Part shown: one piece after another, positions 1-64,000 of the stretch | How the letters are laid out: every line of letters starts with the position of its first letter | Numbering within the stretch: the first letter of the stretch is position 1 | Assembly: GCA_018645325.1 (NCBI GenBank) | Contig: JABGOU010000003.1 | Coordinates: 62,001-126,000, forward strand | DNA from: Desulfobacula sp. | GTDB taxonomy: Bacteria > Desulfobacterota > Desulfobacteria > Desulfobacterales > Desulfobacteraceae | Reading direction: 5' to 3' | Length of the DNA stretch: 64,000 nt | Translations under genes and position numbers: made by a program | Notes under the pieces: model-generated | What the model was told of the DNA's origin: nothing | Databases searched by the model: none | What the model saw: only the letters and a program-made list of their open reading frames with translations

Positions 1-884
1 TTTTCAGGCAGGTCTTTTTTAAGTTCTTCTTCTAAATTATTATCATTTTCAGGCAGGTTTTTCTCCGTTTTAACAGGTGGCTTAGCTTCTTTGTCCTCTT
101 GTGGATCAGGCGAAATAATGGATTCTTCATTTTCCGGTTCGTCTTCATCAACGGCTTCTAACTCCAGTTCATCTAAAGGCGTATTGTCGTCGAAATAAAT
201 CGGGTCATCTTCAATGGGCTCCGGTTTAATATCATCATCTTCAATATCCAGATGATTTTCTTGAACTTCATCTTTTTGGAACCCGTTTTCCTCTTCCATT
301 TCAAATGTATCTTCTTCAAAGGAGAAATCGTCATCCAGGTCAAAGCCGTTTTCATCCAGGTCAGAATCAGTTTCATCGAGTTTGGAATCAGTTTCATCAG
401 ACCCGGAATCAGTTTCATCAATCTCAAGATCAGTTTCATCAATCTCAAAGTCGTTTTCATCCATCTCTAGATAAGGATTGTCCATTTCAATATCAGAATT
501 TGTTTCAGAAAGGTCGTCATCATCCTCGTCGGATTCAAAATCAAAGTCTTCGGATATTTCAGGTTTATGATCAGGCTGAAGTGGTTCCGGATCATTATAG
601 TCAAATGACTCTGACTCTGTTTCCTGCGGCACGAATTGCTCTGGTTCTATTTCTTGCGGCTCAAATTGCTCTGGCTCTGTTTCATGCGGCACAAATTGCT
701 CTGGCTGTGTTTTTTGCATTTCTAATGCACCTGGTTCAGGCTGCCAGGATTCCGGTTCCGGGGAAAGTGGATATGCTTTAAAGATATGGCTGCAGACTGA
801 GCAACGGCATTTTGATCCGTCTTTTTTGACAAGAGAATCGTCAAGGTTGAAATGTGTTGAACACTTAGTGCAGATAATAATCAT
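1..884 (-). CDS. Zinc-ribbon (MJ0042-type) acidic protein, partial
   Basis: The reading frame starts at the ATG at 884-882 and stays open to the left edge, so the C-terminus is missing. The N-terminus has two Cys-X2-Cys pairs (MIIICTKC, then CRCSVC about 20 residues later). This is the MJ0042-type zinc ribbon found at the start of many deltaproteobacterial proteins, often ahead of a DUF3426 region. The remainder is very acidic and low in complexity: first PEQF-type repeats (about residues 60-100), then an Asp/Glu region with an 18-bp tandem repeat that encodes DETDS-like units (about residues 150-190). No membrane segment is seen in the part present. It begins 16 bases after the hpt stop and is probably the last gene of the mnmG-dnaJ-hpt run. 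Function unknown. Confidence 0.75.
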   Translation of the reverse strand, partial: MIIICTKCSTHFNLDDSLVKKDGSKCRCSVCSHIFKAYPLSPEPESWQPEPGALEMQKTQPEQFVPHETEPEQFEPQEIEPEQFVPQETESESFDYNDPEPLQPDHKPEISEDFDFESDEDDDDLSETNSDIEMDNPYLEMDENDFEIDETDLEIDETDSGSDETDSKLDETDSDLDENGFDLDDDFSFEEDTFEMEEENGFQKDEVQENHLDIEDDDIKPEPIEDDPIYFDDNTPLDELELEAVDEDEPENEESIISPDPQEDKEAKPPVKTEKNLPENDNNLEEELKKDLPE

Positions 885-900
885 TGGATTCTCCTTATCC

Positions 901-1416
901 CTATAGTTTCAAATCATAGATGGCAGGAAGGTTCCTGTATTTTTCATTATAGTCCAGCCCAAATCCTACAATAAATCCTTTTTCAAGTGAAAAACATGAA
1001 TAATCTACATCAATTTTTACCTCACGTCGCTCACGTTTGTCAATCAAACTGCAAATTTTAATGGACCTGGGATCTAATAATGTTATGAACTCTATTATTT
1101 TTAAAAGTGTATTCCCCGTATCAACAATATCTTCCACAAGCAAAACATCCCTGTCCTTAAGCTCTAAATCCGGTTGTTTGGTAAAAAGGATTTGTCCGGT
1201 AGAGGATGTTCCTTCATAGGAGGAAGCACCAATCAGGTCAATCTCATGATCAATTGATATTTTTCTGGTAAGGTCTGCAAGAAAAATAAAAGACCCTTTT
1301 AATACCCCCAATAGAACGAGATCTTTGCCTTTATAGTCTTTGGAAATTTGCTGCCCTGTTTTTTGAATCTGCCTTTGTATTTCCTGTTCTTTAATTAAAG
1401 GAATGAATTGGGGCAT
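901..1416 (-). CDS. hpt: Hypoxanthine phosphoribosyltransferase
   Basis: 171 residues, the usual length for bacterial HPRT. It converts hypoxanthine or guanine plus PRPP to IMP or GMP in cytosolic purine salvage. The PRPP-binding signature LLVEDIVDTGNT lies at about residues 92-103, with the adjacent acidic pair (E95, D96) expected at the active site. An early LLGVLKGSFIF loop binds pyrophosphate, and the flexible loop SSYEGTSSTG follows at about 66-74. The gene starts 8 bases after the dnaJ-like stop, so the two are probably co-transcribed. Confidence 0.93.
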   Translation of the reverse strand: MPQFIPLIKEQEIQRQIQKTGQQISKDYKGKDLVLLGVLKGSFIFLADLTRKISIDHEIDLIGASSYEGTSSTGQILFTKQPDLELKDRDVLLVEDIVDTGNTLLKIIEFITLLDPRSIKICSLIDKRERREVKIDVDYSCFSLEKGFIVGFGLDYNEKYRNLPAIYDLKL

Positions 1417-1424
1417 GATATTAT

Positions 1425-2366
1425 TTATAATCCTGTTTTTTCAAGTTGTTGAATAAGCTCTTTCTGTTTTACAGTCAGTTTTTTAGGCATAGATATATTA
1501 ATCACAACAAAGAGATCTCCGCAACCATTTCCTTTCATTTGGGGAATTCCGTGGCCGGGTATTCGCATTTTTGCCCTTGGATTTGTTCCTGGTGGGACCT
1601 TTAGATTGATGGCTTTTCCATCGGGTGTCAAAATTTTTATGGTATCCCCGAGCAGAGCCTGGGAGAGTAAAATCTGTTTGGCCAGTAAAATATCATTGCC
1701 ATCAATGGTATATTCTTTTTGTGGGATGGGATTAGATCTAATATAGAGATTGCCGGCAGGGCCTCCGTTTGGACTCAAATCCCCTTTGCCCGCAAGTCTG
1801 ATTTTTTTACCCTGGGCAAGTCCTTTGGGGATTTTTACTTCTATGGCCTTTGCAATGCCGCCCTGATTGATGGTAATCGTTTTTTTTGTGCCGTTGATAA
1901 TTTCATGGAGGGTTAAAGGCAGTTCATATTCAATATCTTTTCCTTTCACTGGCTGTTGTTTTTGTTGTCCAAAAGAATTGCCTCCCATATTATTGAAAAA
2001 GGGATTGCCACCCATGCCGCCTTGTTGTCCTCCCCTGCCACGGGAAGATGCGAATCCTCCTTGCCGGGATCCACCAAACCCGAATTCTTTTAAAATATCA
2101 CCCAGATCAAAATTTCTGAAAATATCTTCCTGGGAGAATCGCTGTCCAAAATCGGCTGATCCATAGGTGTCATACTGGTTTCTCTTTTCAGGGTTACTTA
2201 AAACAGCATAAGCTTCGCTGATTTTTTTAAATTTTTCTTCCAGCGGTTTATCCCCTTTTGTTTTGTCGGGATGATATTTCAAGGCGAGTTTTCGATATGC
2301 TTTTTTGATCTCAGATGATCCTGCTTTTTTATCAAGCCCTAGAATTTTGTAATAATCTTCAGCCAT
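1425..2366 (-). CDS. cbpA: DnaJ-class co-chaperone, CbpA type
   Basis: 313 residues. An N-terminal J domain (residues about 4-75) carries the HPD motif at residues 32-34, which stimulates DnaK ATPase. A Gly/Gln/Asn-rich linker follows (about 95-140), then two beta-rich DnaJ C-terminal substrate-binding domains (about 145-305). The four CxxCxGxG zinc repeats of true DnaJ are absent, so this is the CbpA/DnaJ type II form. It lies between mnmG and hpt on the same strand, 72 bases after mnmG. The symbol is by class only; orthology to E. coli cbpA is not shown. Confidence 0.88.
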
Positions 2367-2438
2367 ATGTCAATCCTTGTATATTTTAATTATTTTAATT
2401 AGTTATAAATAAATATAATAAGTTTTAATCCAGTCTGG

Positions 2439-4322
2439 TCAAGCTTTATTTTTTATCTTAAATGCAGAGATTGCAACCATCAAAACAGATATGGCAGCCG
2501 GGGTCATCCCATCAATTCTTGAGGCCTGGCCCAGGGATTTAGGCAAGACCTGATACAGTTTTTCTTTTATTTCGTTTGAAAGTCCGTGGGCCTTTGAATA
2601 ATTAAAGTTTTGCGGGATATTTATTTTTTCCAGATCTTTATACTTTTTTATTTCATTGTGCTGCCGCAGGATATACCCTTCATATTTTACCTGGATTTCA
2701 ACCTGCTGCCCCGTCCTTTCCAGAACAGGCAAAGGCAGGGGGCAGATTTCTTTGAGTGAAGCATAATCAAGTTGAGCTCTCTTTAAGAGTTGCTCAAGTT
2801 TTATCCCTGTTGTTATTGGATTTGTTTTTTTTGATAATAAAAAGTCATTAACTGTTTGTGTTGGTTTTATTATCGTTTTTTTAAAACGCTGGATTTCTTT
2901 TTGTGTCTGGTCCTGAATTTTTCTGCAGAAGTTTAACGTATCATTATCCACAAGCCCTAAGTCATAACCTATCCGGGACAATCTTAAATCAGCATTATCT
3001 TCTCTCAGCAATAACCTGTATTCAGCCCTTGAAGTAAACATACGGTAAGGTTCACGTGTTCCCTTTGTTACCAGGTCATCCACCATAACCCCCATATAGG
3101 CCTGGGATCGGTCCAGAATAAAGGGTGGTCTTTTCTGGACGGCACAGGCAGCGTTAATGCCGGCCCACAATCCTTGGGCCCCCGCTTCCTCATAACCTGA
3201 TGTTCCATTAATCTGTCCAGCCAGAAAAAGCCCTTTTATTTTTTTGGTTTCCAGAGTGGGAGATAATTCCAGAGGATTGATAAAATCATATTCAATGGCA
3301 TAGGCAGGTCTCATTATCCTGGCTTCTTCAAGGCCGTCTACAGATCTTACAACTTCATACTGGATTTCCAAAGGCAGGCTGTTTCCAAGTCCGGACGCAT
3401 AAATTTCCTTTGAGTCAAGGCCTTCATATTCAAGGATGATATGGTGGCTGTCCCGGTCGGGAAATTTAACGATTTTATCTTCAAATGAAGGGCAGTATCT
3501 GGCAGACCTGCCTTTGATATGGCCCCCATAAAGAGCAGAGTATTTAAGGTTGCGCCTGATAATGTCATGGGTTGTTTTATTGGTGTGACCCATAAAACTT
3601 GGCAGCATGGGATTAACAATATGGCTTGTTGAAAAAGAAAATGGTTTGGGCAGGCTGTCTGAATTATGGATATCAAACCTGGAAAAATCAATATAGTCTG
3701 CATGGATTCGCGGCGGGGTGCCCGTCTTCATCCTTCCAATGTTAAACCCGATCCCTGCCAGGTTTTGTGCAAGACTTACGGATGAAAATTCTCCAGCCCT
3801 GCCTGCCGCGGTTTTTGAGGCCCCGATGTGAACCATGCCTTTTAAAAAGGTTCCCGCTGCAATGACGATGGCCCGGGCAAAATATTCAAATCCCGTATGA
3901 TCCATAATCCCTGTAACCATATTATTTTCAAGCAAAAGCGCTTTGGCCATTGCCTGCTTGAGATCAAGATGCTTTGTTTTTTCAATGGCTGCCTTCATAT
4001 TTTTTGAATACAGGGCTTTATCGTTTTGAGTCCTTGTTGAGTGAACAGCAGGACCTTTACGAGTATTCAATGTCTTATATTGAATGGCGGAAGAATCTGT
4101 GATTTTTGCCATTTGACCGCCAAGGGCATCAATTTCCTTAACCAGCTGTCCTTTTGCCATGCCGCCAATGGAAGGGCTGCAGGGCATGGTAGCGATTTTA
4201 TCCATGTCAATGGTTAATAAAAGGGTATTACATCCCATCCGTGCACTGGCAAGTGCAGCCTCACACCCGGCATGACCGGCTCCGATAACAATTACATCAT
4301 ATGTTTTATAATTAAAATTCAT
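2439..4322 (-). CDS. mnmG: tRNA uridine-5-carboxymethylaminomethyl modification enzyme MnmG (GidA)
   Basis: 627 residues, matching the standard MnmG length. It is an FAD enzyme that works with MnmE to install the (carboxymethyl)aminomethyl group on the wobble uridine of certain tRNAs. The N-terminal FAD-binding Rossmann motif VIGAGHAGCEAALA is at about residues 11-24. The family segments PSIGGMAKGQLVKEIDALGG, MKTGTPPRI and the GTSGYEEAGAQG loop are all present. The C-terminal helical region ends with the typical ASRIDGMTPAAISVL motif. No damage is visible. MnmE is not in the window. Confidence 0.96.
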   Translation of the reverse strand: MNFNYKTYDVIVIGAGHAGCEAALASARMGCNTLLLTIDMDKIATMPCSPSIGGMAKGQLVKEIDALGGQMAKITDSSAIQYKTLNTRKGPAVHSTRTQNDKALYSKNMKAAIEKTKHLDLKQAMAKALLLENNMVTGIMDHTGFEYFARAIVIAAGTFLKGMVHIGASKTAAGRAGEFSSVSLAQNLAGIGFNIGRMKTGTPPRIHADYIDFSRFDIHNSDSLPKPFSFSTSHIVNPMLPSFMGHTNKTTHDIIRRNLKYSALYGGHIKGRSARYCPSFEDKIVKFPDRDSHHIILEYEGLDSKEIYASGLGNSLPLEIQYEVVRSVDGLEEARIMRPAYAIEYDFINPLELSPTLETKKIKGLFLAGQINGTSGYEEAGAQGLWAGINAACAVQKRPPFILDRSQAYMGVMVDDLVTKGTREPYRMFTSRAEYRLLLREDNADLRLSRIGYDLGLVDNDTLNFCRKIQDQTQKEIQRFKKTIIKPTQTVNDFLLSKKTNPITTGIKLEQLLKRAQLDYASLKEICPLPLPVLERTGQQVEIQVKYEGYILRQHNEIKKYKDLEKINIPQNFNYSKAHGLSNEIKEKLYQVLPKSLGQASRIDGMTPAAISVLMVAISAFKIKNKA

Positions 4323-4411
4323 AGCCTGTTAATATAGGATTGCTTGAGGCTTTGGTCAATGACACGATTTAAAAAATCAAAAAGAATCACAGATTGAAAA
4401 TGGGTTTAAGA

Positions 4412-4750
4412 TCAACAACGCGTTATCGTATCCACAATAAAGGGGGTGCACTGGACGGCAATGCTCTGTTTTTTTACCCAGATACGGACCATTGGAACGG
4501 CGTTCCCGTGTATATCCGTGATACTGGCCAGTTCTTCGGCGCAGGTAATGTCTTCACCCCTGAATTCATAATAAAAGGTGTTGTCTGCAAACGGGTCTGC
4601 CACAAGGATGATTCGGTTTTTATCATGGGGATGCTTTTTAGGACAACCGGAAAAGGGGGTATGAAGATTTCTATCCATGTTTTTGATATTTCTGTAGGCC
4701 TGAATCTCAAATTTTTCCTTTAATTCAGGAAAATTTATATTCGTCATCAT
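4412..4750 (-). CDS. Small uncharacterised protein
   Basis: 112 residues; not recognised with certainty. The frame contains an NTFYYEF segment and a conserved-looking VRIWVKKQSIAVQCTPF segment near the C-terminus, with no signal peptide or membrane helix. Short proteins of this look occur in sulfate reducers. A pyrophosphatase label would not be justified here because no pyrophosphatase metal motif is visible. It reads in the same direction as mnmG and ends 89 bases upstream of it. A Shine-Dalgarno-like AAAGGAGACGATG precedes the start. Confidence 0.6.
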   Translation of the reverse strand: MMTNINFPELKEKFEIQAYRNIKNMDRNLHTPFSGCPKKHPHDKNRIILVADPFADNTFYYEFRGEDITCAEELASITDIHGNAVPMVRIWVKKQSIAVQCTPFIVDTITRC

Positions 4751-5061
4751 CGTCTCCTTTATCTGAATAGATTTAACCCTGATCGTATAGATCCAGAATA
4801 GATGATTTTTTTTAAAATGCCAACTTTTATCTGCTATACAAATTCAACTGCCTGTCTTGTTTTGATTTTCAACCCAGGGCAATCGCATGTAAGTTTTTTT
4901 ATGATTGCCCCATACCCGTTCAGACCAGTTTACCTTTCCTTCGCTGGATGGGACATGTTGACAGGGGTGCTTTTTCAGGTAAGGCTTTGCTTTTTACCGG
5001 CATTTAATGATAAATACGGGAAATAAAATTTTATTAAAACAAGCAATATCAGGATCAGGGG
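4751..5061. other. Intergenic region with one hairpin
   Basis: This gap separates divergently read genes. A short open frame on the plus strand (4802-5026) has no family resemblance and is probably not a gene. The only structure I see is an inverted repeat, GGGCAATC at 4877-4884 pairing with GATTGCCC at 4903-4910 around a T-rich loop. It could be a weak terminator or an operator. Confidence 0.4.
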
Positions 5062-5982
5062 ATGGAAAAAAAAAAGCGATATTCAGACTATAATACCTAT
5101 TTAAGACAGTTGTTTGGTCAAAGGGTTCAGAAAATTTCAATTGATGCAGGCCTGTCGTGCCCAAACAGGGATGGATCGCTTTCCTATGAAGGGTGTATTT
5201 ATTGTAATTTAAAAGGGTCTGGTTCAGGAATGTTTGCCAGAGGGGTTTCAATAAAAGAGCAGATTGAAAAAGGCAAAATTGGAATGATAAAAAAATATAA
5301 GGCTAAAAAATTTCTGGCCTATTTCCAATCCTATACCAATACCTACACAAGTTACGATCATATGCGCCAAATGTTTAATGAAGTTTTCTCCTGTGAAGAC
5401 GTGGTGGGAATGGCTATTGGAACAAGGCCGGACTGCATTGATGAGCAAAAGCTTGACCTTATTGCCTCATATGCAAAATCATATCTGGTCTGGCTTGAAT
5501 ATGGTCTTCAGTCTGCCCATGATATAACCTTGAAAAAAATTAATAGGGGCCACGGGGTTAAGGATTTTTTAAAAGCAGTCAAGCTTACCTCCAAAAGGGG
5601 GATCAATATTTGTGCCCATGTCATCCTGGGTCTTCCGGGTGAAGACAGAGAGATGATGCTTAAAACAGCCAAAATACTGGCTGACAGCCGGATTAACGGG
5701 GTGAAAATTCATCTGCTCTATGTGATAAAGGATACCTTTCTTGACAGGATGTGGAAAAACGGTGATTATTTTCCCATGGAGCAAAAGGAATATGTGGATA
5801 TGGTGTGCGACTTTTTAGAACTTTTGCCCAAACGAATTATTATCCAGCGGATTACAGGAGATCCTCATTCTGATGAACTTAGAGCCCCCATGTGGGCAGG
5901 CCGATACAGGGAAACCTTTAACATGATACAGACGACCCTTGAAAACAGGGACACTTTTCAAGGCAGAAAATATAAAAAATAA
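5062..5982 (+). CDS. yhcC: TIGR01212-family radical SAM protein (YhcC-like)
   Basis: 306 residues. The cysteine pattern CPNRDGSLSYEGCIYC (C33, C45, C48) is the extended CX11CX2C cluster motif of the YhcC/TIGR01212 group of radical SAM proteins. The frame continues through the family segments AYFQSYTNTY, GTRPDCI, LEYGLQSAHD and HVILGLPGED. The chemical role of the family is not established; it is presumed to use a 4Fe-4S cluster and SAM in the cytosol. Its TAA stop (5980-5982) lies within the left target duplication of a MITE that inserted two bases further on, so the protein is intact. Confidence 0.88.
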   Translation: MEKKKRYSDYNTYLRQLFGQRVQKISIDAGLSCPNRDGSLSYEGCIYCNLKGSGSGMFARGVSIKEQIEKGKIGMIKKYKAKKFLAYFQSYTNTYTSYDHMRQMFNEVFSCEDVVGMAIGTRPDCIDEQKLDLIASYAKSYLVWLEYGLQSAHDITLKKINRGHGVKDFLKAVKLTSKRGINICAHVILGLPGEDREMMLKTAKILADSRINGVKIHLLYVIKDTFLDRMWKNGDYFPMEQKEYVDMVCDFLELLPKRIIIQRITGDPHSDELRAPMWAGRYRETFNMIQTTLENRDTFQGRKYKK

Positions 5983-5984
5983 TC

Positions 5985-6120
5985 ATAATTGTTCAGCCCG
6001 TTAAAAATAGTTATCCTAAAAAGCCCTGTCTGATGGATATTTGCAGGAGGTTAAGCGTTTAGCATCGAAACAAATATCCATCAGACAGGGCGGTTTAAGG
6101 CGTAAGAGCTGAATAATTAT
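5985..6120 (+). mobile_element. MITE copy 1 (IS66-like ends), with 8-bp target duplication
   Basis: 136-bp non-coding element. The ends are ATAATTGTTCAGC and its near-complement GCTGAATAATTAT. Just inside lies a perfect 21-bp inverted repeat (6023-6043 with 6071-6091) around a 27-base loop. The direct repeat AAATAATC flanks it exactly (5977-5984 and 6121-6128). Further copies are at 54167-54300 (inverted) and 59735-59869. IS66-family elements have ends beginning GTAA and make 8-bp duplications, so an IS66 transposase is the likely mobiliser (inference). The long hairpin could also terminate yhcC transcription. Confidence 0.85.
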
Positions 6121-6300
6121 AAATAATCATTGCATTTTTTCATATTTATAGTAAAGCTTGATGGAATCAAGTGCTCTGTTTTTTTCTTGTCAGATCCATG
6201 TAACTGACAGGACGGAGTTATGTTTCCTCCAAGATCTTTATTTTTTTTTGCCCGGCCCTCCGGCTGCTTATAAAAAAAACCTTCCAAAGAGATAAATCAA

Positions 6301-8103
6301 ATGAAAAAAACAAAACTTATTATCCTGTCATTAGGTCTGCTTGTGCTCGTTGGAATAGTCTTGATTTCCTATGCACAATTTAAAAAGGAGACTCTGAAAA
6401 ATTACGAGCAGATAAAAGAAAGCGGTAAAAGCCTCATCGGAATGTTGAGTCTGCCTTCTACAAAAATCCTTTTTTTAGAATCAAAGAATAGTTTCTTTCG
6501 GGAACTTTCCCAAAATGCATTGAATAATAAGATTGCCTATTGCGTTATACATGATGGTGAACAAAAGCCTGTCCTTTCATTTTCACCGGAAAAAATCGCC
6601 ATGCAGGTGCCGGATAATATTATAAACAAATCTTTGCTGGAATCAGGCTTTATCATGCAGGAGTTTTCGACCGCGGCAGGCTTTGATGTCATAGAATTTG
6701 CCAAACCCGTGTTCAAAGGCGGAAAAATAGATGCTGTTGTAAGGCTTGGGCTTAAAGTGCCGACCAATATTTTTTTTACATATGCAAATCTTGTCCTCCC
6801 TTTCCAGATTATCTTTTTTATCCTGCTGGCGCTGGTATTTGGATATTATTGGACAATCCTTACATTTAAGAACCTTAAAAATATTGAAGTGGCAGATAGA
6901 GGGATAAAGTTTGACAAAAGCGGCAAAGGCGATGTTAAAGATATTATAGAAAATCTGGAAGCGTATCTGGCCAGTGTAAAGGAAAAGACAAGTGTGGCTG
7001 AATCCAAACGTCAGAAACTTGAATCCCGTCTGAAAATCAGCCAGTTTGAAAACAAACAGTTTTTCAATATTTTTGATGCCTTTGATTTTGGTATTCTTCT
7101 CATTGACAACAGGGATATGGTTTTCTTTGTCAATACCTATCTTCTGGATCTTTTAGGGCAAACTAAGGAAGATCTTATCAATTTTTCATATGATGAGGTT
7201 ATCGAGCACGAAGGACTAAAAACCTTTATTTTGCAGCGCAGTTCAGCCGAGGGGCGAGATGCTTCGGGTCATATGGATATGATTTTTGATAAAACCGAGC
7301 CTGATCAGTCATATCAGACCTCTTCCTCCAATATAACAGATGCCCAGGGATCATTGTTTATCAGGCTGATAAAGGTGGTGAATATTTCCAGAGAAAAGGA
7401 AAATGAAAAACTGCAGCAGGATTTTATCAGTCATATTGCCCACGAATTGAGAACCCCTTTGACCAATATCAAGGCCTATAATGAAATGATGATGGATGGT
7501 GAAATCGACAATGTTGAAATGCAGAAGGAATTTTTCAATACCATTAATGATGAGACAAATCGTCTGGCCAAACTTATTTCAAGTATTCTGGAGCTTGCTG
7601 AAACGGAAATGGGTCAACTTACAGTTAAAAAAGATATGGTCAAGACGGACTGGCTCATGGAAGGATGTATTGAAGCTGTGGAAGCTGTGGCCAAAGAAAA
7701 GAACATTACCATTGAAAGAAAGGTTCCGGACAACTTTCCTAAAATAATGGGGGATAAGGAAATGCTCAAATCCGCCCTGATTAATATATTGGGAAATGCA
7801 GTGAAATATTCGCCTGAATCTGCCGGGATTATGTTTTCCATAAAAGAAGTCGATGACATGGTGGTATTTGAGATCAATGATACAGGATTTGGTATGGACG
7901 AAAAGGATTTGCCTCATATTTTTGAAAAATTTTACCGGTCTGAAAATGAGGATGTAGTTGAGCAGGATGGCAGTGGTTTAGGCCTTGCCATTACGGCTGA
8001 GATAATAAAAACCCATGATGGTTTTATTGAAGTCCAAAGTGAGCTTGACAAAGGTAGCCAGTTCACGATAAAAATACCAAAAGGAGATTTACTCATTGGA
8101 TAA
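6301..8103 (+). CDS. Membrane sensor histidine kinase with PAS-like domain
   Basis: 600 residues. One N-terminal membrane helix (about 7-28) and a second (about 155-180) bracket a periplasmic sensor region. A short HAMP-like/coiled segment and a PAS-like domain (about 250-360) follow. The dimerisation helix carries the phosphorylated histidine H381 in HELRTP. The ATPase domain (about 475-600) contains N-box ILGNAVKYSP, G1 DTGFGMD and G2 GSGLGLAI. The stop codon overlaps the start of the response regulator gene by 8 bases, so the pair is translationally coupled. It leads the long run that contains the secretion operon. The ligand is unknown. Confidence 0.92.
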   Translation: MKKTKLIILSLGLLVLVGIVLISYAQFKKETLKNYEQIKESGKSLIGMLSLPSTKILFLESKNSFFRELSQNALNNKIAYCVIHDGEQKPVLSFSPEKIAMQVPDNIINKSLLESGFIMQEFSTAAGFDVIEFAKPVFKGGKIDAVVRLGLKVPTNIFFTYANLVLPFQIIFFILLALVFGYYWTILTFKNLKNIEVADRGIKFDKSGKGDVKDIIENLEAYLASVKEKTSVAESKRQKLESRLKISQFENKQFFNIFDAFDFGILLIDNRDMVFFVNTYLLDLLGQTKEDLINFSYDEVIEHEGLKTFILQRSSAEGRDASGHMDMIFDKTEPDQSYQTSSSNITDAQGSLFIRLIKVVNISREKENEKLQQDFISHIAHELRTPLTNIKAYNEMMMDGEIDNVEMQKEFFNTINDETNRLAKLISSILELAETEMGQLTVKKDMVKTDWLMEGCIEAVEAVAKEKNITIERKVPDNFPKIMGDKEMLKSALINILGNAVKYSPESAGIMFSIKEVDDMVVFEINDTGFGMDEKDLPHIFEKFYRSENEDVVEQDGSGLGLAITAEIIKTHDGFIEVQSELDKGSQFTIKIPKGDLLIG

Positions 8104-8479
8104 GAAAAAAACCATTCTCATTATTGACGATGATATCCATATTCGGCGGATACTGGAAATTAAGATCAAGCATAACGGATATAATACCATTACCGCAAAG
8201 AACGGAAAACAGGGACTCTCAATAATCCATGAACAAAAGCCCGATGCCGTGATTTCCGATTTAAACATGCCAAGGCTTGATGGCGAGGCACTTTGCAAGC
8301 TAACCAATCCTATAAAAAAAGATCGTCCTTTTTTAACCATAATCATTACTGCCCGGATCAATCCCAGTGAACAGGAATGGATCAATGAGATGCAGGATAC
8401 CATGTTTATGGAAAAACCATTCAGTCCTTCAAAGATTATAGAGTCCCTTGCCAGGTATTTTGAAAATATAACCTCCTGA
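8096..8479 (+). CDS. Single-domain response regulator
   Basis: 127 residues, a lone receiver domain without an output domain. The acidic pocket is D11-D13, the phosphorylated aspartate is D55 (SDLNMPRLDG), and the conserved lysine is in EKPFSP near residue 106. The start is a TTG inside the kinase gene with AAAGGAGA upstream. It probably takes phosphate from the kinase encoded just before and passes the signal by protein contact, CheY-like. The HD-GYP protein next door is a plausible target (inference from order). Confidence 0.9.
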   Translation: MDKKKTILIIDDDIHIRRILEIKIKHNGYNTITAKNGKQGLSIIHEQKPDAVISDLNMPRLDGEALCKLTNPIKKDRPFLTIIITARINPSEQEWINEMQDTMFMEKPFSPSKIIESLARYFENITS

Positions 8480-8515
8480 AAGTTAGGACACCAGGATTTT
8501 TTTGGATTATTTTTT

Positions 8516-10000
8516 ATGAAATCAACCGGTTTTGAAGATATATTTCACGGATTTTCAGAAATATCACCTCTTAAGTTTGAGATGTGGGATGAAAAAGGTG
8601 TTATAGGCTCCTTTGATCATGCAGATCTTAACGGGGTAAGACAATTATTACCTGGAATGGCTGCCCGTGTTTATGCGGCTGAAGAATTTCTGCATGAGGA
8701 AAACCAGGCATCTGCTGTGTTGTTTGGCATTCCCTTGTTTGACGAGGACACAATTGAAGGTGTTCTTCTTGCCTATCTTTTCAAAGGTCGGACAAGCGCC
8801 AATGAAAATAGTCCTGGCCCCGGAGATGTAAAAGTTCTTATGACAAAGATTGCAGACCTGATCGAAGAAAGATGGGAAATGAAAAAGGAATCTGATACAT
8901 TGATCAACGAGCTTGATCAAAATTATGAATCCCTTCATCTGTACTCAAATGTGGCAACCAAGATAAAAACCCTTAATTTTTCAAGCCAGATGATCCTCCA
9001 TCTGCTGAATGAAATTAAAGACAATATCAGAATGGATATGGCATTCTCCATCATGCCTGATCGGCCGGACTACTCTGAAATTGTCTGCAAACAGAATATT
9101 ACCATAAAAGATAAGCAGGGATTTGTAACTTCACTGCTTAAAACGGTTGAAATAAACAATAAAGACCTTGATGAAGGATATTATATTGTAAACAATTCAG
9201 CTGACAGCAAATTATTTTCACCCATGCATAAAGAACCCTTTCGGTTTCTTGCTGTAAAGATCTTGAATAACGACATCTTTTATGGGTGGCTTGGCATTTT
9301 TTCCTTTGATATGGACGAAATTATTAAGCGCAGTGAACTTCGCCTTTTGATGTCCATTGCAGAACAGATCGGTGTTGTTATTGCCAATACAGACCTGTAC
9401 CATGATCTTGAAGATTTTGGTATCAATATCGTAAAATCACTTATCGTAACCATTGAAGCCAAGGACGTTTATACGGGTGGTCACTCTGAACGTGTACACC
9501 ATCTGAGTATGCTCATAGCAGAAGAGTTAGGGCTTAGCGAGAAAGATAAAAAAGTTTTAAACTGGTCTGCCCTGCTGCATGATGTGGGTAAAATAGGCAT
9601 CCCGGAAGCCATACTAAACAAGCCTGCAAAACTGGACAACAAAGAATATAATTCCATTAAAGGTCACCCTGTAAAAGGAGCTGAAATCATAACACCTCTT
9701 GACTATCTTGCAGATTCTATTCCAGGGATTTTCCATCATCATGAGGCCTATGACGGCTCAGGATATCCTACAGGTCTCAAAGGCGAAGAAATCCCTTTGT
9801 TTTCAAGGATTATTTCCGTGGCAGACACTTTTGACGCCATTACATCTGACCGTGCCTATCGAAAGGGTGCCTCCTTTGAAAAGGGGCTTGCAATCATAAA
9901 TGAAGTCTCGGGAACCCAGCTGGACCCGAACATGGTTAAGGTTTTTAACAGTGTTTACGAAAAAGCCAAAACAATACTTTTTAACGAGGACTTAAAATAA
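8516..10000 (+). CDS. GAF-like/HD-GYP cyclic di-GMP phosphodiesterase
   Basis: 494 residues. The N-terminal half (about 1-110) looks like a small-ligand sensor module, and a GAF-like domain spans about 150-295. The C-terminal HD-GYP domain (about 310-480) has the full metal and catalytic set: the HD pair at about residues 355-356 (LLHDVGKIGIPE) and HHHEAYDGSGYP at about 406-417. This family hydrolyses cyclic di-GMP, so an active enzyme is expected. It ends one base before the STAS gene and sits upstream of a secretion ATPase with a remnant MshEN (cyclic di-GMP-binding) domain, which suggests local signalling to that machine. Confidence 0.92.
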   Translation: MKSTGFEDIFHGFSEISPLKFEMWDEKGVIGSFDHADLNGVRQLLPGMAARVYAAEEFLHEENQASAVLFGIPLFDEDTIEGVLLAYLFKGRTSANENSPGPGDVKVLMTKIADLIEERWEMKKESDTLINELDQNYESLHLYSNVATKIKTLNFSSQMILHLLNEIKDNIRMDMAFSIMPDRPDYSEIVCKQNITIKDKQGFVTSLLKTVEINNKDLDEGYYIVNNSADSKLFSPMHKEPFRFLAVKILNNDIFYGWLGIFSFDMDEIIKRSELRLLMSIAEQIGVVIANTDLYHDLEDFGINIVKSLIVTIEAKDVYTGGHSERVHHLSMLIAEELGLSEKDKKVLNWSALLHDVGKIGIPEAILNKPAKLDNKEYNSIKGHPVKGAEIITPLDYLADSIPGIFHHHEAYDGSGYPTGLKGEEIPLFSRIISVADTFDAITSDRAYRKGASFEKGLAIINEVSGTQLDPNMVKVFNSVYEKAKTILFNEDLK

Positions 10001-10001
10001 T

Positions 10002-10346
10002 ATGGAGCCAAGTGTTTCCATTAAAGATATTACCATTAAAAATATTAATGGTAAAACAGTTCTCGGTCCTGTTACCTCCCTGACACATAAAAATTGTGAG
10101 CAGCTGGAGCGGTTTTTTAAGAATCTTTTGACCAAGGGGGTTGTGGATATTGTAATTGACATGAAATCCGTGCCCCTGCTTGACAGCTGTGCACTTGAAC
10201 TTCTGGTGGAAATGAAGAATCAGTTGAAAAAAAAGGGCAGTGACCTGATTATTTCGGATATGAATGATGTGTGCACAGATATACTGGTGTGCGTTAAACT
10301 GATCAACGAGTTCAAAATTATCTCAACAAAAAAATCAAGGCTATGA
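10002..10346 (+). CDS. STAS-domain protein (anti-sigma factor antagonist-like)
   Basis: 114 residues. The single STAS fold shows VDIVIDMKSVPLLDSCALELL, where the serine after the conserved aspartate (DS in PLLDSC) is the usual phosphorylation position of SpoIIAA-like antagonists. No kinase or phosphatase partner is encoded next to it. It starts one base after the HD-GYP stop. Its TGA overlaps the first ATG of the gspE frame (ATGA at 10343-10346), so translation of the secretion ATPase is coupled to it. Confidence 0.85.
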   Translation: MEPSVSIKDITIKNINGKTVLGPVTSLTHKNCEQLERFFKNLLTKGVVDIVIDMKSVPLLDSCALELLVEMKNQLKKKGSDLIISDMNDVCTDILVCVKLINEFKIISTKKSRL

Positions 10347-10510
10347 GCCCTAAAAATATGCCAAAAAGAATCATGCTTGGGGAAATTTTAGTTCGAAAAA
10401 AAAAATTAACCCCGGAAAAGCTTTTTGAACTTCTTGAGGTTCAATCCCAGACAGCCCAGAGTCTGGGTACCTTCTTATCAAGCAGAAGATCATTACAGAA
10501 GAGGAATTAA
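10343..10510 (+). pseudogene. gspE: N-terminal fragment of GspE (MshEN half-domain), cut off by a frameshift
   Basis: The ATG overlapping the STAS stop opens 55 codons that read as the start of a GspE/PilB/MshE ATPase (MLGEILVRKKKLTPEKLFEL, then AQSLGTF) and then run out of frame to TAA at 10508-10510. From 10474 the next frame continues the same domain (LIKQKIITEEELNHALSEQL). One missing base near 10471-10476 (TTC then CTT read as TTCTT) explains the break. There is no long homopolymer at the site and no classical slippery heptamer. It may be a real deletion or a sequencing error. Confidence 0.8.
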
Positions 10511-10563
10511 ACCATGCCTTAAGCGAACAGCTGGGCATTTCCCATATATCCCTGAGAAAAGGA

Positions 10564-12051
10564 ATGGTTGATCCGGCAATCGTTGATATCCTTCCAAAGG
10601 AAAAGGCCATCCAGATGAATGTGATCCCAATGTTCCGGGTGAACAATGTTCTGACGGTTGCCACAAGCGATCCCCATGATTTTTTCAAGCAGGATAAAAT
10701 TGCCGAGATAACAAAGTTTCATATCCAGCAGGTTTCCTGTACCCGCAGTGATATCAATAAAGCCATTGAAGAATGTTATCAGGGGCAGATCAGTATTGAT
10801 GACGTCATCTCCAGCGTTGACGAAGGCGACCTTTCCTTTGTTGAAGAATCTTCCGAGGCCACGGTTAGTGAAATTGCAAAAATGGCCGAGGGAAGCCCCG
10901 TTGTAAATTTGACCAACCTGATCCTTCTCAAGGCAATTCGTAAAGAATCAAGCGATATTCACATAGAACCCCAGCAGGACAATTTCATGGTCAGGGCCAG
11001 GGTGGACGGCATCCTCTATGAACTGATGACCCATGGAATGGAACGGCATTCCGCTGTTGTGTCAAGGCTCAAGGTCATGGCAAACCTGGATATTTCAGAG
11101 AGGCGAATGCCCCAGGACGGCAGAATCCAGGTCACGGTAGACGGCAGGCTTATTGATTTAAGGTTTTCATCCTTGCCTGGCTATTACGGCGAAAAAGTGG
11201 TCCTGAGAATCCTGGACCGGAGTAAATCAGTACTGGATATAAACAGGCTGGGGTTTGCCCCCCCTTTGCTGACCCTTTTCAAGGAACTGCTTAGAAGGCC
11301 CTATGGCCTGATTATTGTCTGCGGTCCAACGGGAAGCGGTAAGACAACCACACTTTATGCTGCTGTAAACCTTCTTAATACCATTGAAAAAAATATAGTT
11401 GCCATTGAGGATCCCGTTGAATACCAGATCCACGGCATCACCCAGGTCCCGGTGAAAGCAGCCATAGGCCTTACCTTTGCCAGAATTTTAAGGCATGTCC
11501 TTAGACAGGACCCGGATATCGTCCTTGTGGGAGAGATCCGGGACAGAGAAACTGCAAAAATTGCCATTGAAGCATCATTGACAGGCCGTCTTGTTCTTTC
11601 CACCCTGCACACAAATGACAGCCCGAGCACGATCACGCGGCTGCTTGAAATGGGGATTGAGCCCTACCTGATTTCATCCTCCCTGCTTGCATCCATTGGA
11701 CAGCGACTGGCACGGGCCATCTGTCCGAACTGTCAAACAGATTTTTATCCGCCAAAGCAAGTTATAAAAGAACTGGGATTTGATAAAGAGAAAAATCTTA
11801 AACTGATTCATGGACGGGGGTGTACTTCATGTTTTGACTCAGGGTTCAAGGGTCGCCTGGGTATCCACGAAATGCTGGTCAATGAACCAGGCCTTCAAAA
11901 ACTCATCCTGAATAATCCAACCATTGACAAATTAAAGGAATACCTTGAAAAAAAAGACTTTAAAACCATGCAGCAGGATGGTTATAAAAAAGTTCTTGAG
12001 GGATTAACCACCATTGAAGAAGTTCAGATGCTGACCGTGGGAGAAGAGTAA
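10564..12051 (+). CDS. gspE: Type II secretion/type IV pilus assembly ATPase GspE
   Basis: 495 residues from the first ATG in frame; without the upstream frameshift the protein would be about 569. It is the cytosolic hexameric motor that drives pseudopilus assembly. The N1/N2 region is followed by Walker A GPTGSGKT (about residue 254), the Asp box, and Walker B ILVGEIRDRETA-type residues (VLVGEIRD). A four-cysteine zinc site follows (CPNC at about 389, CTSC at about 420). The frame is open upstream to 10474 and encodes the second half of an MshEN domain, but has no good start there. AAAGGA lies too close to the 10564 ATG to be ideal. The next gene, gspF, begins 6 bases after the stop. Confidence 0.9.
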   Translation: MVDPAIVDILPKEKAIQMNVIPMFRVNNVLTVATSDPHDFFKQDKIAEITKFHIQQVSCTRSDINKAIEECYQGQISIDDVISSVDEGDLSFVEESSEATVSEIAKMAEGSPVVNLTNLILLKAIRKESSDIHIEPQQDNFMVRARVDGILYELMTHGMERHSAVVSRLKVMANLDISERRMPQDGRIQVTVDGRLIDLRFSSLPGYYGEKVVLRILDRSKSVLDINRLGFAPPLLTLFKELLRRPYGLIIVCGPTGSGKTTTLYAAVNLLNTIEKNIVAIEDPVEYQIHGITQVPVKAAIGLTFARILRHVLRQDPDIVLVGEIRDRETAKIAIEASLTGRLVLSTLHTNDSPSTITRLLEMGIEPYLISSSLLASIGQRLARAICPNCQTDFYPPKQVIKELGFDKEKNLKLIHGRGCTSCFDSGFKGRLGIHEMLVNEPGLQKLILNNPTIDKLKEYLEKKDFKTMQQDGYKKVLEGLTTIEEVQMLTVGEE

Positions 12052-12057
12052 AGGCTT

Positions 12058-13170
12058 ATGTCCATCTCTGTCCAATCCAAAGCCGTACCAGGGTCTGGGA
12101 TTAAAAAGAAAAAATCTTTCAGTTTCTCCCGTCCTTCCGTTAAACAAAAGGAATTGTTTTTTTTCCTTACCCAGCTTTCATTGATGCTGGATGTAGGCAT
12201 TTCTCTCAGCCGTGCCATTGAAACCATTAACGGCCAGACCACCAATGATTATTTCAAAGGGGTCCTGGAAGCAATGGTAAAGGATATTGAGGAGGGGCAC
12301 CAGCTGTCTGCCGCCATGAGCCGGCACCCTACCGTGTTTAAAAGTGTTTATGTCAATATGATCCGATCAGGAGAGACGGGCGGATTCCTTCCAAAGGTAA
12401 TTGACAGCATAATTGAAATGCTGGAAAAACAACAGGCCATCAGGTCCCGTCTTAGAAGCGCAACTGCCTATCCTCTGGTTCTCTGCGTCCTGGCCATTGT
12501 GGTAACAATTTTTGTCCTCATTGGCATTCTGCCTAAATTCATGGTGTTCTTTGAAGGCAAGTATCATATTTTGCCGCCGACAACAAGGGTGATGATGGGC
12601 TTAAGTGTTTTTCTGCGATCCTATTGGTGGGTGTGTATCTTAGGAGCTGTCGGGCTTGGAGCAGGGGGCAGGGTTTACCTGTCATCAAAATTTTTTACCA
12701 GCCATAAAGACTGGATAAGTATTAATGTTAAATTGTTTTCAAAATTGTTCAATAATATTTATACGGGTTTTTTTCTGCGAAGCCTTGGAACCATGCTTGA
12801 TAACGGTGTCCCCCTGGCTGAAGCCATTTCCATTGCCGGTAACACCATTGAAAATTCATATTATAAAGCCTATGTGGAAAATATCCGCATCAATATTGAA
12901 GAAGGCGGTCATTTTTCAACGGGGTTTGCTTTAAACAAGAATATCCATGAATCTGTAAAACAGATGATCGCCGTGGGAGAGGATGTGGGGAAAATGCCCG
13001 AGGTCATGCTCAAATTATCCCATTTATATGAAAGAGAAACCGAAGACAGCCTTAATCAGATAGCTTCCATGATTGAACCCGCTGCCCTGGTTATTATGGG
13101 AGTTGTTGTGTTTATTATCGTATCCTCCATTATTCTTCCCATGTTCCGCCTTGCCGGGGCCATGGCATGA
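12058..13170 (+). CDS. gspF: Type II secretion/type IV pilus inner-membrane platform protein GspF
   Basis: 370 residues with the two repeated cytosolic GspF domains (about 35-160 and 235-360) and three hydrophobic segments (about 137-165, 195-215, 335-360). The signatures SRAIETINGQ, RSGETGGFLP, AEAISIAGNT and VGEDVGKMPEV are typical. It anchors the ATPase and feeds pseudopilins into the growing fibre. It begins 6 bases after gspE with AAAGGC upstream of the ATG. An intergenic stretch of about 100 bases follows before the major pseudopilin. Confidence 0.92.
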   Translation: MSISVQSKAVPGSGIKKKKSFSFSRPSVKQKELFFFLTQLSLMLDVGISLSRAIETINGQTTNDYFKGVLEAMVKDIEEGHQLSAAMSRHPTVFKSVYVNMIRSGETGGFLPKVIDSIIEMLEKQQAIRSRLRSATAYPLVLCVLAIVVTIFVLIGILPKFMVFFEGKYHILPPTTRVMMGLSVFLRSYWWVCILGAVGLGAGGRVYLSSKFFTSHKDWISINVKLFSKLFNNIYTGFFLRSLGTMLDNGVPLAEAISIAGNTIENSYYKAYVENIRINIEEGGHFSTGFALNKNIHESVKQMIAVGEDVGKMPEVMLKLSHLYERETEDSLNQIASMIEPAALVIMGVVVFIIVSSIILPMFRLAGAMA

Positions 13171-13284
13171 TTTTTTTTAAAGAAAATACATTTTTCCCTT
13201 GAAATTTTTATTTTAATGGTGCAAGAATACCCTCAGCATTAGAAAATCCATAAAAATTAGCTTAAATTATTCATGGAGGAACAC

Positions 13285-13830
13285 GTGATCAATCAAAAAA
13301 AAGCTCAGAGGAGAAAATTGGGAAATAAGGGATTCACCTTGATTGAAATTTTGATTGTGGTTATGGTGTTGGGTATTTTAGCCATGGTGATTGTGCCGCA
13401 GATTACAGTTTCTACACAGGATGCAAAGGAAAGCACTTTACAGACCAACATCGTGGCCTTGCGAAATGCCATTGAATTGTACTATCATCAGCACAACAAT
13501 GTTTATCCGGGGTTCAATGCAGTTACCGGGGCAGCATCTACGACTGATGCGCTTTCTGCAACAGCCTTTGTTGCGCAGTTGGTAAAATTTACCGGCCCCA
13601 CTGGGATACCATACGAAACTAAGGCCTTGGCCTTGGCTGCTGGAGCAGCATATGGCCCCTATATTAAAAGCGATTTGCCGACCAATCCTTTTAATAGTTT
13701 GAATACGGTGGTATGTGATTTTGATGAAGCATCTCTTGCTGTAAAAGCATCAAGCGGTACAGCTGGCTGGAAATTCTATCCCGTTACTGGAATTCTTGTG
13801 GCCAATGACGGTGCCCATGACACTTTGTAA
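13285..13830 (+). CDS. gspG: Major pseudopilin, GspG-like
   Basis: I choose the GTG at 13285, because GGAGG lies 5-9 bases before it and the ATG at 13273 would contain that ribosome site. The protein is 181 residues. A short basic leader ends at Gly, followed by FTLIEILIVVMVLGILAMVI. This is the prepilin peptidase recognition site and membrane helix with the conserved Glu at mature position 5. A short alpha/beta pilin body follows with the YYHQHNNVYPG segment seen in GspG-like proteins. It is the first of four consecutive prepilins and the probable shaft subunit. Confidence 0.88.
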   Translation: MINQKKAQRRKLGNKGFTLIEILIVVMVLGILAMVIVPQITVSTQDAKESTLQTNIVALRNAIELYYHQHNNVYPGFNAVTGAASTTDALSATAFVAQLVKFTGPTGIPYETKALALAAGAAYGPYIKSDLPTNPFNSLNTVVCDFDEASLAVKASSGTAGWKFYPVTGILVANDGAHDTL

Positions 13831-13846
13831 CAGCAATTAATTTTTA

Positions 13847-14383
13847 ATGGCAGGGGGTTCATTAAACCGGAACGGGTTTACCCTTATTGAGATCCTCATT
13901 ATTGTCATGATACTGGGGATCATTGCCATGGCAGGAATGCCGGTTTTATCTTCAGTTCTTGGCGACAGCAAACTTTCATCTGCAGGAAGGATAATGGTCG
14001 CAGGTATTGAATACACAGCAAATCTAAGCATCAAGTATAAGCGTCCATTCCAGTTTGAGGCCGATGTCAACACCAATTCCTTTCAAATTAAAGACTTGGC
14101 ACCATACCCGGATAATACATCTGGGACCGTCCGGTTGAATAATTTACCGCCCGTGAACGATAGCGATATTATTTTTAACACCTTGTCTGGAAGCTGGTAT
14201 GTTGTCAACTTTGAAACTACGGGCAATTTTGACGGGGTTTCCATTGATTCAGGCCCTGCTGCCTTGACATTTTATCCCGACGGGCATTCCACTTATATTG
14301 ACAGCCTGTATGTCTTAAGTTTTGGGCAACTTTCAAATACGATTACCATAAACGGGATCAGCGGGAGAATATCCGTTGAATAA
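13847..14383 (+). CDS. gspH: Minor pseudopilin, GspH/FimT-like
   Basis: 178 residues. The prepilin leader ends NRNG, followed by FTLIEILIIVMILGIIAMAG (cleavage after Gly, Glu5 present). The body is beta-rich, as in GspH. It starts 16 bases after the gspG-like stop and overlaps the next gene by 8 bases. It is assigned as GspH by order and by the hydrophobic helix; the body has no diagnostic motif. Confidence 0.8.
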   Translation: MAGGSLNRNGFTLIEILIIVMILGIIAMAGMPVLSSVLGDSKLSSAGRIMVAGIEYTANLSIKYKRPFQFEADVNTNSFQIKDLAPYPDNTSGTVRLNNLPPVNDSDIIFNTLSGSWYVVNFETTGNFDGVSIDSGPAALTFYPDGHSTYIDSLYVLSFGQLSNTITINGISGRISVE

Positions 14384-14783
14384 AGGGCATTTAAATTCAT
14401 ATGGGTTTACCTTGTTTGAAATTATCATTGCCCTGTTTATTATTTCCATTGCTGTTGTTCCCATGATGAAAAGCTTTGGTCCGGCAATGAAGGCAGGGGC
14501 CTTTGTGGAAAAAACGGCAGTTCTGACAAATCAGGCCAGGGCAACCATGGAGCGCATGCTGGTACTTGATTTTGACACTTTGAAATTAAAAGTTGATGAT
14601 TCACAACCCCTTTCCGGTAATGCTGTTTTTGGAGATACACAAGAAACCTTTGCCTTTGAAGGCGGTTCCTATTCTCCTGATATAACCATAATTGATTCTT
14701 CCGGAGATGCTTCAAAGACCTTATTGACACTGACCGTGGCAATAGACGGTATCAGCGTTTCCACACTAAAGGCAGAATATTGA
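14376..14783 (+). CDS. gspI: Minor pseudopilin, GspI-like
   Basis: 135 residues from a TTG start that overlaps the previous gene by 8 bases. The prepilin site is SYG followed by FTLFEIIIALFIISIAVVPM, with Glu5 present. It is short, as GspI proteins usually are. GspI, J and K normally form the tip complex with the major pilin below. Here the next gene is GspJ-like and a large K-like protein closes the operon. Confidence 0.78.
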   Translation: MNKGHLNSYGFTLFEIIIALFIISIAVVPMMKSFGPAMKAGAFVEKTAVLTNQARATMERMLVLDFDTLKLKVDDSQPLSGNAVFGDTQETFAFEGGSYSPDITIIDSSGDASKTLLTLTVAIDGISVSTLKAEY

Positions 14784-15418
14784 ACCCTCTGAAAAATAAA
14801 ACAGGATTCACCCTTTTTGAGGTTATCGTGGCGGTAACCATTCTGGGGATCATCATGATATCCTTTCAACAGGTTCTGGGGCAGTCTCTTTCAACCCATA
14901 AAGATACCTTGGAAAAACTTGAACAGATCTCCCATGCACGATTTGCCATGGAACGTATTGCTTTTTTGATAAGGCAAACAGGGTTTATTGAATCTCCGGT
15001 ACAGGGGGAAGGGCCTATAGAGACTCTGGTAATTGAGGAAAGAAGCATGGATGCCTATAACAATGTGACACAGGCTTTTGTTCCCGACGGGGTTATAGAT
15101 GCAGATAAAGACAGCAACACGCTTGTGAATGATGATACCACAAATGATCCCGTTGATAAGATTTCTTTCAGCCTGGACAAAACAGATCCGGACAATTGGA
15201 AGCTTGTGGAAGTTTTGCCTGACTACAGCACTGCCGTTGCATCTGATTTCATGACCCAGAGAATCCTGTGCGAAAACGTAAGTGTATTTCAGGTTACAAG
15301 GGGAAGTGATGCTGCAAAACAGCAGAACCTGGTTAAAATCAAGCTTGAACTGGGTGACAACACCAATCAAGTATCCCTTACAACAAGGGCCATTGCCGGA
15401 AAAATGCTTATATTATGA
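14780..15418 (+). CDS. gspJ: Minor pseudopilin, GspJ-like
   Basis: 212 residues from a TTG at 14780 that overlaps the GspI-like stop by 4 bases. The leader ends KTG, followed by FTLFEVIVAVTILGIIMISF; Glu5 is present. The body, with a helix rich in Arg/Met (ARFAMERIAFLIRQTGF) then beta strands, fits GspJ/PulJ. The stop overlaps the PilM-like start (ATGATG), so the run is translationally coupled. Confidence 0.8.
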   Translation: MNPLKNKTGFTLFEVIVAVTILGIIMISFQQVLGQSLSTHKDTLEKLEQISHARFAMERIAFLIRQTGFIESPVQGEGPIETLVIEERSMDAYNNVTQAFVPDGVIDADKDSNTLVNDDTTNDPVDKISFSLDKTDPDNWKLVEVLPDYSTAVASDFMTQRILCENVSVFQVTRGSDAAKQQNLVKIKLELGDNTNQVSLTTRAIAGKMLIL

Positions 15419-16506
15419 TGCTGACAAAAAAATATCCCATTGCCTTTGATATCGGATTCCATGATATTCATGTACTCCAGCTTGAAAAAAGACGGGGTAA
15501 ATTCAAAATACAGTCAATGTTCCATCAAAGATTGGAAAGTGATTTAACGGATATCAAACAAAGCAGCCAGGATCTTTTAAATGCTTTGAAAATTATAAAA
15601 CAAAAGGGCCGGTTCAAAGGTAACAGGGCAGTTATTCACATCCCGGCCCACAAGGTGTTTTCATTTCCCATTGAGTTTGTGTTAAAAAATGATGAAACAA
15701 TGGAGGGTGCTATTATTCGGGAGGTTGAACAGAATCTGCCCTACCCAATTGAAGAGGCGGTTATTGATTACCCTTCCATGACAAAATCAACACCCAAAAA
15801 ACCTCAAAAGGTAATTATTGTTTCCGTCCATAGAAGCGATATTGAAGAACTTCTAACTGTTTTTAAAAAGGCGGGATTCAGGGCAGATGCCCTGGACTTC
15901 AGGCCTATTTCCTCCATGCGCCTTCATAAATATCTTTCCCAGATTTCTGATGATCCTTCTGTTATATGTTATGTTGGCCGTAAAGCGTCCAGTGTTCAGA
16001 TTTTTAATAGAGACCGGATCCTGGCAATGAACAAATTTTCATGGGGTCTTGAGCGGGTTATTGATAAATTGAATACCAATCTCGGATTCAAGGAAACAGA
16101 TGACAATGCCATGGACCTTCTTTTGCAGCACGGGATAAACTTAAGTGTTGCCGGAGAATCAAACAGGCCTTCCCAAGGTTCCAGTGACGACAATATCGGT
16201 TCGATTGTTGCCAGGATTATAACCCCGACTATTGAAGAACTGGTATTTGAGTTTCACAAAATCCTTGGATATATAAGGAATAAAGAGGGGATTCACAAAA
16301 TCAAGGATATCTCTTTTTACGGTGCTGCAACCAAGGTCACAGGCCTTGATTACTATATTCAAAACCGGATGAACATTCCTGCAAAAACCATCAATATACT
16401 GGATCAGATTAATATTCAACCCAACCTTGCAAAAAAGGTTTCAAATGACATCACACCATTTGCCGCAGCTCTTGGCCTTGCCATGAGGGAGATTTCATGG
16501 CTCTAA
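15415..16506 (+). CDS. pilM: PilM/GspL cytoplasmic-domain protein
   Basis: 363 residues, an actin-like ATPase fold of the PilM/GspL type. An N-terminal AFDIGFHDIHVLQLEK corresponds to the phosphate-1 loop of FtsA/PilM, and a second subdomain follows (VVIVSVHRSDIEELLTVFK). No membrane segment is seen. Type II systems normally have GspL with this domain fused to a membrane part. Here it is separate from PilN, as in type IV pilus systems. It overlaps both neighbours and presumably links the ATPase to the inner-membrane PilN/PilO ring. Confidence 0.82.
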   Translation: MMLTKKYPIAFDIGFHDIHVLQLEKRRGKFKIQSMFHQRLESDLTDIKQSSQDLLNALKIIKQKGRFKGNRAVIHIPAHKVFSFPIEFVLKNDETMEGAIIREVEQNLPYPIEEAVIDYPSMTKSTPKKPQKVIIVSVHRSDIEELLTVFKKAGFRADALDFRPISSMRLHKYLSQISDDPSVICYVGRKASSVQIFNRDRILAMNKFSWGLERVIDKLNTNLGFKETDDNAMDLLLQHGINLSVAGESNRPSQGSSDDNIGSIVARIITPTIEELVFEFHKILGYIRNKEGIHKIKDISFYGAATKVTGLDYYIQNRMNIPAKTINILDQINIQPNLAKKVSNDITPFAAALGLAMREISWL

Positions 16507-17096
16507 GACAGATCAACATGATTCCTGGCAATATTCTGGCAAGAGCCGCTCTTGCCAGGCATTTATTGTTCTGGGGTAAAGGTCTTGTGGTTATCATTCT
16601 TTTATTTTCAATGTTTTATATTGCCCAGGTCAACCAGTTTTCGCGTCAGAAGAAAGTCATGCATTCAGATGATTCAATAAAGGTGAAGATTGTAAATAAA
16701 ATTGGTCAGGCTGAGAAGGAATCAAATGAAATCAATATTCTGATGCAGGATCTGAAACTGAAAGGCGGATTGCTTGCCACCCTGACAAGTCAACAGTCAT
16801 ATTATGATATCCTTGCTGTTTTTGCAGCAACCTTTAATGATGCCACATGGATTAACCATCTTTCCATTGAGAGGGGAAATAAGGAAGACAAAGACAGTTC
16901 AAACCTTATGGTTGATGGATTTTCTAAGACCCACAACAGCCTTGGGGTATTTTTAGAATCCCTTTCAGCTAATTCCAGGATAAAGGACCTTGTTCTTGTC
17001 TATGCAAAAAAACAGGAACAAAAATCCATGGACAAGGATCTTTCAAATCTTATTAGATTTCAATTGACTTGTTCCATTATAGGGGAATCATCATAA
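16497..17096 (+). CDS. pilN: PilN-like inner-membrane assembly protein
   Basis: 199 residues. The N-terminus begins LRQINMIPGN, the short conserved motif by which PilN contacts PilM. A single membrane helix follows (about 24-46), then a coiled coil and a small ferredoxin-like periplasmic domain. It overlaps the PilM-like gene by 10 bases. Its TAA shares one base with the ATG of the next gene. Confidence 0.8.
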   Translation: MALRQINMIPGNILARAALARHLLFWGKGLVVIILLFSMFYIAQVNQFSRQKKVMHSDDSIKVKIVNKIGQAEKESNEINILMQDLKLKGGLLATLTSQQSYYDILAVFAATFNDATWINHLSIERGNKEDKDSSNLMVDGFSKTHNSLGVFLESLSANSRIKDLVLVYAKKQEQKSMDKDLSNLIRFQLTCSIIGESS

Positions 17097-17617
17097 TGAA
17101 TATGAGAGCTGTTGATATTGCCTGTATTATTGTTTTGTTTCTTGCTGTGGGGGCAGGGGGGGTCTTTATTCAACAGAATTTTTCGCAAAATTCCTCATAT
17201 ATAAAACTTGAAAAAGAACAATTATTGATTCAGAAAAATAATATGAATATAGCTATTGCAAAACTTGAACAGCATAAGTCTCAATTCAAGGAAAAAGAAG
17301 GCCGGGTTCTTGACCTGAACAAGAGGGTTCCAAAAACGCCCATGATGGGTGAGCTTTTAAGCAGGCTTCATGCCCTGGTAAAAAAAAGGGATATAACCCT
17401 TATTGATTTTAACCACAAACCTGCCCAGAAATTCGAAAGCTATAAAATCATCCCCGTACAGATTAGTGTGGCCGGTGATTTTTTAAATATTTACAGATTG
17501 ATCCATGATCTTGAAACTTTGAACCGGGTTTTTATTTTTGAAAAGGTCATGATAAAAAGAGATGAAGAAAAAAATCTGTGCCAGGCAATGTTGCTGGCCA
17601 GTGTATTTCAGCAGTAA
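17096..17617 (+). CDS. pilO: PilO/GspM-like inner-membrane assembly protein
   Basis: I choose the ATG at 17096, which shares a base with the previous stop and has AGGGGA upstream; a longer frame from TTG 17069 has no ribosome site. The protein has 173 residues: a membrane helix (about 7-27), a coiled coil (about 38-75) and a periplasmic ferredoxin-like domain with KRDITLIDFN and a beta-alpha repeat. This layout is typical of PilO/GspM, which pairs with PilN. Confidence 0.78.
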   Translation: MNMRAVDIACIIVLFLAVGAGGVFIQQNFSQNSSYIKLEKEQLLIQKNNMNIAIAKLEQHKSQFKEKEGRVLDLNKRVPKTPMMGELLSRLHALVKKRDITLIDFNHKPAQKFESYKIIPVQISVAGDFLNIYRLIHDLETLNRVFIFEKVMIKRDEEKNLCQAMLLASVFQQ

Positions 17618-17644
17618 TGGAAAAAAGGGGGTAGAAAAAGCCCG

Positions 17645-18253
17645 ATGAAAGATAAGAAAAAGACCATAAAAACCATTGCCCTGGCATTGATATCCATTAT
17701 TTTTCTTTTCATGCTCTACAATACTTTTTTTAAGTCAAAAAAAAATTCCAATAAAACCTCAATAAAAAAACAGAGCCCAGAGGTCACGGCTATCAGGCCT
17801 GAACAAACTATACCGATGAAGACAGATGAGGTAATTCTTCAGGCTACAGGGACTGATTCTGAAGGAAATATTGATTTTTCCATCCCCGGGTTTAAGCCTG
17901 ATATCAACAATATATTTAAGCCTTTTGTCAAGGATAAACCTGTTCCAAAAAAAGAACAGGAAATGAAAAAACCAAATCCAGACCCAAAACCCATATCCGA
18001 TATTATAAAAAAGCTGGTTAAAATCATTGACCCCCCTTTTTTGTCAGACCAGGAGAAAATGAATATCAGCCAGGATCTTAATTTTAAAGGATCCATCCTA
18101 AGCAGCAAAAGCGCTGTCGCCATAATCAATGATGAATTCATCCATGTGGGGGACAGTGTAAATGGATATAAAGTGGCATCTATTTCCGAACAACAGGTCA
18201 CTATTGACACAGGACGCGGAACGATCATACTGGAGATTATGACGCATGAATAA
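17645..18253 (+). CDS. GspC/PilP-like periplasmic connector
   Basis: 202 residues. A short cytosolic tail and one membrane helix (about 8-28) are followed by a long low-complexity Pro/Lys linker (about 35-120). The small beta domain at the C-terminus (about 140-200) reads LNFKGSILSSKSAVAIINDE, VGDSVNGYKVASISEQQVTI. That is the homology-region fold shared by GspC and PilP, which binds the N domains of the secretin. It overlaps the secretin gene by 8 bases. Whether it is better called GspC or PilP cannot be settled here. Confidence 0.75.
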   Translation: MKDKKKTIKTIALALISIIFLFMLYNTFFKSKKNSNKTSIKKQSPEVTAIRPEQTIPMKTDEVILQATGTDSEGNIDFSIPGFKPDINNIFKPFVKDKPVPKKEQEMKKPNPDPKPISDIIKKLVKIIDPPFLSDQEKMNISQDLNFKGSILSSKSAVAIINDEFIHVGDSVNGYKVASISEQQVTIDTGRGTIILEIMTHE

Positions 18254-19559
18254 AAATGTATTTTTATCCCTTTTATTTGTTTTACTGGTTATCATCTTTT
18301 TTGAACAGGCTTTGGCAAACGAAAAATTGCCTGAACAAAGTCAACAGGTAAAAGCTTTAAACGAACAGCTGATTACGCTTAATTACCGGGATATGGATAT
18401 CAGGCATGCGTTTTCCGCCCTTGCAATGGAATTTAAACTTAATATAGTTATGAGTAACGATGTTCAGGGCAATATTACCCTGCATTTGTTCAAGCTTACC
18501 ATTGAAGATGCCCTGGAAACGATTGCCATGGCTGGCGGTTATGATTACCAAAAAACGCAAAATCTTTATAAAATTTACAAGGCAACCCCGGAAGAAAAGG
18601 CAGCGGCTTCCAAACCCATTGAAACACAGATGAGGGTATTTCAAACCCGGTTTGCTGAAGTTGTCAAGGTAAAAGAAACCCTGGCTGCCGTTCCCGGTTT
18701 AAATCCCATAGAAATACATGAAGCAACTAAAACCATTATTGTAAACGATACCCTGGATAATATTAAAAAAATTGAAAAGATTTTGTCTTTTCTGGATGCC
18801 GTTCCCAAACAGGTCCTGATTGAAGCAAAAATCCTCAAGGTGACCCTGAATGATAATATGACATTTGGTGTGGACTGGAAAGCCATTATGACGGACGGCA
18901 TTATTCAGGCCAGCGGTTTTAGCACTGCTGTTATGCCCGACATTGATCTTGTCACAGGAGTCATTACACCCACAGCCCCGGCAAAAGGAGCTGGTGGTTT
19001 TGCCAATTATGTTGCTGGTATTGGAAGCACAAGCCAGATTGCAATGGCCATTGATGCACTAAAGACTAAAACAAAGGTGGATACCGTGGCCACCCCTAAA
19101 GTCCATGCAATACATGGAAAAGAGGCAAAGGTCCAGGTGGGCGGTAAGCAGGGGTACAAGGTCACAACCACCAGTGATGGGATATCCTCGGAAACCATTG
19201 AATTTATCGATACAGGCACCATCCTTGAAATCACCCCCTATATTGATGACCAGGACAATATACTTCTTAATGTAAAGCCTTCCATTAATTCCGCAATAGT
19301 TACGGCAGGGATTCCCGTTGTTACCTCCACTTCTGTTTCAACATGGCTTTTGGCAAAGGATGAAGAAACCGCTTTTATTGCAGGATTGATAGAAAGTACG
19401 GATACAAAAGAAAAACAAGGCATTCCCATCCTGGGTGATATACCGATCTTAAGTTATTTGTTCAGCCAGACTAAGGATAAAAATGTCAAAGCTGAGCTGG
19501 TGATTCTGATCACACCGAAAATTGTCAAAAACAATTTGCCCGCTCCTCCAAAGTCATAG
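18246..19559 (+). CDS. gspD: Secretin (GspD/PilQ family), short form
   Basis: 437 residues with a signal peptide (about 1-24, ending ALA). An N0-like STN domain (MDIRHAFSALAMEFKLNIV, about 50-115) and one N domain (about 120-175) precede the secretin core (about 195-432). The core has the marker VPILGDIPILSYLFS and the closing ELVILITPKIV. It forms the outer-membrane channel. It is much shorter than typical GspD (about 650 residues), lacking several N domains. No pilotin lipoprotein gene is adjacent. Confidence 0.88.
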   Translation: MNKNVFLSLLFVLLVIIFFEQALANEKLPEQSQQVKALNEQLITLNYRDMDIRHAFSALAMEFKLNIVMSNDVQGNITLHLFKLTIEDALETIAMAGGYDYQKTQNLYKIYKATPEEKAAASKPIETQMRVFQTRFAEVVKVKETLAAVPGLNPIEIHEATKTIIVNDTLDNIKKIEKILSFLDAVPKQVLIEAKILKVTLNDNMTFGVDWKAIMTDGIIQASGFSTAVMPDIDLVTGVITPTAPAKGAGGFANYVAGIGSTSQIAMAIDALKTKTKVDTVATPKVHAIHGKEAKVQVGGKQGYKVTTTSDGISSETIEFIDTGTILEITPYIDDQDNILLNVKPSINSAIVTAGIPVVTSTSVSTWLLAKDEETAFIAGLIESTDTKEKQGIPILGDIPILSYLFSQTKDKNVKAELVILITPKIVKNNLPAPPKS

Positions 19560-19570
19560 TTTCCCGGGGT

Positions 19571-21955
19571 GTGATGCCTGACAATCAAAAAGGCTTTCTG
19601 CTCATCAGTGTCATTTTCATAATGCTGCTTTTGGCGGTCAGCATATTTTCCATTAATTATTATTCTGTCACCCAGGTTCGGATGGCAGGAAACCAGACTT
19701 CTTCCATCCAGACAAGCTATGATCTTAAAGCCATTGTTGAACAATCGGTGTGGAAACTTACACAAAATCCTTTCTGGCGCACCATTGAAACCGGGGAAGA
19801 TTACACGTTTAACGGCACAACTTACACTCGCATTGTCCGCAATGCAGACACAGCTCCTTTCAACTATCCTACCAGTTTTGACGATGCCGTCACTGTCCAG
19901 GTGACGCCTAAAGGCTCGTCCCAATCCTTTGAAAGATCTTTTCGATATTATGCTTCAGAATTTGTGGGTATTGATGTTGACCTGAATGATCCCCAGGGTA
20001 TTTTTAAGGATTCTTCAGGGAATCTTTATATCGCAAATACAAATAATCATACCATTTTAAAGGTGGATACCTACGGGGTGGTTACCACCATTGCCGGTAC
20101 AGGCAGTGCAGGAGATACGGGGGATGGGGGACTTGCCACATCAGCAAGATTAGACCAGCCCCGGGGTGTTTTTAAGGATAATTCCGGTGATATTTATATA
20201 GCAGATACAAAGAATCATAAAATCCGGCGGATCGATATGTTTGGAGACATTTCAACCGTGGCCGGTACAGGAGACTCCGGTTCTTCCGGGGACGGGGGAG
20301 CCGCAATATCAGCGAGACTTGCTGAGCCCAAGGCAATTATTAAAGACAGTTCAGGCAATCTGTATATATCAGATACCAATAATGATAAAATCCGGAAAGT
20401 GAATACTTCAGGAGTCATTTCAACCTTTGCCGGCACGGGAAGCGCAGGTTCCTCCGGTGACGGGGGGGCAGCAACTTCAGCAATGCTGAACACTCCCCGG
20501 GGTATTTATATGGATTCTTCCGGTAATCTGTATATAGCAGACAAGGGCAATGATAAAATCAGGAAGGTTGATACATCTGGAGATATTTCAACGATAGCCG
20601 GCACGGGAAGCTCAGGTTCTTCCGGAGATGGGGGAGCTGCCACGGCTGCTCAGCTTGACGAACCCAAGGGTGTATTTAAGGATACAACAGGCAATCTGTA
20701 CATCGCAGATTCAAATAATTCCAAAATCAGGAAGGTGGATACATCCGGGGATATTTCAACCATAGCCGGCACGGGAAGCTCAGGTTTTTCCGGGGACGGG
20801 AGCCTTGCCACATCTGCCCAAATAAACAAACCCCAGGCTGTTCTGATGGATACAACAGGCGAGCTGTACATTGCAGATACCAATAATTCCAAGATCAGGA
20901 AGGTGGATACATCCGGTTATATATTGACATTTGTGAGTAGTTCAGGAGCAGGAGATGAAGGAGATGGCGGGCTTGCCACCCTTGCCCAGCTCAATCATCC
21001 GGCCGGGATATTCAAAGATTCTTCAGGACTTTATATCGCCGATACAAATAATCATAAGATCAGGAAGGTGGATCCCTCAGGAATTATCACAACTATAGCC
21101 GGTACTGGTAGTTCCGGCTGGACCGGGGATGGAGGCGCGGCCACTTCAGCAACGCTTGACAGCCCCAGGAATATGGTTAAAAGTGCATCGTCCGGAAATC
21201 TTTATATTGCAGACACAAAAAATCATGCAATTAGGAAGGTGGATACCTCCGGGAATATTTCAACCTTTGCCGGCAAGGGAGATGCTGGTTATGCCGGGGA
21301 AGGTGGGCCTGCCACCAATGCAAAGATGAACGAACCCAGTGGTGTTTTAGTCAGTGGTGCATATCTTTATATAGCTGATACAAAAAATCATGTAATCCGG
21401 AGAGTAGCTTATTCAGCCGGGTTGTGGCGTATCTGGACGTATGCCGGAACGGGAAGTTCCGGTTCAACAGGAGATGGAGGGTTGGCTACGTTGGCAAAGC
21501 TTAACGAACCCTGGGCTATTGCTCAGGATACGTCTGGTAACCTTTATATTGCCGATAAGAATAATCACAAAATCAGGAAGATAAATACATCTGGAATCAT
21601 TTCAACATTTGCCGGCACGGGCAGTTCCGGATATTCCGGGGACGGCGGTCTTGCTACCCTTGCCCAATTAAAAAATCCCGTGGATGTTTTTGCAGATAGC
21701 AGCAACAATATTTTTATCGTGGAACTGGACGGTAGAAGAATCCGGGTGGTTAATGCAGGTGATAACAAGATTTCTACCCTTGCCGGGACAGGCGCCTCCG
21801 GGTATAACAAAGATCTTCCGGCTGTGGAAACTCTATTAAACGATCCGGAAGGCATTGCCATGGAATCTGCTTATGGTGCAACCCGGATCTTTGTCAGCGA
21901 TACAAATAACCACAAAATTAAGGTTCTGACACTTAAGACGGTTTACGGGTTTTAG
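19571..21955 (+). CDS. Pseudopilin-like (GspK/PilX-type) protein fused to twelve NHL repeats
   Basis: 794 residues (GTG 19571 or the ATG three bases on). The first 35 residues are GspK/PilX-like: QKG followed by a long hydrophobic helix (FLLISVIFIMLLLAVSIFSI). A small globular region extends to about 130. From about residue 135 to the end are twelve repeats of about 57 residues, with landmarks P-x-G-V/I-F-K-D, LYIADT-NN-KIRKVD and IAGTGSSG-GDGG. These are NHL propeller blades, enough for two six-bladed propellers. Several repeats are almost identical in DNA. The start lies 11 bases after the secretin stop, so it belongs to the operon. A tip adhesin or ligand-binding head is the natural inference; the position-5 Glu of pilins is not present, as in GspK. 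Confidence 0.8.
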   Translation: MMPDNQKGFLLISVIFIMLLLAVSIFSINYYSVTQVRMAGNQTSSIQTSYDLKAIVEQSVWKLTQNPFWRTIETGEDYTFNGTTYTRIVRNADTAPFNYPTSFDDAVTVQVTPKGSSQSFERSFRYYASEFVGIDVDLNDPQGIFKDSSGNLYIANTNNHTILKVDTYGVVTTIAGTGSAGDTGDGGLATSARLDQPRGVFKDNSGDIYIADTKNHKIRRIDMFGDISTVAGTGDSGSSGDGGAAISARLAEPKAIIKDSSGNLYISDTNNDKIRKVNTSGVISTFAGTGSAGSSGDGGAATSAMLNTPRGIYMDSSGNLYIADKGNDKIRKVDTSGDISTIAGTGSSGSSGDGGAATAAQLDEPKGVFKDTTGNLYIADSNNSKIRKVDTSGDISTIAGTGSSGFSGDGSLATSAQINKPQAVLMDTTGELYIADTNNSKIRKVDTSGYILTFVSSSGAGDEGDGGLATLAQLNHPAGIFKDSSGLYIADTNNHKIRKVDPSGIITTIAGTGSSGWTGDGGAATSATLDSPRNMVKSASSGNLYIADTKNHAIRKVDTSGNISTFAGKGDAGYAGEGGPATNAKMNEPSGVLVSGAYLYIADTKNHVIRRVAYSAGLWRIWTYAGTGSSGSTGDGGLATLAKLNEPWAIAQDTSGNLYIADKNNHKIRKINTSGIISTFAGTGSSGYSGDGGLATLAQLKNPVDVFADSSNNIFIVELDGRRIRVVNAGDNKISTLAGTGASGYNKDLPAVETLLNDPEGIAMESAYGATRIFVSDTNNHKIKVLTLKTVYGF

Positions 21956-21974
21956 GCCAACATTTCCATAGTTC

Positions 21975-22003
21975 TTGACAGCAGTACTGAAACCCTGTAC
22001 TGT
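21975..22003 (+). promoter_or_regulatory. Promoter and operator of the first toxin-antitoxin pair
   Basis: TTGACA (21975-21980) and TACTGT (21998-22003) are spaced by 17 bases. The inverted repeat CAGTAC / GTACTG (21982-21987 and 21997-22002) overlaps the spacer and the -10. This is where an autoregulating antitoxin would bind. Confidence 0.55.
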
Positions 22004-22036
22004 TTAAACAAGAATATAAAAATTGAGAGTGGAACT

Positions 22037-22288
22037 ATGAATGAAACAACATCAAACGAATTTCGAAAAAAACTCAAACATTATGTGGACATATCGATTT
22101 TAAATCATGATGTCTTGAGAATAAAGCGCCGCAATGGTGAAAATTTTGTTGTGCTTGGGGAAAAAGACTGGAAAGCCATTGAAGAAACATTATATCTTAA
22201 TCAATTTCCCGGTCTTGTTGAAAGTATCAAAGAATCAGCAAAAGAATCTTTAGAGGAGGGGACATCTCTTGAGGAACTGGACTTTTGA
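22037..22288 (+). CDS. Antitoxin, Phd/YefM family
   Basis: 83 residues with GAGAGTGGAACT upstream of the ATG. The N-terminal half has the YefM/Phd layout (FRKKLKHYVDI, then RIKRRNGENFVVLGEKDWKAIEETLYL). The C-terminal part is acidic and probably binds the toxin. It overlaps the toxin gene by 4 bases, and a promoter with an inverted repeat lies upstream. In this family the antitoxin neutralises a YoeB-type mRNA interferase and represses its own promoter. Confidence 0.85.
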   Translation: MNETTSNEFRKKLKHYVDISILNHDVLRIKRRNGENFVVLGEKDWKAIEETLYLNQFPGLVESIKESAKESLEEGTSLEELDF

Positions 22289-22548
22289 ACTGGAAAGTCA
22301 TTCTATCAAAAAAAGCGGTTAAAGATTTAAAAAAACTCAAAGCTGCAGGACTGAAATCTCAGACTGAAAAATTACTTAATTTATTATCTAAAAATCCTTT
22401 CCATACCCCACCGGATTATGAAAAACTGGTTGGAAATCTAAACGGGTTTTATTCCAGGCGTATCAATATTCAACATCGACTGATCTATGATATAGACAAA
22501 AAAGATAGAATCGTTCATGTGCTCAGGATGTGGACACATTATAAATAA
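22285..22548 (+). CDS. yoeB: Toxin, Txe/YoeB family mRNA interferase
   Basis: 87 residues from a TTG that overlaps the antitoxin stop. The segments GFYSRRINIQHRLIYDI and VLRMWTHYK match the YoeB/Txe core. They include the basic residues of the active site and the C-terminal His-Tyr. It is expected to cleave mRNA at ribosomes when free of antitoxin. It appears intact. Confidence 0.87.
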   Translation: MNWKVILSKKAVKDLKKLKAAGLKSQTEKLLNLLSKNPFHTPPDYEKLVGNLNGFYSRRINIQHRLIYDIDKKDRIVHVLRMWTHYK

Positions 22549-22629
22549 AGCTTGTAATTTAAGGGATAACATTGCAGGCAGACATCCAATAGAGGTCAAT
22601 AGTTTAGTTTAGCAAATTAAAATTCTATA

Positions 22630-22712
22630 TTATTTCACCACAAAGCGATCAAAATTTGTCAGACGCATGGCTGATAAATATGGTCGTTTTTTTTGGATGA
22701 TAAGACATTATT
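22630..22712 (-). pseudogene. Decayed duplicate of the apbE 3' end
   Basis: Read on the minus strand this is nearly the same as the last 25 or so codons of the apbE gene at 23621-24652. It includes the stop and the ends of the reading SHTSDNFDRFVVK, here SHASD then one extra base before TTTGATCGC. The extra base shifts the frame, and the similarity fades after about 22712. The two copies flank the second toxin-antitoxin pair. Confidence 0.75.
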
Positions 22713-22921
22713 TTCTGTAATACAGTAAACCCTTTGAACAACGCAAGCCACATTAATCCATCAACCTAAAACCGTGTATCAGAAATTGTCGGAAATACCA
22801 ATATGGGTAATATCGATAATTTGATTGTTTGTAATCAAACCGGGTGCTTTTCATCTGGTTGTTGACTTCCCGGGACAGGATGGCAAAGAGATCGGGAATA
22901 GACAAATGGACGATTCATAGT

Positions 22922-22961
22922 CATTTAGGAAAAATGGCAACATCGCCAAATTTCCTAAATG
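22922..22961. repeat. Inverted repeat upstream of the second toxin-antitoxin pair
   Basis: Perfect 11-bp arms CATTTAGGAAA and TTTCCTAAATG around an 18-base loop that itself contains GGC / GCC. It ends about 30 bases before the -35 box of the following promoter. It could be an antitoxin operator or the end of a small transcript. Confidence 0.45.
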
Positions 22962-22991
22962 GTAAAATTTTTAGCTTAATCTAAGGAAAAA

Positions 22992-23020
22992 TTGACAAAT
23001 TGAATAAAATTGAATATATT
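22992..23020 (+). promoter_or_regulatory. Promoter of the second toxin-antitoxin pair
   Basis: TTGACA (22992-22997), a 17-base spacer and TATATT (23015-23020) make a near-consensus sigma-70 promoter 39 bases before the antitoxin ATG. GAAGGGG precedes the ATG as ribosome site. Confidence 0.65.
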
Positions 23021-23058
23021 ATGGATAATTAATATTCAAAGTAGAAGGGGTTAATATT

Positions 23059-23295
23059 ATGAAGACATTAACAATGAGAGTTGATGATTCAGTTTATCAG
23101 ATGATTAAAATTGCTGCAGAAGGTCAGAAAAGAAATATCTCAAATTTTATCGAATTTGCAACGCTGCAATATCTAACCTCAGTGCAATATGTTGATAATA
23201 GTGAAATGAATGAGATATTGAATGACAGGGAATTGCTTCAGAATCTTCAAAATGGTTTAAAAGATTTAAAAGCCCGAGATTATAAAATTGTCTGA
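23059..23295 (+). CDS. Antitoxin, ribbon-helix-helix-like
   Basis: 78 residues. The N-terminus (MKTLTMRVDDSVYQMIKIAA, then RNISNFIEFATLQYL) has the strand-helix-helix pattern of CopG/RelB-type antitoxins. The acidic-basic C-terminus (LLQNLQNGLKDLKARDYKIV) is typical of the toxin-binding tail. It overlaps a RelE-type toxin gene by 8 bases and has its own strong promoter. Confidence 0.83.
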   Translation: MKTLTMRVDDSVYQMIKIAAEGQKRNISNFIEFATLQYLTSVQYVDNSEMNEILNDRELLQNLQNGLKDLKARDYKIV

Positions 23296-23557
23296 TTTTC
23301 AAATTGCAGAATCTAAAACCTTTGAAAAAGTCAAAAAGAAAATTGATTCACAGGTTTATACGAAAATTAAAAACATTGTCTATCCCCAGCTGAAGTTAAA
23401 TCCATATTTTGGGACAAATATCAAAAAGCTTAAAGGCGGTTTTGAAGGATATTATCGATATCGAGTTGGCAGTTATCGATTGTTCTATTTGATAGATAAT
23501 GAAAAAATTATAGTTGTTATTGTAGATTTAAAGCATCGACGGAATGCTTACAAATGA
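23288..23557 (+). CDS. Toxin, RelE/ParE family
   Basis: 89 residues from a TTG overlapping the antitoxin. KKLKGGFEGYYRYRVGSYRL followed by FYLIDNEKIIVVIVDLKHRRNAY is the RelE core, with the C-terminal basic cluster expected in mRNA interferases. It appears intact. The sequence just after its stop resembles the region at about 22782-22825, one sign that the pair sits in a small duplication. Confidence 0.85.
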   Translation: MSDFQIAESKTFEKVKKKIDSQVYTKIKNIVYPQLKLNPYFGTNIKKLKGGFEGYYRYRVGSYRLFYLIDNEKIIVVIVDLKHRRNAYK

Positions 23558-23620
23558 AATTGTCGAAAATACTAATATTGATAATATCGACACCTTGCTT
23601 TCCAGTATAAATAATTAAAA

Positions 23621-24652
23621 TTATTTTACCACAAAACGATCAAAATTATCAGAGGTATGGCTGATAAATCTGGTCGTTTTTTTTTGGATGATCAGGCATT
23701 CTGTATCCTCAAGGGTGTTCACAAGGCTTAGGGCCCTTTGCACATCCATTACCATAAGAGCTGTGGCAAGGCCGTCGGCAAAGGTGCAGTCCTTTGAAAT
23801 CACAGATACACTGACAATTTTGTTGTCAATGGGGAATCCTGTTTTAGGGTCAATGATATGGGAATAGGTTTTTTTGTTTATTTCAAAAAAATTCCTGTAA
23901 TTTCCACTGGTGGCAATGGCATAATTATTTAACTGTATAATTTTATACAGTATCTGGTTTGAAAATTGTTTATCAGGTTTGCTTATGCCCACGGACCAGG
24001 GTTTTCCTTTTTTATTTTGGCCTGAACCATAAAGTTCTCCGCCTATTTCCACAAGAACATCATGGATGCCCGATGATGTAAAAATTTTCGCCAGGGCATC
24101 CACTGCATACCCTTTTGCAATGGAACCAAGGTCCAGGGTTATGTCAGTGGTTTTTAAAATTTTTTGATGTTCTTTGATATCAATGTGATGAAAACCTGTT
24201 TTTGATAAGGCAAGGGCAATTTTGTCGGATTCAGGAATACGGGTTATTCTTTTTTTTGTGCCAAAACCCCAGAGATCCACCAGGGGTTTCACCGTCCCGT
24301 CCCAGGAACCTTGAGTCAGGTCATATAGCTTTTTTGCAGTTAAAAGGGTGGCATAAAAGTCAGACGAGACTTTCACAAGGGTACCGGCCTTTTGAATGTT
24401 AAAAAGAGAAAGTTCACTTTCAGGGTCGTACATGGACAGCCTTTTGTTGATGTCCTTTAATCTTTTATCCACCCTTGCTTTCAAAATGGATACAGATAGT
24501 TTTTTATTGGAAATAAATTTTATGGTATAAAAGGTTCCCATGGTTTTGCCTGAAAGGGTGTGTTCCAGGCCTGAAATAGCAGCAAACCCGGTTGAATAAA
24601 AAATCAAAACAGACAGGTAAATGCAAAAAATAATGAGTTTTAAATGTTTCAC
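23621..24652 (-). CDS. apbE: FAD:protein FMN transferase
   Basis: 343 residues with an N-terminal signal peptide (about 1-24), so the enzyme acts outside the inner membrane. It attaches FMN covalently to Thr/Ser of target flavoproteins such as the Rnf or Nqr subunits. The family segments are present: GKTMGTFYTIKF (about 35), DLGSIAKGYAVDAL, SGNYRNFFE, HIIDPKTGFPI and the metal-binding CTFADGLATALMVMD. No rnf/nqr genes are in the window. A fragment of its 3' end is duplicated downstream at 22630-22712. Confidence 0.93.
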   Translation of the reverse strand: MKHLKLIIFCIYLSVLIFYSTGFAAISGLEHTLSGKTMGTFYTIKFISNKKLSVSILKARVDKRLKDINKRLSMYDPESELSLFNIQKAGTLVKVSSDFYATLLTAKKLYDLTQGSWDGTVKPLVDLWGFGTKKRITRIPESDKIALALSKTGFHHIDIKEHQKILKTTDITLDLGSIAKGYAVDALAKIFTSSGIHDVLVEIGGELYGSGQNKKGKPWSVGISKPDKQFSNQILYKIIQLNNYAIATSGNYRNFFEINKKTYSHIIDPKTGFPIDNKIVSVSVISKDCTFADGLATALMVMDVQRALSLVNTLEDTECLIIQKKTTRFISHTSDNFDRFVVK

Positions 24653-24757
24653 TTATTTAGTTTCCTTTTTTACTATCGATTTATTATAAGTATTTTGCTT
24701 TTATTGCAAGAACCTTGATATTTAAAGAGAAAGGATTACAAGGAGATTCAAGATAGA

Positions 24758-24793
24758 TTCAGGAAAAATGCCATTATTGGCATTTTTCCTGAA
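24758..24793. repeat. Perfect inverted repeat in a divergent promoter region
   Basis: Arms of 15 bp (TTCAGGAAAAATGCC, 24758-24772; GGCATTTTTCCTGAA, 24779-24793) around a 6-base loop ATTATT. It lies between the start of apbE (minus) and the start of the S4-domain gene (plus). No gene ends here, so it is more likely a regulatory site or leader hairpin than a terminator. Confidence 0.6.
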
Positions 24794-24853
24794 TAGCAGC
24801 TTAATCAAAACAGTACAGAGTTCTCTAACAATACTTTAGATGAGAGGCCTATA

Positions 24854-25093
24854 ATGAATAAAAAAATTGTCAGGATAAACAAGGTGCCCGTTGAATTGTA
24901 TAAAATTTTAAAGTTTGAAAATATTGCTTCCAGCGGCGGAGAAGCCAAATTCATTATAGCTGATGGTTTAGTGGAAGTAAACGGGAGCATTGAAACCCAA
25001 AAGCGCAAAAAAATATATCCCGGAGACATGATAAAAATCAATGACCAGATTCTTGAGATACAGCTTATAAAAGACTTATCTCGTGCACAATGA
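24854..25093 (+). CDS. S4-domain RNA-binding protein (YbcJ-like)
   Basis: 79 residues forming a single S4 domain: VPVELYKILKFENIASSGGEAKFIIADGLVEVNG and the closing PGDMIKIN. The family binds structured RNA; YbcJ-type stand-alone forms have no settled role. GAGAGGCCT precedes the ATG. The gene converges with the SpoU methyltransferase gene and the last 18 bases of the two overlap (25076-25093). Confidence 0.85.
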   Translation: MNKKIVRINKVPVELYKILKFENIASSGGEAKFIIADGLVEVNGSIETQKRKKIYPGDMIKINDQILEIQLIKDLSRAQ

Positions 25094-25879
25094 TCTTGCC
25101 ACATGGAAACAGACGATGGCAGCTGCATTGGCAATATTAAGAGAATTTTTCCGGCCGAACATGGGTATATGAACAAAGGCATCACAGGTTTTTCCAACAT
25201 GTGATGAAATACCATATTCTTCATTTCCAAACACAAGGATGGTGTTATCTTTCCAGGTGTAATCATAAAATGGAAGGCAATCTTCAATGGTGTCAACGCC
25301 GATAATTCCGTACCCTTTTTCTTTTTTTTCAACAAGTGTCCTGGCAAGGTCCTGAGTTTTTTCCTGTCCAACCCATTTGTGGGCACCCATGGACGTCTTC
25401 TGGACAGCTTTATGTTCTTTGCCTTGGGTGTTTCCAAGAATAATGGATTTAAAGCCCGCAGCATCACAGGTCCTGAAAATAGATCCCACATTAAAAAGGC
25501 TTCTGAGACCATCAAGGGCCAGGTGGCAATGAAAGCTTTGATTTACACGGGAAAAAAGGGCATCGCCTGTCTGGATCATTTCAAGTAAATCAGGGTCCCG
25601 GACAGGGTCGCCCAGGGCACAGCGGTGAAAGTGAATCTGGTTGGAAATCGTTTCCATCCACAACCTTGTGGTGTTGGATTCAGGTTTAATAAAAGGTTTC
25701 ATTCCCGCCCAGTTAAGGATTTCATTATATTGGCGGCAAAAAAGATCTAAAGCTTTAGGATTGACACGATTAGTGGTTAATTTTTGATAAAACTCCGATA
25801 ACCATTCAATAATATGTTTGTTCCGGGTTTCAGGACCGAGTGATACAAACTTTTTTTTTGTAAATCCAAATGTATCCAT
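25076..25879 (-). CDS. SpoU/TrmH-family RNA 2'-O-methyltransferase
   Basis: About 267 residues from the ATG at 25879. The frame is open further up to 26020, but that would overlap the ferritin gene by 74 bases; the start is uncertain. The C-terminal SPOUT domain has all three motifs: LFNVGSIFRTCDAAG, LVFGNEEYGIS and IPMFGRKNSLNIANAAAI. This is the knotted SAM-binding site that methylates ribose in tRNA or rRNA. The N-terminal extension (about 110 residues) is unlike TrmH itself. Target RNA unknown. Confidence 0.87.
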   Translation of the reverse strand: MDTFGFTKKKFVSLGPETRNKHIIEWLSEFYQKLTTNRVNPKALDLFCRQYNEILNWAGMKPFIKPESNTTRLWMETISNQIHFHRCALGDPVRDPDLLEMIQTGDALFSRVNQSFHCHLALDGLRSLFNVGSIFRTCDAAGFKSIILGNTQGKEHKAVQKTSMGAHKWVGQEKTQDLARTLVEKKEKGYGIIGVDTIEDCLPFYDYTWKDNTILVFGNEEYGISSHVGKTCDAFVHIPMFGRKNSLNIANAAAIVCFHVARSLCTR

Positions 25880-25946
25880 ATTGTGGGTAATATTATCCGC
25901 TTTATACCTAAGCCTTTGAATAAAGCACTCTTTTGCCCGCTTGGAT

Positions 25947-26453
25947 TTATTTTGCAGGCGGGGTAAATACCCTCCCTGCAAGTTCGTTATCCAGCATGAG
26001 AAGGCCATGCCCTTCACCACCTATCAGTTTTAATTTGTTTAAAATGGTATCCATGGATGCCTCTTCCTCCACCTGCTCTTCCACAAACCAGTTGAGATGG
26101 TTTTTAGCGGCATGGTCATTTTCTTTAATGGCAAGATCCATCAGATCATTGATAAGGGATGAAACAAGCTTTTCATGTTCATAGGCCAGTTCAAATACTT
26201 CAAGGGCTGATTTAAATTCTTTTTTAGGGGCTTCAATGGCCTGTAGATAAACCCTTGCACCTCTTTCATTTAAGAAATTATACATTTTCATGGCATGGAA
26301 TCTTTCTTCCTCAACCTGGATAAGAAAAAAATTTTCAAACCCGCTCAAGCCTGCTGAATTAAAATATGAGGCCATGGAAAGGTAATAATATTCTGAAAAT
26401 AATTCGCGGTTTATCTGATAATTGATGGCATCCTGTAATTTTTGTGAAATCAT
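25947..26453 (-). CDS. ftnA: Ferritin (FtnA type)
   Basis: 168 residues, a four-helix non-haem ferritin. The ferroxidase ligands are recognisable: the Glu in NRELFSEYYY, the EEERFHAMK segment with Glu and His, the Glu in EHEKLV and the Gln in FVEEQVEEE. It oxidises and stores iron in the cytosol. GGAGATAATC precedes the ATG. No Fur box was recognised. Confidence 0.93.
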   Translation of the reverse strand: MISQKLQDAINYQINRELFSEYYYLSMASYFNSAGLSGFENFFLIQVEEERFHAMKMYNFLNERGARVYLQAIEAPKKEFKSALEVFELAYEHEKLVSSLINDLMDLAIKENDHAAKNHLNWFVEEQVEEEASMDTILNKLKLIGGEGHGLLMLDNELAGRVFTPPAK

Positions 26454-26547
26454 ACGATTATCTCCTTAATTTTTTACAAATTTTTAGCTTGTTATTTCTC
26501 TTTCTTCCTTTTTTTGTTTATAAAGTATTTTTTTAAAAAAAAGAAGA

Positions 26548-27384
26548 TTAGCTATCATAGCTCTTTTTTAGAATCGCTTCAACAAGGCAAATGGAATTAT
26601 TTTTAAAATTAGTATACATATTGTCACCAAAAAAGATTGCGTTTTTACCAAAAACGATTCCAGGAGAAAGGGCGTTGACCCGGGGGCCTTGTTTTTGAGA
26701 TATGGCTTTGATCTTTTCCCACCATGAACATGCTAAAGGAGTTTCATCAGAATGAAAAAGCGTTTTAAATCCTTGTTTTTCTAGGATGCAGGACAAAAAA
26801 TCCCAGGGTTCAACAAAGGATATGTCAGAAGAAGAGGCCCAGGGAACTGGAAAAATTAGGGGGCCGTTATTCCCTTTGGTAATCTCGTGTAAAATTAATT
26901 TTCCCCCTGGCTTTAATATCCTGAAAAATTCTTTGACTGCCGTTAATTTGTCTTTGATATTCATTAAAACGTGCTGGCATAAAATATAATCAAATTTATT
27001 TTTATCAAAGGGCAGATCAAGAATGGAGCCCTGCTTAAAGCTCACAAGGGTTTCAAGTTTCGTACACCGGGTTAAAAAATTTGCCGCATTAATAAATTTG
27101 TCAGCAAGATCAATGCCCATAACCCTGCAGTCAAATTGCTGGGCAAGAAGTCTTGAAGACCCTCCAATACCGCAGCCTGCATCAAGAACCTTTGCACCAG
27201 AAAACAGATTTGCTTTTTTTAAGAGTTCAATAGTTGCCACAGCGCCGCCCGTGTGGAGCTGGTCAATTGTGGCAAGGTCTTTTGGGCTGAGCTTTGAAAT
27301 ATTTTTACCGGTTTTAATTAATGCGGTTTTAATATTTTGGGTCAGATTATCTGAATTATAGTGGCTTTTTATTTTTGATTCCAT
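26548..27384 (-). CDS. Class I SAM-dependent methyltransferase
   Basis: 278 residues. Motif I VLDAGCGIGGSSRLLAQQF (about residue 66) and the later ILKPGGKLILHEI segment define a class I methyltransferase. The overall layout resembles the sarcosine/dimethylglycine and UbiE-like groups; the substrate cannot be told. A palindromic REP-type element (27431-27492) separates it from the acetoacetyl-CoA synthetase gene upstream. Confidence 0.82.
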   Translation of the reverse strand: MESKIKSHYNSDNLTQNIKTALIKTGKNISKLSPKDLATIDQLHTGGAVATIELLKKANLFSGAKVLDAGCGIGGSSRLLAQQFDCRVMGIDLADKFINAANFLTRCTKLETLVSFKQGSILDLPFDKNKFDYILCQHVLMNIKDKLTAVKEFFRILKPGGKLILHEITKGNNGPLIFPVPWASSSDISFVEPWDFLSCILEKQGFKTLFHSDETPLACSWWEKIKAISQKQGPRVNALSPGIVFGKNAIFFGDNMYTNFKNNSICLVEAILKKSYDS

Positions 27385-27430
27385 AAGTTTAGTGGGCTCG
27401 GGTGGGGCTCGGGGTCATAGGGTAGGGCTC

Positions 27431-27492
27431 GGGGTCAGGCTTGCGTAGTTGCGTTTATTGTTCAATAAACGCAACTACGAAAGCCTGACCCC
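27431..27492. repeat. GGGGTCAGGC-capped palindrome, copy A
   Basis: 62 bases. The outer arms GGGGTCAGGCTT / AAGCCTGACCCC are shared with copies at 31277 and 60777. The inner arms (GCGTAGTTGCGTTTATTG and its complement, one mismatch) are specific to this copy. Partial GGGCTCGGGGTCA repeats precede it (27394-27432). It resembles REP-type elements linked to Y1 (REP-associated) transposases. It lies just downstream of the acetoacetyl-CoA synthetase stop. Confidence 0.75.
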
Positions 27493-27509
27493 ATTTGTTT
27501 CACATTTAT

Positions 27510-29459
27510 TTATGTTTTGAGTTCTTCAATATTACCGAAAAAATCAAGGGACTCTGGATTTTTTAAGGCATCCTTGTTCTTCACAGCTTTGCCCTCAACC
27601 ATTTTTTTAACGGCCAGTTCTACCTTTTTCATGTTAAGGGTGTAGGGAACATCCGGGCATGCAATGATTTTGGCAGGAACATGCCGTGGGGAGGCATTGG
27701 CCCTAATGTCCGCCCTGATCTTGTTTTGAAGATCATCGCTAAGATCAAATCCTGCGGCCATTTTGACAAAAAGAATAACCCTGACATCATTGTTCCAGGA
27801 TTGTCCCACGATCACAGAGTCTTCAAGCTCTTCCATGGCATCCAGCCGCCGGTAGATTTCAGCCGTGCCGATTCGCACTCCGCCGGGATTGAGGGTGGCA
27901 TCTGATCTGCCGTACATGATGACACCGCCGTGTTCTGTGACCATGATAAAATCGCCATGGGTCCAGATTCCCGGAAATTCATCAAAATATGCGGAATGGT
28001 ATTTGGACCCGTCATCATCCCCCCAGAAAAAGATGGGCATGGACGGAAAGGGTGCAGTACAGACAAGTTCAGCCTGTTGCCCCACAACGGGATTTGCGTT
28101 TTCGTCATAGGCATATACCTTCATGCCAAGGCCACGGCATTGAAGTTCTCCTGTATAGACCGGACCCATGGGATTTCCCAGGGCAAAACAGCCGTTCAGG
28201 TCTGATCCGCCGGATATGGATGCAAGCTGGATATCTTCTTTTACTTCCCTGTAAATGAATTCAAAATTTTCATCTGAAAGGGGGGAACCTGTTGAAAGAA
28301 CAGATTTTAGGCAAGACAGGTCAAATTGTTTCCCAGGTTTTACTCCGGCGTTTTTTAAGGCTTCAATATATCCGGCACTTGTTCCAAAAATGGAAATTTT
28401 TTCATCCTGGGCCATTTTCCACAATGCATCGGGCCCCGGGTGAAATGGGTTTCCATCATAAAGCACAAGGGTTGCTCCTACACTTAAAGAGGCCGTCAAC
28501 CAATTCCACATCATCCACCCGCAGGTGGTAAAATAGAAAATGACGTCATCTTCTTTTAAGTCCGTATGCAGAACCAGTTCTTTTTTCTGGTGTAAAAGAA
28601 CACCTCCCACACTCTGTACCATACATTTTGGAAGTCCCGTGGTACCGGAAGAATACATGATATAAAGCGGATCATCAAAATCCATCTGCTCAAATTCAAT
28701 ACTGGATGCTTCAGGGTCTTTAAAATCTTTGTACAATACTGCATTGGCAAGGCTTTTTGTATCTGGTTGTGCCGATACATAGGGAATCACAACAACTTTT
28801 TCTATGGAAGGAATCTTTTCAACAATCCCTGCAATTCGTTCAATACTGTCCAGGGGTTTGCCCTTGAAAAAGTATCCGTCAGCTGTAAACAATACTTTTG
28901 GCTGGGTTTGTCCGAACCTGTCCAGGACCCCTTTTATCCCAAAATCAGGAGAGCATGAAGACCAGACTGCACCAATACTTGCAGCAGCCAGCATGGCAAT
29001 GATACTTTCAGGCATGTTGGGGACAAATCCAACCACCCGGTCACCTTTTTGGATTCCAAGTTTTTTTAATGAGGAAGCTGTCCCGGCCACTTCATCATAG
29101 AGCTGGTTATAGGTAAACGTCCTTCTGACGGAATCTTCACCCTTGAAGACAATTGCAATTCTGTCGTTTCTGAAGCGCAAAAGGTTTTGGGCAAAATTGA
29201 GTTTGGAATTGACAAAGAATTTTGCTCCCGGCATTTTTTTGGGATCATCAATGGCCTTGTCAAATGGTTGGGAAGCCTTGATATCAATAAATTCCCAGGT
29301 AATAGTCCAGAAATCTTCAATATTGTTCACGGACCATTCCCACAACTCAGGATAGTCTTTAAAGTCTTTGCCGTATGTTTCATTTACACGATTCATGAAT
29401 CGATACATGTTGGTGCTTTTGATCCTCTCTTCAGAGGGCTGCCACAAAAGTTTTGACAT
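27510..29459 (-). CDS. aacS: Acetoacetate--CoA ligase
   Basis: 649 residues from the ATG at 29459, which has AAGGAGA 8 bases upstream; longer frames would run into the cupin gene. It is an ANL-family adenylating enzyme that makes acetoacetyl-CoA from acetoacetate, ATP and CoA. The AMP-binding loop YSSGTTGLPKC is followed by GGVLLHQKKELVLHTDL and FTTCGWMMWNW, the signature of AacS rather than acetyl-CoA synthetase. The C-terminal lysine region PYTLNMKKVE is present. As the last step after HMG-CoA cleavage it recycles the acetoacetate made by the genes upstream. Confidence 0.92.
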   Translation of the reverse strand: MSKLLWQPSEERIKSTNMYRFMNRVNETYGKDFKDYPELWEWSVNNIEDFWTITWEFIDIKASQPFDKAIDDPKKMPGAKFFVNSKLNFAQNLLRFRNDRIAIVFKGEDSVRRTFTYNQLYDEVAGTASSLKKLGIQKGDRVVGFVPNMPESIIAMLAAASIGAVWSSCSPDFGIKGVLDRFGQTQPKVLFTADGYFFKGKPLDSIERIAGIVEKIPSIEKVVVIPYVSAQPDTKSLANAVLYKDFKDPEASSIEFEQMDFDDPLYIMYSSGTTGLPKCMVQSVGGVLLHQKKELVLHTDLKEDDVIFYFTTCGWMMWNWLTASLSVGATLVLYDGNPFHPGPDALWKMAQDEKISIFGTSAGYIEALKNAGVKPGKQFDLSCLKSVLSTGSPLSDENFEFIYREVKEDIQLASISGGSDLNGCFALGNPMGPVYTGELQCRGLGMKVYAYDENANPVVGQQAELVCTAPFPSMPIFFWGDDDGSKYHSAYFDEFPGIWTHGDFIMVTEHGGVIMYGRSDATLNPGGVRIGTAEIYRRLDAMEELEDSVIVGQSWNNDVRVILFVKMAAGFDLSDDLQNKIRADIRANASPRHVPAKIIACPDVPYTLNMKKVELAVKKMVEGKAVKNKDALKNPESLDFFGNIEELKT

Positions 29460-29472
29460 GGGTATTTTCTCC

Positions 29473-30108
29473 TTATTCATATAAAACAGCAAGTATAGTG
29501 GCTTTATCGGTTTTTGCAGTAATAAAATGGGAAGTGGTTGACAAATAGTAGGCACTGTCGCCTGGCTCAAGATCATAGGTGTCTTTTCCAATGGTCAGGT
29601 TGGCAACACCTTCAAGAACAAATATAAATTCTTCCCCGTTATGAACGGATATTTCTTTGTCCGGGCTTTTTTCCAATTGCACGATCAAGGCTTCCATGTG
29701 GCGGCCCTGGACTTCAGGGGCCAGGCTCATGTAAGAATAGACATTCCGGCTGCCCGTTTTTGAAGAGGTACGGGCAACTTGTTTTCTTTCATTTTTCCGG
29801 GTAATGGAATACAGCTTTGTTCCCATGCCTGATACCAGATGGCCTACAGCAGAATCCAAAGCCTTGGAAAGCTTCATAACCGTTCCAAGCTGGGGTTTTT
29901 CTTTACCATTTTCTATGTCTTTAAGCCGGGAAACATCAAATCCTGTCAGATTTGAAAGATTTTCAATGGAAATACCTCTTTCTTCTCTTAACAGTTTGAT
30001 GCGTTTCCCCACTTCATCCACATCTCCTTTTTCACCATTTTTGATGTTTCCTGTGAGATCTTCAAAATAGTCTAGATTGATATGAGGGATTTTGTCATTC
30101 TTTTCCAT
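29473..30108 (-). CDS. XRE-cupin transcriptional regulator
   Basis: 211 residues. A helix-turn-helix of the XRE type (about 30-85: IKLLREERGISIENLSNLTG, LKDIENGKEKPQLGTVMKLS) is followed by a cupin_2 sensor domain (about 130-205: VHNGEEFIFVLEGVANLTIG, LEPGDSAYYL). Proteins of this build bind a small carboxylate or acyl ligand in the cupin and control nearby catabolic genes. It is embedded between the HMG-CoA lyase-like and acetoacetyl-CoA synthetase genes, so it probably senses an intermediate of this pathway. Confidence 0.88.
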   Translation of the reverse strand: MEKNDKIPHINLDYFEDLTGNIKNGEKGDVDEVGKRIKLLREERGISIENLSNLTGFDVSRLKDIENGKEKPQLGTVMKLSKALDSAVGHLVSGMGTKLYSITRKNERKQVARTSSKTGSRNVYSYMSLAPEVQGRHMEALIVQLEKSPDKEISVHNGEEFIFVLEGVANLTIGKDTYDLEPGDSAYYLSTTSHFITAKTDKATILAVLYE

Positions 30109-30126
30109 AGTATCTCCTTATCATCA

Positions 30127-31251
30127 TTATTTGGGAAAATTTTGATCAGGGCTCTCACCCAGTTTTTCTTTCAGTTTTGCAAGCCCGGGCCTGGCATAGT
30201 GCATATGGCCTTCCTTAAGGGTTCTGCCGTTAATCATGGCCTCACTCCTTAATCTTTTGCCAACCGTTCTTTCCAATTGTTTTCCAAGCCACAAAATTCT
30301 ATCAACATCATATCCATGTTCTATACCCATTTCATCAATTTGTACAAGGGTATCCTCAAGGCAAACCAGCCCCACATATCTTTCATCATCATAATAATAA
30401 TCGCCAGTGCCTTTAATGGGTCTGTCATCCAGGAAGTTAGCGGGTTGTCCGCCAAGACCGCCAAGGGTGGCTTCAAAATGGCAGATCCCGGCCTGGAGAG
30501 CTGCAAGGACAGATGCTGACGCTACTCTTTTGGTTTCATGGAAATGGGCAATGTGAAGGCTTGTATCCGGCATTTCATCAAGAATCATGGAAAAATATCG
30601 ATACACATCTGCAGCAGATGCAGATCCGTCATGATCGGCATGTTCAATATCACTGGCCCCGATGGAAAGCCAGTATTTAGTGAAAGCCACGGCATCCTTT
30701 AACTGGGTAGCACCGCCAATTGGGCTGCCCCAGATAGTGCTGACCGTGCCGCACATCTTAATGCCGGCATTTGAACATTTTTTAATACATCTTTCAGCTT
30801 CCGCCCAATAATTGGGGAGGGTTGTGCCTGAATTTGCAAAATGGTGCTGTTCTTCAGTGGATACCATCATTAAAACCCTGTCAGGGCCTACACCTCTTCT
30901 CTTAAGTTCAATAGCCCGGTCAACGGAAGGCTCCCTGATGGTAATGGCAGTTAACACAACATCATCCATGTTAATGCCTTTTTTAGCTGCGCGGCTGACA
31001 AAATTATCCCCTCTAAGATGGGCTAAAAGATCTTCAGCATCACTGAACTGGGGCATACTTCTTGGGTTTCCAAGGTTTGTGACCTCAATGTTGCGGCATC
31101 CGGCAAATATCAATTCTTCAAGATAGGTGATTTTGGCCTGGGTTGAAATAAATTTTTCCAGATGCTGAAATCCATCTCGAACGGTTATATCTCCTATGGT
31201 GACTTTTTTTGGCATTTTTGGAAATATTTTCCAATAATCATATTCTGTCAT
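30127..31251 (-). CDS. HMG-CoA lyase-like TIM-barrel protein lacking the catalytic Cys
   Basis: 374 residues, DRE-TIM family. The start of the barrel, VTIGDITVRDGFQHLEKF, carries the family Arg-Asp and Gln. HADHDGSASAADVYRYFSM gives the metal-binding HxD. In genuine HMG-CoA lyase the G-loop reads GLGGCPYA and its Cys is catalytic; here the same place reads GLGGQPAN, so the Cys is replaced by Gln. Length exceeds the usual 300 by a C-terminal helical tail. Context (AUH-like hydratase, carboxyltransferase, AacS) argues for cleavage of HMG-CoA or a close relative. The altered residue leaves this open. Confidence 0.72.
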   Translation of the reverse strand: MTEYDYWKIFPKMPKKVTIGDITVRDGFQHLEKFISTQAKITYLEELIFAGCRNIEVTNLGNPRSMPQFSDAEDLLAHLRGDNFVSRAAKKGINMDDVVLTAITIREPSVDRAIELKRRGVGPDRVLMMVSTEEQHHFANSGTTLPNYWAEAERCIKKCSNAGIKMCGTVSTIWGSPIGGATQLKDAVAFTKYWLSIGASDIEHADHDGSASAADVYRYFSMILDEMPDTSLHIAHFHETKRVASASVLAALQAGICHFEATLGGLGGQPANFLDDRPIKGTGDYYYDDERYVGLVCLEDTLVQIDEMGIEHGYDVDRILWLGKQLERTVGKRLRSEAMINGRTLKEGHMHYARPGLAKLKEKLGESPDQNFPK

Positions 31252-31276
31252 TTGTTTTCTCCTTTTTATCTCCTAT

Positions 31277-31336
31277 GGGGTCAGGCTTGCGTTGTTGCGT
31301 TATTATTCAATAACGCAACAACGCAAGCCTGACCCC
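31277..31336. repeat. GGGGTCAGGC-capped palindrome, copy B
   Basis: 60 bases with a perfect 28-bp stem: outer GGGGTCAGGCTT as in copies A and C, inner GCGTTGTTGCGTTATT specific to this copy. It lies between the carboxyltransferase stop and the lyase-like start within the operon, so it could reduce downstream transcription or act as a processing or stability hairpin. Confidence 0.78.
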
Positions 31337-31345
31337 AATTATTTA

Positions 31346-32935
31346 TTAAAATCTGAAATTTCCAAATGTTGGTTCTTCAATGGGTTTGACAAGGCTCACT
31401 TCAAAGGCCATGGCAAGCCAGTCACGGATTTCACAAAATTTAACCACCTTATCATTTAACAGCCTAGCGCCACAGAAAAAAGGATGGGCTTCACCATCAT
31501 ACTTATCAATCATTTTTTTCTGGAATTCATTCACCTCTTCCTGTGTCATGGGGCTATCCTGGGCTTTACGCTTGGCCTGCTCAATGCTTAAAAGAACACC
31601 GCCCGCACTCTTTCCGCTCATAACCCCGGTTCTTGCCCGCATGGTTGAAAATAAGAAGTTGGGTTTGTAGCCCCGGCCGCACATGCCGTAATTGGCGGCT
31701 CCATTATCAGGGCCTATAACAAGCTGAATCCGTGGCACCTGTGCACATGAAACAGCGCGAACCATATCAGCGCCGAATTTGCCTATCCCGGCATGTTCCG
31801 ATTCTGAACCGATCATGTATCCGGGCGAACTCTGGATGAACAGCAGCGGTATTTTTTCATATGAACACCTCACCACCCATTCAGCAACTTTTTTAGCAGC
31901 TTCATGGAAAATGATTCCCGCTGCATTGGAACAGACAATCCCGATTGGCAATCCTTTTATTCTGATTTTGCCAGTTAGAATGTTTGTGCCCCGGCCGGGC
32001 GCAAAATTCTTTTTGCTTTCAATAAACTCGGATTCATCAGCAATGGCTTCAATGAATTTTTTACCATTAATTCCCTGATGAGGGGACCTGGGCAGGGTAT
32101 CATAGATGGTTTCAGGAGATACCGTAGGATCTTTGGCCTCAAACCTGTGAATATGGATTTTCTGCGGTTTTGTCAGAGACAGAAGTTCTCTGACTTTGGT
32201 AATGGCCTGGACCTGATCTTTACAAAGGTGGTCTGCACCACCTGAAATTTCAGTGTGGACCTTTGCGCCGCCAAGGTTTTCAGCCGAGATTTCTTCACCC
32301 GTGGCCATTTTTACAAGGGGAGGGCCTCCAAGAAAGGAAAAAGACTGTTTATCAATCATAATTGATTCACAGGCCATAAAAACAATATAAGCACCTCCTG
32401 CAGTGTTTCCGCCCGTACTTAATGTTACCTGGCGCAGTCCCATGGCTGACATCCTTGCCATGTTATAAAAAATAGAACCAAAATGCTGGTCGTCTGGGAA
32501 TACATCTGCCTGCATTGGTAAAAACACCCCTCCTGAGTCAGCAATATAAATACAGTTCAAACCGCATTTTTCAGCAATGGCCTGGGCCCTCATGTGCTTT
32601 TTAAGGGTGATGGGAAAATAAGTGCCGGCTTTTACCCTGCTGTCACTGGCCATGATCATTGTCCAGTTGTTGTGGACTTTTCCAATTCCTGTAACAATTC
32701 CTGCACAATGAACATCATCAACTCCAGGGTATCCCATACCAAATCCTGCCAGGGTAGAAAGTTCATAAAACTGAGTGCCGGGATCTATAAGGTCTGCTAT
32801 CAAATCTCTGGCAGGGCGTTTGCCTCTTTTGGCAAGCTTATCTACAGCCTTTTGGCCTCCAGGCCAGATAGCTTGCTGCCGTCTTTCTTCAAGTTTTTTT
32901 TCTTCAAGTTCCCAGAAGGTTCTGTTCTCATTCAT
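31346..32935 (-). CDS. Acyl-CoA carboxylase carboxyltransferase subunit (methylcrotonyl-CoA carboxylase beta-like)
   Basis: 529 residues, both halves of the crotonase-like carboxyltransferase fold. SGGVFLPMQADVFPD, GGNTAGGAYIVFMACES and FLGGPPLVKMATGEEISAE closely follow the methylcrotonyl-CoA carboxylase beta (LiuB) pattern. This enzyme moves CO2 between carboxybiotin and the acyl-CoA. No biotin carboxylase or biotin carrier gene is adjacent. The partner must therefore be elsewhere, or the enzyme acts as a decarboxylase subunit. It begins 9 bases after the hydratase stop. Confidence 0.85.
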   Translation of the reverse strand: MNENRTFWELEEKKLEERRQQAIWPGGQKAVDKLAKRGKRPARDLIADLIDPGTQFYELSTLAGFGMGYPGVDDVHCAGIVTGIGKVHNNWTMIMASDSRVKAGTYFPITLKKHMRAQAIAEKCGLNCIYIADSGGVFLPMQADVFPDDQHFGSIFYNMARMSAMGLRQVTLSTGGNTAGGAYIVFMACESIMIDKQSFSFLGGPPLVKMATGEEISAENLGGAKVHTEISGGADHLCKDQVQAITKVRELLSLTKPQKIHIHRFEAKDPTVSPETIYDTLPRSPHQGINGKKFIEAIADESEFIESKKNFAPGRGTNILTGKIRIKGLPIGIVCSNAAGIIFHEAAKKVAEWVVRCSYEKIPLLFIQSSPGYMIGSESEHAGIGKFGADMVRAVSCAQVPRIQLVIGPDNGAANYGMCGRGYKPNFLFSTMRARTGVMSGKSAGGVLLSIEQAKRKAQDSPMTQEEVNEFQKKMIDKYDGEAHPFFCGARLLNDKVVKFCEIRDWLAMAFEVSLVKPIEEPTFGNFRF

Positions 32936-32944
32936 TGGTTTTAT

Positions 32945-33760
32945 TTATCTCCCTTTGTAAATGGGTTTTCTTTTTTCTTTAAAAGCGGTCAAGCCTTCAA
33001 TTCTGTCCTGGGTGGGTATGGTTACACGATAGGCATTGGATTCAATGGCAAGCCCTGTTGCAAGGTCAGTTTCAATCCCTTTGTCTATGGCATATTTGGC
33101 CATCTCAACGGCAATTGGACCGGTCTGGGCAATCATATCCGCCATTTTTATGCACTCATCCAGAAGATTCTCAGGCCGGGTAATTTTATTCACAAGCCCA
33201 ATAGCAAGGGCTTCTTTAGCATCCACCCTGCGTCCTGTAAAAATAAGCTCCTTGGCTTTTGCCACCCCTATGATTCGTGGCAGACGCTGGGTACCGCCCC
33301 CTCCGGGGATGATGGCAAGTCTTGCTTCAGTCAACCCCATACTTGCATTTTCAGAGGCAATACGGATATCTGATGCCAGGGCCACTTCCGTACCTCCGCC
33401 AAGTGCAATCCCATTCACGGCACAAATCACAGGTATGGGAAGATTTTGAATTGAGGTCAGAAGGTTTCTGATGGTGATAATAAATTTTTTGACCTCTTCC
33501 GGGTTCAGGCCTGCCCTTTCCTTTAAATCAGCGCCGGCACAAAAGGATTTTTCTCCGGCACCGGTGATGATCACAGTTCTTATATCAGTCCTGTATTGAA
33601 GGGCATCGATTTTGTCCCTGATGGCATATAAGAGGTCGAAATTCAGGCAGTTCATCACTTTGGGCCTGTTCATGGTCAAAATGACCGTCTGGTCTTTTTC
33701 TTCCACAAGCAACAGAGAATCGCTATCGCTTTTTACATAGTTTTTATGGTCTGTGCTCAT
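32945..33760 (-). CDS. liuC: Enoyl-CoA hydratase, methylglutaconyl-CoA hydratase (AUH/LiuC)-like
   Basis: 271 residues, crotonase fold. The CoA/oxyanion segment FCAGADLKERAGL and the two catalytic glutamates (GGGTEVALASD and TEARLAIIPGGGGTQRLPR) are present. The combination AGADLKERAG with LAIIPGGGGTQRLPR is typical of AUH-type methylglutaconyl-CoA hydratases, which fits the leucine pathway. Substrate is inferred from these motifs and the neighbours. It follows the acyl-CoA dehydrogenase gene with 32 bases between. Confidence 0.85.
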   Translation of the reverse strand: MSTDHKNYVKSDSDSLLLVEEKDQTVILTMNRPKVMNCLNFDLLYAIRDKIDALQYRTDIRTVIITGAGEKSFCAGADLKERAGLNPEEVKKFIITIRNLLTSIQNLPIPVICAVNGIALGGGTEVALASDIRIASENASMGLTEARLAIIPGGGGTQRLPRIIGVAKAKELIFTGRRVDAKEALAIGLVNKITRPENLLDECIKMADMIAQTGPIAVEMAKYAIDKGIETDLATGLAIESNAYRVTIPTQDRIEGLTAFKEKRKPIYKGR

Positions 33761-33792
33761 AGTGTTTTCCTTGAATGATTTATACCTTTTTT

Positions 33793-34941
33793 TCAGCAGC
33801 CAATATGCCGTGAAATTACAATTCGCTGAACTTCCGAGGTTCCTTCACCTATTTCTAGGAGTTTCTGGTCCCTGTAAAATCTTTCCACATCGTATTCTTT
33901 CATAAGACCGTATCCGCCATGAATCTGGACGGCATGGTCAGTCACTCTGGACATTACTTCAGAACAATACAATTTGCCCATGGCAGCCTCTTTTTCATAG
34001 GGTCGTTTATTACTTTTCAGCCAGCAGGCTTTGTACAAAAGATTTCTGGCACACTCTATTTCCATGGCACTGTCGGCAAGTTTGAATGCTATGGCCTGGA
34101 ATTTTGAGATGGGCTGTCCAAACTGTTTTCTTTCTTTTGCATATTTCAAGGCAAGATCATAGGCTCCCTGGGCACCGCCAAGTCCCATGGCACCGATGGA
34201 AAGCCTCCCCCCGTCAAGGGTTGCCAGCATCTGATGGAACCCGTCGCCTTTTTTCCCCAGGATATTTTTTTTGGGGACTCTCACGTCATCAAAATAGAGT
34301 TCTGCTGTGTTAGAGGACCGCCACATCATTTTTTTATGCATGGGGACAGCTTTAAATCCAGGTGTTCCAGTTTCAACCAGGATACAGGAATATTCAGGTT
34401 TGCCATTGTCCCTGGTTCCTGTGATTGCCTGAACAGTTACGCCCATGGTCAGGTCACAGGCCGCATTGGTGATGAATATTTTTGAACCGTTAATCACCCA
34501 TTCATCTCCATCCAGAACAGCAGTTGTTTTACTGCCTCCGGCATCGGATCCGGCCGTGGGTTCTGTTAGTCCAAATCCCCACAAACCTTCACCTGCACAA
34601 AGTCTGGGCAGATATTTTTGCTTTTGTTCTTCAGTTCCAAAATAGTAAATCGGCCCTATGCCCAGAGAATTGCCCGCAGCAATGGTGGCAGCCTGGGAAC
34701 CGTCAATCCTGGCAATCTCTTCAACACCTATAATGTATGAAATATAATCCATTTCCTGGCCTTCATATTTTTCAGACACAAACATGCCGAAAAGACCTAT
34801 TTCTCCCATTTTCCGGGTCAGCTCTGAAGAAAACTCTTCTTTTTCATCAAGTTCTCCTGCAATGGGTGCGATTTCTTTTCGGGCAAACTTTCTGACTTCC
34901 TTACGAATCATTTCCTGTTCTTTGGTAAGGTCAAAATCCAC
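33793..34941 (-). CDS. Acyl-CoA dehydrogenase
   Basis: 382 residues from a GTG with AAAGGAGGTG upstream. It is an FAD flavoprotein that oxidises acyl-CoA to 2-enoyl-CoA. Signatures are LCAGEGLWGFGLTEPTAGSD, the KIFITNAA segment, RKQFGQPISKFQ and the C-terminal LEIGEGTSEVQRIVI. The Glu in GEGTSE is the catalytic base position of short-chain and butyryl dehydrogenases. Isovaleryl-CoA dehydrogenases usually have another residue there (GAGTSE), so substrate preference is uncertain despite the leucine-type neighbours. First gene of the operon, with a promoter and TetR-type operator upstream. Confidence 0.92.
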   Translation of the reverse strand: MDFDLTKEQEMIRKEVRKFARKEIAPIAGELDEKEEFSSELTRKMGEIGLFGMFVSEKYEGQEMDYISYIIGVEEIARIDGSQAATIAAGNSLGIGPIYYFGTEEQKQKYLPRLCAGEGLWGFGLTEPTAGSDAGGSKTTAVLDGDEWVINGSKIFITNAACDLTMGVTVQAITGTRDNGKPEYSCILVETGTPGFKAVPMHKKMMWRSSNTAELYFDDVRVPKKNILGKKGDGFHQMLATLDGGRLSIGAMGLGGAQGAYDLALKYAKERKQFGQPISKFQAIAFKLADSAMEIECARNLLYKACWLKSNKRPYEKEAAMGKLYCSEVMSRVTDHAVQIHGGYGLMKEYDVERFYRDQKLLEIGEGTSEVQRIVISRHIGC

Positions 34942-35021
34942 CCTGCACCTCCTTTATATTATACGTTATTTGTTTTTGTTCATGGTTATTAATGTTAAGA
35001 TCGCCCGACAATTAAAGAAAA

Positions 35022-35041
35022 CTGATCGAGCGCTCAGTCTA
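35022..35041. promoter_or_regulatory. TetR-type operator upstream of the acyl-CoA operon
   Basis: Palindrome CTGATCGAGCGCTCAGTCTA centred on GAGCGCTC. On the plus strand its core TGATCGAGCGCTCAGTCT matches the reverse complement of the site at 54414-54431 in 16 of 18 positions. It lies just downstream of the -10 box of the minus-strand promoter, so binding would block transcription. Confidence 0.75.
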
Positions 35042-35049
35042 TATCCAAG

Positions 35050-35079
35050 ATACTATTATTAAAGCGATTATTTTGTCAA
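35050..35079 (-). promoter_or_regulatory. Promoter of the acyl-CoA dehydrogenase operon
   Basis: On the minus strand TTGACA (35079-35074) and TAGTAT (35055-35050) are separated by 18 bases. The operator at 35022-35041 covers the expected transcription start. The leader to the GTG at 34941 is about 100 bases. Confidence 0.6.
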
Positions 35080-35109
35080 ATGTTTTTTTGAACAAGCAGG
35101 AATATCTTC

Positions 35110-35138
35110 TTGACACCTGGCTATAGACGGGTTACATT
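35110..35138 (+). promoter_or_regulatory. Promoter of higBA, apparently leaderless
   Basis: TTGACA (35110-35115), 17 bases, then TACATT (35133-35138). The expected start of transcription falls at or next to the higB ATG (35144), and no Shine-Dalgarno sequence precedes that ATG. Confidence 0.6.
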
Positions 35139-35143
35139 ATTCC

Positions 35144-35422
35144 ATGATTAACAAATTCAAACACAAAGGGCTTAAGCAATTATATGAAACCGGCAGTCAA
35201 AAGGGTGTCAATGCTGAGCATACAAAGCGGTTGCGGATAATACTTGCCAGATTGGATGCCAGCCAGAGCCCAGAAGATATGAACCTGCCTGGCCTTAGAC
35301 TTCATCCGTTAAAAGGGAATTTAAAAGGATTTTGGGCTGTTAATGTTTCGGGCAATTGGCGTATATGCTTTCGATTTGAAAACAACAACGCCGTTGATAT
35401 TGATTATAACTATTATCATTAA
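35144..35422 (+). CDS. higB: HigB-type toxin (RelE superfamily)
   Basis: 92 residues. [20 protein letters not shown] at the start and [20 protein letters not shown] followed by [17 protein letters not shown] at the end are the standard HigB toxin landmarks. It is a ribosome-dependent mRNA interferase. As is usual for hig modules the toxin gene comes first. It lacks a ribosome binding site and is probably translated from a leaderless message. It appears intact. Confidence 0.92.
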
Positions 35423-35433
35423 GGAATAAAACA

Positions 35434-35715
35434 ATGGTTATGCATAACCCACCCCACCCGGGAAAAATAATAAAAGAACTTTGCATCGAGCCGTTAGGCT
35501 TAACTATCACAGATGCGGCCAAGGGCCTTGGCGTATCACGTAAAACCTTATCTGCCCTATTAAACGGGCGGTTCGGCATTTCTCCGGAAATGGCTATCCG
35601 GCTGTCAAAGGCTTTTGGGGGTAGTGCTGAAAGCTGGCTGATTCAGCAGAGCCAGTATGATTTGTGGCAGGCATTACAGAATGAAAGCAAAATTCAAGTT
35701 AAAGCCTTTGCTTAA
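35434..35715 (+). CDS. higA: HigA-type antitoxin
   Basis: 93 residues of XRE helix-turn-helix: [34 protein letters not shown] and [19 protein letters not shown] are the HigA/VapI signature. It binds HigB and represses the promoter. It starts 11 bases after the higB stop with AAGGAATAAA upstream. Confidence 0.93.
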
Positions 35716-36180
35716 TTGAACCAAAACAGGAAAGTTTGTTTTTAATGTTTCAGCAGGCTTTGCAACTCAGGGATAATTATTCCTGTACGTAACAAAATTC
35801 GCATTTTTCCATATTCCAATATAGCAAATTTATTTTGAGATAATATTTTCAGGTTTGAACAACAATCAATTTGCTCCAATAAAATTTACTGGAAGCATCG
35901 CTTGTTTGATTGTGGATAGCTTCCATATAAGTTTATGAAAAGTTTTTGCAAATCAAATATTGTCCATGCCGGATTTTTTTTAACACCTGCTTTATGATCT
36001 TCTATCAGGATTCGTCATTTTTTTAACAATATTTGTTATTTTTAAGTTCCATTGTTTTGTCGGGTTTCCAATATCCTTTAATAATGGGCAAGTATTTTTT
36101 TTCTATCGATGGGGCACGATGTTTGCAATATTCTCTTAAGAACGTAAGAACGAATACTGTATTTTAAAAAACGGAGGATC
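35716..36180. other. 465-bp AT-rich gap upstream of the pilin cluster
   Basis: No reading frame or RNA gene is supported. A short direct repeat AAGAACGTAAGAACGA lies at about 36139-36154. A strong ribosome site (GGAGG, 36173-36177) closes the gap. It presumably contains the promoter of the pilin cluster, but no convincing -35/-10 pair was found, and no cyclic di-GMP riboswitch consensus. Confidence 0.4.
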
Positions 36181-36185
36181 TTATA

Positions 36186-36473
36186 ATTAAAAAAACAATG
36201 TTTTTCTTTGCATTAATCGTCTTTATTATTTTTAATTCAGCTTTATATGCCAAATCTTCTAACAGCAATTCCAGTAACTCTGGAGCCAGCGGAAGCAGTG
36301 GAAATTCAAATTCGTCTCTGAATATTTTTGGTGTAAAAGGTATTAAAAGCGGATTGATAAAAGTTGATAAAAATATTTTTTATTCAACAGATAAACTGGA
36401 TGTTTCAGTTATTTTCCCAAAATCGTTGAAATCAGTGTGGAACGGTAGTGCTGATGCGTACTTGGTAATATGA
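36186..36473 (+). CDS. N-terminal part of a secreted Ig-like surface protein, ended by in-frame TGA
   Basis: The frame opens with a good ribosome site (GGAGG at 36173) eight bases before an ATT codon at 36186; the first ATG (36198) is too far from it. Reading from ATT gives a clean signal peptide: Lys-Lys-Thr, a hydrophobic core and ALYA. A Ser/Asn/Gly-rich linker follows (about 25-50), then the start of a beta domain. TGA at 36471-36473 interrupts the frame, which continues in phase as the next entry (LADGTLMAPFPVL). Probably a nonsense change, perhaps of TGG. It heads the pilin/PilY1 cluster. Confidence 0.6.
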   Translation: MKKTMFFFALIVFIIFNSALYAKSSNSNSSNSGASGSSGNSNSSLNIFGVKGIKSGLIKVDKNIFYSTDKLDVSVIFPKSLKSVWNGSADAYLVI

Positions 36474-36491
36474 TTAGCGGATGGAACACTA

Positions 36492-37229
36492 ATGGCTCCT
36501 TTTCCGGTTTTGAGTTCCGGCCAGACGCCGGATAAACCAAAAACATTTGTTAGCGTAGATTTAAGTACAACACCGATTCCTACAGGTGATTATCAGCTTG
36601 CAATGATTCTTGTTAACCCTGGTGGGGATGCCTTGAATATTGGTGACTGGTATAATGGATTCAGTGGTTTGATCAGTGCGACAACCTTTAAGTTTAAGAG
36701 CCAGTGTGATCCGATTGATACTAATTGTGACGGCATGATTGATGTAACCGGGATAGTTGTTTTTCCATCCAGTGTGACACCTTCAGCTGGTGGTGCCACA
36801 ACAATCACTGTTGGAAACGGAGAAACGCCTTACACGATTGTCAGTGGAGATATTTCAATTGCCACTGTCAGTGATTCTACGCTTCCGGATGATGGTACTT
36901 TCATTATTACAGGTGTGGCAAATGGTTCAACAACGGTTACAATTACCGATTATGGTGGTAACAGTGCTACAGTAGATGTCCTGGTTACTGATACTTTACC
37001 GGTGACAGTCAATCCGGTGCAGGCTTCAATATTGGTATCTGAAACAACGAATATTGCAATAAGCGGTGGTGTGGGGGGATTTACGGCCAGTTCAAACGAT
37101 AATACTGTTACAAGCGTTTCCCTAAGTGGAAATACAGCAATTATAACAGGAGTTGCCGATGGCATGTCAACCATAACTATTTCAGACAACAATGGGGAAA
37201 GCGTAAATGTGGATGTAACAGTACAATAA
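36492..37229 (+). CDS. C-terminal part of the Ig-like surface protein, after the in-frame TGA
   Basis: 245 residues in the same frame as the preceding entry. It is beta-rich, with two Ig-like (bacterial big-domain type) repeats of about 80 residues: VTPSAGGATTITVGNGETP with ITGVANGSTTVTITDYGGN, and VNPVQASILVSETTNIAISG with ITGVADGMSTITISDNNGE. There is no ribosome site before the ATG at 36492, so it is likely translated only by readthrough or not at all. Originally one protein of about 347 residues. Confidence 0.65.
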   Translation: MAPFPVLSSGQTPDKPKTFVSVDLSTTPIPTGDYQLAMILVNPGGDALNIGDWYNGFSGLISATTFKFKSQCDPIDTNCDGMIDVTGIVVFPSSVTPSAGGATTITVGNGETPYTIVSGDISIATVSDSTLPDDGTFIITGVANGSTTVTITDYGGNSATVDVLVTDTLPVTVNPVQASILVSETTNIAISGGVGGFTASSNDNTVTSVSLSGNTAIITGVADGMSTITISDNNGESVNVDVTVQ

Positions 37230-37375
37230 ATATTTATTAGAATTGTAATTTTAACATACAGAGGTGCTTTTAAAGGAAAAAAGTGCGGCAATAAAATTTT
37301 TCAGTGATGACAGCTATCATTTTGATCCAGGTAATCATCCTTATTATTATCAATTTTTGAGAGGAATAATTACAC

Positions 37376-37888
37376 GTGGGAAAATTAAAATTTTACGAAA
37401 AAGGCTTTTCATTGTTTGAACTAATCATTGTGATAGCGATGATTGCAATACTGACAACAATTGCCATCCCTCTTTTTTCAAAAATGAATTCGAATATGAG
37501 GCTAAAAGGTTCAGCACGTGATATTCATTCATTATTACAACTGACCCGGCTTCGGGCGATAAAAGAACAGGCCTTTGTAGTCGTTGATTTTGATCCTGAC
37601 CGGGATGGAAACCTTCAAGGGAATTATATTGCCTTTGTAGATGATAATGCTGATTTCACAAGAGATGGTATAGAGGAAATATTTTATCAAAATAATTTAC
37701 AAGTCGACATTCAGATGACGAGCGCAGCCTTTGGCCCGAGTCCTGCAAAAACATATACTTGTTTTAATATAAATGGTTTCCCGGTTGACAGCTTACTAAA
37801 TGAATACAGTGGCACAGTTAATCTTTCAAATGCCTATAATTCACACCAGATCAGCCTGAATGCTGTTGGGCTTTCAACTGTACAATGA
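37376..37888 (+). CDS. Minor pilin, FimT/GspH-like
   Basis: 170 residues from a GTG with GAGGAATAA upstream. The leader ends EKG, then FSLFELIIVIAMIAILTTIA (Glu5 present). A GspH-type body follows with LLQLTRLRAIKEQAFVVVDF and a CFNINGFP segment. First of four minor pilin genes preceding PilY1, the standard order of type IV pilus priming complexes. Confidence 0.87.
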   Translation: MGKLKFYEKGFSLFELIIVIAMIAILTTIAIPLFSKMNSNMRLKGSARDIHSLLQLTRLRAIKEQAFVVVDFDPDRDGNLQGNYIAFVDDNADFTRDGIEEIFYQNNLQVDIQMTSAAFGPSPAKTYTCFNINGFPVDSLLNEYSGTVNLSNAYNSHQISLNAVGLSTVQ

Positions 37889-37944
37889 TGCAAGTTTAAA
37901 AAATTGCATTTAAGAGGTGGATATTTTAAAAAAAAAAGTGATCA

Positions 37945-38604
37945 ATGAAAACGAAAACTGAACACAGCAAAGGATTCACCATCATAGAGCTTCTCATTGC
38001 CATGCTGATAAGCAGCATAGTGATTGCCTCGATATACAGTGCTTTCCAATCGAACTTAAGTTCATATACAACACAGCAGCGAGTGGTTGGAATGCAGCAG
38101 AATAGCAGGGCTATTTCCTTTTATATTACCCGGGACATCATGATGGCAGGGTATGACCCGGGGGATGTTAAGGCTGATGCCGGAATTTCAGACGCCAGAA
38201 GTGGTTCCATTACTCTTTCAGCTGATTTAAATGAAAATGATGCAATTGATGCAAATGAGACAATTACATATACGGTTGTGGGAACAGATTTGACAAGAAA
38301 CGGCACAGTGCTTTCAAAAAATGTTAATATTTTAAATTTTGTATACCTGGATAAAGATGGCACTGTATTAACAGATTCAGATGGGGATGGCGTTGTGGAT
38401 GATATGTCGGATATAGTTTCCATTCAAATTAGTGTAATCGTGCAGGAAGGAGATAAAATCTCCCAACTGGCTCAAAATTATACCAATAATAAAACATATT
38501 ACAATCAGCAAGGCACTGTTCTTCTTGACAAATCAGCAGCGCCGGACCTGTTACGGAGAAGACTTTATACTGCACAGATCAATTGCAGAAATCTTGGACT
38601 TTAA
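37945..38604 (+). CDS. pilW: Minor pilin, PilW-like
   Basis: 219 residues. The leader ends SKG, then FTIIELLIAMLISSIVIASI, followed by the PilW hallmarks YSAFQSNLSSYTTQQRVVGM, QQNSRAISFYITRDIMMAGY. The beta body ends with the LLRRRLYTAQINCRNLGL tail. It is part of the pilus tip complex with PilV, PilX and PilY1. Confidence 0.87.
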   Translation: MKTKTEHSKGFTIIELLIAMLISSIVIASIYSAFQSNLSSYTTQQRVVGMQQNSRAISFYITRDIMMAGYDPGDVKADAGISDARSGSITLSADLNENDAIDANETITYTVVGTDLTRNGTVLSKNVNILNFVYLDKDGTVLTDSDGDGVVDDMSDIVSIQISVIVQEGDKISQLAQNYTNNKTYYNQQGTVLLDKSAAPDLLRRRLYTAQINCRNLGL

Positions 38605-38620
38605 ATATTAGGGTGAAACG

Positions 38621-39139
38621 ATGGTAACCAGTAGATCAATAAAGCAAGTTTTCAATAATGGGAACGGGTTCACCATTATTGAAGTATTGATTGCCATTGG
38701 CATTCTTTCCATAGGTATTTTAGGAATGGCAACCATGCAAATCTCCTCAATAAGGGGCAATAATACTGCAGGTAAACTGACGTCAAATTCAATATGGGCC
38801 ATAAACCGGATTGAGAAAATCATAGCCTTGGATTACGATGATGCCGAGCTTACAGGTTCTGTCTATGATCACGATACTGACACTTCCCTTTCGGCTCATT
38901 TGGCAGCAAATGTCGGGGTTGGGCTCCATCAAAATCCTGTCAGCTCTGACGGCCTGGATAATAACAGCGACGGTCAGATAGATGAAACCGGTGAAACCGG
39001 TGCTATGACCATGCAGTGGCAGGTGGTCGATGATTACCCCATCCTTGATTCAAAATGGATTCAAATTACTGTGTCTAAGGGCACAGGTCTTGCACAAAAA
39101 ACAGTTTCAATCATCTATTACAAAATTAATACCATTTAA
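38621..39139 (+). CDS. pilV: Minor pilin, PilV-like
   Basis: 172 residues. NGNG followed by FTIIEVLIAIGILSIGILGM, then ATMQISSIRGNNTAGKLTSN, is the standard PilV opening. The C-terminal half has the WQVVDDYPI beta segment. It starts 16 bases after pilW with GGGTGAAACG upstream. Confidence 0.87.
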   Translation: MVTSRSIKQVFNNGNGFTIIEVLIAIGILSIGILGMATMQISSIRGNNTAGKLTSNSIWAINRIEKIIALDYDDAELTGSVYDHDTDTSLSAHLAANVGVGLHQNPVSSDGLDNNSDGQIDETGETGAMTMQWQVVDDYPILDSKWIQITVSKGTGLAQKTVSIIYYKINTI

Positions 39140-39153
39140 CACGGTAATAAAAC

Positions 39154-39729
39154 ATGAAACAACCAAAGGACATCCTCAGCAATAAAAACGGTTCTGCACT
39201 TATTATTGTATTGTTAATAATGATGTCTATTTTAATGATGGGTATTTTTGCAACGCAGGAAACCACCAATGAACTTCAAATTGCCGGCGCAGATCTGCAA
39301 GTAAAAAAAGCTTTTTATGAAGCTGACGGCGGGACAGAATACGGTGCCCAACTTCTGGAAGAAAACATAGCCTGCTACGGTTTTGATCCTGCTGAAACCT
39401 ATCCAATTGATATTGGAAAAATCAAAGTTAATGATGACGATTTCTGGGGTAACACAACTGTCGGACAGACCGCATTTTATTATCCGAATGATGCATCGGA
39501 CCCCCGCACCAATATTCAAATTATTAACGAAGGTACCTCCTTTGGTGTTGGCGGGGCAGTTCAAATGGTTTCCGGCTATGAGGGTCTCGGAAAAAGTGCT
39601 GGCTCGGGCGGGGCTAAAATCACATTCACAGTGTCCAGCATTCATCAAAAAAACAATCGAAATGCCGGAAGAGTGACTGTTCAGTGGAGACATGTAATCG
39701 GTCAGGAAAATGACTGCCGATACAGATAG
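39154..39729 (+). CDS. pilX: Minor pilin, PilX-like
   Basis: 191 residues. The N-terminus NKNGSALIIVLLIMMSILMMGIFATQETTNELQIAG is the PilX pattern (no Glu5; long hydrophobic helix; small-residue leader). KKAFYEADGGTEYGAQLL follows, as in PilX_N proteins. It precedes pilY1 by 21 bases. Confidence 0.86.
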   Translation: MKQPKDILSNKNGSALIIVLLIMMSILMMGIFATQETTNELQIAGADLQVKKAFYEADGGTEYGAQLLEENIACYGFDPAETYPIDIGKIKVNDDDFWGNTTVGQTAFYYPNDASDPRTNIQIINEGTSFGVGGAVQMVSGYEGLGKSAGSGGAKITFTVSSIHQKNNRNAGRVTVQWRHVIGQENDCRYR

Positions 39730-39750
39730 AAGAACATAAGGAGGTTTTTC

Positions 39751-41565
39751 ATGACTTTATTTAAATGTAAAATTGTCGATATCCTCGTAGGAGTAATTTT
39801 TTTGTCTGCTTCAGTTTTATTACCACATCAGGTCTTAGCAGTAACCGAGTGCGACTGCAGTTCAGATGCCGCCTCTCCGCCATTCCTAGCAGCAGGCGCA
39901 TCACCCAACCTGCTTTTGCTCATCGACAATTCAGCTAGTATGCTGGATATGGGGTATATAGATGACACAAAGGAATCCTGGGAATGTTTTGATAACACCT
40001 TTGATAACACTGAGTCCTATACCGGATATTTTGATAATACAAAGTGGTATCAATACGACAACTCGGTTTACGCTGGTGATGTTGCAGCTGGGATCACCAC
40101 CAATGCCGGTCGCTTTGTCCCATTTTCCGCCGTGCTGCCAGGTGCTGCGCAAAACGTCGGCGGTACGCTCTACACATCCGCTGATATGGTTGTCGAAATG
40201 TGGGAGAACCCTGCTACTGTCTGGAATGTTGATTTATATACCACCGGAAAAATTTTAAACTGGGCAACAGCCTCCAAACTTGATGTAGAAAAAAAAATAC
40301 TGACCGGCGGAAAGTATGATGAAACTAGGGAAGTATGGACTTCAGAAGCCAGGGGCTGTGCTGGGTACCGCTTTATAAAAGAGATCTCACTGGTATCAGG
40401 TGGGACGAACTACAAGCTTACTATGGGTATTCTAGCCGGAGATAACGATATAACACAACTTGAAATCTTTAAAATCAGTGAAGACGGATATGATAATTAT
40501 GGTGATTGCGCAACCGCGGTGGAAGAGGTTCTATTTGGCACTGGAAATCCGCAAAATGCTGTAGGCAACTGTATCGATCCCGATAATGATGCGGACAATT
40601 CTGAAAAACAGGTTCTTATCCACTCTACCACAGACTGCTGGAAATACTGGAAAGGGGATCTCAATAACTGGCCCCAGCACACGACAACATTGCTTGACAA
40701 ATGTGGTGATGTCTATGCCTCCGGTGTGGACCCCAGGGAAATTTCACCTTCTGATCCATCCTATGCCTGTTATGGTGACTCTATTGCGGGAACCGATTAT
40801 ATCGGCCGGTGTTGGACTGTTGGAACGGTCTGCCCCGAAGTGGTCTGTGCAGATGATAATGATCCGGCCGTACCGGAACAAAGCGGCGGTAGTCCGTATT
40901 ACCGATGCAATACCAACATAGTCCAATATTGTCCAAAGAGTAACTATAAGAAAGGGGCTTGCAACGTCGCCTGGCGGGTGTATTATGCCCCAGGAACCTG
41001 TCCTGAGGATGCCGGCGCCGGTTGGGTAGGCGGGTATTCAGGTGTTGGCGTCATACCGGCTGTACTTGAAACCTGCGTAGAAGATGCAATGATCGCTTAT
41101 TGTCAAGGTATCCAAGCGCCACAGGTTGTTGACCCTTCAGATTTGGTGGTTAATCCCACAAATTCAGCCACCTCGGTAGGAGATGTATATAATCTACCGG
41201 CCATTCTTACTGATGCGGGTGTTGTAGGCGGACTGGGAGAACCCATAGCCAAAATGAATGGACTGATCCAAAAAGATGCTGCGACCTCTGTACCTGAAGG
41301 GCTGTTGCAAAAATATGCAAGCCAGATCAGAATCGGTGCCATGGCATTTAATAATGACGGGTCTTACAGCGAATGTGATGCCACCCTATTTGATCCTTAT
41401 GTCACATATAACTGTGACGATGACGACAATGAAGACGGAACATACCTAGTACAAGAAATGGGTGGTAACACAGCTGACCTGATTGTAAATATCAATGATA
41501 TTAAAGCTGACTCATGGACACCACTTGCAGAAGCCATGTTCAATGCCATCGGTTATTTTACCTAG
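39751..41565 (+). CDS. pilY1: PilY1, N-terminal part, ended by in-frame TAG
   Basis: 604 residues with AAGGAGG before the ATG and a signal peptide ending VLA (about residue 30). A von Willebrand-like region starts with the metal-site motif DNSAS (about 59-63). Many cysteines follow. The frame stops at TAG 41563-41565 inside the conserved TPLAEAMFNAIGYF-x-DT segment. Relatives have Gln here, so CAG to TAG is the simplest change. The same frame then continues through ITDGGSTADLN to the next entry. Normally PilY1 is a tip adhesin and pilus priming factor. Confidence 0.8.
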   Translation: MTLFKCKIVDILVGVIFLSASVLLPHQVLAVTECDCSSDAASPPFLAAGASPNLLLLIDNSASMLDMGYIDDTKESWECFDNTFDNTESYTGYFDNTKWYQYDNSVYAGDVAAGITTNAGRFVPFSAVLPGAAQNVGGTLYTSADMVVEMWENPATVWNVDLYTTGKILNWATASKLDVEKKILTGGKYDETREVWTSEARGCAGYRFIKEISLVSGGTNYKLTMGILAGDNDITQLEIFKISEDGYDNYGDCATAVEEVLFGTGNPQNAVGNCIDPDNDADNSEKQVLIHSTTDCWKYWKGDLNNWPQHTTTLLDKCGDVYASGVDPREISPSDPSYACYGDSIAGTDYIGRCWTVGTVCPEVVCADDNDPAVPEQSGGSPYYRCNTNIVQYCPKSNYKKGACNVAWRVYYAPGTCPEDAGAGWVGGYSGVGVIPAVLETCVEDAMIAYCQGIQAPQVVDPSDLVVNPTNSATSVGDVYNLPAILTDAGVVGGLGEPIAKMNGLIQKDAATSVPEGLLQKYASQIRIGAMAFNNDGSYSECDATLFDPYVTYNCDDDDNEDGTYLVQEMGGNTADLIVNINDIKADSWTPLAEAMFNAIGYFT

Positions 41566-41703
41566 GACACCAATTATCTTATCAAAACTGATCATTTACA
41601 GATTAACGGAAGTGCCGCCCCCGAGCCTATAGAAGAATACTGCCAGGCCAATAATATTGTTATTATTACTGATGGTGGCTCAACTGCTGATTTAAACCCA
41701 AAA

Positions 41704-44676
41704 ATGGTGGCAGTGGCAGCAGGGGTTGCTAAAGACGCTGATGGTACGGATGACAGCAATGGTTGCGGAGCCCTTTACGGCAGTACTTATCTGGATGACC
41801 TGACCTATTTTGCAAAGGAAAACAATAGCCTTTATAATAACAGCTCCTATGTTTTTACTGAACCACCCGAAAATATCTCAACATATATTGTTTCTAACGG
41901 AACACCGCGGAATATAGGAACAGGGGAGTGCAGTCCTGCAACATTGCTGACCAATGCTGCGGACAACGGGAGTGATAAAAGTCTTTTAACTGCAAATAAT
42001 CCTGATGAGTTGTACACAGAACTGGATGATTTATTTCAATACACACTTGAACGGGCAGCATCGGGATCTGCAGCATCCGTAATTGCTGCAACAAGATCCG
42101 GTGAAGGTGCGGTCTACCAGGCTATTTTCTGGCCGAACATGGATGATCCCAGTGGTGATCCGACAGTGACCTGGGTCGGAGAGGTACATGCCCTTATGGT
42201 CGATTCACTTGGCCAGTTGTATGAAGATACTGTACAGGATTCAACCCTGGATACAGCCGAAGACAAACGAGTGATTTTTTACTATGATAACACAGAAAAG
42301 AAAACCATGGCATGCTGGGACGGGGCTGTCGATATTGTCAGCGGTACCTGTAGCGGTACATCAAAAGATTTAGACGAGGTGAGCTATTTATGGTCTGCTG
42401 CTGAATGGCTGGCGGATATAACAGAGGCAGACATTCTTGTGAACCGAATAGCGTATATGTCAAATGAAAAAAGAAGGTATATTTTTACCTGGAATGATTT
42501 GAACAATGATGGAAAAGTTGGCACACCAGGCACGCCCAGCACTCAATATGGATTCGAATTTGAAGAAGGAACAAACTGGAATACCTTATCAACCACAGCA
42601 ACTGCAGCAGGCAGGGATTCTCTTTTTTCCGATTTCGGCGTCACAACTGCTGCCGAACTCAATGAAATTGTCAACTGGATGCGTGGAAAAGATGATTTAA
42701 CAGATAATTCCGTCAGGGCCAGGCAGGTTCCGACACCTGCTAATTTTAATATTACAGGCAGTCCTGCTAATATTACATGGAGACTTGGCGATGTTATTCA
42801 TTCAACGCCAACAGCTGTAGGAAAGCCGGTGGAATCATTTCATCTGCTTTACAAAGACGTCACATACGCCGAATTTTACAGCAAATATGAACACCGTCGG
42901 AATGTAATCTATTTTGGTGCCAATGATGGCATGCTTCACGCCTTGAATGGTGGATTTTATGACCCGTCATCAAAATCTTTTTGTAAAAACCTGGATAGTG
43001 ATAACCTTTGTTTTGATGACGGATCAATGCCTGAACTGGGTGCGGAGCTGTGGGCATATGTTCCTTACAACCTTCAGCCCCATCTTAAATGCCTGGTGGA
43101 CCCCAATTACCGCCATAAATACTATATGGATCTTAAACCCCGAATTTTTGATGTTAAAATATTTTCTGTGGATGCAGATCACCCTGGAGGCTGGGGAACT
43201 ATTCTGGTTGCCGGGATGCGGTTAGGCGGAAAAGAATTAGAATCAGATGGTGTTGCTGACAATAGAAAATTTATTTCTTCTTATATTATACTGGATATTA
43301 CCAATCCTGAAGAAAAACCTGTTCTATTAGGAGAGTTGACGGTTAATTCTAATACACATGCCGATATGGGATATACCACAAATATCCCCACTGTCGTGCC
43401 CATAAAACCAGATGGAAGTGATGATTCAGAATGGTATTTGGTATTTGGAAACGGGCCAACAAGTCTTGATGGCACAAGCGACCAGAAACCACGACTGGCT
43501 GCTTTCAATCTAAATCAGTTAACTTCAGGTTCGTCTGAGCCCTTTCAAATTCTAAGTTCACTTGGGTCAACCCGGGGTTCAATTGAACTGAGCGGTTCTG
43601 ACAATGGTTTTGTATCAGACCCTGTTACCATAGATTTTTTGGTAGGTGGATCTCTTGATGAAGATTACAGGGGCGATGCCATATATTTTGGAACAGTAGA
43701 AGGCACATGGGGAAACTGGAGTGGTAAAATGTATCGATGGGTGACAAACGCCGATACCTCTTCAACAACACCTGATGACTGGGGAAACTCCCTTACGAAC
43801 GAGCCCGATCTTTTAATCAACACAGGCCGGCCTATTACAGCAGCGCCTACCATCGGCTGGGATGGATTTAATTACTGGATATATTTTGGTACGGGTCGTT
43901 TTCTTCACGAGGATGATAAATCCGATGTCAGCAGCAATGGGAAAGATCTTTTTTTCGGGCTTAAGGAACCGGTTAATCTGGATGGCGACTTTACCTGGGC
44001 TACAATCGGATTTAATGACTCTACCGGAGACATCAACTCCACAAATCTACCCGGCTCACGTAACCTGGTACGAACTGATCAGATTGTCGTCAGTCAGGCT
44101 GATTCAAAAACGCAATCCCTTTTAACCTGCCTGGATGGTACCAGTGACTGTTTAATACCATCAACTAATATAGGCGGCTCTGATGATTTGGTTAATTATT
44201 TTTCAGAACTTGAAGATTTCATCTCCGGCACCGGATTTATCTATGATATTATTCTTAATCCAATCGGCTACACTGGAACTGATGGATGGTATCTCAAATT
44301 TTCGGAAGACCGGGAAAGAAATCTGGGACAGCCTACCCTGTTAGGCGGGTTAACGACGTTTACCACCTACCAGCCTTATGAAAATATCTGCCTTCTTGAG
44401 GGTCTGGCAAATCTTTACGGCCTGTATTTTAAAACCGGCACGGCGTGGCATGAAGCAGTTTTCAATTCTGGTGCTTCGGAAGGTGTTGATCCGAAAGTTA
44501 TCAGTAGAAAGGAAATCGGCAAAGGGCTTGCAACAACTCCAAACCTTCATGTTGGTAAGGCAGACGGTGCCAAAGCTATTGTTCAGACAAGTACAGGTGC
44601 GATTGTAGAAATTGAGCAACCGACACTACCCTTGCAGGAGAGCAAAACCGGGAAGGCATCATGGCTTAGGGAATAA
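41704..44676 (+). CDS. pilY1: PilY1, C-terminal part with the propeller domain
   Basis: 990 residues in the same frame as the N-terminal part; the stretch 41566-41703 is also open and homologous. The C-terminal PilY1 beta-propeller is complete: NVIYFGANDGMLHALNGGFY, AYVPYNLQPHLKCL, GWGTILVAGMRLGGKE and WYLVFGNGPTS. There is no ribosome site at the 41704 ATG. Unless the TAG is read through, the propeller would not be made. Full length would be about 1,640 residues. Confidence 0.82.
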   Translation: MVAVAAGVAKDADGTDDSNGCGALYGSTYLDDLTYFAKENNSLYNNSSYVFTEPPENISTYIVSNGTPRNIGTGECSPATLLTNAADNGSDKSLLTANNPDELYTELDDLFQYTLERAASGSAASVIAATRSGEGAVYQAIFWPNMDDPSGDPTVTWVGEVHALMVDSLGQLYEDTVQDSTLDTAEDKRVIFYYDNTEKKTMACWDGAVDIVSGTCSGTSKDLDEVSYLWSAAEWLADITEADILVNRIAYMSNEKRRYIFTWNDLNNDGKVGTPGTPSTQYGFEFEEGTNWNTLSTTATAAGRDSLFSDFGVTTAAELNEIVNWMRGKDDLTDNSVRARQVPTPANFNITGSPANITWRLGDVIHSTPTAVGKPVESFHLLYKDVTYAEFYSKYEHRRNVIYFGANDGMLHALNGGFYDPSSKSFCKNLDSDNLCFDDGSMPELGAELWAYVPYNLQPHLKCLVDPNYRHKYYMDLKPRIFDVKIFSVDADHPGGWGTILVAGMRLGGKELESDGVADNRKFISSYIILDITNPEEKPVLLGELTVNSNTHADMGYTTNIPTVVPIKPDGSDDSEWYLVFGNGPTSLDGTSDQKPRLAAFNLNQLTSGSSEPFQILSSLGSTRGSIELSGSDNGFVSDPVTIDFLVGGSLDEDYRGDAIYFGTVEGTWGNWSGKMYRWVTNADTSSTTPDDWGNSLTNEPDLLINTGRPITAAPTIGWDGFNYWIYFGTGRFLHEDDKSDVSSNGKDLFFGLKEPVNLDGDFTWATIGFNDSTGDINSTNLPGSRNLVRTDQIVVSQADSKTQSLLTCLDGTSDCLIPSTNIGGSDDLVNYFSELEDFISGTGFIYDIILNPIGYTGTDGWYLKFSEDRERNLGQPTLLGGLTTFTTYQPYENICLLEGLANLYGLYFKTGTAWHEAVFNSGASEGVDPKVISRKEIGKGLATTPNLHVGKADGAKAIVQTSTGAIVEIEQPTLPLQESKTGKASWLRE

Positions 44677-45348
44677 GGAATTTTCTATAAAAACCAAACT
44701 AAAGGAGATTGCGACCTCTACAAATGAGAAATGGCTCTATATTTTATCTGACAATGGTAAAATTTTAATTTATTCAATTACCTGTCTCCTAAAAGGTGAG
44801 ACAACTATTGGAAACGATATCGCGTCGGTTGCAGCAGACCCTGAGAAATATATAATTTTTATATAATAATGAAAAAGCTGTTCATAATCTTTCGTTTGAT
44901 TTTGTCCAAAAGATCGACACATTCGGCTCTCCTTTTATAGGGGCCCCGAAGAACCTTTAGCCATTATTGTTTTTACCGGCTCTCAGTGGCAGTATTACGT
45001 CCAGTACATGGCGTTGTTTGTGTTGGTGTTCAAACAAAATTATGGAATTTTAAAAATCGTTATTAAACATTTCCCATTAAAGATGCAATAAATCTGCCTT
45101 ATCTGTTGCTGCCTCTTTATATGCTGATTCAGAAGGTAAATTTGCCAAATTTCATAGACTTTTAGAGGATAATTATAAGATCCTTGATGAAGTAAAAAGT
45201 CTTGATATTGCTAAAAATGTTGGATTAGGCAGTGAAAAAGTTGAGTTCCAGTTTAAAAATCTGGTATGGTCACAAAAGATTCAAAAAGATATATCTGACA
45301 GTAAAAATGCCGGACTGATTTTCTATTTGTCGTTTATGCCACTTTAAT
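44677..45348 (+). pseudogene. Decayed DsbA/thioredoxin-family protein gene downstream of pilY1
   Basis: Pieces of one protein are visible in shifting frames. They are EKWLYILSDNGKILIYS and IASVAADPEKYIIFIY-NNEKAVHNLSFDFVQ, then EEPLAIIVFTGSQWQYYVQ, KIVIKHFPLKM, and ASLYADSEGKFAKFHRLLED to SKNAGL. The second half follows DsbA-like thioredoxins (KHFPL, FHDLLFENYK-type helix). Where the CPYC active site should be, the text reads SQWQYY, so both cysteines are lost. There are at least three frame breaks and several stops. A short open frame (44612-44866) overlapping the pilY1 end is part of this remnant. Confidence 0.65.
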
Positions 45349-45405
45349 TATGAGATTGCAACAGATATAATCAATTCAGATATAAACCTAAAAAGGAGAA
45401 AAAGT

Positions 45406-45861
45406 ATGACGGATGAAAAAATAAAAGAATCTATAGCGCCCTGTGGATTGTGTTGTGAAACTTGCTTTGCCCATGTTGACGGCGATATTCGCATGTATAG
45501 CATGAAACTCAAAGAAAAATTGGGAAATTTTCACATCAATGCCAAGCGATTTGAAACCCTGCTGGATGACCCTGTTTTCAAAAAATATGCTGATTTTAAA
45601 GAAATGCTTGATTATTTGGCATCGGAAAACTGTAAGGGTTGCCGCAATGAGCAGTGTAAGCTGTTTAAAGATTGCGGCGTAAGAGGATGTCACCAGGGAA
45701 AACAGATTGATTTTTGTTACCAGTGTGACCAATTCCCATGCGACAGAACCAATTTTGACCCAGGCCTTTATAAAGGATGGGTGGCAATAAACGAAATAAT
45801 ACAAAAAAAGGGGATTGAAAAATATTATGAAAAGGCTATAGTTCGCTCCAGATATGCATAA
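45406..45861 (+). CDS. Cys-rich DUF3795-type protein
   Basis: 151 residues with AAAGGAGAAA before the ATG. Cysteine groups are APCGLCCETC (about 12-21), ENCKGCRNEQCKLFKDCGVRGC (about 76-97) and FCYQCDQFPCD (about 105-115). This is the DUF3795 pattern, thought to bind metal; no function is established. No membrane segment. It stands alone after the decayed DsbA-like gene. Confidence 0.82.
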   Translation: MTDEKIKESIAPCGLCCETCFAHVDGDIRMYSMKLKEKLGNFHINAKRFETLLDDPVFKKYADFKEMLDYLASENCKGCRNEQCKLFKDCGVRGCHQGKQIDFCYQCDQFPCDRTNFDPGLYKGWVAINEIIQKKGIEKYYEKAIVRSRYA

Positions 45862-45965
45862 TATAGCCCCTTGGAAGGCCACCCAAGGATCTATACTGAG
45901 CATTTTAAAAAATAAACCGAACTTGGAAATATATTATATCAGAAAAGAATGCCACGAATTTACAT

Positions 45966-46232
45966 TTACATCGTATGTGTAAAGATATTCACCCCATAGC
46001 CGATAAAAATCAGGCCAAACAACCCTGTGAAAAAACCCATGACTGTGATGACGCGGTACAGATTCCTTTTCGCACCATGGGTTCGGGATGCTTCTATATT
46101 TTTAAAATAAACCATACCGTCTGCAAGCCGGTTCTCATCTTCATATTTTTTAAGATTATTGTTTTTATTGCGGCCTTTGATAACCATATATATTCCGGTT
46201 GCTAAGATGACACAACCTGTGAAAAAAAACAT
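45966..46232 (-). CDS. Small membrane protein, unknown
   Basis: 88 residues with two membrane helices (about 2-19 and 62-84) and a charged loop between them. No family recognised. The reading frame has a plausible layout but a weak ribosome site, so it is a modest call. Confidence 0.5.
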   Translation of the reverse strand: MFFFTGCVILATGIYMVIKGRNKNNNLKKYEDENRLADGMVYFKNIEASRTHGAKRNLYRVITVMGFFTGLFGLIFIGYGVNIFTHTM

Positions 46233-46523
46233 AAAAATTTTCCGTCCCAGTCTATTGTATTTTGGTTATAATCCCATACATTCATAATCATCATACTTAT
46301 TTTTATGAAATATTCAATCCATTGTTAAGGAAATGGGTATGAAGTCAAATAAAAAAAATAAATGTAAGGATTACCGTGGCTTCTGGTTTATTTTTACACG
46401 CCCTGCAGGCGCATAAAAATTCTCCAGACATGCCAGTTTTTTTTGATTTTAATTTTTTTAAAAAAATTTAGAGCTTATTTTAACATTAAATCTGTTCAGG
46501 CTTTGGGGTACACCTAATTTTAT

Positions 46524-47606
46524 TTACGCCAACAGTTTGCCCAATTCACTCACAGTTAGGTTTGAAAGTCCCAATGTTTTCATTGTGCGTTTAGCTTCAT
46601 CCAAATAATCTCGATTCATCAACTGAGAAACCAGTGTGATCACAGCCGATATAACAGGTGTGCCCACCCCGATCTGTTCTCCAAGTTTTTGGAGGAACAC
46701 CAGACCATACCCTACATCTTCATTGAAATATCGGTAATCCAGACTAGTGTGGGCTTTGACCCCATCGAATCCTGGCGCAGTGGCAAAGCCTTTATCATAG
46801 GTGGCTTCCAGCATATAGCCCTGGATGACTCCTAACTCCGGATCAGGAATTACGTCCACACCCAACTTTTTACCGATAGCGATCCGTTCCATATCAACAG
46901 CTTCGATCAATCTGCCAACCGCTGGAGTGACGCCATCATGATAAAAATCAAAATCAAAGTCGGTACGTTCGATTAACGCCACATTCATAAGTGTAATTGC
47001 GGGATGGATGACTGGGTTGCCGTTCTGCAGGCTGGTCTGGAGAACATTCTTTACTGCGGTCATCGCCGGATAAACATCGCGGATCTGTTCCAATATATAA
47101 TTGGTGTTTCGCGCCGGAACTGCCGCCATGAATAAACCGCCTTTGAGCTTATTAAAAATTCTGATTTTACCCGGTTCAAGCAATCGAACGGCATATGGCA
47201 ATGTCGACGTTTCCGCTATAAGGACTTCTTCGTCACGAATCCCAAGCCCGGAACCGTTTTTAAATTCAATGGCACCCCCGCATGAACTAGGGCACACGAT
47301 CACGATCTGCCCTTTTTTGAGGAATGGCTTGCAGACTTCTGCAAAGGGTTTGGTGCTGTATGCCGGGCCTACTGCATATATGATATCAGCCCCATCCAAC
47401 GCTTTTTCAATCTCATGCCCGGCATAGGCCACAGGCTGAAATCCTTCAAGCTCTCCCTCGCAATAGATACCTTTGTTGCTCTGGACAGCCTTGATACTCT
47501 CCGGAAATTGTTCAAAATCAAACAGACTGACCTGATGGCCGTGGGCTGCACAGTCGAATGCAACTGCGCAGCCTCCATTTCCCGAACCCAATACAGTAAT
47601 GTTCAT
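46524..47606 (-). CDS. NAD(P)-dependent opine dehydrogenase family protein
   Basis: 360 residues. The N-terminal Rossmann motif VLGSGNGGCAVAFDCAAHGH (about 4-23) and the C-terminal helical octopine-dehydrogenase domain (about 180-345) with the catalytic-type histidine region NPVIHPAITLMN identify the octopine/nopaline dehydrogenase group. These enzymes join or split an amino acid and a keto acid such as pyruvate. The neighbouring Lrp regulator, polar amino-acid ABC transporter and ornithine aminotransferase suggest catabolic use of an arginine- or ornithine-derived opine (inference). AAGGAGAACA precedes the ATG. Confidence 0.85.
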   Translation of the reverse strand: MNITVLGSGNGGCAVAFDCAAHGHQVSLFDFEQFPESIKAVQSNKGIYCEGELEGFQPVAYAGHEIEKALDGADIIYAVGPAYSTKPFAEVCKPFLKKGQIVIVCPSSCGGAIEFKNGSGLGIRDEEVLIAETSTLPYAVRLLEPGKIRIFNKLKGGLFMAAVPARNTNYILEQIRDVYPAMTAVKNVLQTSLQNGNPVIHPAITLMNVALIERTDFDFDFYHDGVTPAVGRLIEAVDMERIAIGKKLGVDVIPDPELGVIQGYMLEATYDKGFATAPGFDGVKAHTSLDYRYFNEDVGYGLVFLQKLGEQIGVGTPVISAVITLVSQLMNRDYLDEAKRTMKTLGLSNLTVSELGKLLA

Positions 47607-47989
47607 AGTATTGTTCTCCTTCTTGATGCTTTGATCTGCTCTATTCAGGTTAAATTTTCTTGTGACTATTATAAAAATTATTCTATTTTGGAAAAAATAT
47701 AATATAAAATATATCTAAATCAATAATATGTCAATATAAAATTTTCTATTTAGAAAAATTTTGTATTTTGTAATCATAGGAAATTTTAGAGAATATTTTT
47801 TGCCCGGAAAAACAAATCGTTTTTCCGATGACGGGTCATTATTTTAAATGCACTTTAACAGATATGTCCTTTTGTAAAATCGTTGGTCTATGTATAGAAA
47901 AGTTGGAAAAATTGACTAAAAAATTATTCTAAACTAAAGAACAAAGGAGCACCTCTTCAATCTGAAAAGTGATGACAGGACGCTATTGA
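47607..47989. other. 383-bp AT-rich gap with candidate Lrp operators
   Basis: Upstream of the opine dehydrogenase. It holds TTCTATTTTGGAA (47681-47693) and ATTTTCTATTTAGAAAAAT (47741-47759). The second shares the form ATTTTC-N6-GAAAA with a site before the ABC transporter. No gene is seen. Confidence 0.5.
47741..47759. promoter_or_regulatory. Candidate Lrp/AsnC operator upstream of the opine dehydrogenase
   Basis: ATTTTC-TATTTA-GAAAAAT, an AT-rich palindrome. A related site with the same arms is at 48772-48789 upstream of the transporter operon, on the other side of the lrp-like gene. Confidence 0.5.
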
Positions 47990-48466
47990 TTAAATTTTTT
48001 CAACATTTTTGGGTAACCGTAGCCAGTTGTTCTTGGATCTCATGAGGATGAATGTTTCACTTCTTATGACATTGCCAAGTTTGAGGATAGTCTCGCTGGT
48101 GAACCGATATAATTCATCTTTTCCTTCCACACAAATGACCTCGGCAATTATATCGTAACGCCCGGTAACCACTGCTGCCCAAGCGACACTCGGCAGACGG
48201 GAGATTTTATCCAGTATTTGATCCAGTTTTCCATCCGAACGGATGCTCATGGCAACCAACGCAGTTATCATTTCTTGGTCTCGGTTTGGATTGATCAGTC
48301 CTGAAACTTTAAATATACCGTCATTCTCAAGAACTTTTATTCGTTTTCGAATGGTCGGTGGGGTTACCTTGAGTTGTTTTGCCATTTCACCTATTGACAT
48401 GCGACCATCCTTTGTCAGCAGAGAAATGATTGCATTATCCAATGCATCAAGATTGATCTTTTCCAC
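47990..48466 (-). CDS. Lrp/AsnC-family transcriptional regulator
   Basis: 158 residues. A winged helix-turn-helix (about 5-62: LDNAIISLLTKDGRMSIGEM, LKVTPPTIRKRIKVLENDGI) is followed by the RAM ligand domain (about 68-150, VVTGRYDIIAEVICVEGKDE). Members form octameric discs and respond to amino acids. It sits between the opine dehydrogenase and the divergent ABC transporter and is the obvious local regulator of both. TAGGAGGAAG precedes the ATG. Confidence 0.92.
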   Translation of the reverse strand: MEKINLDALDNAIISLLTKDGRMSIGEMAKQLKVTPPTIRKRIKVLENDGIFKVSGLINPNRDQEMITALVAMSIRSDGKLDQILDKISRLPSVAWAAVVTGRYDIIAEVICVEGKDELYRFTSETILKLGNVIRSETFILMRSKNNWLRLPKNVEKI

Positions 48467-49025
48467 AACTTCCTCCTAAAGACATCTTTTTTGAAAGATA
48501 CGATTTATGATACTAAGCAACCGAATAAAAACGAACAAAAGGTAACACTTTCTCCCAGTAAAAAGAAAGGAAAAAGTGAGATCAGGTATCTATATTTTTT
48601 AACGATTCACAAAGAGGATACTCAAATGATTCCTTAATTTTATTGATTAAAGTCTATAAAATTGCTTTTTGAGCCTGATTGAATCAGTAGCCAAATTATT
48701 TTTAAAAAAAAGTTATTATTAGTAAATTTTTAATTGACAAATACATTATATGGATATATTTGATAATATAAATTTTCCAAATAGAAAATATTTGATATAT
48801 TTCTAGTACAGGGAATCCTTGTGCTTTAGATGAAGAAATTATTAACTGTGCAAGTCGCTTCGGGAGTCCGCCGCGCTAAAGGTTCCAGCATATCGGTTTT
48901 CGTCTTTGCAGGACACCTTGAACAGGAGCATGAATCCAATCAAGACGGTTGGTGGTTCGGTTTTAAAAGAAGAGTATCGAATAGTGATTAAAACACTAAT
49001 AACAACAGTTAAAAGGGAGGAAAAA
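48467..49025. other. 559-bp regulatory gap upstream of the ABC transporter
   Basis: Divergent intergenic region between the lrp-like and transporter genes. It contains TTGACA at 48734-48739 with AT-rich -10 candidates (TATATT 48755, TATTTG 48757), the operator-like palindrome at 48772-48789, and a GC-richer leader (48840-48930). I could not assign the leader to a known riboswitch. A frame from 48906 fused to the transporter gene is not its true start. Confidence 0.45.
48772..48789. promoter_or_regulatory. Candidate Lrp/AsnC operator upstream of the ABC transporter
   Basis: ATTTTC-CAAATA-GAAAAT, sharing both arms with the site at 47741-47759. It lies 33 bases beyond a TTGACA element, near the expected transcription start. 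Confidence 0.5.
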
Positions 49026-49820
49026 ATGAAAACAGTTAAATTATTTTCGGTTTTTGTGTCATTGGTTATGTTTTTAGGTTTCCTGGGGATTGCCTCAGCA
49101 GGAACTCTTGACGAAATTGCAAAAAGAGGTGAGCTTCGTATTGCATGTCAGACCCAGGGTGCCCCTTTCAGTTTTGTCGACAGAAATGGTGAAAGGACAG
49201 GCAGTTCAGTGGAACTTTGTGAAATGATCGCTAAAGAAATGGGTGTTAAAGTAAAATTCCTTAACTATGATTGGGACGGTCTTATTCCAGCCCTTCTTTC
49301 AAAAAAAGCAGACATGCTTGCCGCTGATATGACACCCACCCTGAAAAGGGCCATGAAAATCGCTTTTCCCGATCCTTATATGTACACCGGTAGCGTGATC
49401 TTCGTCAAACAAGACAGCCCGATCAAGACGCTGAAAGACATTAAACCCGGGACCAAGATGGCCGCTCTTCTGGGTTCAACGGGTGAAACTGATGCCAAAA
49501 AAGCCTTCAAGGATTTAAAATTCAAAACCTATAAGGGTGGCGGCCCGCTTTTGATCAATGCTGTCCTTTCCGGTCATGCTGAAGCGGGTGTGAACGACAT
49601 CTCGGCTGTACGCAGCCAGGTATCCAACTTTCCGCCCAACAGTGTTCGAATTTTAGACGGACAATTGTCAAAATCGCCGCTGGCTTTTGCCGTGCGGTAT
49701 GATTCTCCGGATCTGCTGCGTTGGCTCGACCTTTATTTCCTGCATATCAGTCTGGACGGCCGTCTGGATAAAAACTTGGATTACTGGGTCAATTCTCTGG
49801 ATTGGAAGAAAGATCATTAA
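49026..49820 (+). CDS. Polar amino-acid ABC transporter, periplasmic binding protein
   Basis: 264 residues from the ATG at 49026, which has AGGGAGGAAAAA upstream and begins a clear signal peptide (cleavage about ASA, residue 23). Extracellular solute-binding family 3: LDEIAKRGELRIACQTQGAP, FSFVDRNGERTGSSVELCEM and the ADMTPTLKRAMKIAFPDPY segment. It delivers an amino acid or opine to the permeases that follow. A 17-bp hairpin separates it from them. Confidence 0.92.
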   Translation: MKTVKLFSVFVSLVMFLGFLGIASAGTLDEIAKRGELRIACQTQGAPFSFVDRNGERTGSSVELCEMIAKEMGVKVKFLNYDWDGLIPALLSKKADMLAADMTPTLKRAMKIAFPDPYMYTGSVIFVKQDSPIKTLKDIKPGTKMAALLGSTGETDAKKAFKDLKFKTYKGGGPLLINAVLSGHAEAGVNDISAVRSQVSNFPPNSVRILDGQLSKSPLAFAVRYDSPDLLRWLDLYFLHISLDGRLDKNLDYWVNSLDWKKDH

Positions 49821-49836
49821 TCCATCCGGTATATTC

Positions 49837-49885
49837 GAGGCATATTATTTTATATGGGCTCACCCCGGATAAAATAATATGCCTC
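49837..49885 (+). repeat. Intercistronic hairpin between binding protein and permease genes
   Basis: Perfect 17-bp arms GAGGCATATTATTTTAT (49837-49853) and ATAAAATAATATGCCTC (49869-49885) around a 15-base loop. A structure of this type between a binding-protein gene and its permease genes commonly stabilises the upstream message or attenuates readthrough. Confidence 0.7.
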
Positions 49886-49910
49886 AACATAAAACTTAAG
49901 GATAAATGAT

Positions 49911-50579
49911 ATGTTAGAAGCCTTCAATTTTAGGGTAATCCTGGAGTATATGCCGCTTTATGGGCAGTGCTTTCTGGCCACCCTCTGGATGTCTGGTCTG
50001 GCACTGCTTGGAGCTATTCTGGTGGGAATTGTCGCCTGCGGCATGCGGCTGGGCCAAGTACGAAGTCTTTCTGTCCTGGCCGGCATTTTTATTGAGAGCA
50101 TTCGTTCCACACCTTTGCTGGTTCAGCTGTATTTCTTCTATTTCGGTCTGCCCACATTGGGAATCATGTTTCCTGAATGGGTTACAGGAGTTATTGCCCT
50201 GACCTTGAACAGCGGGGCCTATTATGCTGAAATCATTCGGTCAGGTATTCAGTCCATTGACAGCGGGCAGACTGAAGCCGGGATTGCCTCAGGGATGAAC
50301 TATTTTCAACGTATGCGCTATATTATTCTGCCCCAGGCACTTGGAATGACGATCCGTCCCATGCTTGGGCAGGCCATTGTTCTGGTAAAAGACTCGTCAC
50401 TGCTCTCACTGATTTCAATTTTGGAGTTGACGCGAGCAGGCCAGTTGCTGACATCGGATCGATTCATGCCTGCTGAAGGGTTTCTGACCACGGCAGTTTT
50501 TTATCTGATTCTTTATTACATGCTCAAGTGGTTTTCAAGTTGGTCAGAAAAACGGCTGATTTTTAGGGAAGCACATTAA
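49911..50579 (+). CDS. Polar amino-acid ABC transporter permease
   Basis: 222 residues, HisM/GlnP type, with about five membrane helices. The start YGQCFLATLWMSGLALLGAI and the coupling loop SGIQSIDSGQTEAGIASGM followed by RYIILPQALGMTIRP are family signatures. It pairs with the second permease 18 bases downstream. Loop residues EAGIASG contact the ATPase. Confidence 0.92.
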   Translation: MLEAFNFRVILEYMPLYGQCFLATLWMSGLALLGAILVGIVACGMRLGQVRSLSVLAGIFIESIRSTPLLVQLYFFYFGLPTLGIMFPEWVTGVIALTLNSGAYYAEIIRSGIQSIDSGQTEAGIASGMNYFQRMRYIILPQALGMTIRPMLGQAIVLVKDSSLLSLISILELTRAGQLLTSDRFMPAEGFLTTAVFYLILYYMLKWFSSWSEKRLIFREAH

Positions 50580-50596
50580 GCTGTGAGGAATAAACT

Positions 50597-51265
50597 ATGT
50601 TGAGTTTTTATTTTCAAGAACTGATGCGCAGTCTGCCCTATTTTCTAGAAGGCGCCTGGATGACTATCGCGGTTTCAGGTTTGAGTTTGCTCGCAGGGAC
50701 TTTAATAGGCTTTGTCTGCGGAATCATAAGGGCAGGCAGGAACAAGTTGCTTCGAGCCATCATTGGAATTTGGGTTGATCTCATTCGAGGGACACCATTT
50801 CTGGTGCAGGTTTTTATCATTTTTTTTATTCTGCCCAGTGCCGGTATAGAGTTGGAAGCCTTTCCGGCAGCAGTGATTGCGTTGACCAATTTAACTGCCA
50901 GTTTCATTTGTGAGATTGTTGCCAGCGGTATCATAGCAGTACCCAAAGGCCAGAGCGAAGCAGCAACAGCCTCAGGCCTTTCAAATTATCAACAACTTCG
51001 ATACATTGTTTTACCCCAGGCCATGCGGACTATAGTGCCGCCTCTGGTGGGACAATATGTCCTTTTGGTCAAGGATTCATCAGTGGTCTCGGCGATCGGC
51101 GTGGTTGATATAACCCGTGTCGGATGGCTGACAGTGCAACGGGTACCGGAAGGCCTTATGGTGTTCGGACTTGTGGGGCTTTTGTATTTCGCCATTTGTT
51201 ATCCGTTAATCAATCTGTCAGGTTATCTTGAAAGGCGGATGACGATTGTAAATACAAAGCTTTAA
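50597..51265 (+). CDS. Polar amino-acid ABC transporter permease, second subunit
   Basis: 222 residues with about five membrane helices. The coupling loop reads [20 protein letters not shown] and is followed by [20 protein letters not shown]. The sequence parallels the previous gene, so the membrane part is a heterodimer. AGGAATAAAC precedes the ATG. Confidence 0.92.
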
Positions 51266-51312
51266 TAAAGAATATAAAATATAGCTGTATACACAAAAAG
51301 GGGAATAAGTTT

Positions 51313-52041
51313 ATGATCTCTTTCAAAAAAGTAGACAAATGGTTTGGCGATCTCCATGTCCTGAATGATATCAACATAGAGGTTGCCCAGGGCGAGGTGG
51401 TTGTGGTCTGCGGTCCGAGTGGATCGGGGAAAAGCACCCTGATTCGCTGTATAAACCGTTTGGAACCTATCCAGAAAGGTGAGATCGTTGTTGATAATAT
51501 GGCTGTGCATGACAAAAAGATTAATATGACCAAGGTTCGGGCAGATATTGGATTTGTTTTTCAATCCTTTAACCTCTATCCTCACATGACTGCGCTGGAA
51601 AACACAACTATCGCACCCAGAAAAGTTAAAAATATGAGTAAAAAAGAGGCTGAAAAACTTGGCCGAAAGATGCTCACCCGGGTGGGCTTGGAAGACCGGA
51701 TCGATCACTATCCGACTCAGCTTTCCGGCGGGCAGCAGCAACGTGTCGCTATCGCTCGCGGCTTGTGCATGAACCCCAAGATCATGCTCTTTGATGAACC
51801 CACATCGGCCTTAGATCCGGAAATGATAAATGAAGTTCTCGACGTCATGCGTGATCTGGCCAAAGAGGGTATGACCATGATGGTTGTTACCCACGAAATG
51901 GGATTTGCCCGGGAGGTGGCCAGCCGGGTCGTGTTTATGGATGAAGGAAAGATCATCGAGGTTGCACCGCCAAACGATTTTTTCACAAATCCACAAACAG
52001 AACGAGGAAAATACTTTTTAGCCTCAATACTAACCCACTGA
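51313..52041 (+). CDS. Polar amino-acid ABC transporter ATP-binding protein
   Basis: 242 residues. Walker [10 protein letters not shown] (about 35-43), Q-loop [15 protein letters not shown], signature [15 protein letters not shown], Walker [13 protein letters not shown] and the H-loop VVTHEMGFA are complete. GlnQ/HisP class. AGGGGAATAAG precedes the ATG. Confidence 0.94.
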
Positions 52042-52187
52042 TTTGGATCAACTTTTGATCTGTTTCCATCCTGTATTTCCCAAGCTATTGGAAGTTACCG
52101 ACATGGAATTTTTTGGTTATGAAATTAATTAACAGGCAAAATTTAATCACAATTGCCAAGCATTAGGGAAAGGATCGATAAAAAGGA

Positions 52188-53414
52188 ATGTCTAAAGTGA
52201 AAACAAAATTGCTTATTGGCCTTGAGGATCGATTTGGAGCAAAAAATTACAATCCTCTGGATGTAATACTCAGCAGGGGAGAGGGAATCTGGGTATGGGA
52301 TGTGGAAGGGAAAAAATATATGGATTGTCTGTCCGCATACTCAGCAGTTAACCAAGGGCATTGTCATCCAAAAATCCGCCAGGTGCTTATAGATCAGTCA
52401 AAGAAGCTGACTCTGACATCCCGAGCATTCAGGAACGACCAACTTGGGCTCTTTTATAAGTATTTATGTGAACTGACACACTCGCATAAAGTACTTCCGA
52501 TGAACAGTGGTGCTGAAGCCGTTGAAACAGCCATAAAAACAGTTCGTAAGTGGGGTTACGAAAGCAAAGGAATACCATTGGATAAGGCTGAAATTATTGT
52601 CTGTGATAATAATTTCCATGGCAGGACTCTTACAATTATCAGTTTTAGTTCAGATAAAAATGCCAGAAATAATTTCGGTCCTTTTACACCTGGATTTAAA
52701 TCCATCCCATTTGGAGATGCAGACGCCCTTGAAAATGCAATTACCAAAAATACTGTGGCCTTTATGGTAGAACCAATACAGGGAGAAGCAGGTGTTATCA
52801 TACCACCTGATGGATATCTAAAAAAAGTAAGGGAAATATGCACAAAAAATAAAGTTGTATTTATATTGGATGAAATTCAAACAGGTCTTGGAAGAACAGG
52901 TAAGTTATTAGCAGAAGAGCATGAAGGAATCCAGTCTGATCTTACATTGATTGGCAAAGCGCTTTCAGGAGGATTCTATCCAGTATCTGCAGTTCTTTCA
53001 AATGAAGCAGTTTTAGGCGTTTTGAATCCAGGCCAGCACGGAAGTACCTTTGGTGGGAATCCTTTGGCTTGCGCTATTGCAAGAAAAGCGTTGCAGGTAC
53101 TGATAAAAGAAGAGATGATTGAAAATTCGGCCAAAATGGGTGAATACTTTCTTTCTGAATTAAATAAGGTCCATTCTCCAGTAATAAAAGAGATCCGTGG
53201 CAAAGGTCTTATGATTGCAATTGAGCTAAAAAGGGAATCACGGATTTCAGCCAGGCAAATTTGTAAAAAATTATTAGGAAAAGGTATTTTATGCAAAGAA
53301 ACACATTTGTATACGATTCGTTTTGCGCCGCCCTTGGTAATTAAGAAATCCGAAATTGATTTAGCTGTTGGAAAAATTCGAGAAGCTTTAATAGATCAAA
53401 ATTTGATGTGTTAA
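52188..53414 (+). CDS. rocD: Ornithine--oxo-acid aminotransferase
   Basis: 408 residues, PLP fold-type I, class III aminotransferase. The opening [20 protein letters not shown] and [18 protein letters not shown], the phosphate-binding NSGAEAVE, and the PLP lysine in [15 protein letters not shown] are characteristic of RocD. It turns ornithine and 2-oxoglutarate into glutamate semialdehyde and glutamate. Placed after an amino-acid transporter and near an opine dehydrogenase, it likely handles imported ornithine or ornithine released from an opine. AAAAGGA precedes the ATG. Confidence 0.92.
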
Positions 53415-53499
53415 AATCAATTAAGCGAACGTCTTTATATATAATAGATTCATTAGCTTTCTGGACTTAAAAAGAACTGTTTTTGAAACAATATAAGGA

Positions 53500-54027
53500 T
53501 TAAATCAATAATTTAGAAAAGATATGATCTTCTTGAATATCAGATCCCAAAGCAAAGGTGGTTGAGCCGGCAATCTCAAATTTCATTTTGCTGTAGAATG
53601 CATTTCCTCTGGTATTTTTTTTCCAGCTGCTCAACCAGATGGATTTAAATGCATTGTTACAGGCATGTTCTATGCATTTTTCAATGAGAGATAGGCCAAT
53701 GCCGCAGCCCCAATATTGCTGCAGAGAATAGAGCCTGGACAGCTCAATTGCAGGTAATGGTCTAACACATTCAGGTGTCGGGCCATGGCAAAGTTTTGCA
53801 TACCCGACCCATTTTTCTTCTAACTTTGCAATATAGAAGAAAGATTCTCTGTCAGAAATTTCTGATTTAATTTTATTCTCTGTAAAGGATTCTCCCACAT
53901 ATTTTTCAAAATCCTGTTTTTTATTTAATTTGGCAAATGCTTCTCTGAATGTTTTCTCAGCCAATTTTGACAGAGAGCAGGCATCTGAAATTTTTGCTGC
54001 GTGTAAAACGGGTTTTTCAAATTTCAT
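53500..54027 (-). CDS. GNAT-family N-acetyltransferase (PaiA-like)
   Basis: 175 residues. The acetyl-CoA fold is visible: VGYAKLCHGPTPE, then ELSRLYSLQQYWGCGIGLSL (the Q/R-x-x-G-x-G/A equivalent is QQYWGCGIG) and WLSSWKKNTRGNAFYSKMKF near the end. The layout is that of the PaiA spermidine/spermine acetyltransferase group. Substrate unproven; a polyamine would fit the ornithine-handling neighbour but that is inference. Confidence 0.82.
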   Translation of the reverse strand: MKFEKPVLHAAKISDACSLSKLAEKTFREAFAKLNKKQDFEKYVGESFTENKIKSEISDRESFFYIAKLEEKWVGYAKLCHGPTPECVRPLPAIELSRLYSLQQYWGCGIGLSLIEKCIEHACNNAFKSIWLSSWKKNTRGNAFYSKMKFEIAGSTTFALGSDIQEDHIFSKLLI

Positions 54028-54166
54028 TATAACCTCTATTATCTCTGATCTATTTACAGTGACCCATACTAAAAAGAAAAGTTTTTGTCTATGTCAATGA
54101 TTAAGCTCCCACTCAGCTGATTTCTATAGAGAGCTAATTTTTTTTTAAATCCAACTTAAAATAAAA

Positions 54167-54300
54167 GTAATTATTCAGCTCTTAGGCTTGAACCCGCCCT
54201 GTCTGATAGATATTTGTTTCGATGCTAAACGCTTAACCTCCTGCAAATATCCATCAGACAGGGCTTTGGTGATATTTTTTTTAACGGGCTGAACAATTAC
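54167..54300 (-). mobile_element. MITE copy 2 (inverted orientation), with 8-bp target duplication
   Basis: 134-bp element. The ends are GTAATTATTCAGC and GCTGAACAATTAC. The internal inverted repeat around GATGCTAAACGCTTAACC is that of copies 1 and 3, read on the other strand. The direct repeat AAATAAAA flanks it (54159-54166 and 54301-54308). It lies between the divergent GNAT and tetR genes. Confidence 0.85.
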
Positions 54301-54413
54301 AAATAAAACAATAATGATCCGGTTGATCCGGCTTAAGTATTATCCTGGAAAAAACTAGTTGACTATCCTGTATATTTTCTTGACAAGTGATTGAATAAAT
54401 GTAAAAAAAACCA

Positions 54414-54431
54414 TGACTGAGCGCTCGTTCA
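54414..54431. promoter_or_regulatory. TetR-type operator upstream of the tetR gene
   Basis: TGACTGAGCGCTCGTTCA, centred on GAGCGCTC. Its reverse complement matches the site upstream of the acyl-CoA dehydrogenase operon (35022-35041) at 16 of 18 bases. Position about 45 bases before the tetR start fits autoregulation. Confidence 0.75.
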
Positions 54432-54475
54432 AATTTCATTAGAAACAACCTTGTTACAGGGAAGGAAGCGATCAT

Positions 54476-55126
54476 TTGGGAAGAATTAAAAAATCCGGAA
54501 ACGAAATATCGGCAGTAGAAGTCCCGACACAAATAAAAAATCCTGAACTGGTTAGGGAGAGACGGCGCCAGATTATCGATTCCACTGTTAAGCTTTTTAT
54601 TGAACACGGATATCACAAGACAACGACACGGATGATCGCAAAGGCATCTAACTTTTCAATTGGTTCTTTATATGAGTATGTAAGCTCTAAAGAGGACCTG
54701 CTATACCTTGTATGCAAAACTATTCATGAGGAAGTTCAGGATGCAGTTGAAAAGGCCTTGTCAAATACGGATAAGGAAAAAGAAAGACTTGCATCTGCTG
54801 TCAGGCAGTATTTTTATGTTTGCGATAAGCTGGGAGATCATATCCTTCTCATGTATCAGGTGACGCAATTTCTGCCGGAAAAATGGAAAGAGGATGTCCT
54901 TGTGAATGAGTTGAATATTACAGATATTTTTATAAATGCTTTGTCTTCTTTATCCGGGAAGAATAAATTTCCAAAGCTTGATGACAAAACAATAAATCTT
55001 GTGGGCCACAATATCTCTGTTCTGGGTCAGATGTGGGCTTTTCGAAGATGGCATGTTCAAAGAAATTTCACCATTGAGGAATATATTAGAATTCAAACCA
55101 ACTTTATCCTTGGATTGATATTTTAA
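54476..55126 (+). CDS. TetR/AcrR-family transcriptional regulator
   Basis: 216 residues from a TTG with GGAAGGAAG upstream. The DNA-binding part (about 25-75) reads RRRQIIDSTVKLFIEHGYHK, TTTRMIAKASNFSIGSLYEYVSSKEDLLYL. The C-terminal ligand part (about 80-210) is helical, of a type found in acyl-CoA-sensing regulators. It precedes icmF by 70 bases. The palindrome upstream recurs at the acyl-CoA dehydrogenase operon, so it is probably a repressor of acyl-CoA catabolism that responds to an acyl-CoA. Confidence 0.9.
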   Translation: MGRIKKSGNEISAVEVPTQIKNPELVRERRRQIIDSTVKLFIEHGYHKTTTRMIAKASNFSIGSLYEYVSSKEDLLYLVCKTIHEEVQDAVEKALSNTDKEKERLASAVRQYFYVCDKLGDHILLMYQVTQFLPEKWKEDVLVNELNITDIFINALSSLSGKNKFPKLDDKTINLVGHNISVLGQMWAFRRWHVQRNFTIEEYIRIQTNFILGLIF

Positions 55127-55235
55127 TATAATGAAAAATTTTTATTTTATAAAACTTTATGTAAATTAAATAATAAATTATAAGTATTTTTTAAGTTTGA
55201 CCAAACTCCCGAAGACTTTTTTAAAAGGAGAAATG

Positions 55236-58200
55236 ATGAGTATGGAAACCCAAAGTTATACCCCTGATAATTCTATTAAAATTGTTACTGCAACATCTCT
55301 TTTTGACGGGCATGATGCAGCCATAAATATAATGAGAAGAATTTTGCAGGATTCCGGTGCTGAAGTGATCCATATCGGTCATAACAGGTCTGCAAAGGAA
55401 GTTGTGGATGCAGCCATTGAAGAAGATGCCCAGGGCATTGCCGTGTCCAGTTATCAGGGTGGGCACATTGAATATTTTAAGTATATGGTGGATCTTTTAA
55501 AAGAAAAAGGCGCATCGCATATTAAAATTTTCGGTGGCGGGGGCGGTGTGATCATTCCTCTGGAAATGGATGAGCTGCATGCCTATGGAGTGACAAGGAT
55601 TTATTCTCCTGAAGATGGTTCAAAAATGGGGCTTCAGGGCATGATCAATGACATGATGCAATCCATGGATGTTCCTTGTGTTGATTATAAAAACCTTAAT
55701 TATGACAATCTTACCATTGGCAATAAATATGTGACGGCAAATTTTATTTCTGCAGTCCAGGAAGCCAAGGCCAATGACCTGGAAACATTTAAAAAAATAA
55801 TTTTAAATATTAATAAGCTTGCAGATAAAAAAGATATACCAGTCATAGGATTAACGGGGACGGGGGGGGCAGGCAAGTCCTCTTTAACGGATGAACTGGT
55901 TATCAGGATTTTAAGGGATCTTAAAGACATCAATATTGCCATTATCTCTTGTGATCCTTCCAGACGGAAAACCGGCGGTGCTCTTTTAGGGGACAGGATC
56001 AGGATGAATTCCATTGAAACAGGCCGGGTTTATATGAGGTCCCTTGCAACCAGACGTTCCCAGACAGAGCTTCCAGAGGCGTTACCAGATGCCATAAGCG
56101 TGGTCAAGGCAGCAGGTTATGATATGGTGATTGTTGAAACAGCAGGTATAGGCCAGGGCGATTCAAGGGTGGTGGATCTTGTGGATATGTCCATCTATGT
56201 GATGACTGCGGAATTTGGTGCTCCTTCCCAGTTGGAAAAGATAGACATGCTGGATTATGCGGATATAGTTGTAGTGAATAAATATGAGAAAAAAGGCAGT
56301 GAAGATGCCATAAGGGATGTCAGAAAACAGGTCCAGAGAAATCGCAAGGCATGGGATATGGATCCAAAGGAATTGCCCGTATATGGAACCATTGCCTCAA
56401 AATTTAATGATGATGGGATAACTGCTTTTTATCACGGGCTTTTAGACCTTATTTTTGAAAAGAAAAATATTAAATTTGAATCCACTATTGAAAGGACAGG
56501 CATAAAAGAATCTTCTTCAAAGACTATTATCATCCCGGGAGAGAGAACCCGATACCTTGCCGAGATCGCCGATTCAATCAGGCAATACCATGTAACGACA
56601 AAAGATCAGGCAAAAGCCGTGCGGAATCGATGGCATTTAATTGAGGCTTTAAAAACATTGGAAAACAGGGGTTTTGATCAATTACCCGAGGCTCTTGAAA
56701 AGTTTAAGGAGGCTGTTTCCGATGCAATGTCTTTTGTTGAGGATGAAACAGATAAGACCATAAATGAATTCAATACCTGCAAAGCCATGTTTGAAAAAGA
56801 TGAACTGGTGTATTATGTCAGGGGTAAGGAATTGAAAGTCCCCTTATACAGTAAATCTTTGTCCCATTCTAAAATATCTAAAATATCTCTCCCCCAGTTC
56901 ATAGATCCGGCCCATCAGTATTCATGGATGAGAAAAGAAAATTTTGCTGGAAATTTTCCCTTCACAGCCGGGGTGTTCCCTTTAAAGAGGGCAGATGAAG
57001 ATCCTACACGGATGTTTGCAGGAGAGGGCGGCCCCAAAGATACCAATAAGCGGTTCAAGCTTTTGTCACAAAGTTATCCTGCCAAACGATTGTCCACAGC
57101 TTTTGATTCAGTTACCCTTTACGGATTTGATCCAGATACCCGTCCGGATATCTACGGCAAGATAGGAACTTCTGGTGTGAGCATATGTACTTTAGATGAT
57201 GTAAAAGTTCTTTATGGCGGGTTTGATCTCTGTGCTCCAAATACTTCTGTATCAATGACCATTAACGGCCCTGCTCCCATGATGCTGGCCATGTTTATGA
57301 ATACTGCCATTGACCAGCAGATGAAAATTTTTAAAGAGAAGAATGACCGGGAACCGTCTAAAGAAGAAAAGGAATCAATCAAACAGTTTGCCCTTTCAAA
57401 TGTGAGGGGAACTGTTCAGGCAGACATTTTAAAAGAAGACCAGGGACAGAATACCTGTATTTTTTCAATTGAGTTTGCCCTGAGAATGATGGGTGACATC
57501 CAGCAGTATTTTATAGATCATAAGGTCCAAAATTTTTATTCTGTTTCCATTTCAGGGTATCATATTGCAGAAGCCGGTGCCAATCCCATTACCCAGCTTG
57601 CCTTAACCCTGGCAAACGGGTTTACTTATGTGGAGTATTATCTTTCCCGGGGTATGGATATCGACACCTTTGCTCCCTCACTTTCCTTTTTCTTTTCCAA
57701 TGGAATGGACCCTGAATATACAGTGATCGGAAGAGTGGCAAGACGAATCTGGGCCGTGGCCATGAAATATAAATACAAGGGAAATGAAAAATCCCAGAAG
57801 CTTAAATATCATATCCAGACTTCGGGAAGATCTCTGCACAGCCAGGATATTCAGTTTAATGACATCAGAACAACTCTCCAGGGACTGTGCGCTATTTATG
57901 ATAATTGTAACAGTCTTCATACCAATGCTTTTGATGAAGCCATAACAACACCTTCTGCAGAATCGGTGCGGCGGGCTTTGGCAATCCAGTTGATTGTAAA
58001 TAGGGAATGGGGTCTGGCCAAGAATGAAAATCCTATGCAGGGAAGTTTTATTGTTGATGAACTAACCGATCTTGTGGAGGAAGCAGTCCTGGTTGAATTT
58101 GAAAGAATTACGGAAAGAGGAGGTGTCCTTGGCGCAATGGAAACAGGTTACCAGAGAGGCAAGATCCAGGAAGAATCCATTTACTATGAACAATTGAAAC

Positions 58201-58511
58201 ATTCAGGCAAACATCCCATTGTCGGTGTGAATACCTTTGAAGACCCAGATGCGGATTATGCGGAAATGGCAAACCATCTGGAGCTTGCAAGGGCGACGGA
58301 TGATCAGAAAGATGCCCAGCTTGAAAGATTGAACATATTTAAGCAAAAAAATACAGATAAATCCGGCCAGGCAATTGAAAAATTGAAAAAGGCTGCATTA
58401 AATGATGAAAATATGTTTGAAAGATTAATGGATACTGTAAAGGTTTGCAGTTTGGGAACCATTACCCATTCACTGTATGAGGTAGGCGGAAAATACAGAC
58501 GAAACATGTAA
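55236..58511 (+). CDS. icmF: Fused isobutyryl-CoA mutase IcmF
   Basis: 1,091 residues from the ATG at 55236 (AAAGGAG five bases upstream; the longer TTG frame has no ribosome site). Three parts occur in the IcmF order. A B12-binding domain comes first (about 12-140, DGHDAA for the cobalt-ligand His, SSYQGGH, GGGG). A MeaB-type GTPase follows (about 195-420, GLTGTGGAGKSSL). The mutase barrel is last (about 545-1,090). The substrate-site segment FPFTAGVFPLKR, with Phe where methylmalonyl-CoA mutase has Tyr, and QTSGRSLHSQDI mark isobutyryl-CoA/n-butyryl-CoA specificity. Known IcmF enzymes also interconvert pivalyl-CoA and isovaleryl-CoA slowly. Thiolase and dehydrogenase genes follow. Confidence 0.93.
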   Translation: MSMETQSYTPDNSIKIVTATSLFDGHDAAINIMRRILQDSGAEVIHIGHNRSAKEVVDAAIEEDAQGIAVSSYQGGHIEYFKYMVDLLKEKGASHIKIFGGGGGVIIPLEMDELHAYGVTRIYSPEDGSKMGLQGMINDMMQSMDVPCVDYKNLNYDNLTIGNKYVTANFISAVQEAKANDLETFKKIILNINKLADKKDIPVIGLTGTGGAGKSSLTDELVIRILRDLKDINIAIISCDPSRRKTGGALLGDRIRMNSIETGRVYMRSLATRRSQTELPEALPDAISVVKAAGYDMVIVETAGIGQGDSRVVDLVDMSIYVMTAEFGAPSQLEKIDMLDYADIVVVNKYEKKGSEDAIRDVRKQVQRNRKAWDMDPKELPVYGTIASKFNDDGITAFYHGLLDLIFEKKNIKFESTIERTGIKESSSKTIIIPGERTRYLAEIADSIRQYHVTTKDQAKAVRNRWHLIEALKTLENRGFDQLPEALEKFKEAVSDAMSFVEDETDKTINEFNTCKAMFEKDELVYYVRGKELKVPLYSKSLSHSKISKISLPQFIDPAHQYSWMRKENFAGNFPFTAGVFPLKRADEDPTRMFAGEGGPKDTNKRFKLLSQSYPAKRLSTAFDSVTLYGFDPDTRPDIYGKIGTSGVSICTLDDVKVLYGGFDLCAPNTSVSMTINGPAPMMLAMFMNTAIDQQMKIFKEKNDREPSKEEKESIKQFALSNVRGTVQADILKEDQGQNTCIFSIEFALRMMGDIQQYFIDHKVQNFYSVSISGYHIAEAGANPITQLALTLANGFTYVEYYLSRGMDIDTFAPSLSFFFSNGMDPEYTVIGRVARRIWAVAMKYKYKGNEKSQKLKYHIQTSGRSLHSQDIQFNDIRTTLQGLCAIYDNCNSLHTNAFDEAITTPSAESVRRALAIQLIVNREWGLAKNENPMQGSFIVDELTDLVEEAVLVEFERITERGGVLGAMETGYQRGKIQEESIYYEQLKHSGKHPIVGVNTFEDPDADYAEMANHLELARATDDQKDAQLERLNIFKQKNTDKSGQAIEKLKKAALNDENMFERLMDTVKVCSLGTITHSLYEVGGKYRRNM

Positions 58512-58530
58512 AATATAAGGAGATATATAT

Positions 58531-59706
58531 ATGAATAAAGCAGTTATAGTGAGTGCCACGCGGACGGCTCTGGGGAGTTTTGGCGGAAGCTTAAGTAAAA
58601 TTGGTGCAACTAACCTTGGAGCCCATGTGATAAGAGAGGCTATAACAAGGGCGGGCATTGATGATAAAGAAGTAAATGAGTGTATCATGGGCATGGTTCT
58701 GCCATGCGGATATGGCCAGAATCCAGGAAAACTTGCCGCTGTTAAGGCGGGTCTGCCCTGGGAAGTTGAATCCATTACAATAAATAAAGTCTGCGGATCA
58801 TCATTAAAAGCCGTGATGCTTGCGGCCCAGGCTATCCAGTGCGGAGATGCCGATGTAGTGGTTGCAGGCGGCATGGAAAATATGAGCATGGCACCATATT
58901 ATATGGATAAGGCCCGCTGGGGTCTTCGCATGGGGCCGGGGAAAATTGAGGATCACATGGTCCATGACGGTTTATGGGATGTGATAAATGATTTTCACAT
59001 GGGTATTTCCAATGAGCTTTCCAGTGAAAAATGGGATGTATCAAGACAGGTTCAAGATGAGTTTGCAGCCGGGTCTTATAAAAGAGCCAATGCATCAATT
59101 GCCAAAGGAAGGTTTAAAGATGAAATCGTGCCTGTAAAAATTCCACAGCGAAAAGGCGATCCAATAATTTTTGATACGGATGAATGCTGCAAAGAGACAA
59201 GTCTTGAACTTCTTTCAAAGATGAGACCGGCCTTTAAAAAAGATGGTGTGGGAACTGCCGGTAATGCTTCCATTATCAGTGACGGCGCCTCAGCTTTAGT
59301 TGTCATGAGTGAAAATAAAGCAAAGGAGTTAGGGTGTGAAATCATGGCCACAATCGGTTCCCAGTGTTCCTATGGCATTGATATGAAATATGTTTTAATG
59401 GCCCCGATTTTTGCCATTCCCAAGGTGTTGAAAAAGCAGGGACTGTCTATCTCAGATATTGATCTGTTTGAAATCAATGAAGCATTTGCAGGCAGCTCAG
59501 CAGGCATTAACAAGGTGCTTGATTTAGATCCGGAACGAGTAAATGTTAATGGCGGCAGTGTTGCACTGGGTCATCCAATAGGTGCAAGCGGGGCCAGGGT
59601 TTTGACCACATTATTATATGAAATGAAAAAGCGTGATGTGAATACAGGCCTTGCCTCTCTTTGTCTGGGAGGTGGAGAGGCTGTGGCCCTTGTCGTCAAT
59701 CGGTGA
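58531..59706 (+). CDS. Acetyl-CoA acetyltransferase (thiolase)
   Basis: 391 residues, typical for biosynthetic-type thiolase. The nucleophile is Cys in NKVCGSSLKAV (about residue 89). The His of NEAFA and GHPIGASGARV and the second Cys of SLCLGGGEAVAL complete the site. It cleaves acetoacetyl-CoA to two acetyl-CoA, or the reverse. It starts 19 bases after icmF with AAGGAGA upstream. MITE copy 3 separates it from the hydroxybutyryl-CoA dehydrogenase gene. Confidence 0.94.
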   Translation: MNKAVIVSATRTALGSFGGSLSKIGATNLGAHVIREAITRAGIDDKEVNECIMGMVLPCGYGQNPGKLAAVKAGLPWEVESITINKVCGSSLKAVMLAAQAIQCGDADVVVAGGMENMSMAPYYMDKARWGLRMGPGKIEDHMVHDGLWDVINDFHMGISNELSSEKWDVSRQVQDEFAAGSYKRANASIAKGRFKDEIVPVKIPQRKGDPIIFDTDECCKETSLELLSKMRPAFKKDGVGTAGNASIISDGASALVVMSENKAKELGCEIMATIGSQCSYGIDMKYVLMAPIFAIPKVLKKQGLSISDIDLFEINEAFAGSSAGINKVLDLDPERVNVNGGSVALGHPIGASGARVLTTLLYEMKKRDVNTGLASLCLGGGEAVALVVNR

Positions 59707-59734
59707 TGGTAATAATAAATATACAAGACAATTT

Positions 59735-59869
59735 GTAATTGTTCAGCCCGTTAAAAAAAGCTATCCCCAAAGCCCTGTCTGATGGATATTTGCAGGAGGT
59801 TAAGCGTTTAGCATCGAAACAAATATCTATCAAACAGGGCGGTTTCAAGTGTAAGAGCTGAATAATTAC
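59735..59869 (+). mobile_element. MITE copy 3, with 8-bp target duplication
   Basis: 135-bp element with ends GTAATTGTTCAGC and GCTGAATAATTAC, flanked by the direct repeat GACAATTT (59727-59734 and 59870-59877). The internal arms differ from copy 1 at two bases on the right side. It is inserted between the thiolase and 3-hydroxybutyryl-CoA dehydrogenase genes, where the hairpin may cut readthrough. Confidence 0.87.
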
Positions 59870-59918
59870 GACAATTTTTATAAATAAAAAAACGTAAAAA
59901 AAATATTGAGGAGAGATA

Positions 59919-60770
59919 ATGGAAGTTAAAAAATTTGGTGTTATAGGATCCGGTCAGATGGGTAATGGGATTGCACAGGTTGCAGCAGCCAGCGGCCTTG
60001 AAGTTTTGATGAGCGATATAAAAGAAGAATTTTGTGAAAAAGGTATTGCCACCATATCAAAAAATCTTGACAGGATGGTTAAAAATGAAAAAATTTCCGA
60101 GGATACAAAAAAGACAATCCTTGGCAGAATTACAACTACCACTGATTTAAAAGATATGGCATCTGTGGATTTTGTTGTTGAGGCAGCAGTGGAAAGAGAG
60201 GATTTAAAATTTAAAATTTTTGAAGACCTGGATAAAATATGCCCGCCCCAGGTTATTTTGTCCACCAACACCTCTTCCATACCCATAGGCAGGATTGCCG
60301 CCAGAACATCAAGACCAGATAAAGTGATCGGTATGCATTTTATGAATCCTGTACCTGTTATGAAACTTGTTGAAGTCATTAAAGGTCTTGCCACTTCAAA
60401 AGAGACTTTTGATATGACATGGAAACTGTGCGAAGACTTTGGAAAAACCCCGGCAGAAGCCAATGATTTTCCAGGCTTTATAGCCAACAGGATCTTGATG
60501 CCCATGATCAATGAGGCTGTCTTCTGCCTCTACCAGAGCGTGGGAAAACCCGAAGATATCGATACGGTGATGAAACTTGGTGCCAACCATCCAATGGGTC
60601 CCCTTGCGTTGGCAGACCTTATCGGGCTTGATACCTGTCTTGCCATCATGGAGACATTGTATGATGGGTTTAAAGATTCTAAATACAGACCCTGTCCTCT
60701 TTTGAGAAAATATGTTGAAGCCGGCTGGCTGGGAAGAAAATCTGGAAAAGGATTTTACGACTACAAATAG
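59919..60770 (+). CDS. hbd: 3-hydroxybutyryl-CoA dehydrogenase
   Basis: 283 residues, the normal length for Hbd. NAD-binding GVIGSGQMGNGIAQVAAASG (about 6-25), STNTSSIPIGRIA, the catalytic-His segment GMHFMNPVPVMKLVEVI and the C-terminal NHPMGPLALADLIGLD are all present. It interconverts 3-hydroxybutyryl-CoA and acetoacetyl-CoA. GAGGAGAG precedes the ATG. With IcmF and thiolase it forms most of a route from isobutyryl- or butyryl-CoA to acetyl-CoA. The acyl-CoA dehydrogenase and hydratase could be those at 32945-34941. Confidence 0.95.
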   Translation: MEVKKFGVIGSGQMGNGIAQVAAASGLEVLMSDIKEEFCEKGIATISKNLDRMVKNEKISEDTKKTILGRITTTTDLKDMASVDFVVEAAVEREDLKFKIFEDLDKICPPQVILSTNTSSIPIGRIAARTSRPDKVIGMHFMNPVPVMKLVEVIKGLATSKETFDMTWKLCEDFGKTPAEANDFPGFIANRILMPMINEAVFCLYQSVGKPEDIDTVMKLGANHPMGPLALADLIGLDTCLAIMETLYDGFKDSKYRPCPLLRKYVEAGWLGRKSGKGFYDYK

Positions 60771-60776
60771 TAGTTT

Positions 60777-60830
60777 GGGGTCAGGCTTTCCTTATTGCCT
60801 CAATAACGACAATAAGGAAAGCCTGACCCC
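60777..60830. repeat. GGGGTCAGGC-capped palindrome, copy C
   Basis: 54 bases with a perfect 21-bp stem. The outer GGGGTCAGGCTT is as in copies A and B; the inner part TCCTTATTG is unlike theirs. A tandem GACCCCATTTGAT follows (60824-60850). It lies between hbd and the truncated peptidase gene and may act as the hbd terminator. Confidence 0.78.
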
Positions 60831-60845
60831 ATTTGATGACCCCAT

Positions 60846-61442
60846 TTGATGGGGAAAAAGATTATGGAATATGGCCGGAGCACGCCTGAGGAAGAATTAA
60901 AATCACGAATTGCCAACCTGCAGAAAAGACTTGGGAAAACAAAAGTTGACGGGGTTCTGATTTTACAGAAAGCTGATCTCTTTTACTATTCAGGAACTGC
61001 CCAGCAGGGGTGGCTTTATATCCCTGAATCAGGAGAACCCCTGCTGATGATTTTTAAGGATTATCAGCGGGCCAGACAAGAATCAGGAATAGACAGGGTT
61101 GTCAGTATTATAAGCCCTAAAGAAATCCCTGAAACCATTTTATCATCTGGTTATGAGATGCCAAAAAATCTGGGCCTTGAAATGGATGTTCTTTCTGCCA
61201 ACCAATATATTTTATTTCAAGATATATTTTCTCCTGCCAGGATTATTGATATTTCTTTGCAGATCAGGATGCAGCGTGCTGTTAAATCTAAGTATGAAAT
61301 CATTTTGATGCGCCAGACGTCGCATATGGCGGATAAAGTTGCAGCCAAGGTACAAGACATCATCGAACCTGGAATGAGCGAGATTGAGTTTGCAGGATTA
61401 TTGGAAGCCCACGCCAGGAGCCTTGGCCACCAGGATTGGTAA
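60846..61442 (+). pseudogene. Truncated M24-family Xaa-Pro peptidase
   Basis: About 193-198 residues (ATG 60864 or an earlier TTG/ATG). The creatinase-type N-terminal domain is whole (ILQKADLFYYSGTAQQGWLY). The catalytic M24 domain starts (MADKVAAKVQDIIEPGMSEI, EAHARSLGHQ) but stops at TAA after GHQDW. Family members run about 390-400 residues, and all metal-binding Asp/His/Glu ligands lie in the missing part. No remainder is seen in the 60 bases before the next gene, so it is a deletion product and not active as a peptidase. Confidence 0.82.
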
Positions 61443-61503
61443 CAGATAATGGTCTTGAATCCCTGACAAACTATAGTGATAAAATTACAATATTATAACG
61501 GGT

Positions 61504-62406
61504 TTAGCGCCCATATTTATTATCAAATGAGTTCCAGAAGCTTCTGTCTTTTTCCCTCCATCCTTTGCCGAATGATTTGTCAAAGAAGGGTTTCAGATTG
61601 GAAAACCAGGCGCCATAACCCTGTTTGCCTTCTATCCGGGCTCTGATGACATCGGCAACATGATCGGCAAGATTAGCAAGAAAATCTTTGGGAACATAGG
61701 AGTCCGCACCTTTTTGAATGGATTCCTTTAAATTTTCAGAGGTCAGGGCATGGGCAGTCAACATTATTGCGGGAATATTTTTTTTCCGGGCAAGCTCAAG
61801 CACATCATAACCGGAAACCCCCATAATATCCAGAATCGCTATATCATATGTGTTGTTTTCAAGAAGTCTTTTAGCTTCATCAAAACTGGCTGCAGTATCA
61901 AGAGAGCACATGTCCAATAATTCTTCAACTGTTTCCAGAATATCAGGCTCATCATCAACCACCAGGATTCGCCGGTCTTTTAAAAGATCATTTGTTTTAA
62001 TCTTATTTAGATCAAACTTGGCAGTGGTGACGGGGCAGGGTGCTTTAAGGATAACATATCGGGATGTTGATCCCAGGATAGCTTTTTGAGCTTTTGATTT
62101 TTTACGTATTCCCAGAAAGATGTGATCAATTTTATTTTCTTCGGCAAATTGAACAAGATCTTCACCGGGAGAAAGTCCTCTGACGCTTTGTTGCGTCTCG
62201 CACTGCACACCTGAATTTTTCATGAGTTTTTTAGCAAAGGCAAGGTTTTCTTCCGCTTTAATAATATCAGACTGTTTTTCAGAAGCCCCACCTTCCATAG
62301 AGGCGATTACATAAACAAAAGCATTATTTGTTTTGGCATAATCTCTAGCAAGGGATAAAGCCAGCCTTCCAACTTCTCCACCATCATATCCAACCAGTAT
62401 TTTCAT
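61504..62406 (-). CDS. Universal stress protein fused to a response-regulator receiver
   Basis: 300 residues. Residues about 1-130 are a UspA domain (ILVGYDGGEVGRLALSLARD, and the closing ILGSTSRYVILKAPCPV with the G-x-S-x-x-V-like nucleotide site). About 145-262 are a receiver (RILVVDDEPDILETVEELLD, phospho-Asp in IAILDIMGVSGYDVL, Lys in SYVPKDFL). A basic-aromatic tail of about 35 residues follows. There is no output domain. It starts 22 bases after livF on the same strand and is probably co-transcribed with it. Confidence 0.88.
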   Translation of the reverse strand: MKILVGYDGGEVGRLALSLARDYAKTNNAFVYVIASMEGGASEKQSDIIKAEENLAFAKKLMKNSGVQCETQQSVRGLSPGEDLVQFAEENKIDHIFLGIRKKSKAQKAILGSTSRYVILKAPCPVTTAKFDLNKIKTNDLLKDRRILVVDDEPDILETVEELLDMCSLDTAASFDEAKRLLENNTYDIAILDIMGVSGYDVLELARKKNIPAIMLTAHALTSENLKESIQKGADSYVPKDFLANLADHVADVIRARIEGKQGYGAWFSNLKPFFDKSFGKGWREKDRSFWNSFDNKYGR

Positions 62407-62428
62407 AATGAACTCCTAAAATTACAGT

Positions 62429-63241
62429 CTACATCCATCGTTTGCGTCTTTTATAAGACTTTACATCTTTGAAAGATTTTCTCCCGCCGCCTTTGGTAAT
62501 CCCCATATAAAACTCTTTTACATCCGGATTGTCCTGAAGTTCTTTGGACGGGCCTTCCAGAACAATTTTACCCGATTCCATTATATAGGCATAATCTGAT
62601 ACAGCCAAGGCAACTTTTGCATTTTGCTCCACAACCAGAATTGTAGTTTCAAGTTCCTTGTTAATTCTTTGAATATTTTCAAATATTTCTTTTACAAGTA
62701 TGGGTGCAAGTCCAAGAGATGGCTCGTCCAGCATCAGCATTTGGGGAGCTGCCATCAAAGCTCTTGCAATGGCAATCATCTGCTGTTCCCCACCGGAACT
62801 GTATCCTGCCATCCTGTTGGTGACCTTTGAAAGCCTTGGAAAATGCTTGTACATCAGTTCGTTGTCGGAGCGGATATTTTTTGATCCGTCTTTTCTGGTA
62901 ATGGAACCCACTAATATATTTTCATTCACTGTAAGATGCTTAAATACCCTTCTGCCCTCAGGCACCATTACAGCTCCAAGTTTAACAATTTGTGTTCCCA
63001 GAAGATGAGTCGTATCTGTACCGTTAAATTTAATATAACCTTCCTTAGTTGCCCCGTTTTCAGGTTTCAGCAGGCCACTGATAGCTCTCAGGGTGGTTGT
63101 TTTGCCGGCACCATTTGTTCCAAGCAAAGCAACAATACCTCCCTTGGGAACGTTAAGGCTGACACCACGCAGGACCTGAATGATGTCATTATAGACAACC
63201 TCAATATTATTGACTTCAAGCAGATTTTTTTCCATATGCAC
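62429..63241 (-). CDS. livF: Branched-chain amino-acid ABC transporter ATP-binding protein LivF
   Basis: 270 residues. Walker A GTNGAGKTT (about 43-51), signature YSSGGEQQMIAIARAL, Walker B MLMLDEPSLGLAP and VVEQNAKVAL are the LivF pattern. A basic C-terminal extension (KSFKDVKSYKRRKRWM) exceeds the usual length of about 235. It lies downstream of a LivK-type binding protein gene; the permeases and LivG are not in the window. Confidence 0.93.
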   Translation of the reverse strand: MHMEKNLLEVNNIEVVYNDIIQVLRGVSLNVPKGGIVALLGTNGAGKTTTLRAISGLLKPENGATKEGYIKFNGTDTTHLLGTQIVKLGAVMVPEGRRVFKHLTVNENILVGSITRKDGSKNIRSDNELMYKHFPRLSKVTNRMAGYSSGGEQQMIAIARALMAAPQMLMLDEPSLGLAPILVKEIFENIQRINKELETTILVVEQNAKVALAVSDYAYIMESGKIVLEGPSKELQDNPDVKEFYMGITKGGGRKSFKDVKSYKRRKRWM

Positions 63242-63273
63242 TTTCTTTTTTGTTTTTGGCTTTATTTTTGGGG

Positions 63274-63323
63274 TTAACTTACCGAAAACCTGATTTGTCT
63301 TTATCTGATTTCCGGTAAGTTAA
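63274..63323 (-). repeat. Intercistronic hairpin between livK and livF
   Basis: Perfect 11-bp arms TTAACTTACCG (63274-63284) and CGGTAAGTTAA (63313-63323) around a 28-base loop. It lies in the 152-base gap between the binding-protein and ATPase genes, where it could stabilise the binding-protein message or reduce readthrough. Confidence 0.6.
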
Positions 63324-63393
63324 GGTTCAGCTTGTTCAAGGGATTCTTTTTATTGGATTCATTAAAATTAATCCCTTTCTAAATTAAAATACT

Positions 63394-64000
63394 TTATTGG
63401 ATTTTTCCCATGAATGCAGACTGTAAAGGAACTCCAACTTTTTTGAATGCACCACCATTTACAGTGTATATCTGAAGCATATCAACTCCTGCATGATCAG
63501 TGGGTGAATAGGTCACAGGTCCAACAGTTGTATAGGGATGATATGCATTGGCACCATTCATTCCATTTAGTATTTTATGAAGGTTTGCTTTGTTTACTTT
63601 AAGACCGGCAGCTTTTGCTCTTCTAATAGCCTCAGTTGCAACCTGAGCAACCATGATGCCGTTGGCATAGTTGTGTGAGTTGGCTGCTTTGTCATCACGC
63701 CCATATAATTTTGCAAGGGCAAGCTGTTGTTTGGTTCCGTCCGTATCTTCAGATGTCAGGTTGTAGGAACATACCCAGAAGTAACCCTCAGAAGCAGCTC
63801 CGGCAAGAGCAATAAGATCATTGCCGCCTGTGTAGTGAGCTCCAAGGAAAGTCAGTTTGCCCTCTTCACCAAATGAACTTGCAGAGAGTCCAAGACGCTG
63901 TGCATCTTTAAGCATGGTTGCAACGGGTGACTGAATAGTCTGGCTGATCACATATTGAACTCCCTTGCTCATGAGGCGTTTCAGCATTGCAGTATTATCA
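63394..64000 (-). CDS. livK: Branched-chain amino-acid ABC transporter substrate-binding protein (LivK), partial
   Basis: The C-terminal 200 or so residues of a type I periplasmic binding protein (Peripla_BP_6); the N-terminus lies beyond the right edge and the frame is open to base 64000. Segments such as FLGAHYTGGNDLIALAGAAS, NYANGIMVAQVATEAIRRAK and YHPYTTVGPVTYSPTDHAGV fit LivK-type receptors. It is the first gene of the liv unit within the window. Confidence 0.85.
   Translation of the reverse strand, partial: DNTAMLKRLMSKGVQYVISQTIQSPVATMLKDAQRLGLSASSFGEEGKLTFLGAHYTGGNDLIALAGAASEGYFWVCSYNLTSEDTDGTKQQLALAKLYGRDDKAANSHNYANGIMVAQVATEAIRRAKAAGLKVNKANLHKILNGMNGANAYHPYTTVGPVTYSPTDHAGVDMLQIYTVNGGAFKKVGVPLQSAFMGKIQ

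Follow-up and report, generated by a model that had tools for sequence, protein, structure and literature searches.

Not all MITEs derive from an IS by internal deletion. In the available text of its report, MITEAba12 of Acinetobacter is 111-114 bp long, is mobilised by the co-resident ISAba12, to which it was assigned by its ends and duplication length, produces 9-bp duplications and is present at 1-22 copies per genome (PMC6382973). MITECca01 of Cardinium is about 240 bp long, its 169 copies are mostly intergenic, and its parent, IS982, is intact in the same genome, as described in the part of the source at hand (PMC9769881). Chunjie, from Geobacter uraniireducens, measures 178-235 bp and comprises 38 copies with conserved ends and 57 partial ones, intergenic and carrying terminal and direct repeats, according to the available portion of a review that also presents ERIC as palindromic, non-coding and high in copy number (PMC10969869). 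The name IS66 has 0 occurrences in the text of that review. For the IS66 family, the accessible portion of one source gives an 8-bp target duplication and ends that begin GTAAGCG (PMC11946415), and that of another describes a multi-ORF structure as typical (PMC3281130). Open-licence literature, available to us in part and searched with the end sequence as well, yielded no IS66-linked MITE, and the portions at hand of PMC3189936, PMC6382973, PMC10969869, PMC3281130, PMC9769881 and PMC2246112 mention none.

Here we describe a well-documented candidate for an IS66-linked MITE from Desulfobacula sp. It is present in about 100 or more copies with two subfamilies of loop; its target preference was measured, and a sister species carries a candidate autonomous partner. 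We conclude that it is a real and well-defined high-copy MITE of a familiar kind, most likely mobilised by IS66.

MITE copies within the window

The window, the whole 64,000-nucleotide stretch that was analysed (G000:C81:62001-126000), belongs to an assembly of 4.39 Mb in 157 contigs that is rated 90% complete. It contains MITE copy 1 at 5985-6120 (136 bp, + strand), copy 2 at 54167-54300 (134 bp, - strand, opposite in orientation to the other two) and copy 3 at 59735-59869 (135 bp, + strand). Direct reading and a script both returned the coordinates and ends given in the initial annotation. The 13-bp ends agree among the copies, except that copy 1 has A...T instead of G...C as its two outermost bases.

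Each copy is flanked by an 8-bp target duplication. Copy 1 lies between two copies of AAATAATC (5977-5984, read directly and by script, and 6121-6128), copy 2 between two of AAATAAAA (54159-54166 and 54301-54308) and copy 3 between two of GACAATTT (59727-59734 and 59870-59877). As had been claimed, these duplications are perfect and mutually different. Chance similarity or common ancestry of the three loci is already refuted by the target duplications, and its probability is negligible: flanks and duplications differ at every site, which bears out the claim of insertion rather than shared ancestry. Copy 3 is flanked by ORFs for a thiolase (58531-59706) and a 3-hydroxyacyl-CoA dehydrogenase (59919-60770). 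The element is absent from the corresponding spacer in six sister genomes, which also speaks against common ancestry, although divergence of these spacers hides the precise empty site. The left duplication of copy 1 covers the final 6 bases of ORF 5062-5982, so this copy is at the extreme end of a gene and not clear of the ORF.

The initial annotation had also described a long internal palindrome. Folding confirmed a long hairpin in each of the three copies (four folds, z-scores of -6.0 to -9.2), with arms at about 6017-6043 and 6071-6097 in copy 1. A search of the window against Rfam gave no family at the gathering score, and a tRNA search of the window gave no tRNA.

The window contains other repeats. 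A second palindromic family, GGGGTCAGGCTT...AAGCCTGACCCC, which we take to resemble REP-type repeats, has three copies (27431-27497, 31276-31341 and 60777-60835); in some sister genomes, similar palindromes occupy the MITE's place between the thiolase and dehydrogenase genes. Repeats at 168-bp spacing occupy 19912-21688 within a 794-aa ORF (19571-21955), and their units look NHL-like. Three tandem 30-bp units lie at 604-693 within ORF 305-781.

A high-copy family in the genome

The family had been described as having three copies, a figure far too low for the genome, where there are about 100 or more. The exact end GTAATTRTTCAGC occurs 198 times in the assembly (105 forward, 93 reverse), compared with 0 and 0 for a reversed-pattern control, and the hairpin core CCTGTCTGATGGATATTTGCAGGAGG occurs 143 times at up to 3 mismatches. 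We analysed 106 complete copies, namely those in the fetched stretches, which cover part of the 143 cores; 14 additional loop matches in these stretches are not in a complete element.

The copies are uniform in size. A length of 133-138 bp is found in 101 of the 106, with 48 at exactly 135 bp, and the five outliers measure 67, 95, 114, 130 and 141 bp. The element is thus a short (<300 bp), non-coding MITE with no room for a transposase, in agreement with the initial annotation. Median divergence from the consensus is 5.9% and a single pair among the 106 copies is identical, so the copies do not stem from one very recent burst. The loop comes in two types, GTTTAGC in 46 of 106 copies and GAATAGCCTC in 43 (exact matches).

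Some loci have an unusual structure. Two outward-facing ends of broken MITE copies lie 1766 bp apart at G000:C35:16186-17951 (L062:6186-7951), and the ORF between them looks LarA-like by eye. We considered a composite transposon at this position and rejected it, as the outer flanks have no match. At G000:C67:8985-9051 (L063:486-552), a 67-bp copy has both ends and a duplication with one mismatch and is missing the whole hairpin.

Target sites

Target duplications are a general property of the family. Among the 106 copies, the two 8-bp repeats show no mismatch in 66, one in 23, two in 9 and at least three in 8, and the tally was unchanged when ends were picked on the terminal repeat alone. When flanks were paired after shuffling, a mean of 0.95 pairs were perfect and 3.4 had at most one mismatch. 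Other copies lacking 8-bp repeats were named beforehand as a refuting result, which came out only in part: in 17 of 106 the repeats differ at two or more positions, a state that age or rearrangement would produce, and 66 of 106 remain perfect.

The AT-richness reported for the three original targets extends to the family. The duplications are 11% GC; the flanks at 9-60 bp have a median of 31%, and the window has 41%. Among the 89 copies whose repeats differ at no more than one position, duplication positions 1 and 2 are most often A (58 and 60 copies) and positions 7 and 8 most often T (68 and 64 copies). The statement that all targets are intergenic holds as a strong bias but not without exception, given that copy 1 touches an ORF end. 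Outside any ORF of at least 100 aa we found 97 of the 106 copies, compared with 97 of 500 random window positions, and inside such an ORF 9 of 106 (with the flanks joined), compared with 403 of 500, a crude comparison in which flank lengths differ somewhat between copies and random positions.

Hairpin conservation

Across the 106 copies, mean conservation is 0.97 and 0.94 in the 13-bp terminal inverted repeats, 0.96 and 0.94 in the hairpin arms, 0.91 and 0.89 in the spacers and 0.90 in the loop. These values bear on the idea that the hairpin is kept by the host as an ERIC-like transcribed element affecting mRNA ends or stability, its transposition being past. The slightly higher conservation of the arms than of the spacers is in line with this idea, as are arm pairing slightly above shuffles (2088, compared with a shuffle maximum of 2076) and a location nearer to gene ends than to gene starts (median 19.5 and 112.5 bp). 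However, the ends are conserved like the arms, and covariation in the arms is weak, with 6 compensating double changes against a shuffle mean of 2.2 and maximum of 7. Flanking-gene arrangements are evenly spread (27, 25, 22 and 20 of 94), with none favoured. Finally, one copy, of 67 bp, has lost the hairpin and keeps both ends. Retention by the host is very improbable in light of these data.

Distribution in relatives

The MITE has a narrow range. Of the 389 genomes sampled from the order, 3 contain its core, and all 3 belong to one genus: the core occurs 143 times in the Desulfobacula genome studied here (G000), 29 times in G014 and once in G011. Outside this sample, G021 carries 48 ends at up to one mismatch. 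The 19-letter end is present in 5 of 86 genomes of the family, and the single match in G100 is not the MITE. A complete 5.2-Mb genome (G007) is available for the genus.

Plasmid and phage records gave no match to the MITE. The 19-letter end pattern is matched by 33 stretches in viral contigs. Two of these flagged by a loose core scan were rejected, since in both the sequence past the end is not that of the MITE; in L332 the match is inside a long ORF of phage-like appearance.

Search for a mobiliser

The initial annotation proposed that an IS66 element with matching terminal repeats in the same genome would identify the mobiliser. No such element was found. The PF03050 profile gave two fragments in the 90%-complete assembly, both on contig C106, and the query P0001 had no match in this assembly, the C106 fragments included. 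MITE-like ends near these fragments (up to 3 mismatches) numbered 6, compared with 7.5 expected by chance. We therefore rejected the C106 fragments as a same-genome mobiliser. Between them, at L064:4248-7480, are three adjacent ORFs that look tyrosine-recombinase-like by eye. With no matching IS66 in its own genome, the present mobility of the MITE is unproven. The other carriers are similar: the MITE-rich G014 and G021 have weak transposase matches (28% and 30% identity), and a search of G011 gave no transposase.

Relatives provided the match. When 58 genomes (the MITE's own and relatives) were searched for the end, 22 had matches, in many cases a single chance-like one. The identical 13 bases also stand beside IS66-type transposase sequence in elements of the genus and the family. 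One of these, L109:757-2515 in G001, a sister species of the same genus, is a complete element of 1759 bp. Its ends, GTAATTATTCAGC and GTAACTATTCAGC, agree with those of the MITE at 13 of 13 positions on one side and 12 of 13 on the other, and its target duplication, TATAATTT, is 8 bp and AT-rich. The transposase is encoded by one long ORF (471 aa) and matches PF03050 (9.1e-47) and NF033517 (1.6e-86; 290.8 bits, compared with a cut-off of 180), making it a DDE_Tnp_IS66 transposase by profile and L109 a member of the IS66 family. Unlike the multi-ORF elements typical of the family, L109 has one ORF; single-ORF members of IS66 are a known subgroup. Scanning contigs with P0001 gave one locus, on the same contig as in G001, whose GenBank accession is JAQIBP010000075.1 (Deltaproteobacteria bacterium isolate GH13).

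Further copies or remnants ending in the identical 13 bases are present in G001, G004 and G029. G001 has 21 exact ends, and many of them are situated some 105-117 bases into a contig (L084 and L099, for example), a pattern that assembly breaks at a multi-copy IS would give. G001 has the IS and lacks the MITE.

These ends are not peculiar to L109. Relatives of the transposase, distant ones counted, are present in 115 of the 389 genomes sampled from the order. A GTAA...TTAC end pair with an 8-bp duplication was recovered at 11 of 49 loci, representing 9 distinct elements, all with perfect duplications; many of the 49 loci are cut, broken or distant, and other end types could not appear because the script was limited to GTAA...TTAC pairs with 8-bp duplications. 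In four elements of the same order whose transposases are 62-72% identical (L176, L177, L180 and L182), ends of the form GTAAC[T/C]ATTCAGC go together with perfect 8-bp duplications; these ends equal GTAACTATTCAGC except for one end of L180, which equals GTAACCATTCAGC. In the more distant L188, L189, L194 and L195 the ends are related yet different, and other IS66 elements of the genus end differently, for example in GTAAATATTCGG.

Some MITE copies from relatives carry the IS end itself: in L150 (G011) and in L158 and L169 (both G014), the right end is GTAACTATTCAGC. At base 7 the left end of the MITE departs from the IS end (G for A), which speaks against the link. The longest alignment of a MITE end with an IS end spans 15 bases, one of them mismatched, and involves a fragment in G020. 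Of the GTAAGCG start given for the family, both elements have GTAA and lack GCG (GTAATT in the MITE, GTAATT and GTAACT in L109), so the L109 subgroup departs from it just as the MITE does.

Beyond the ends, the MITE interior had no match below E 0.3 in 14 IS loci. The MITE therefore did not arise by simple deletion from the IS described above. Origin by internal deletion of an IS finds no support in these 14 loci, and the true parent may lie outside them.

Discussion

Because the MITE's ends match those of a complete IS66 element of a sister species, the MITE is most likely a hitch-hiker of an IS66 enzyme. Based on sequence comparison, we place the probability that it was moved by the transposase of a single-ORF IS66-family IS at roughly 85%. 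Such a transposase would recognise GTAAYTATTCAGC-type ends, cut the target with an 8-bp stagger and insert the element into about 100 or more AT-rich, mostly intergenic sites. We infer that in the MITE's own lineage the moving was done by a transposase of the L109 subgroup, which was later lost or is missing from the assembly. The hairpin could be a passenger, or it might aid the pairing of the two ends.

A transposase of another family, with similar ends and an 8-bp stagger, would account for the same structure. IS256, ISL3, IS1595 and ISAs1 give duplications of about 8 bp. The own genome is without an IS66 of the right subgroup, and IS66 alone was covered by the profile search, both of which leave room for such an enzyme. 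Nevertheless, the identical 13-bp end sits on IS66-family elements of the same genus, and to our knowledge the ends of the other 8-bp families do not begin GTAA. No other IS family turned up with such ends, IS66 being the one family for which a profile was searched, and we consider a mobiliser from another family improbable. The initial proposal of IS66-like ends thus gains support from the sister species, no partner having been found in the MITE's own genome.

We also considered that this is an orphan IS66-type MITE family whose partner transposase is gone and whose foreign hairpin core was kept by selection, either for faster transposition or for a role in transcripts. We regard this combination as unlikely. 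The MITE family itself accounts for more than 100 hairpins of this genome that might otherwise pass for RNA genes or terminators. A 135-bp substrate and a single-ORF transposase would also make a compact system in which to test IS66 transposition.

Among the known systems closest to the MITE is L109, with which it has in common a 13-bp end (12 of 13 bases at the other end), the 8-bp duplication described for the IS66 family and an AT-rich target. The two differ in that the IS is 1759 bp long with a 471-aa transposase, whereas the MITE is 135 bp long and non-coding, with an unrelated interior. Palindromic structure, the lack of coding sequence and high copy number are shared with ERIC, whose length and sequence are other than those of the MITE and for which we know of no autonomous partner. 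Like Chunjie, the MITE is multi-copy and intergenic with terminal and direct repeats; it differs from Chunjie in length, copy make-up and sequence. It resembles MITEAba12 in being small and in having a mobiliser assigned by ends and duplication length, in contrast to which MITEAba12 has 9-bp duplications, a co-resident IS and fewer copies. In its very high copy number and mostly intergenic location, the MITE resembles MITECca01, from which it is set apart by its shorter length and by its candidate partner, which resides in a sister species, whereas intact IS982 shares a genome with MITECca01.
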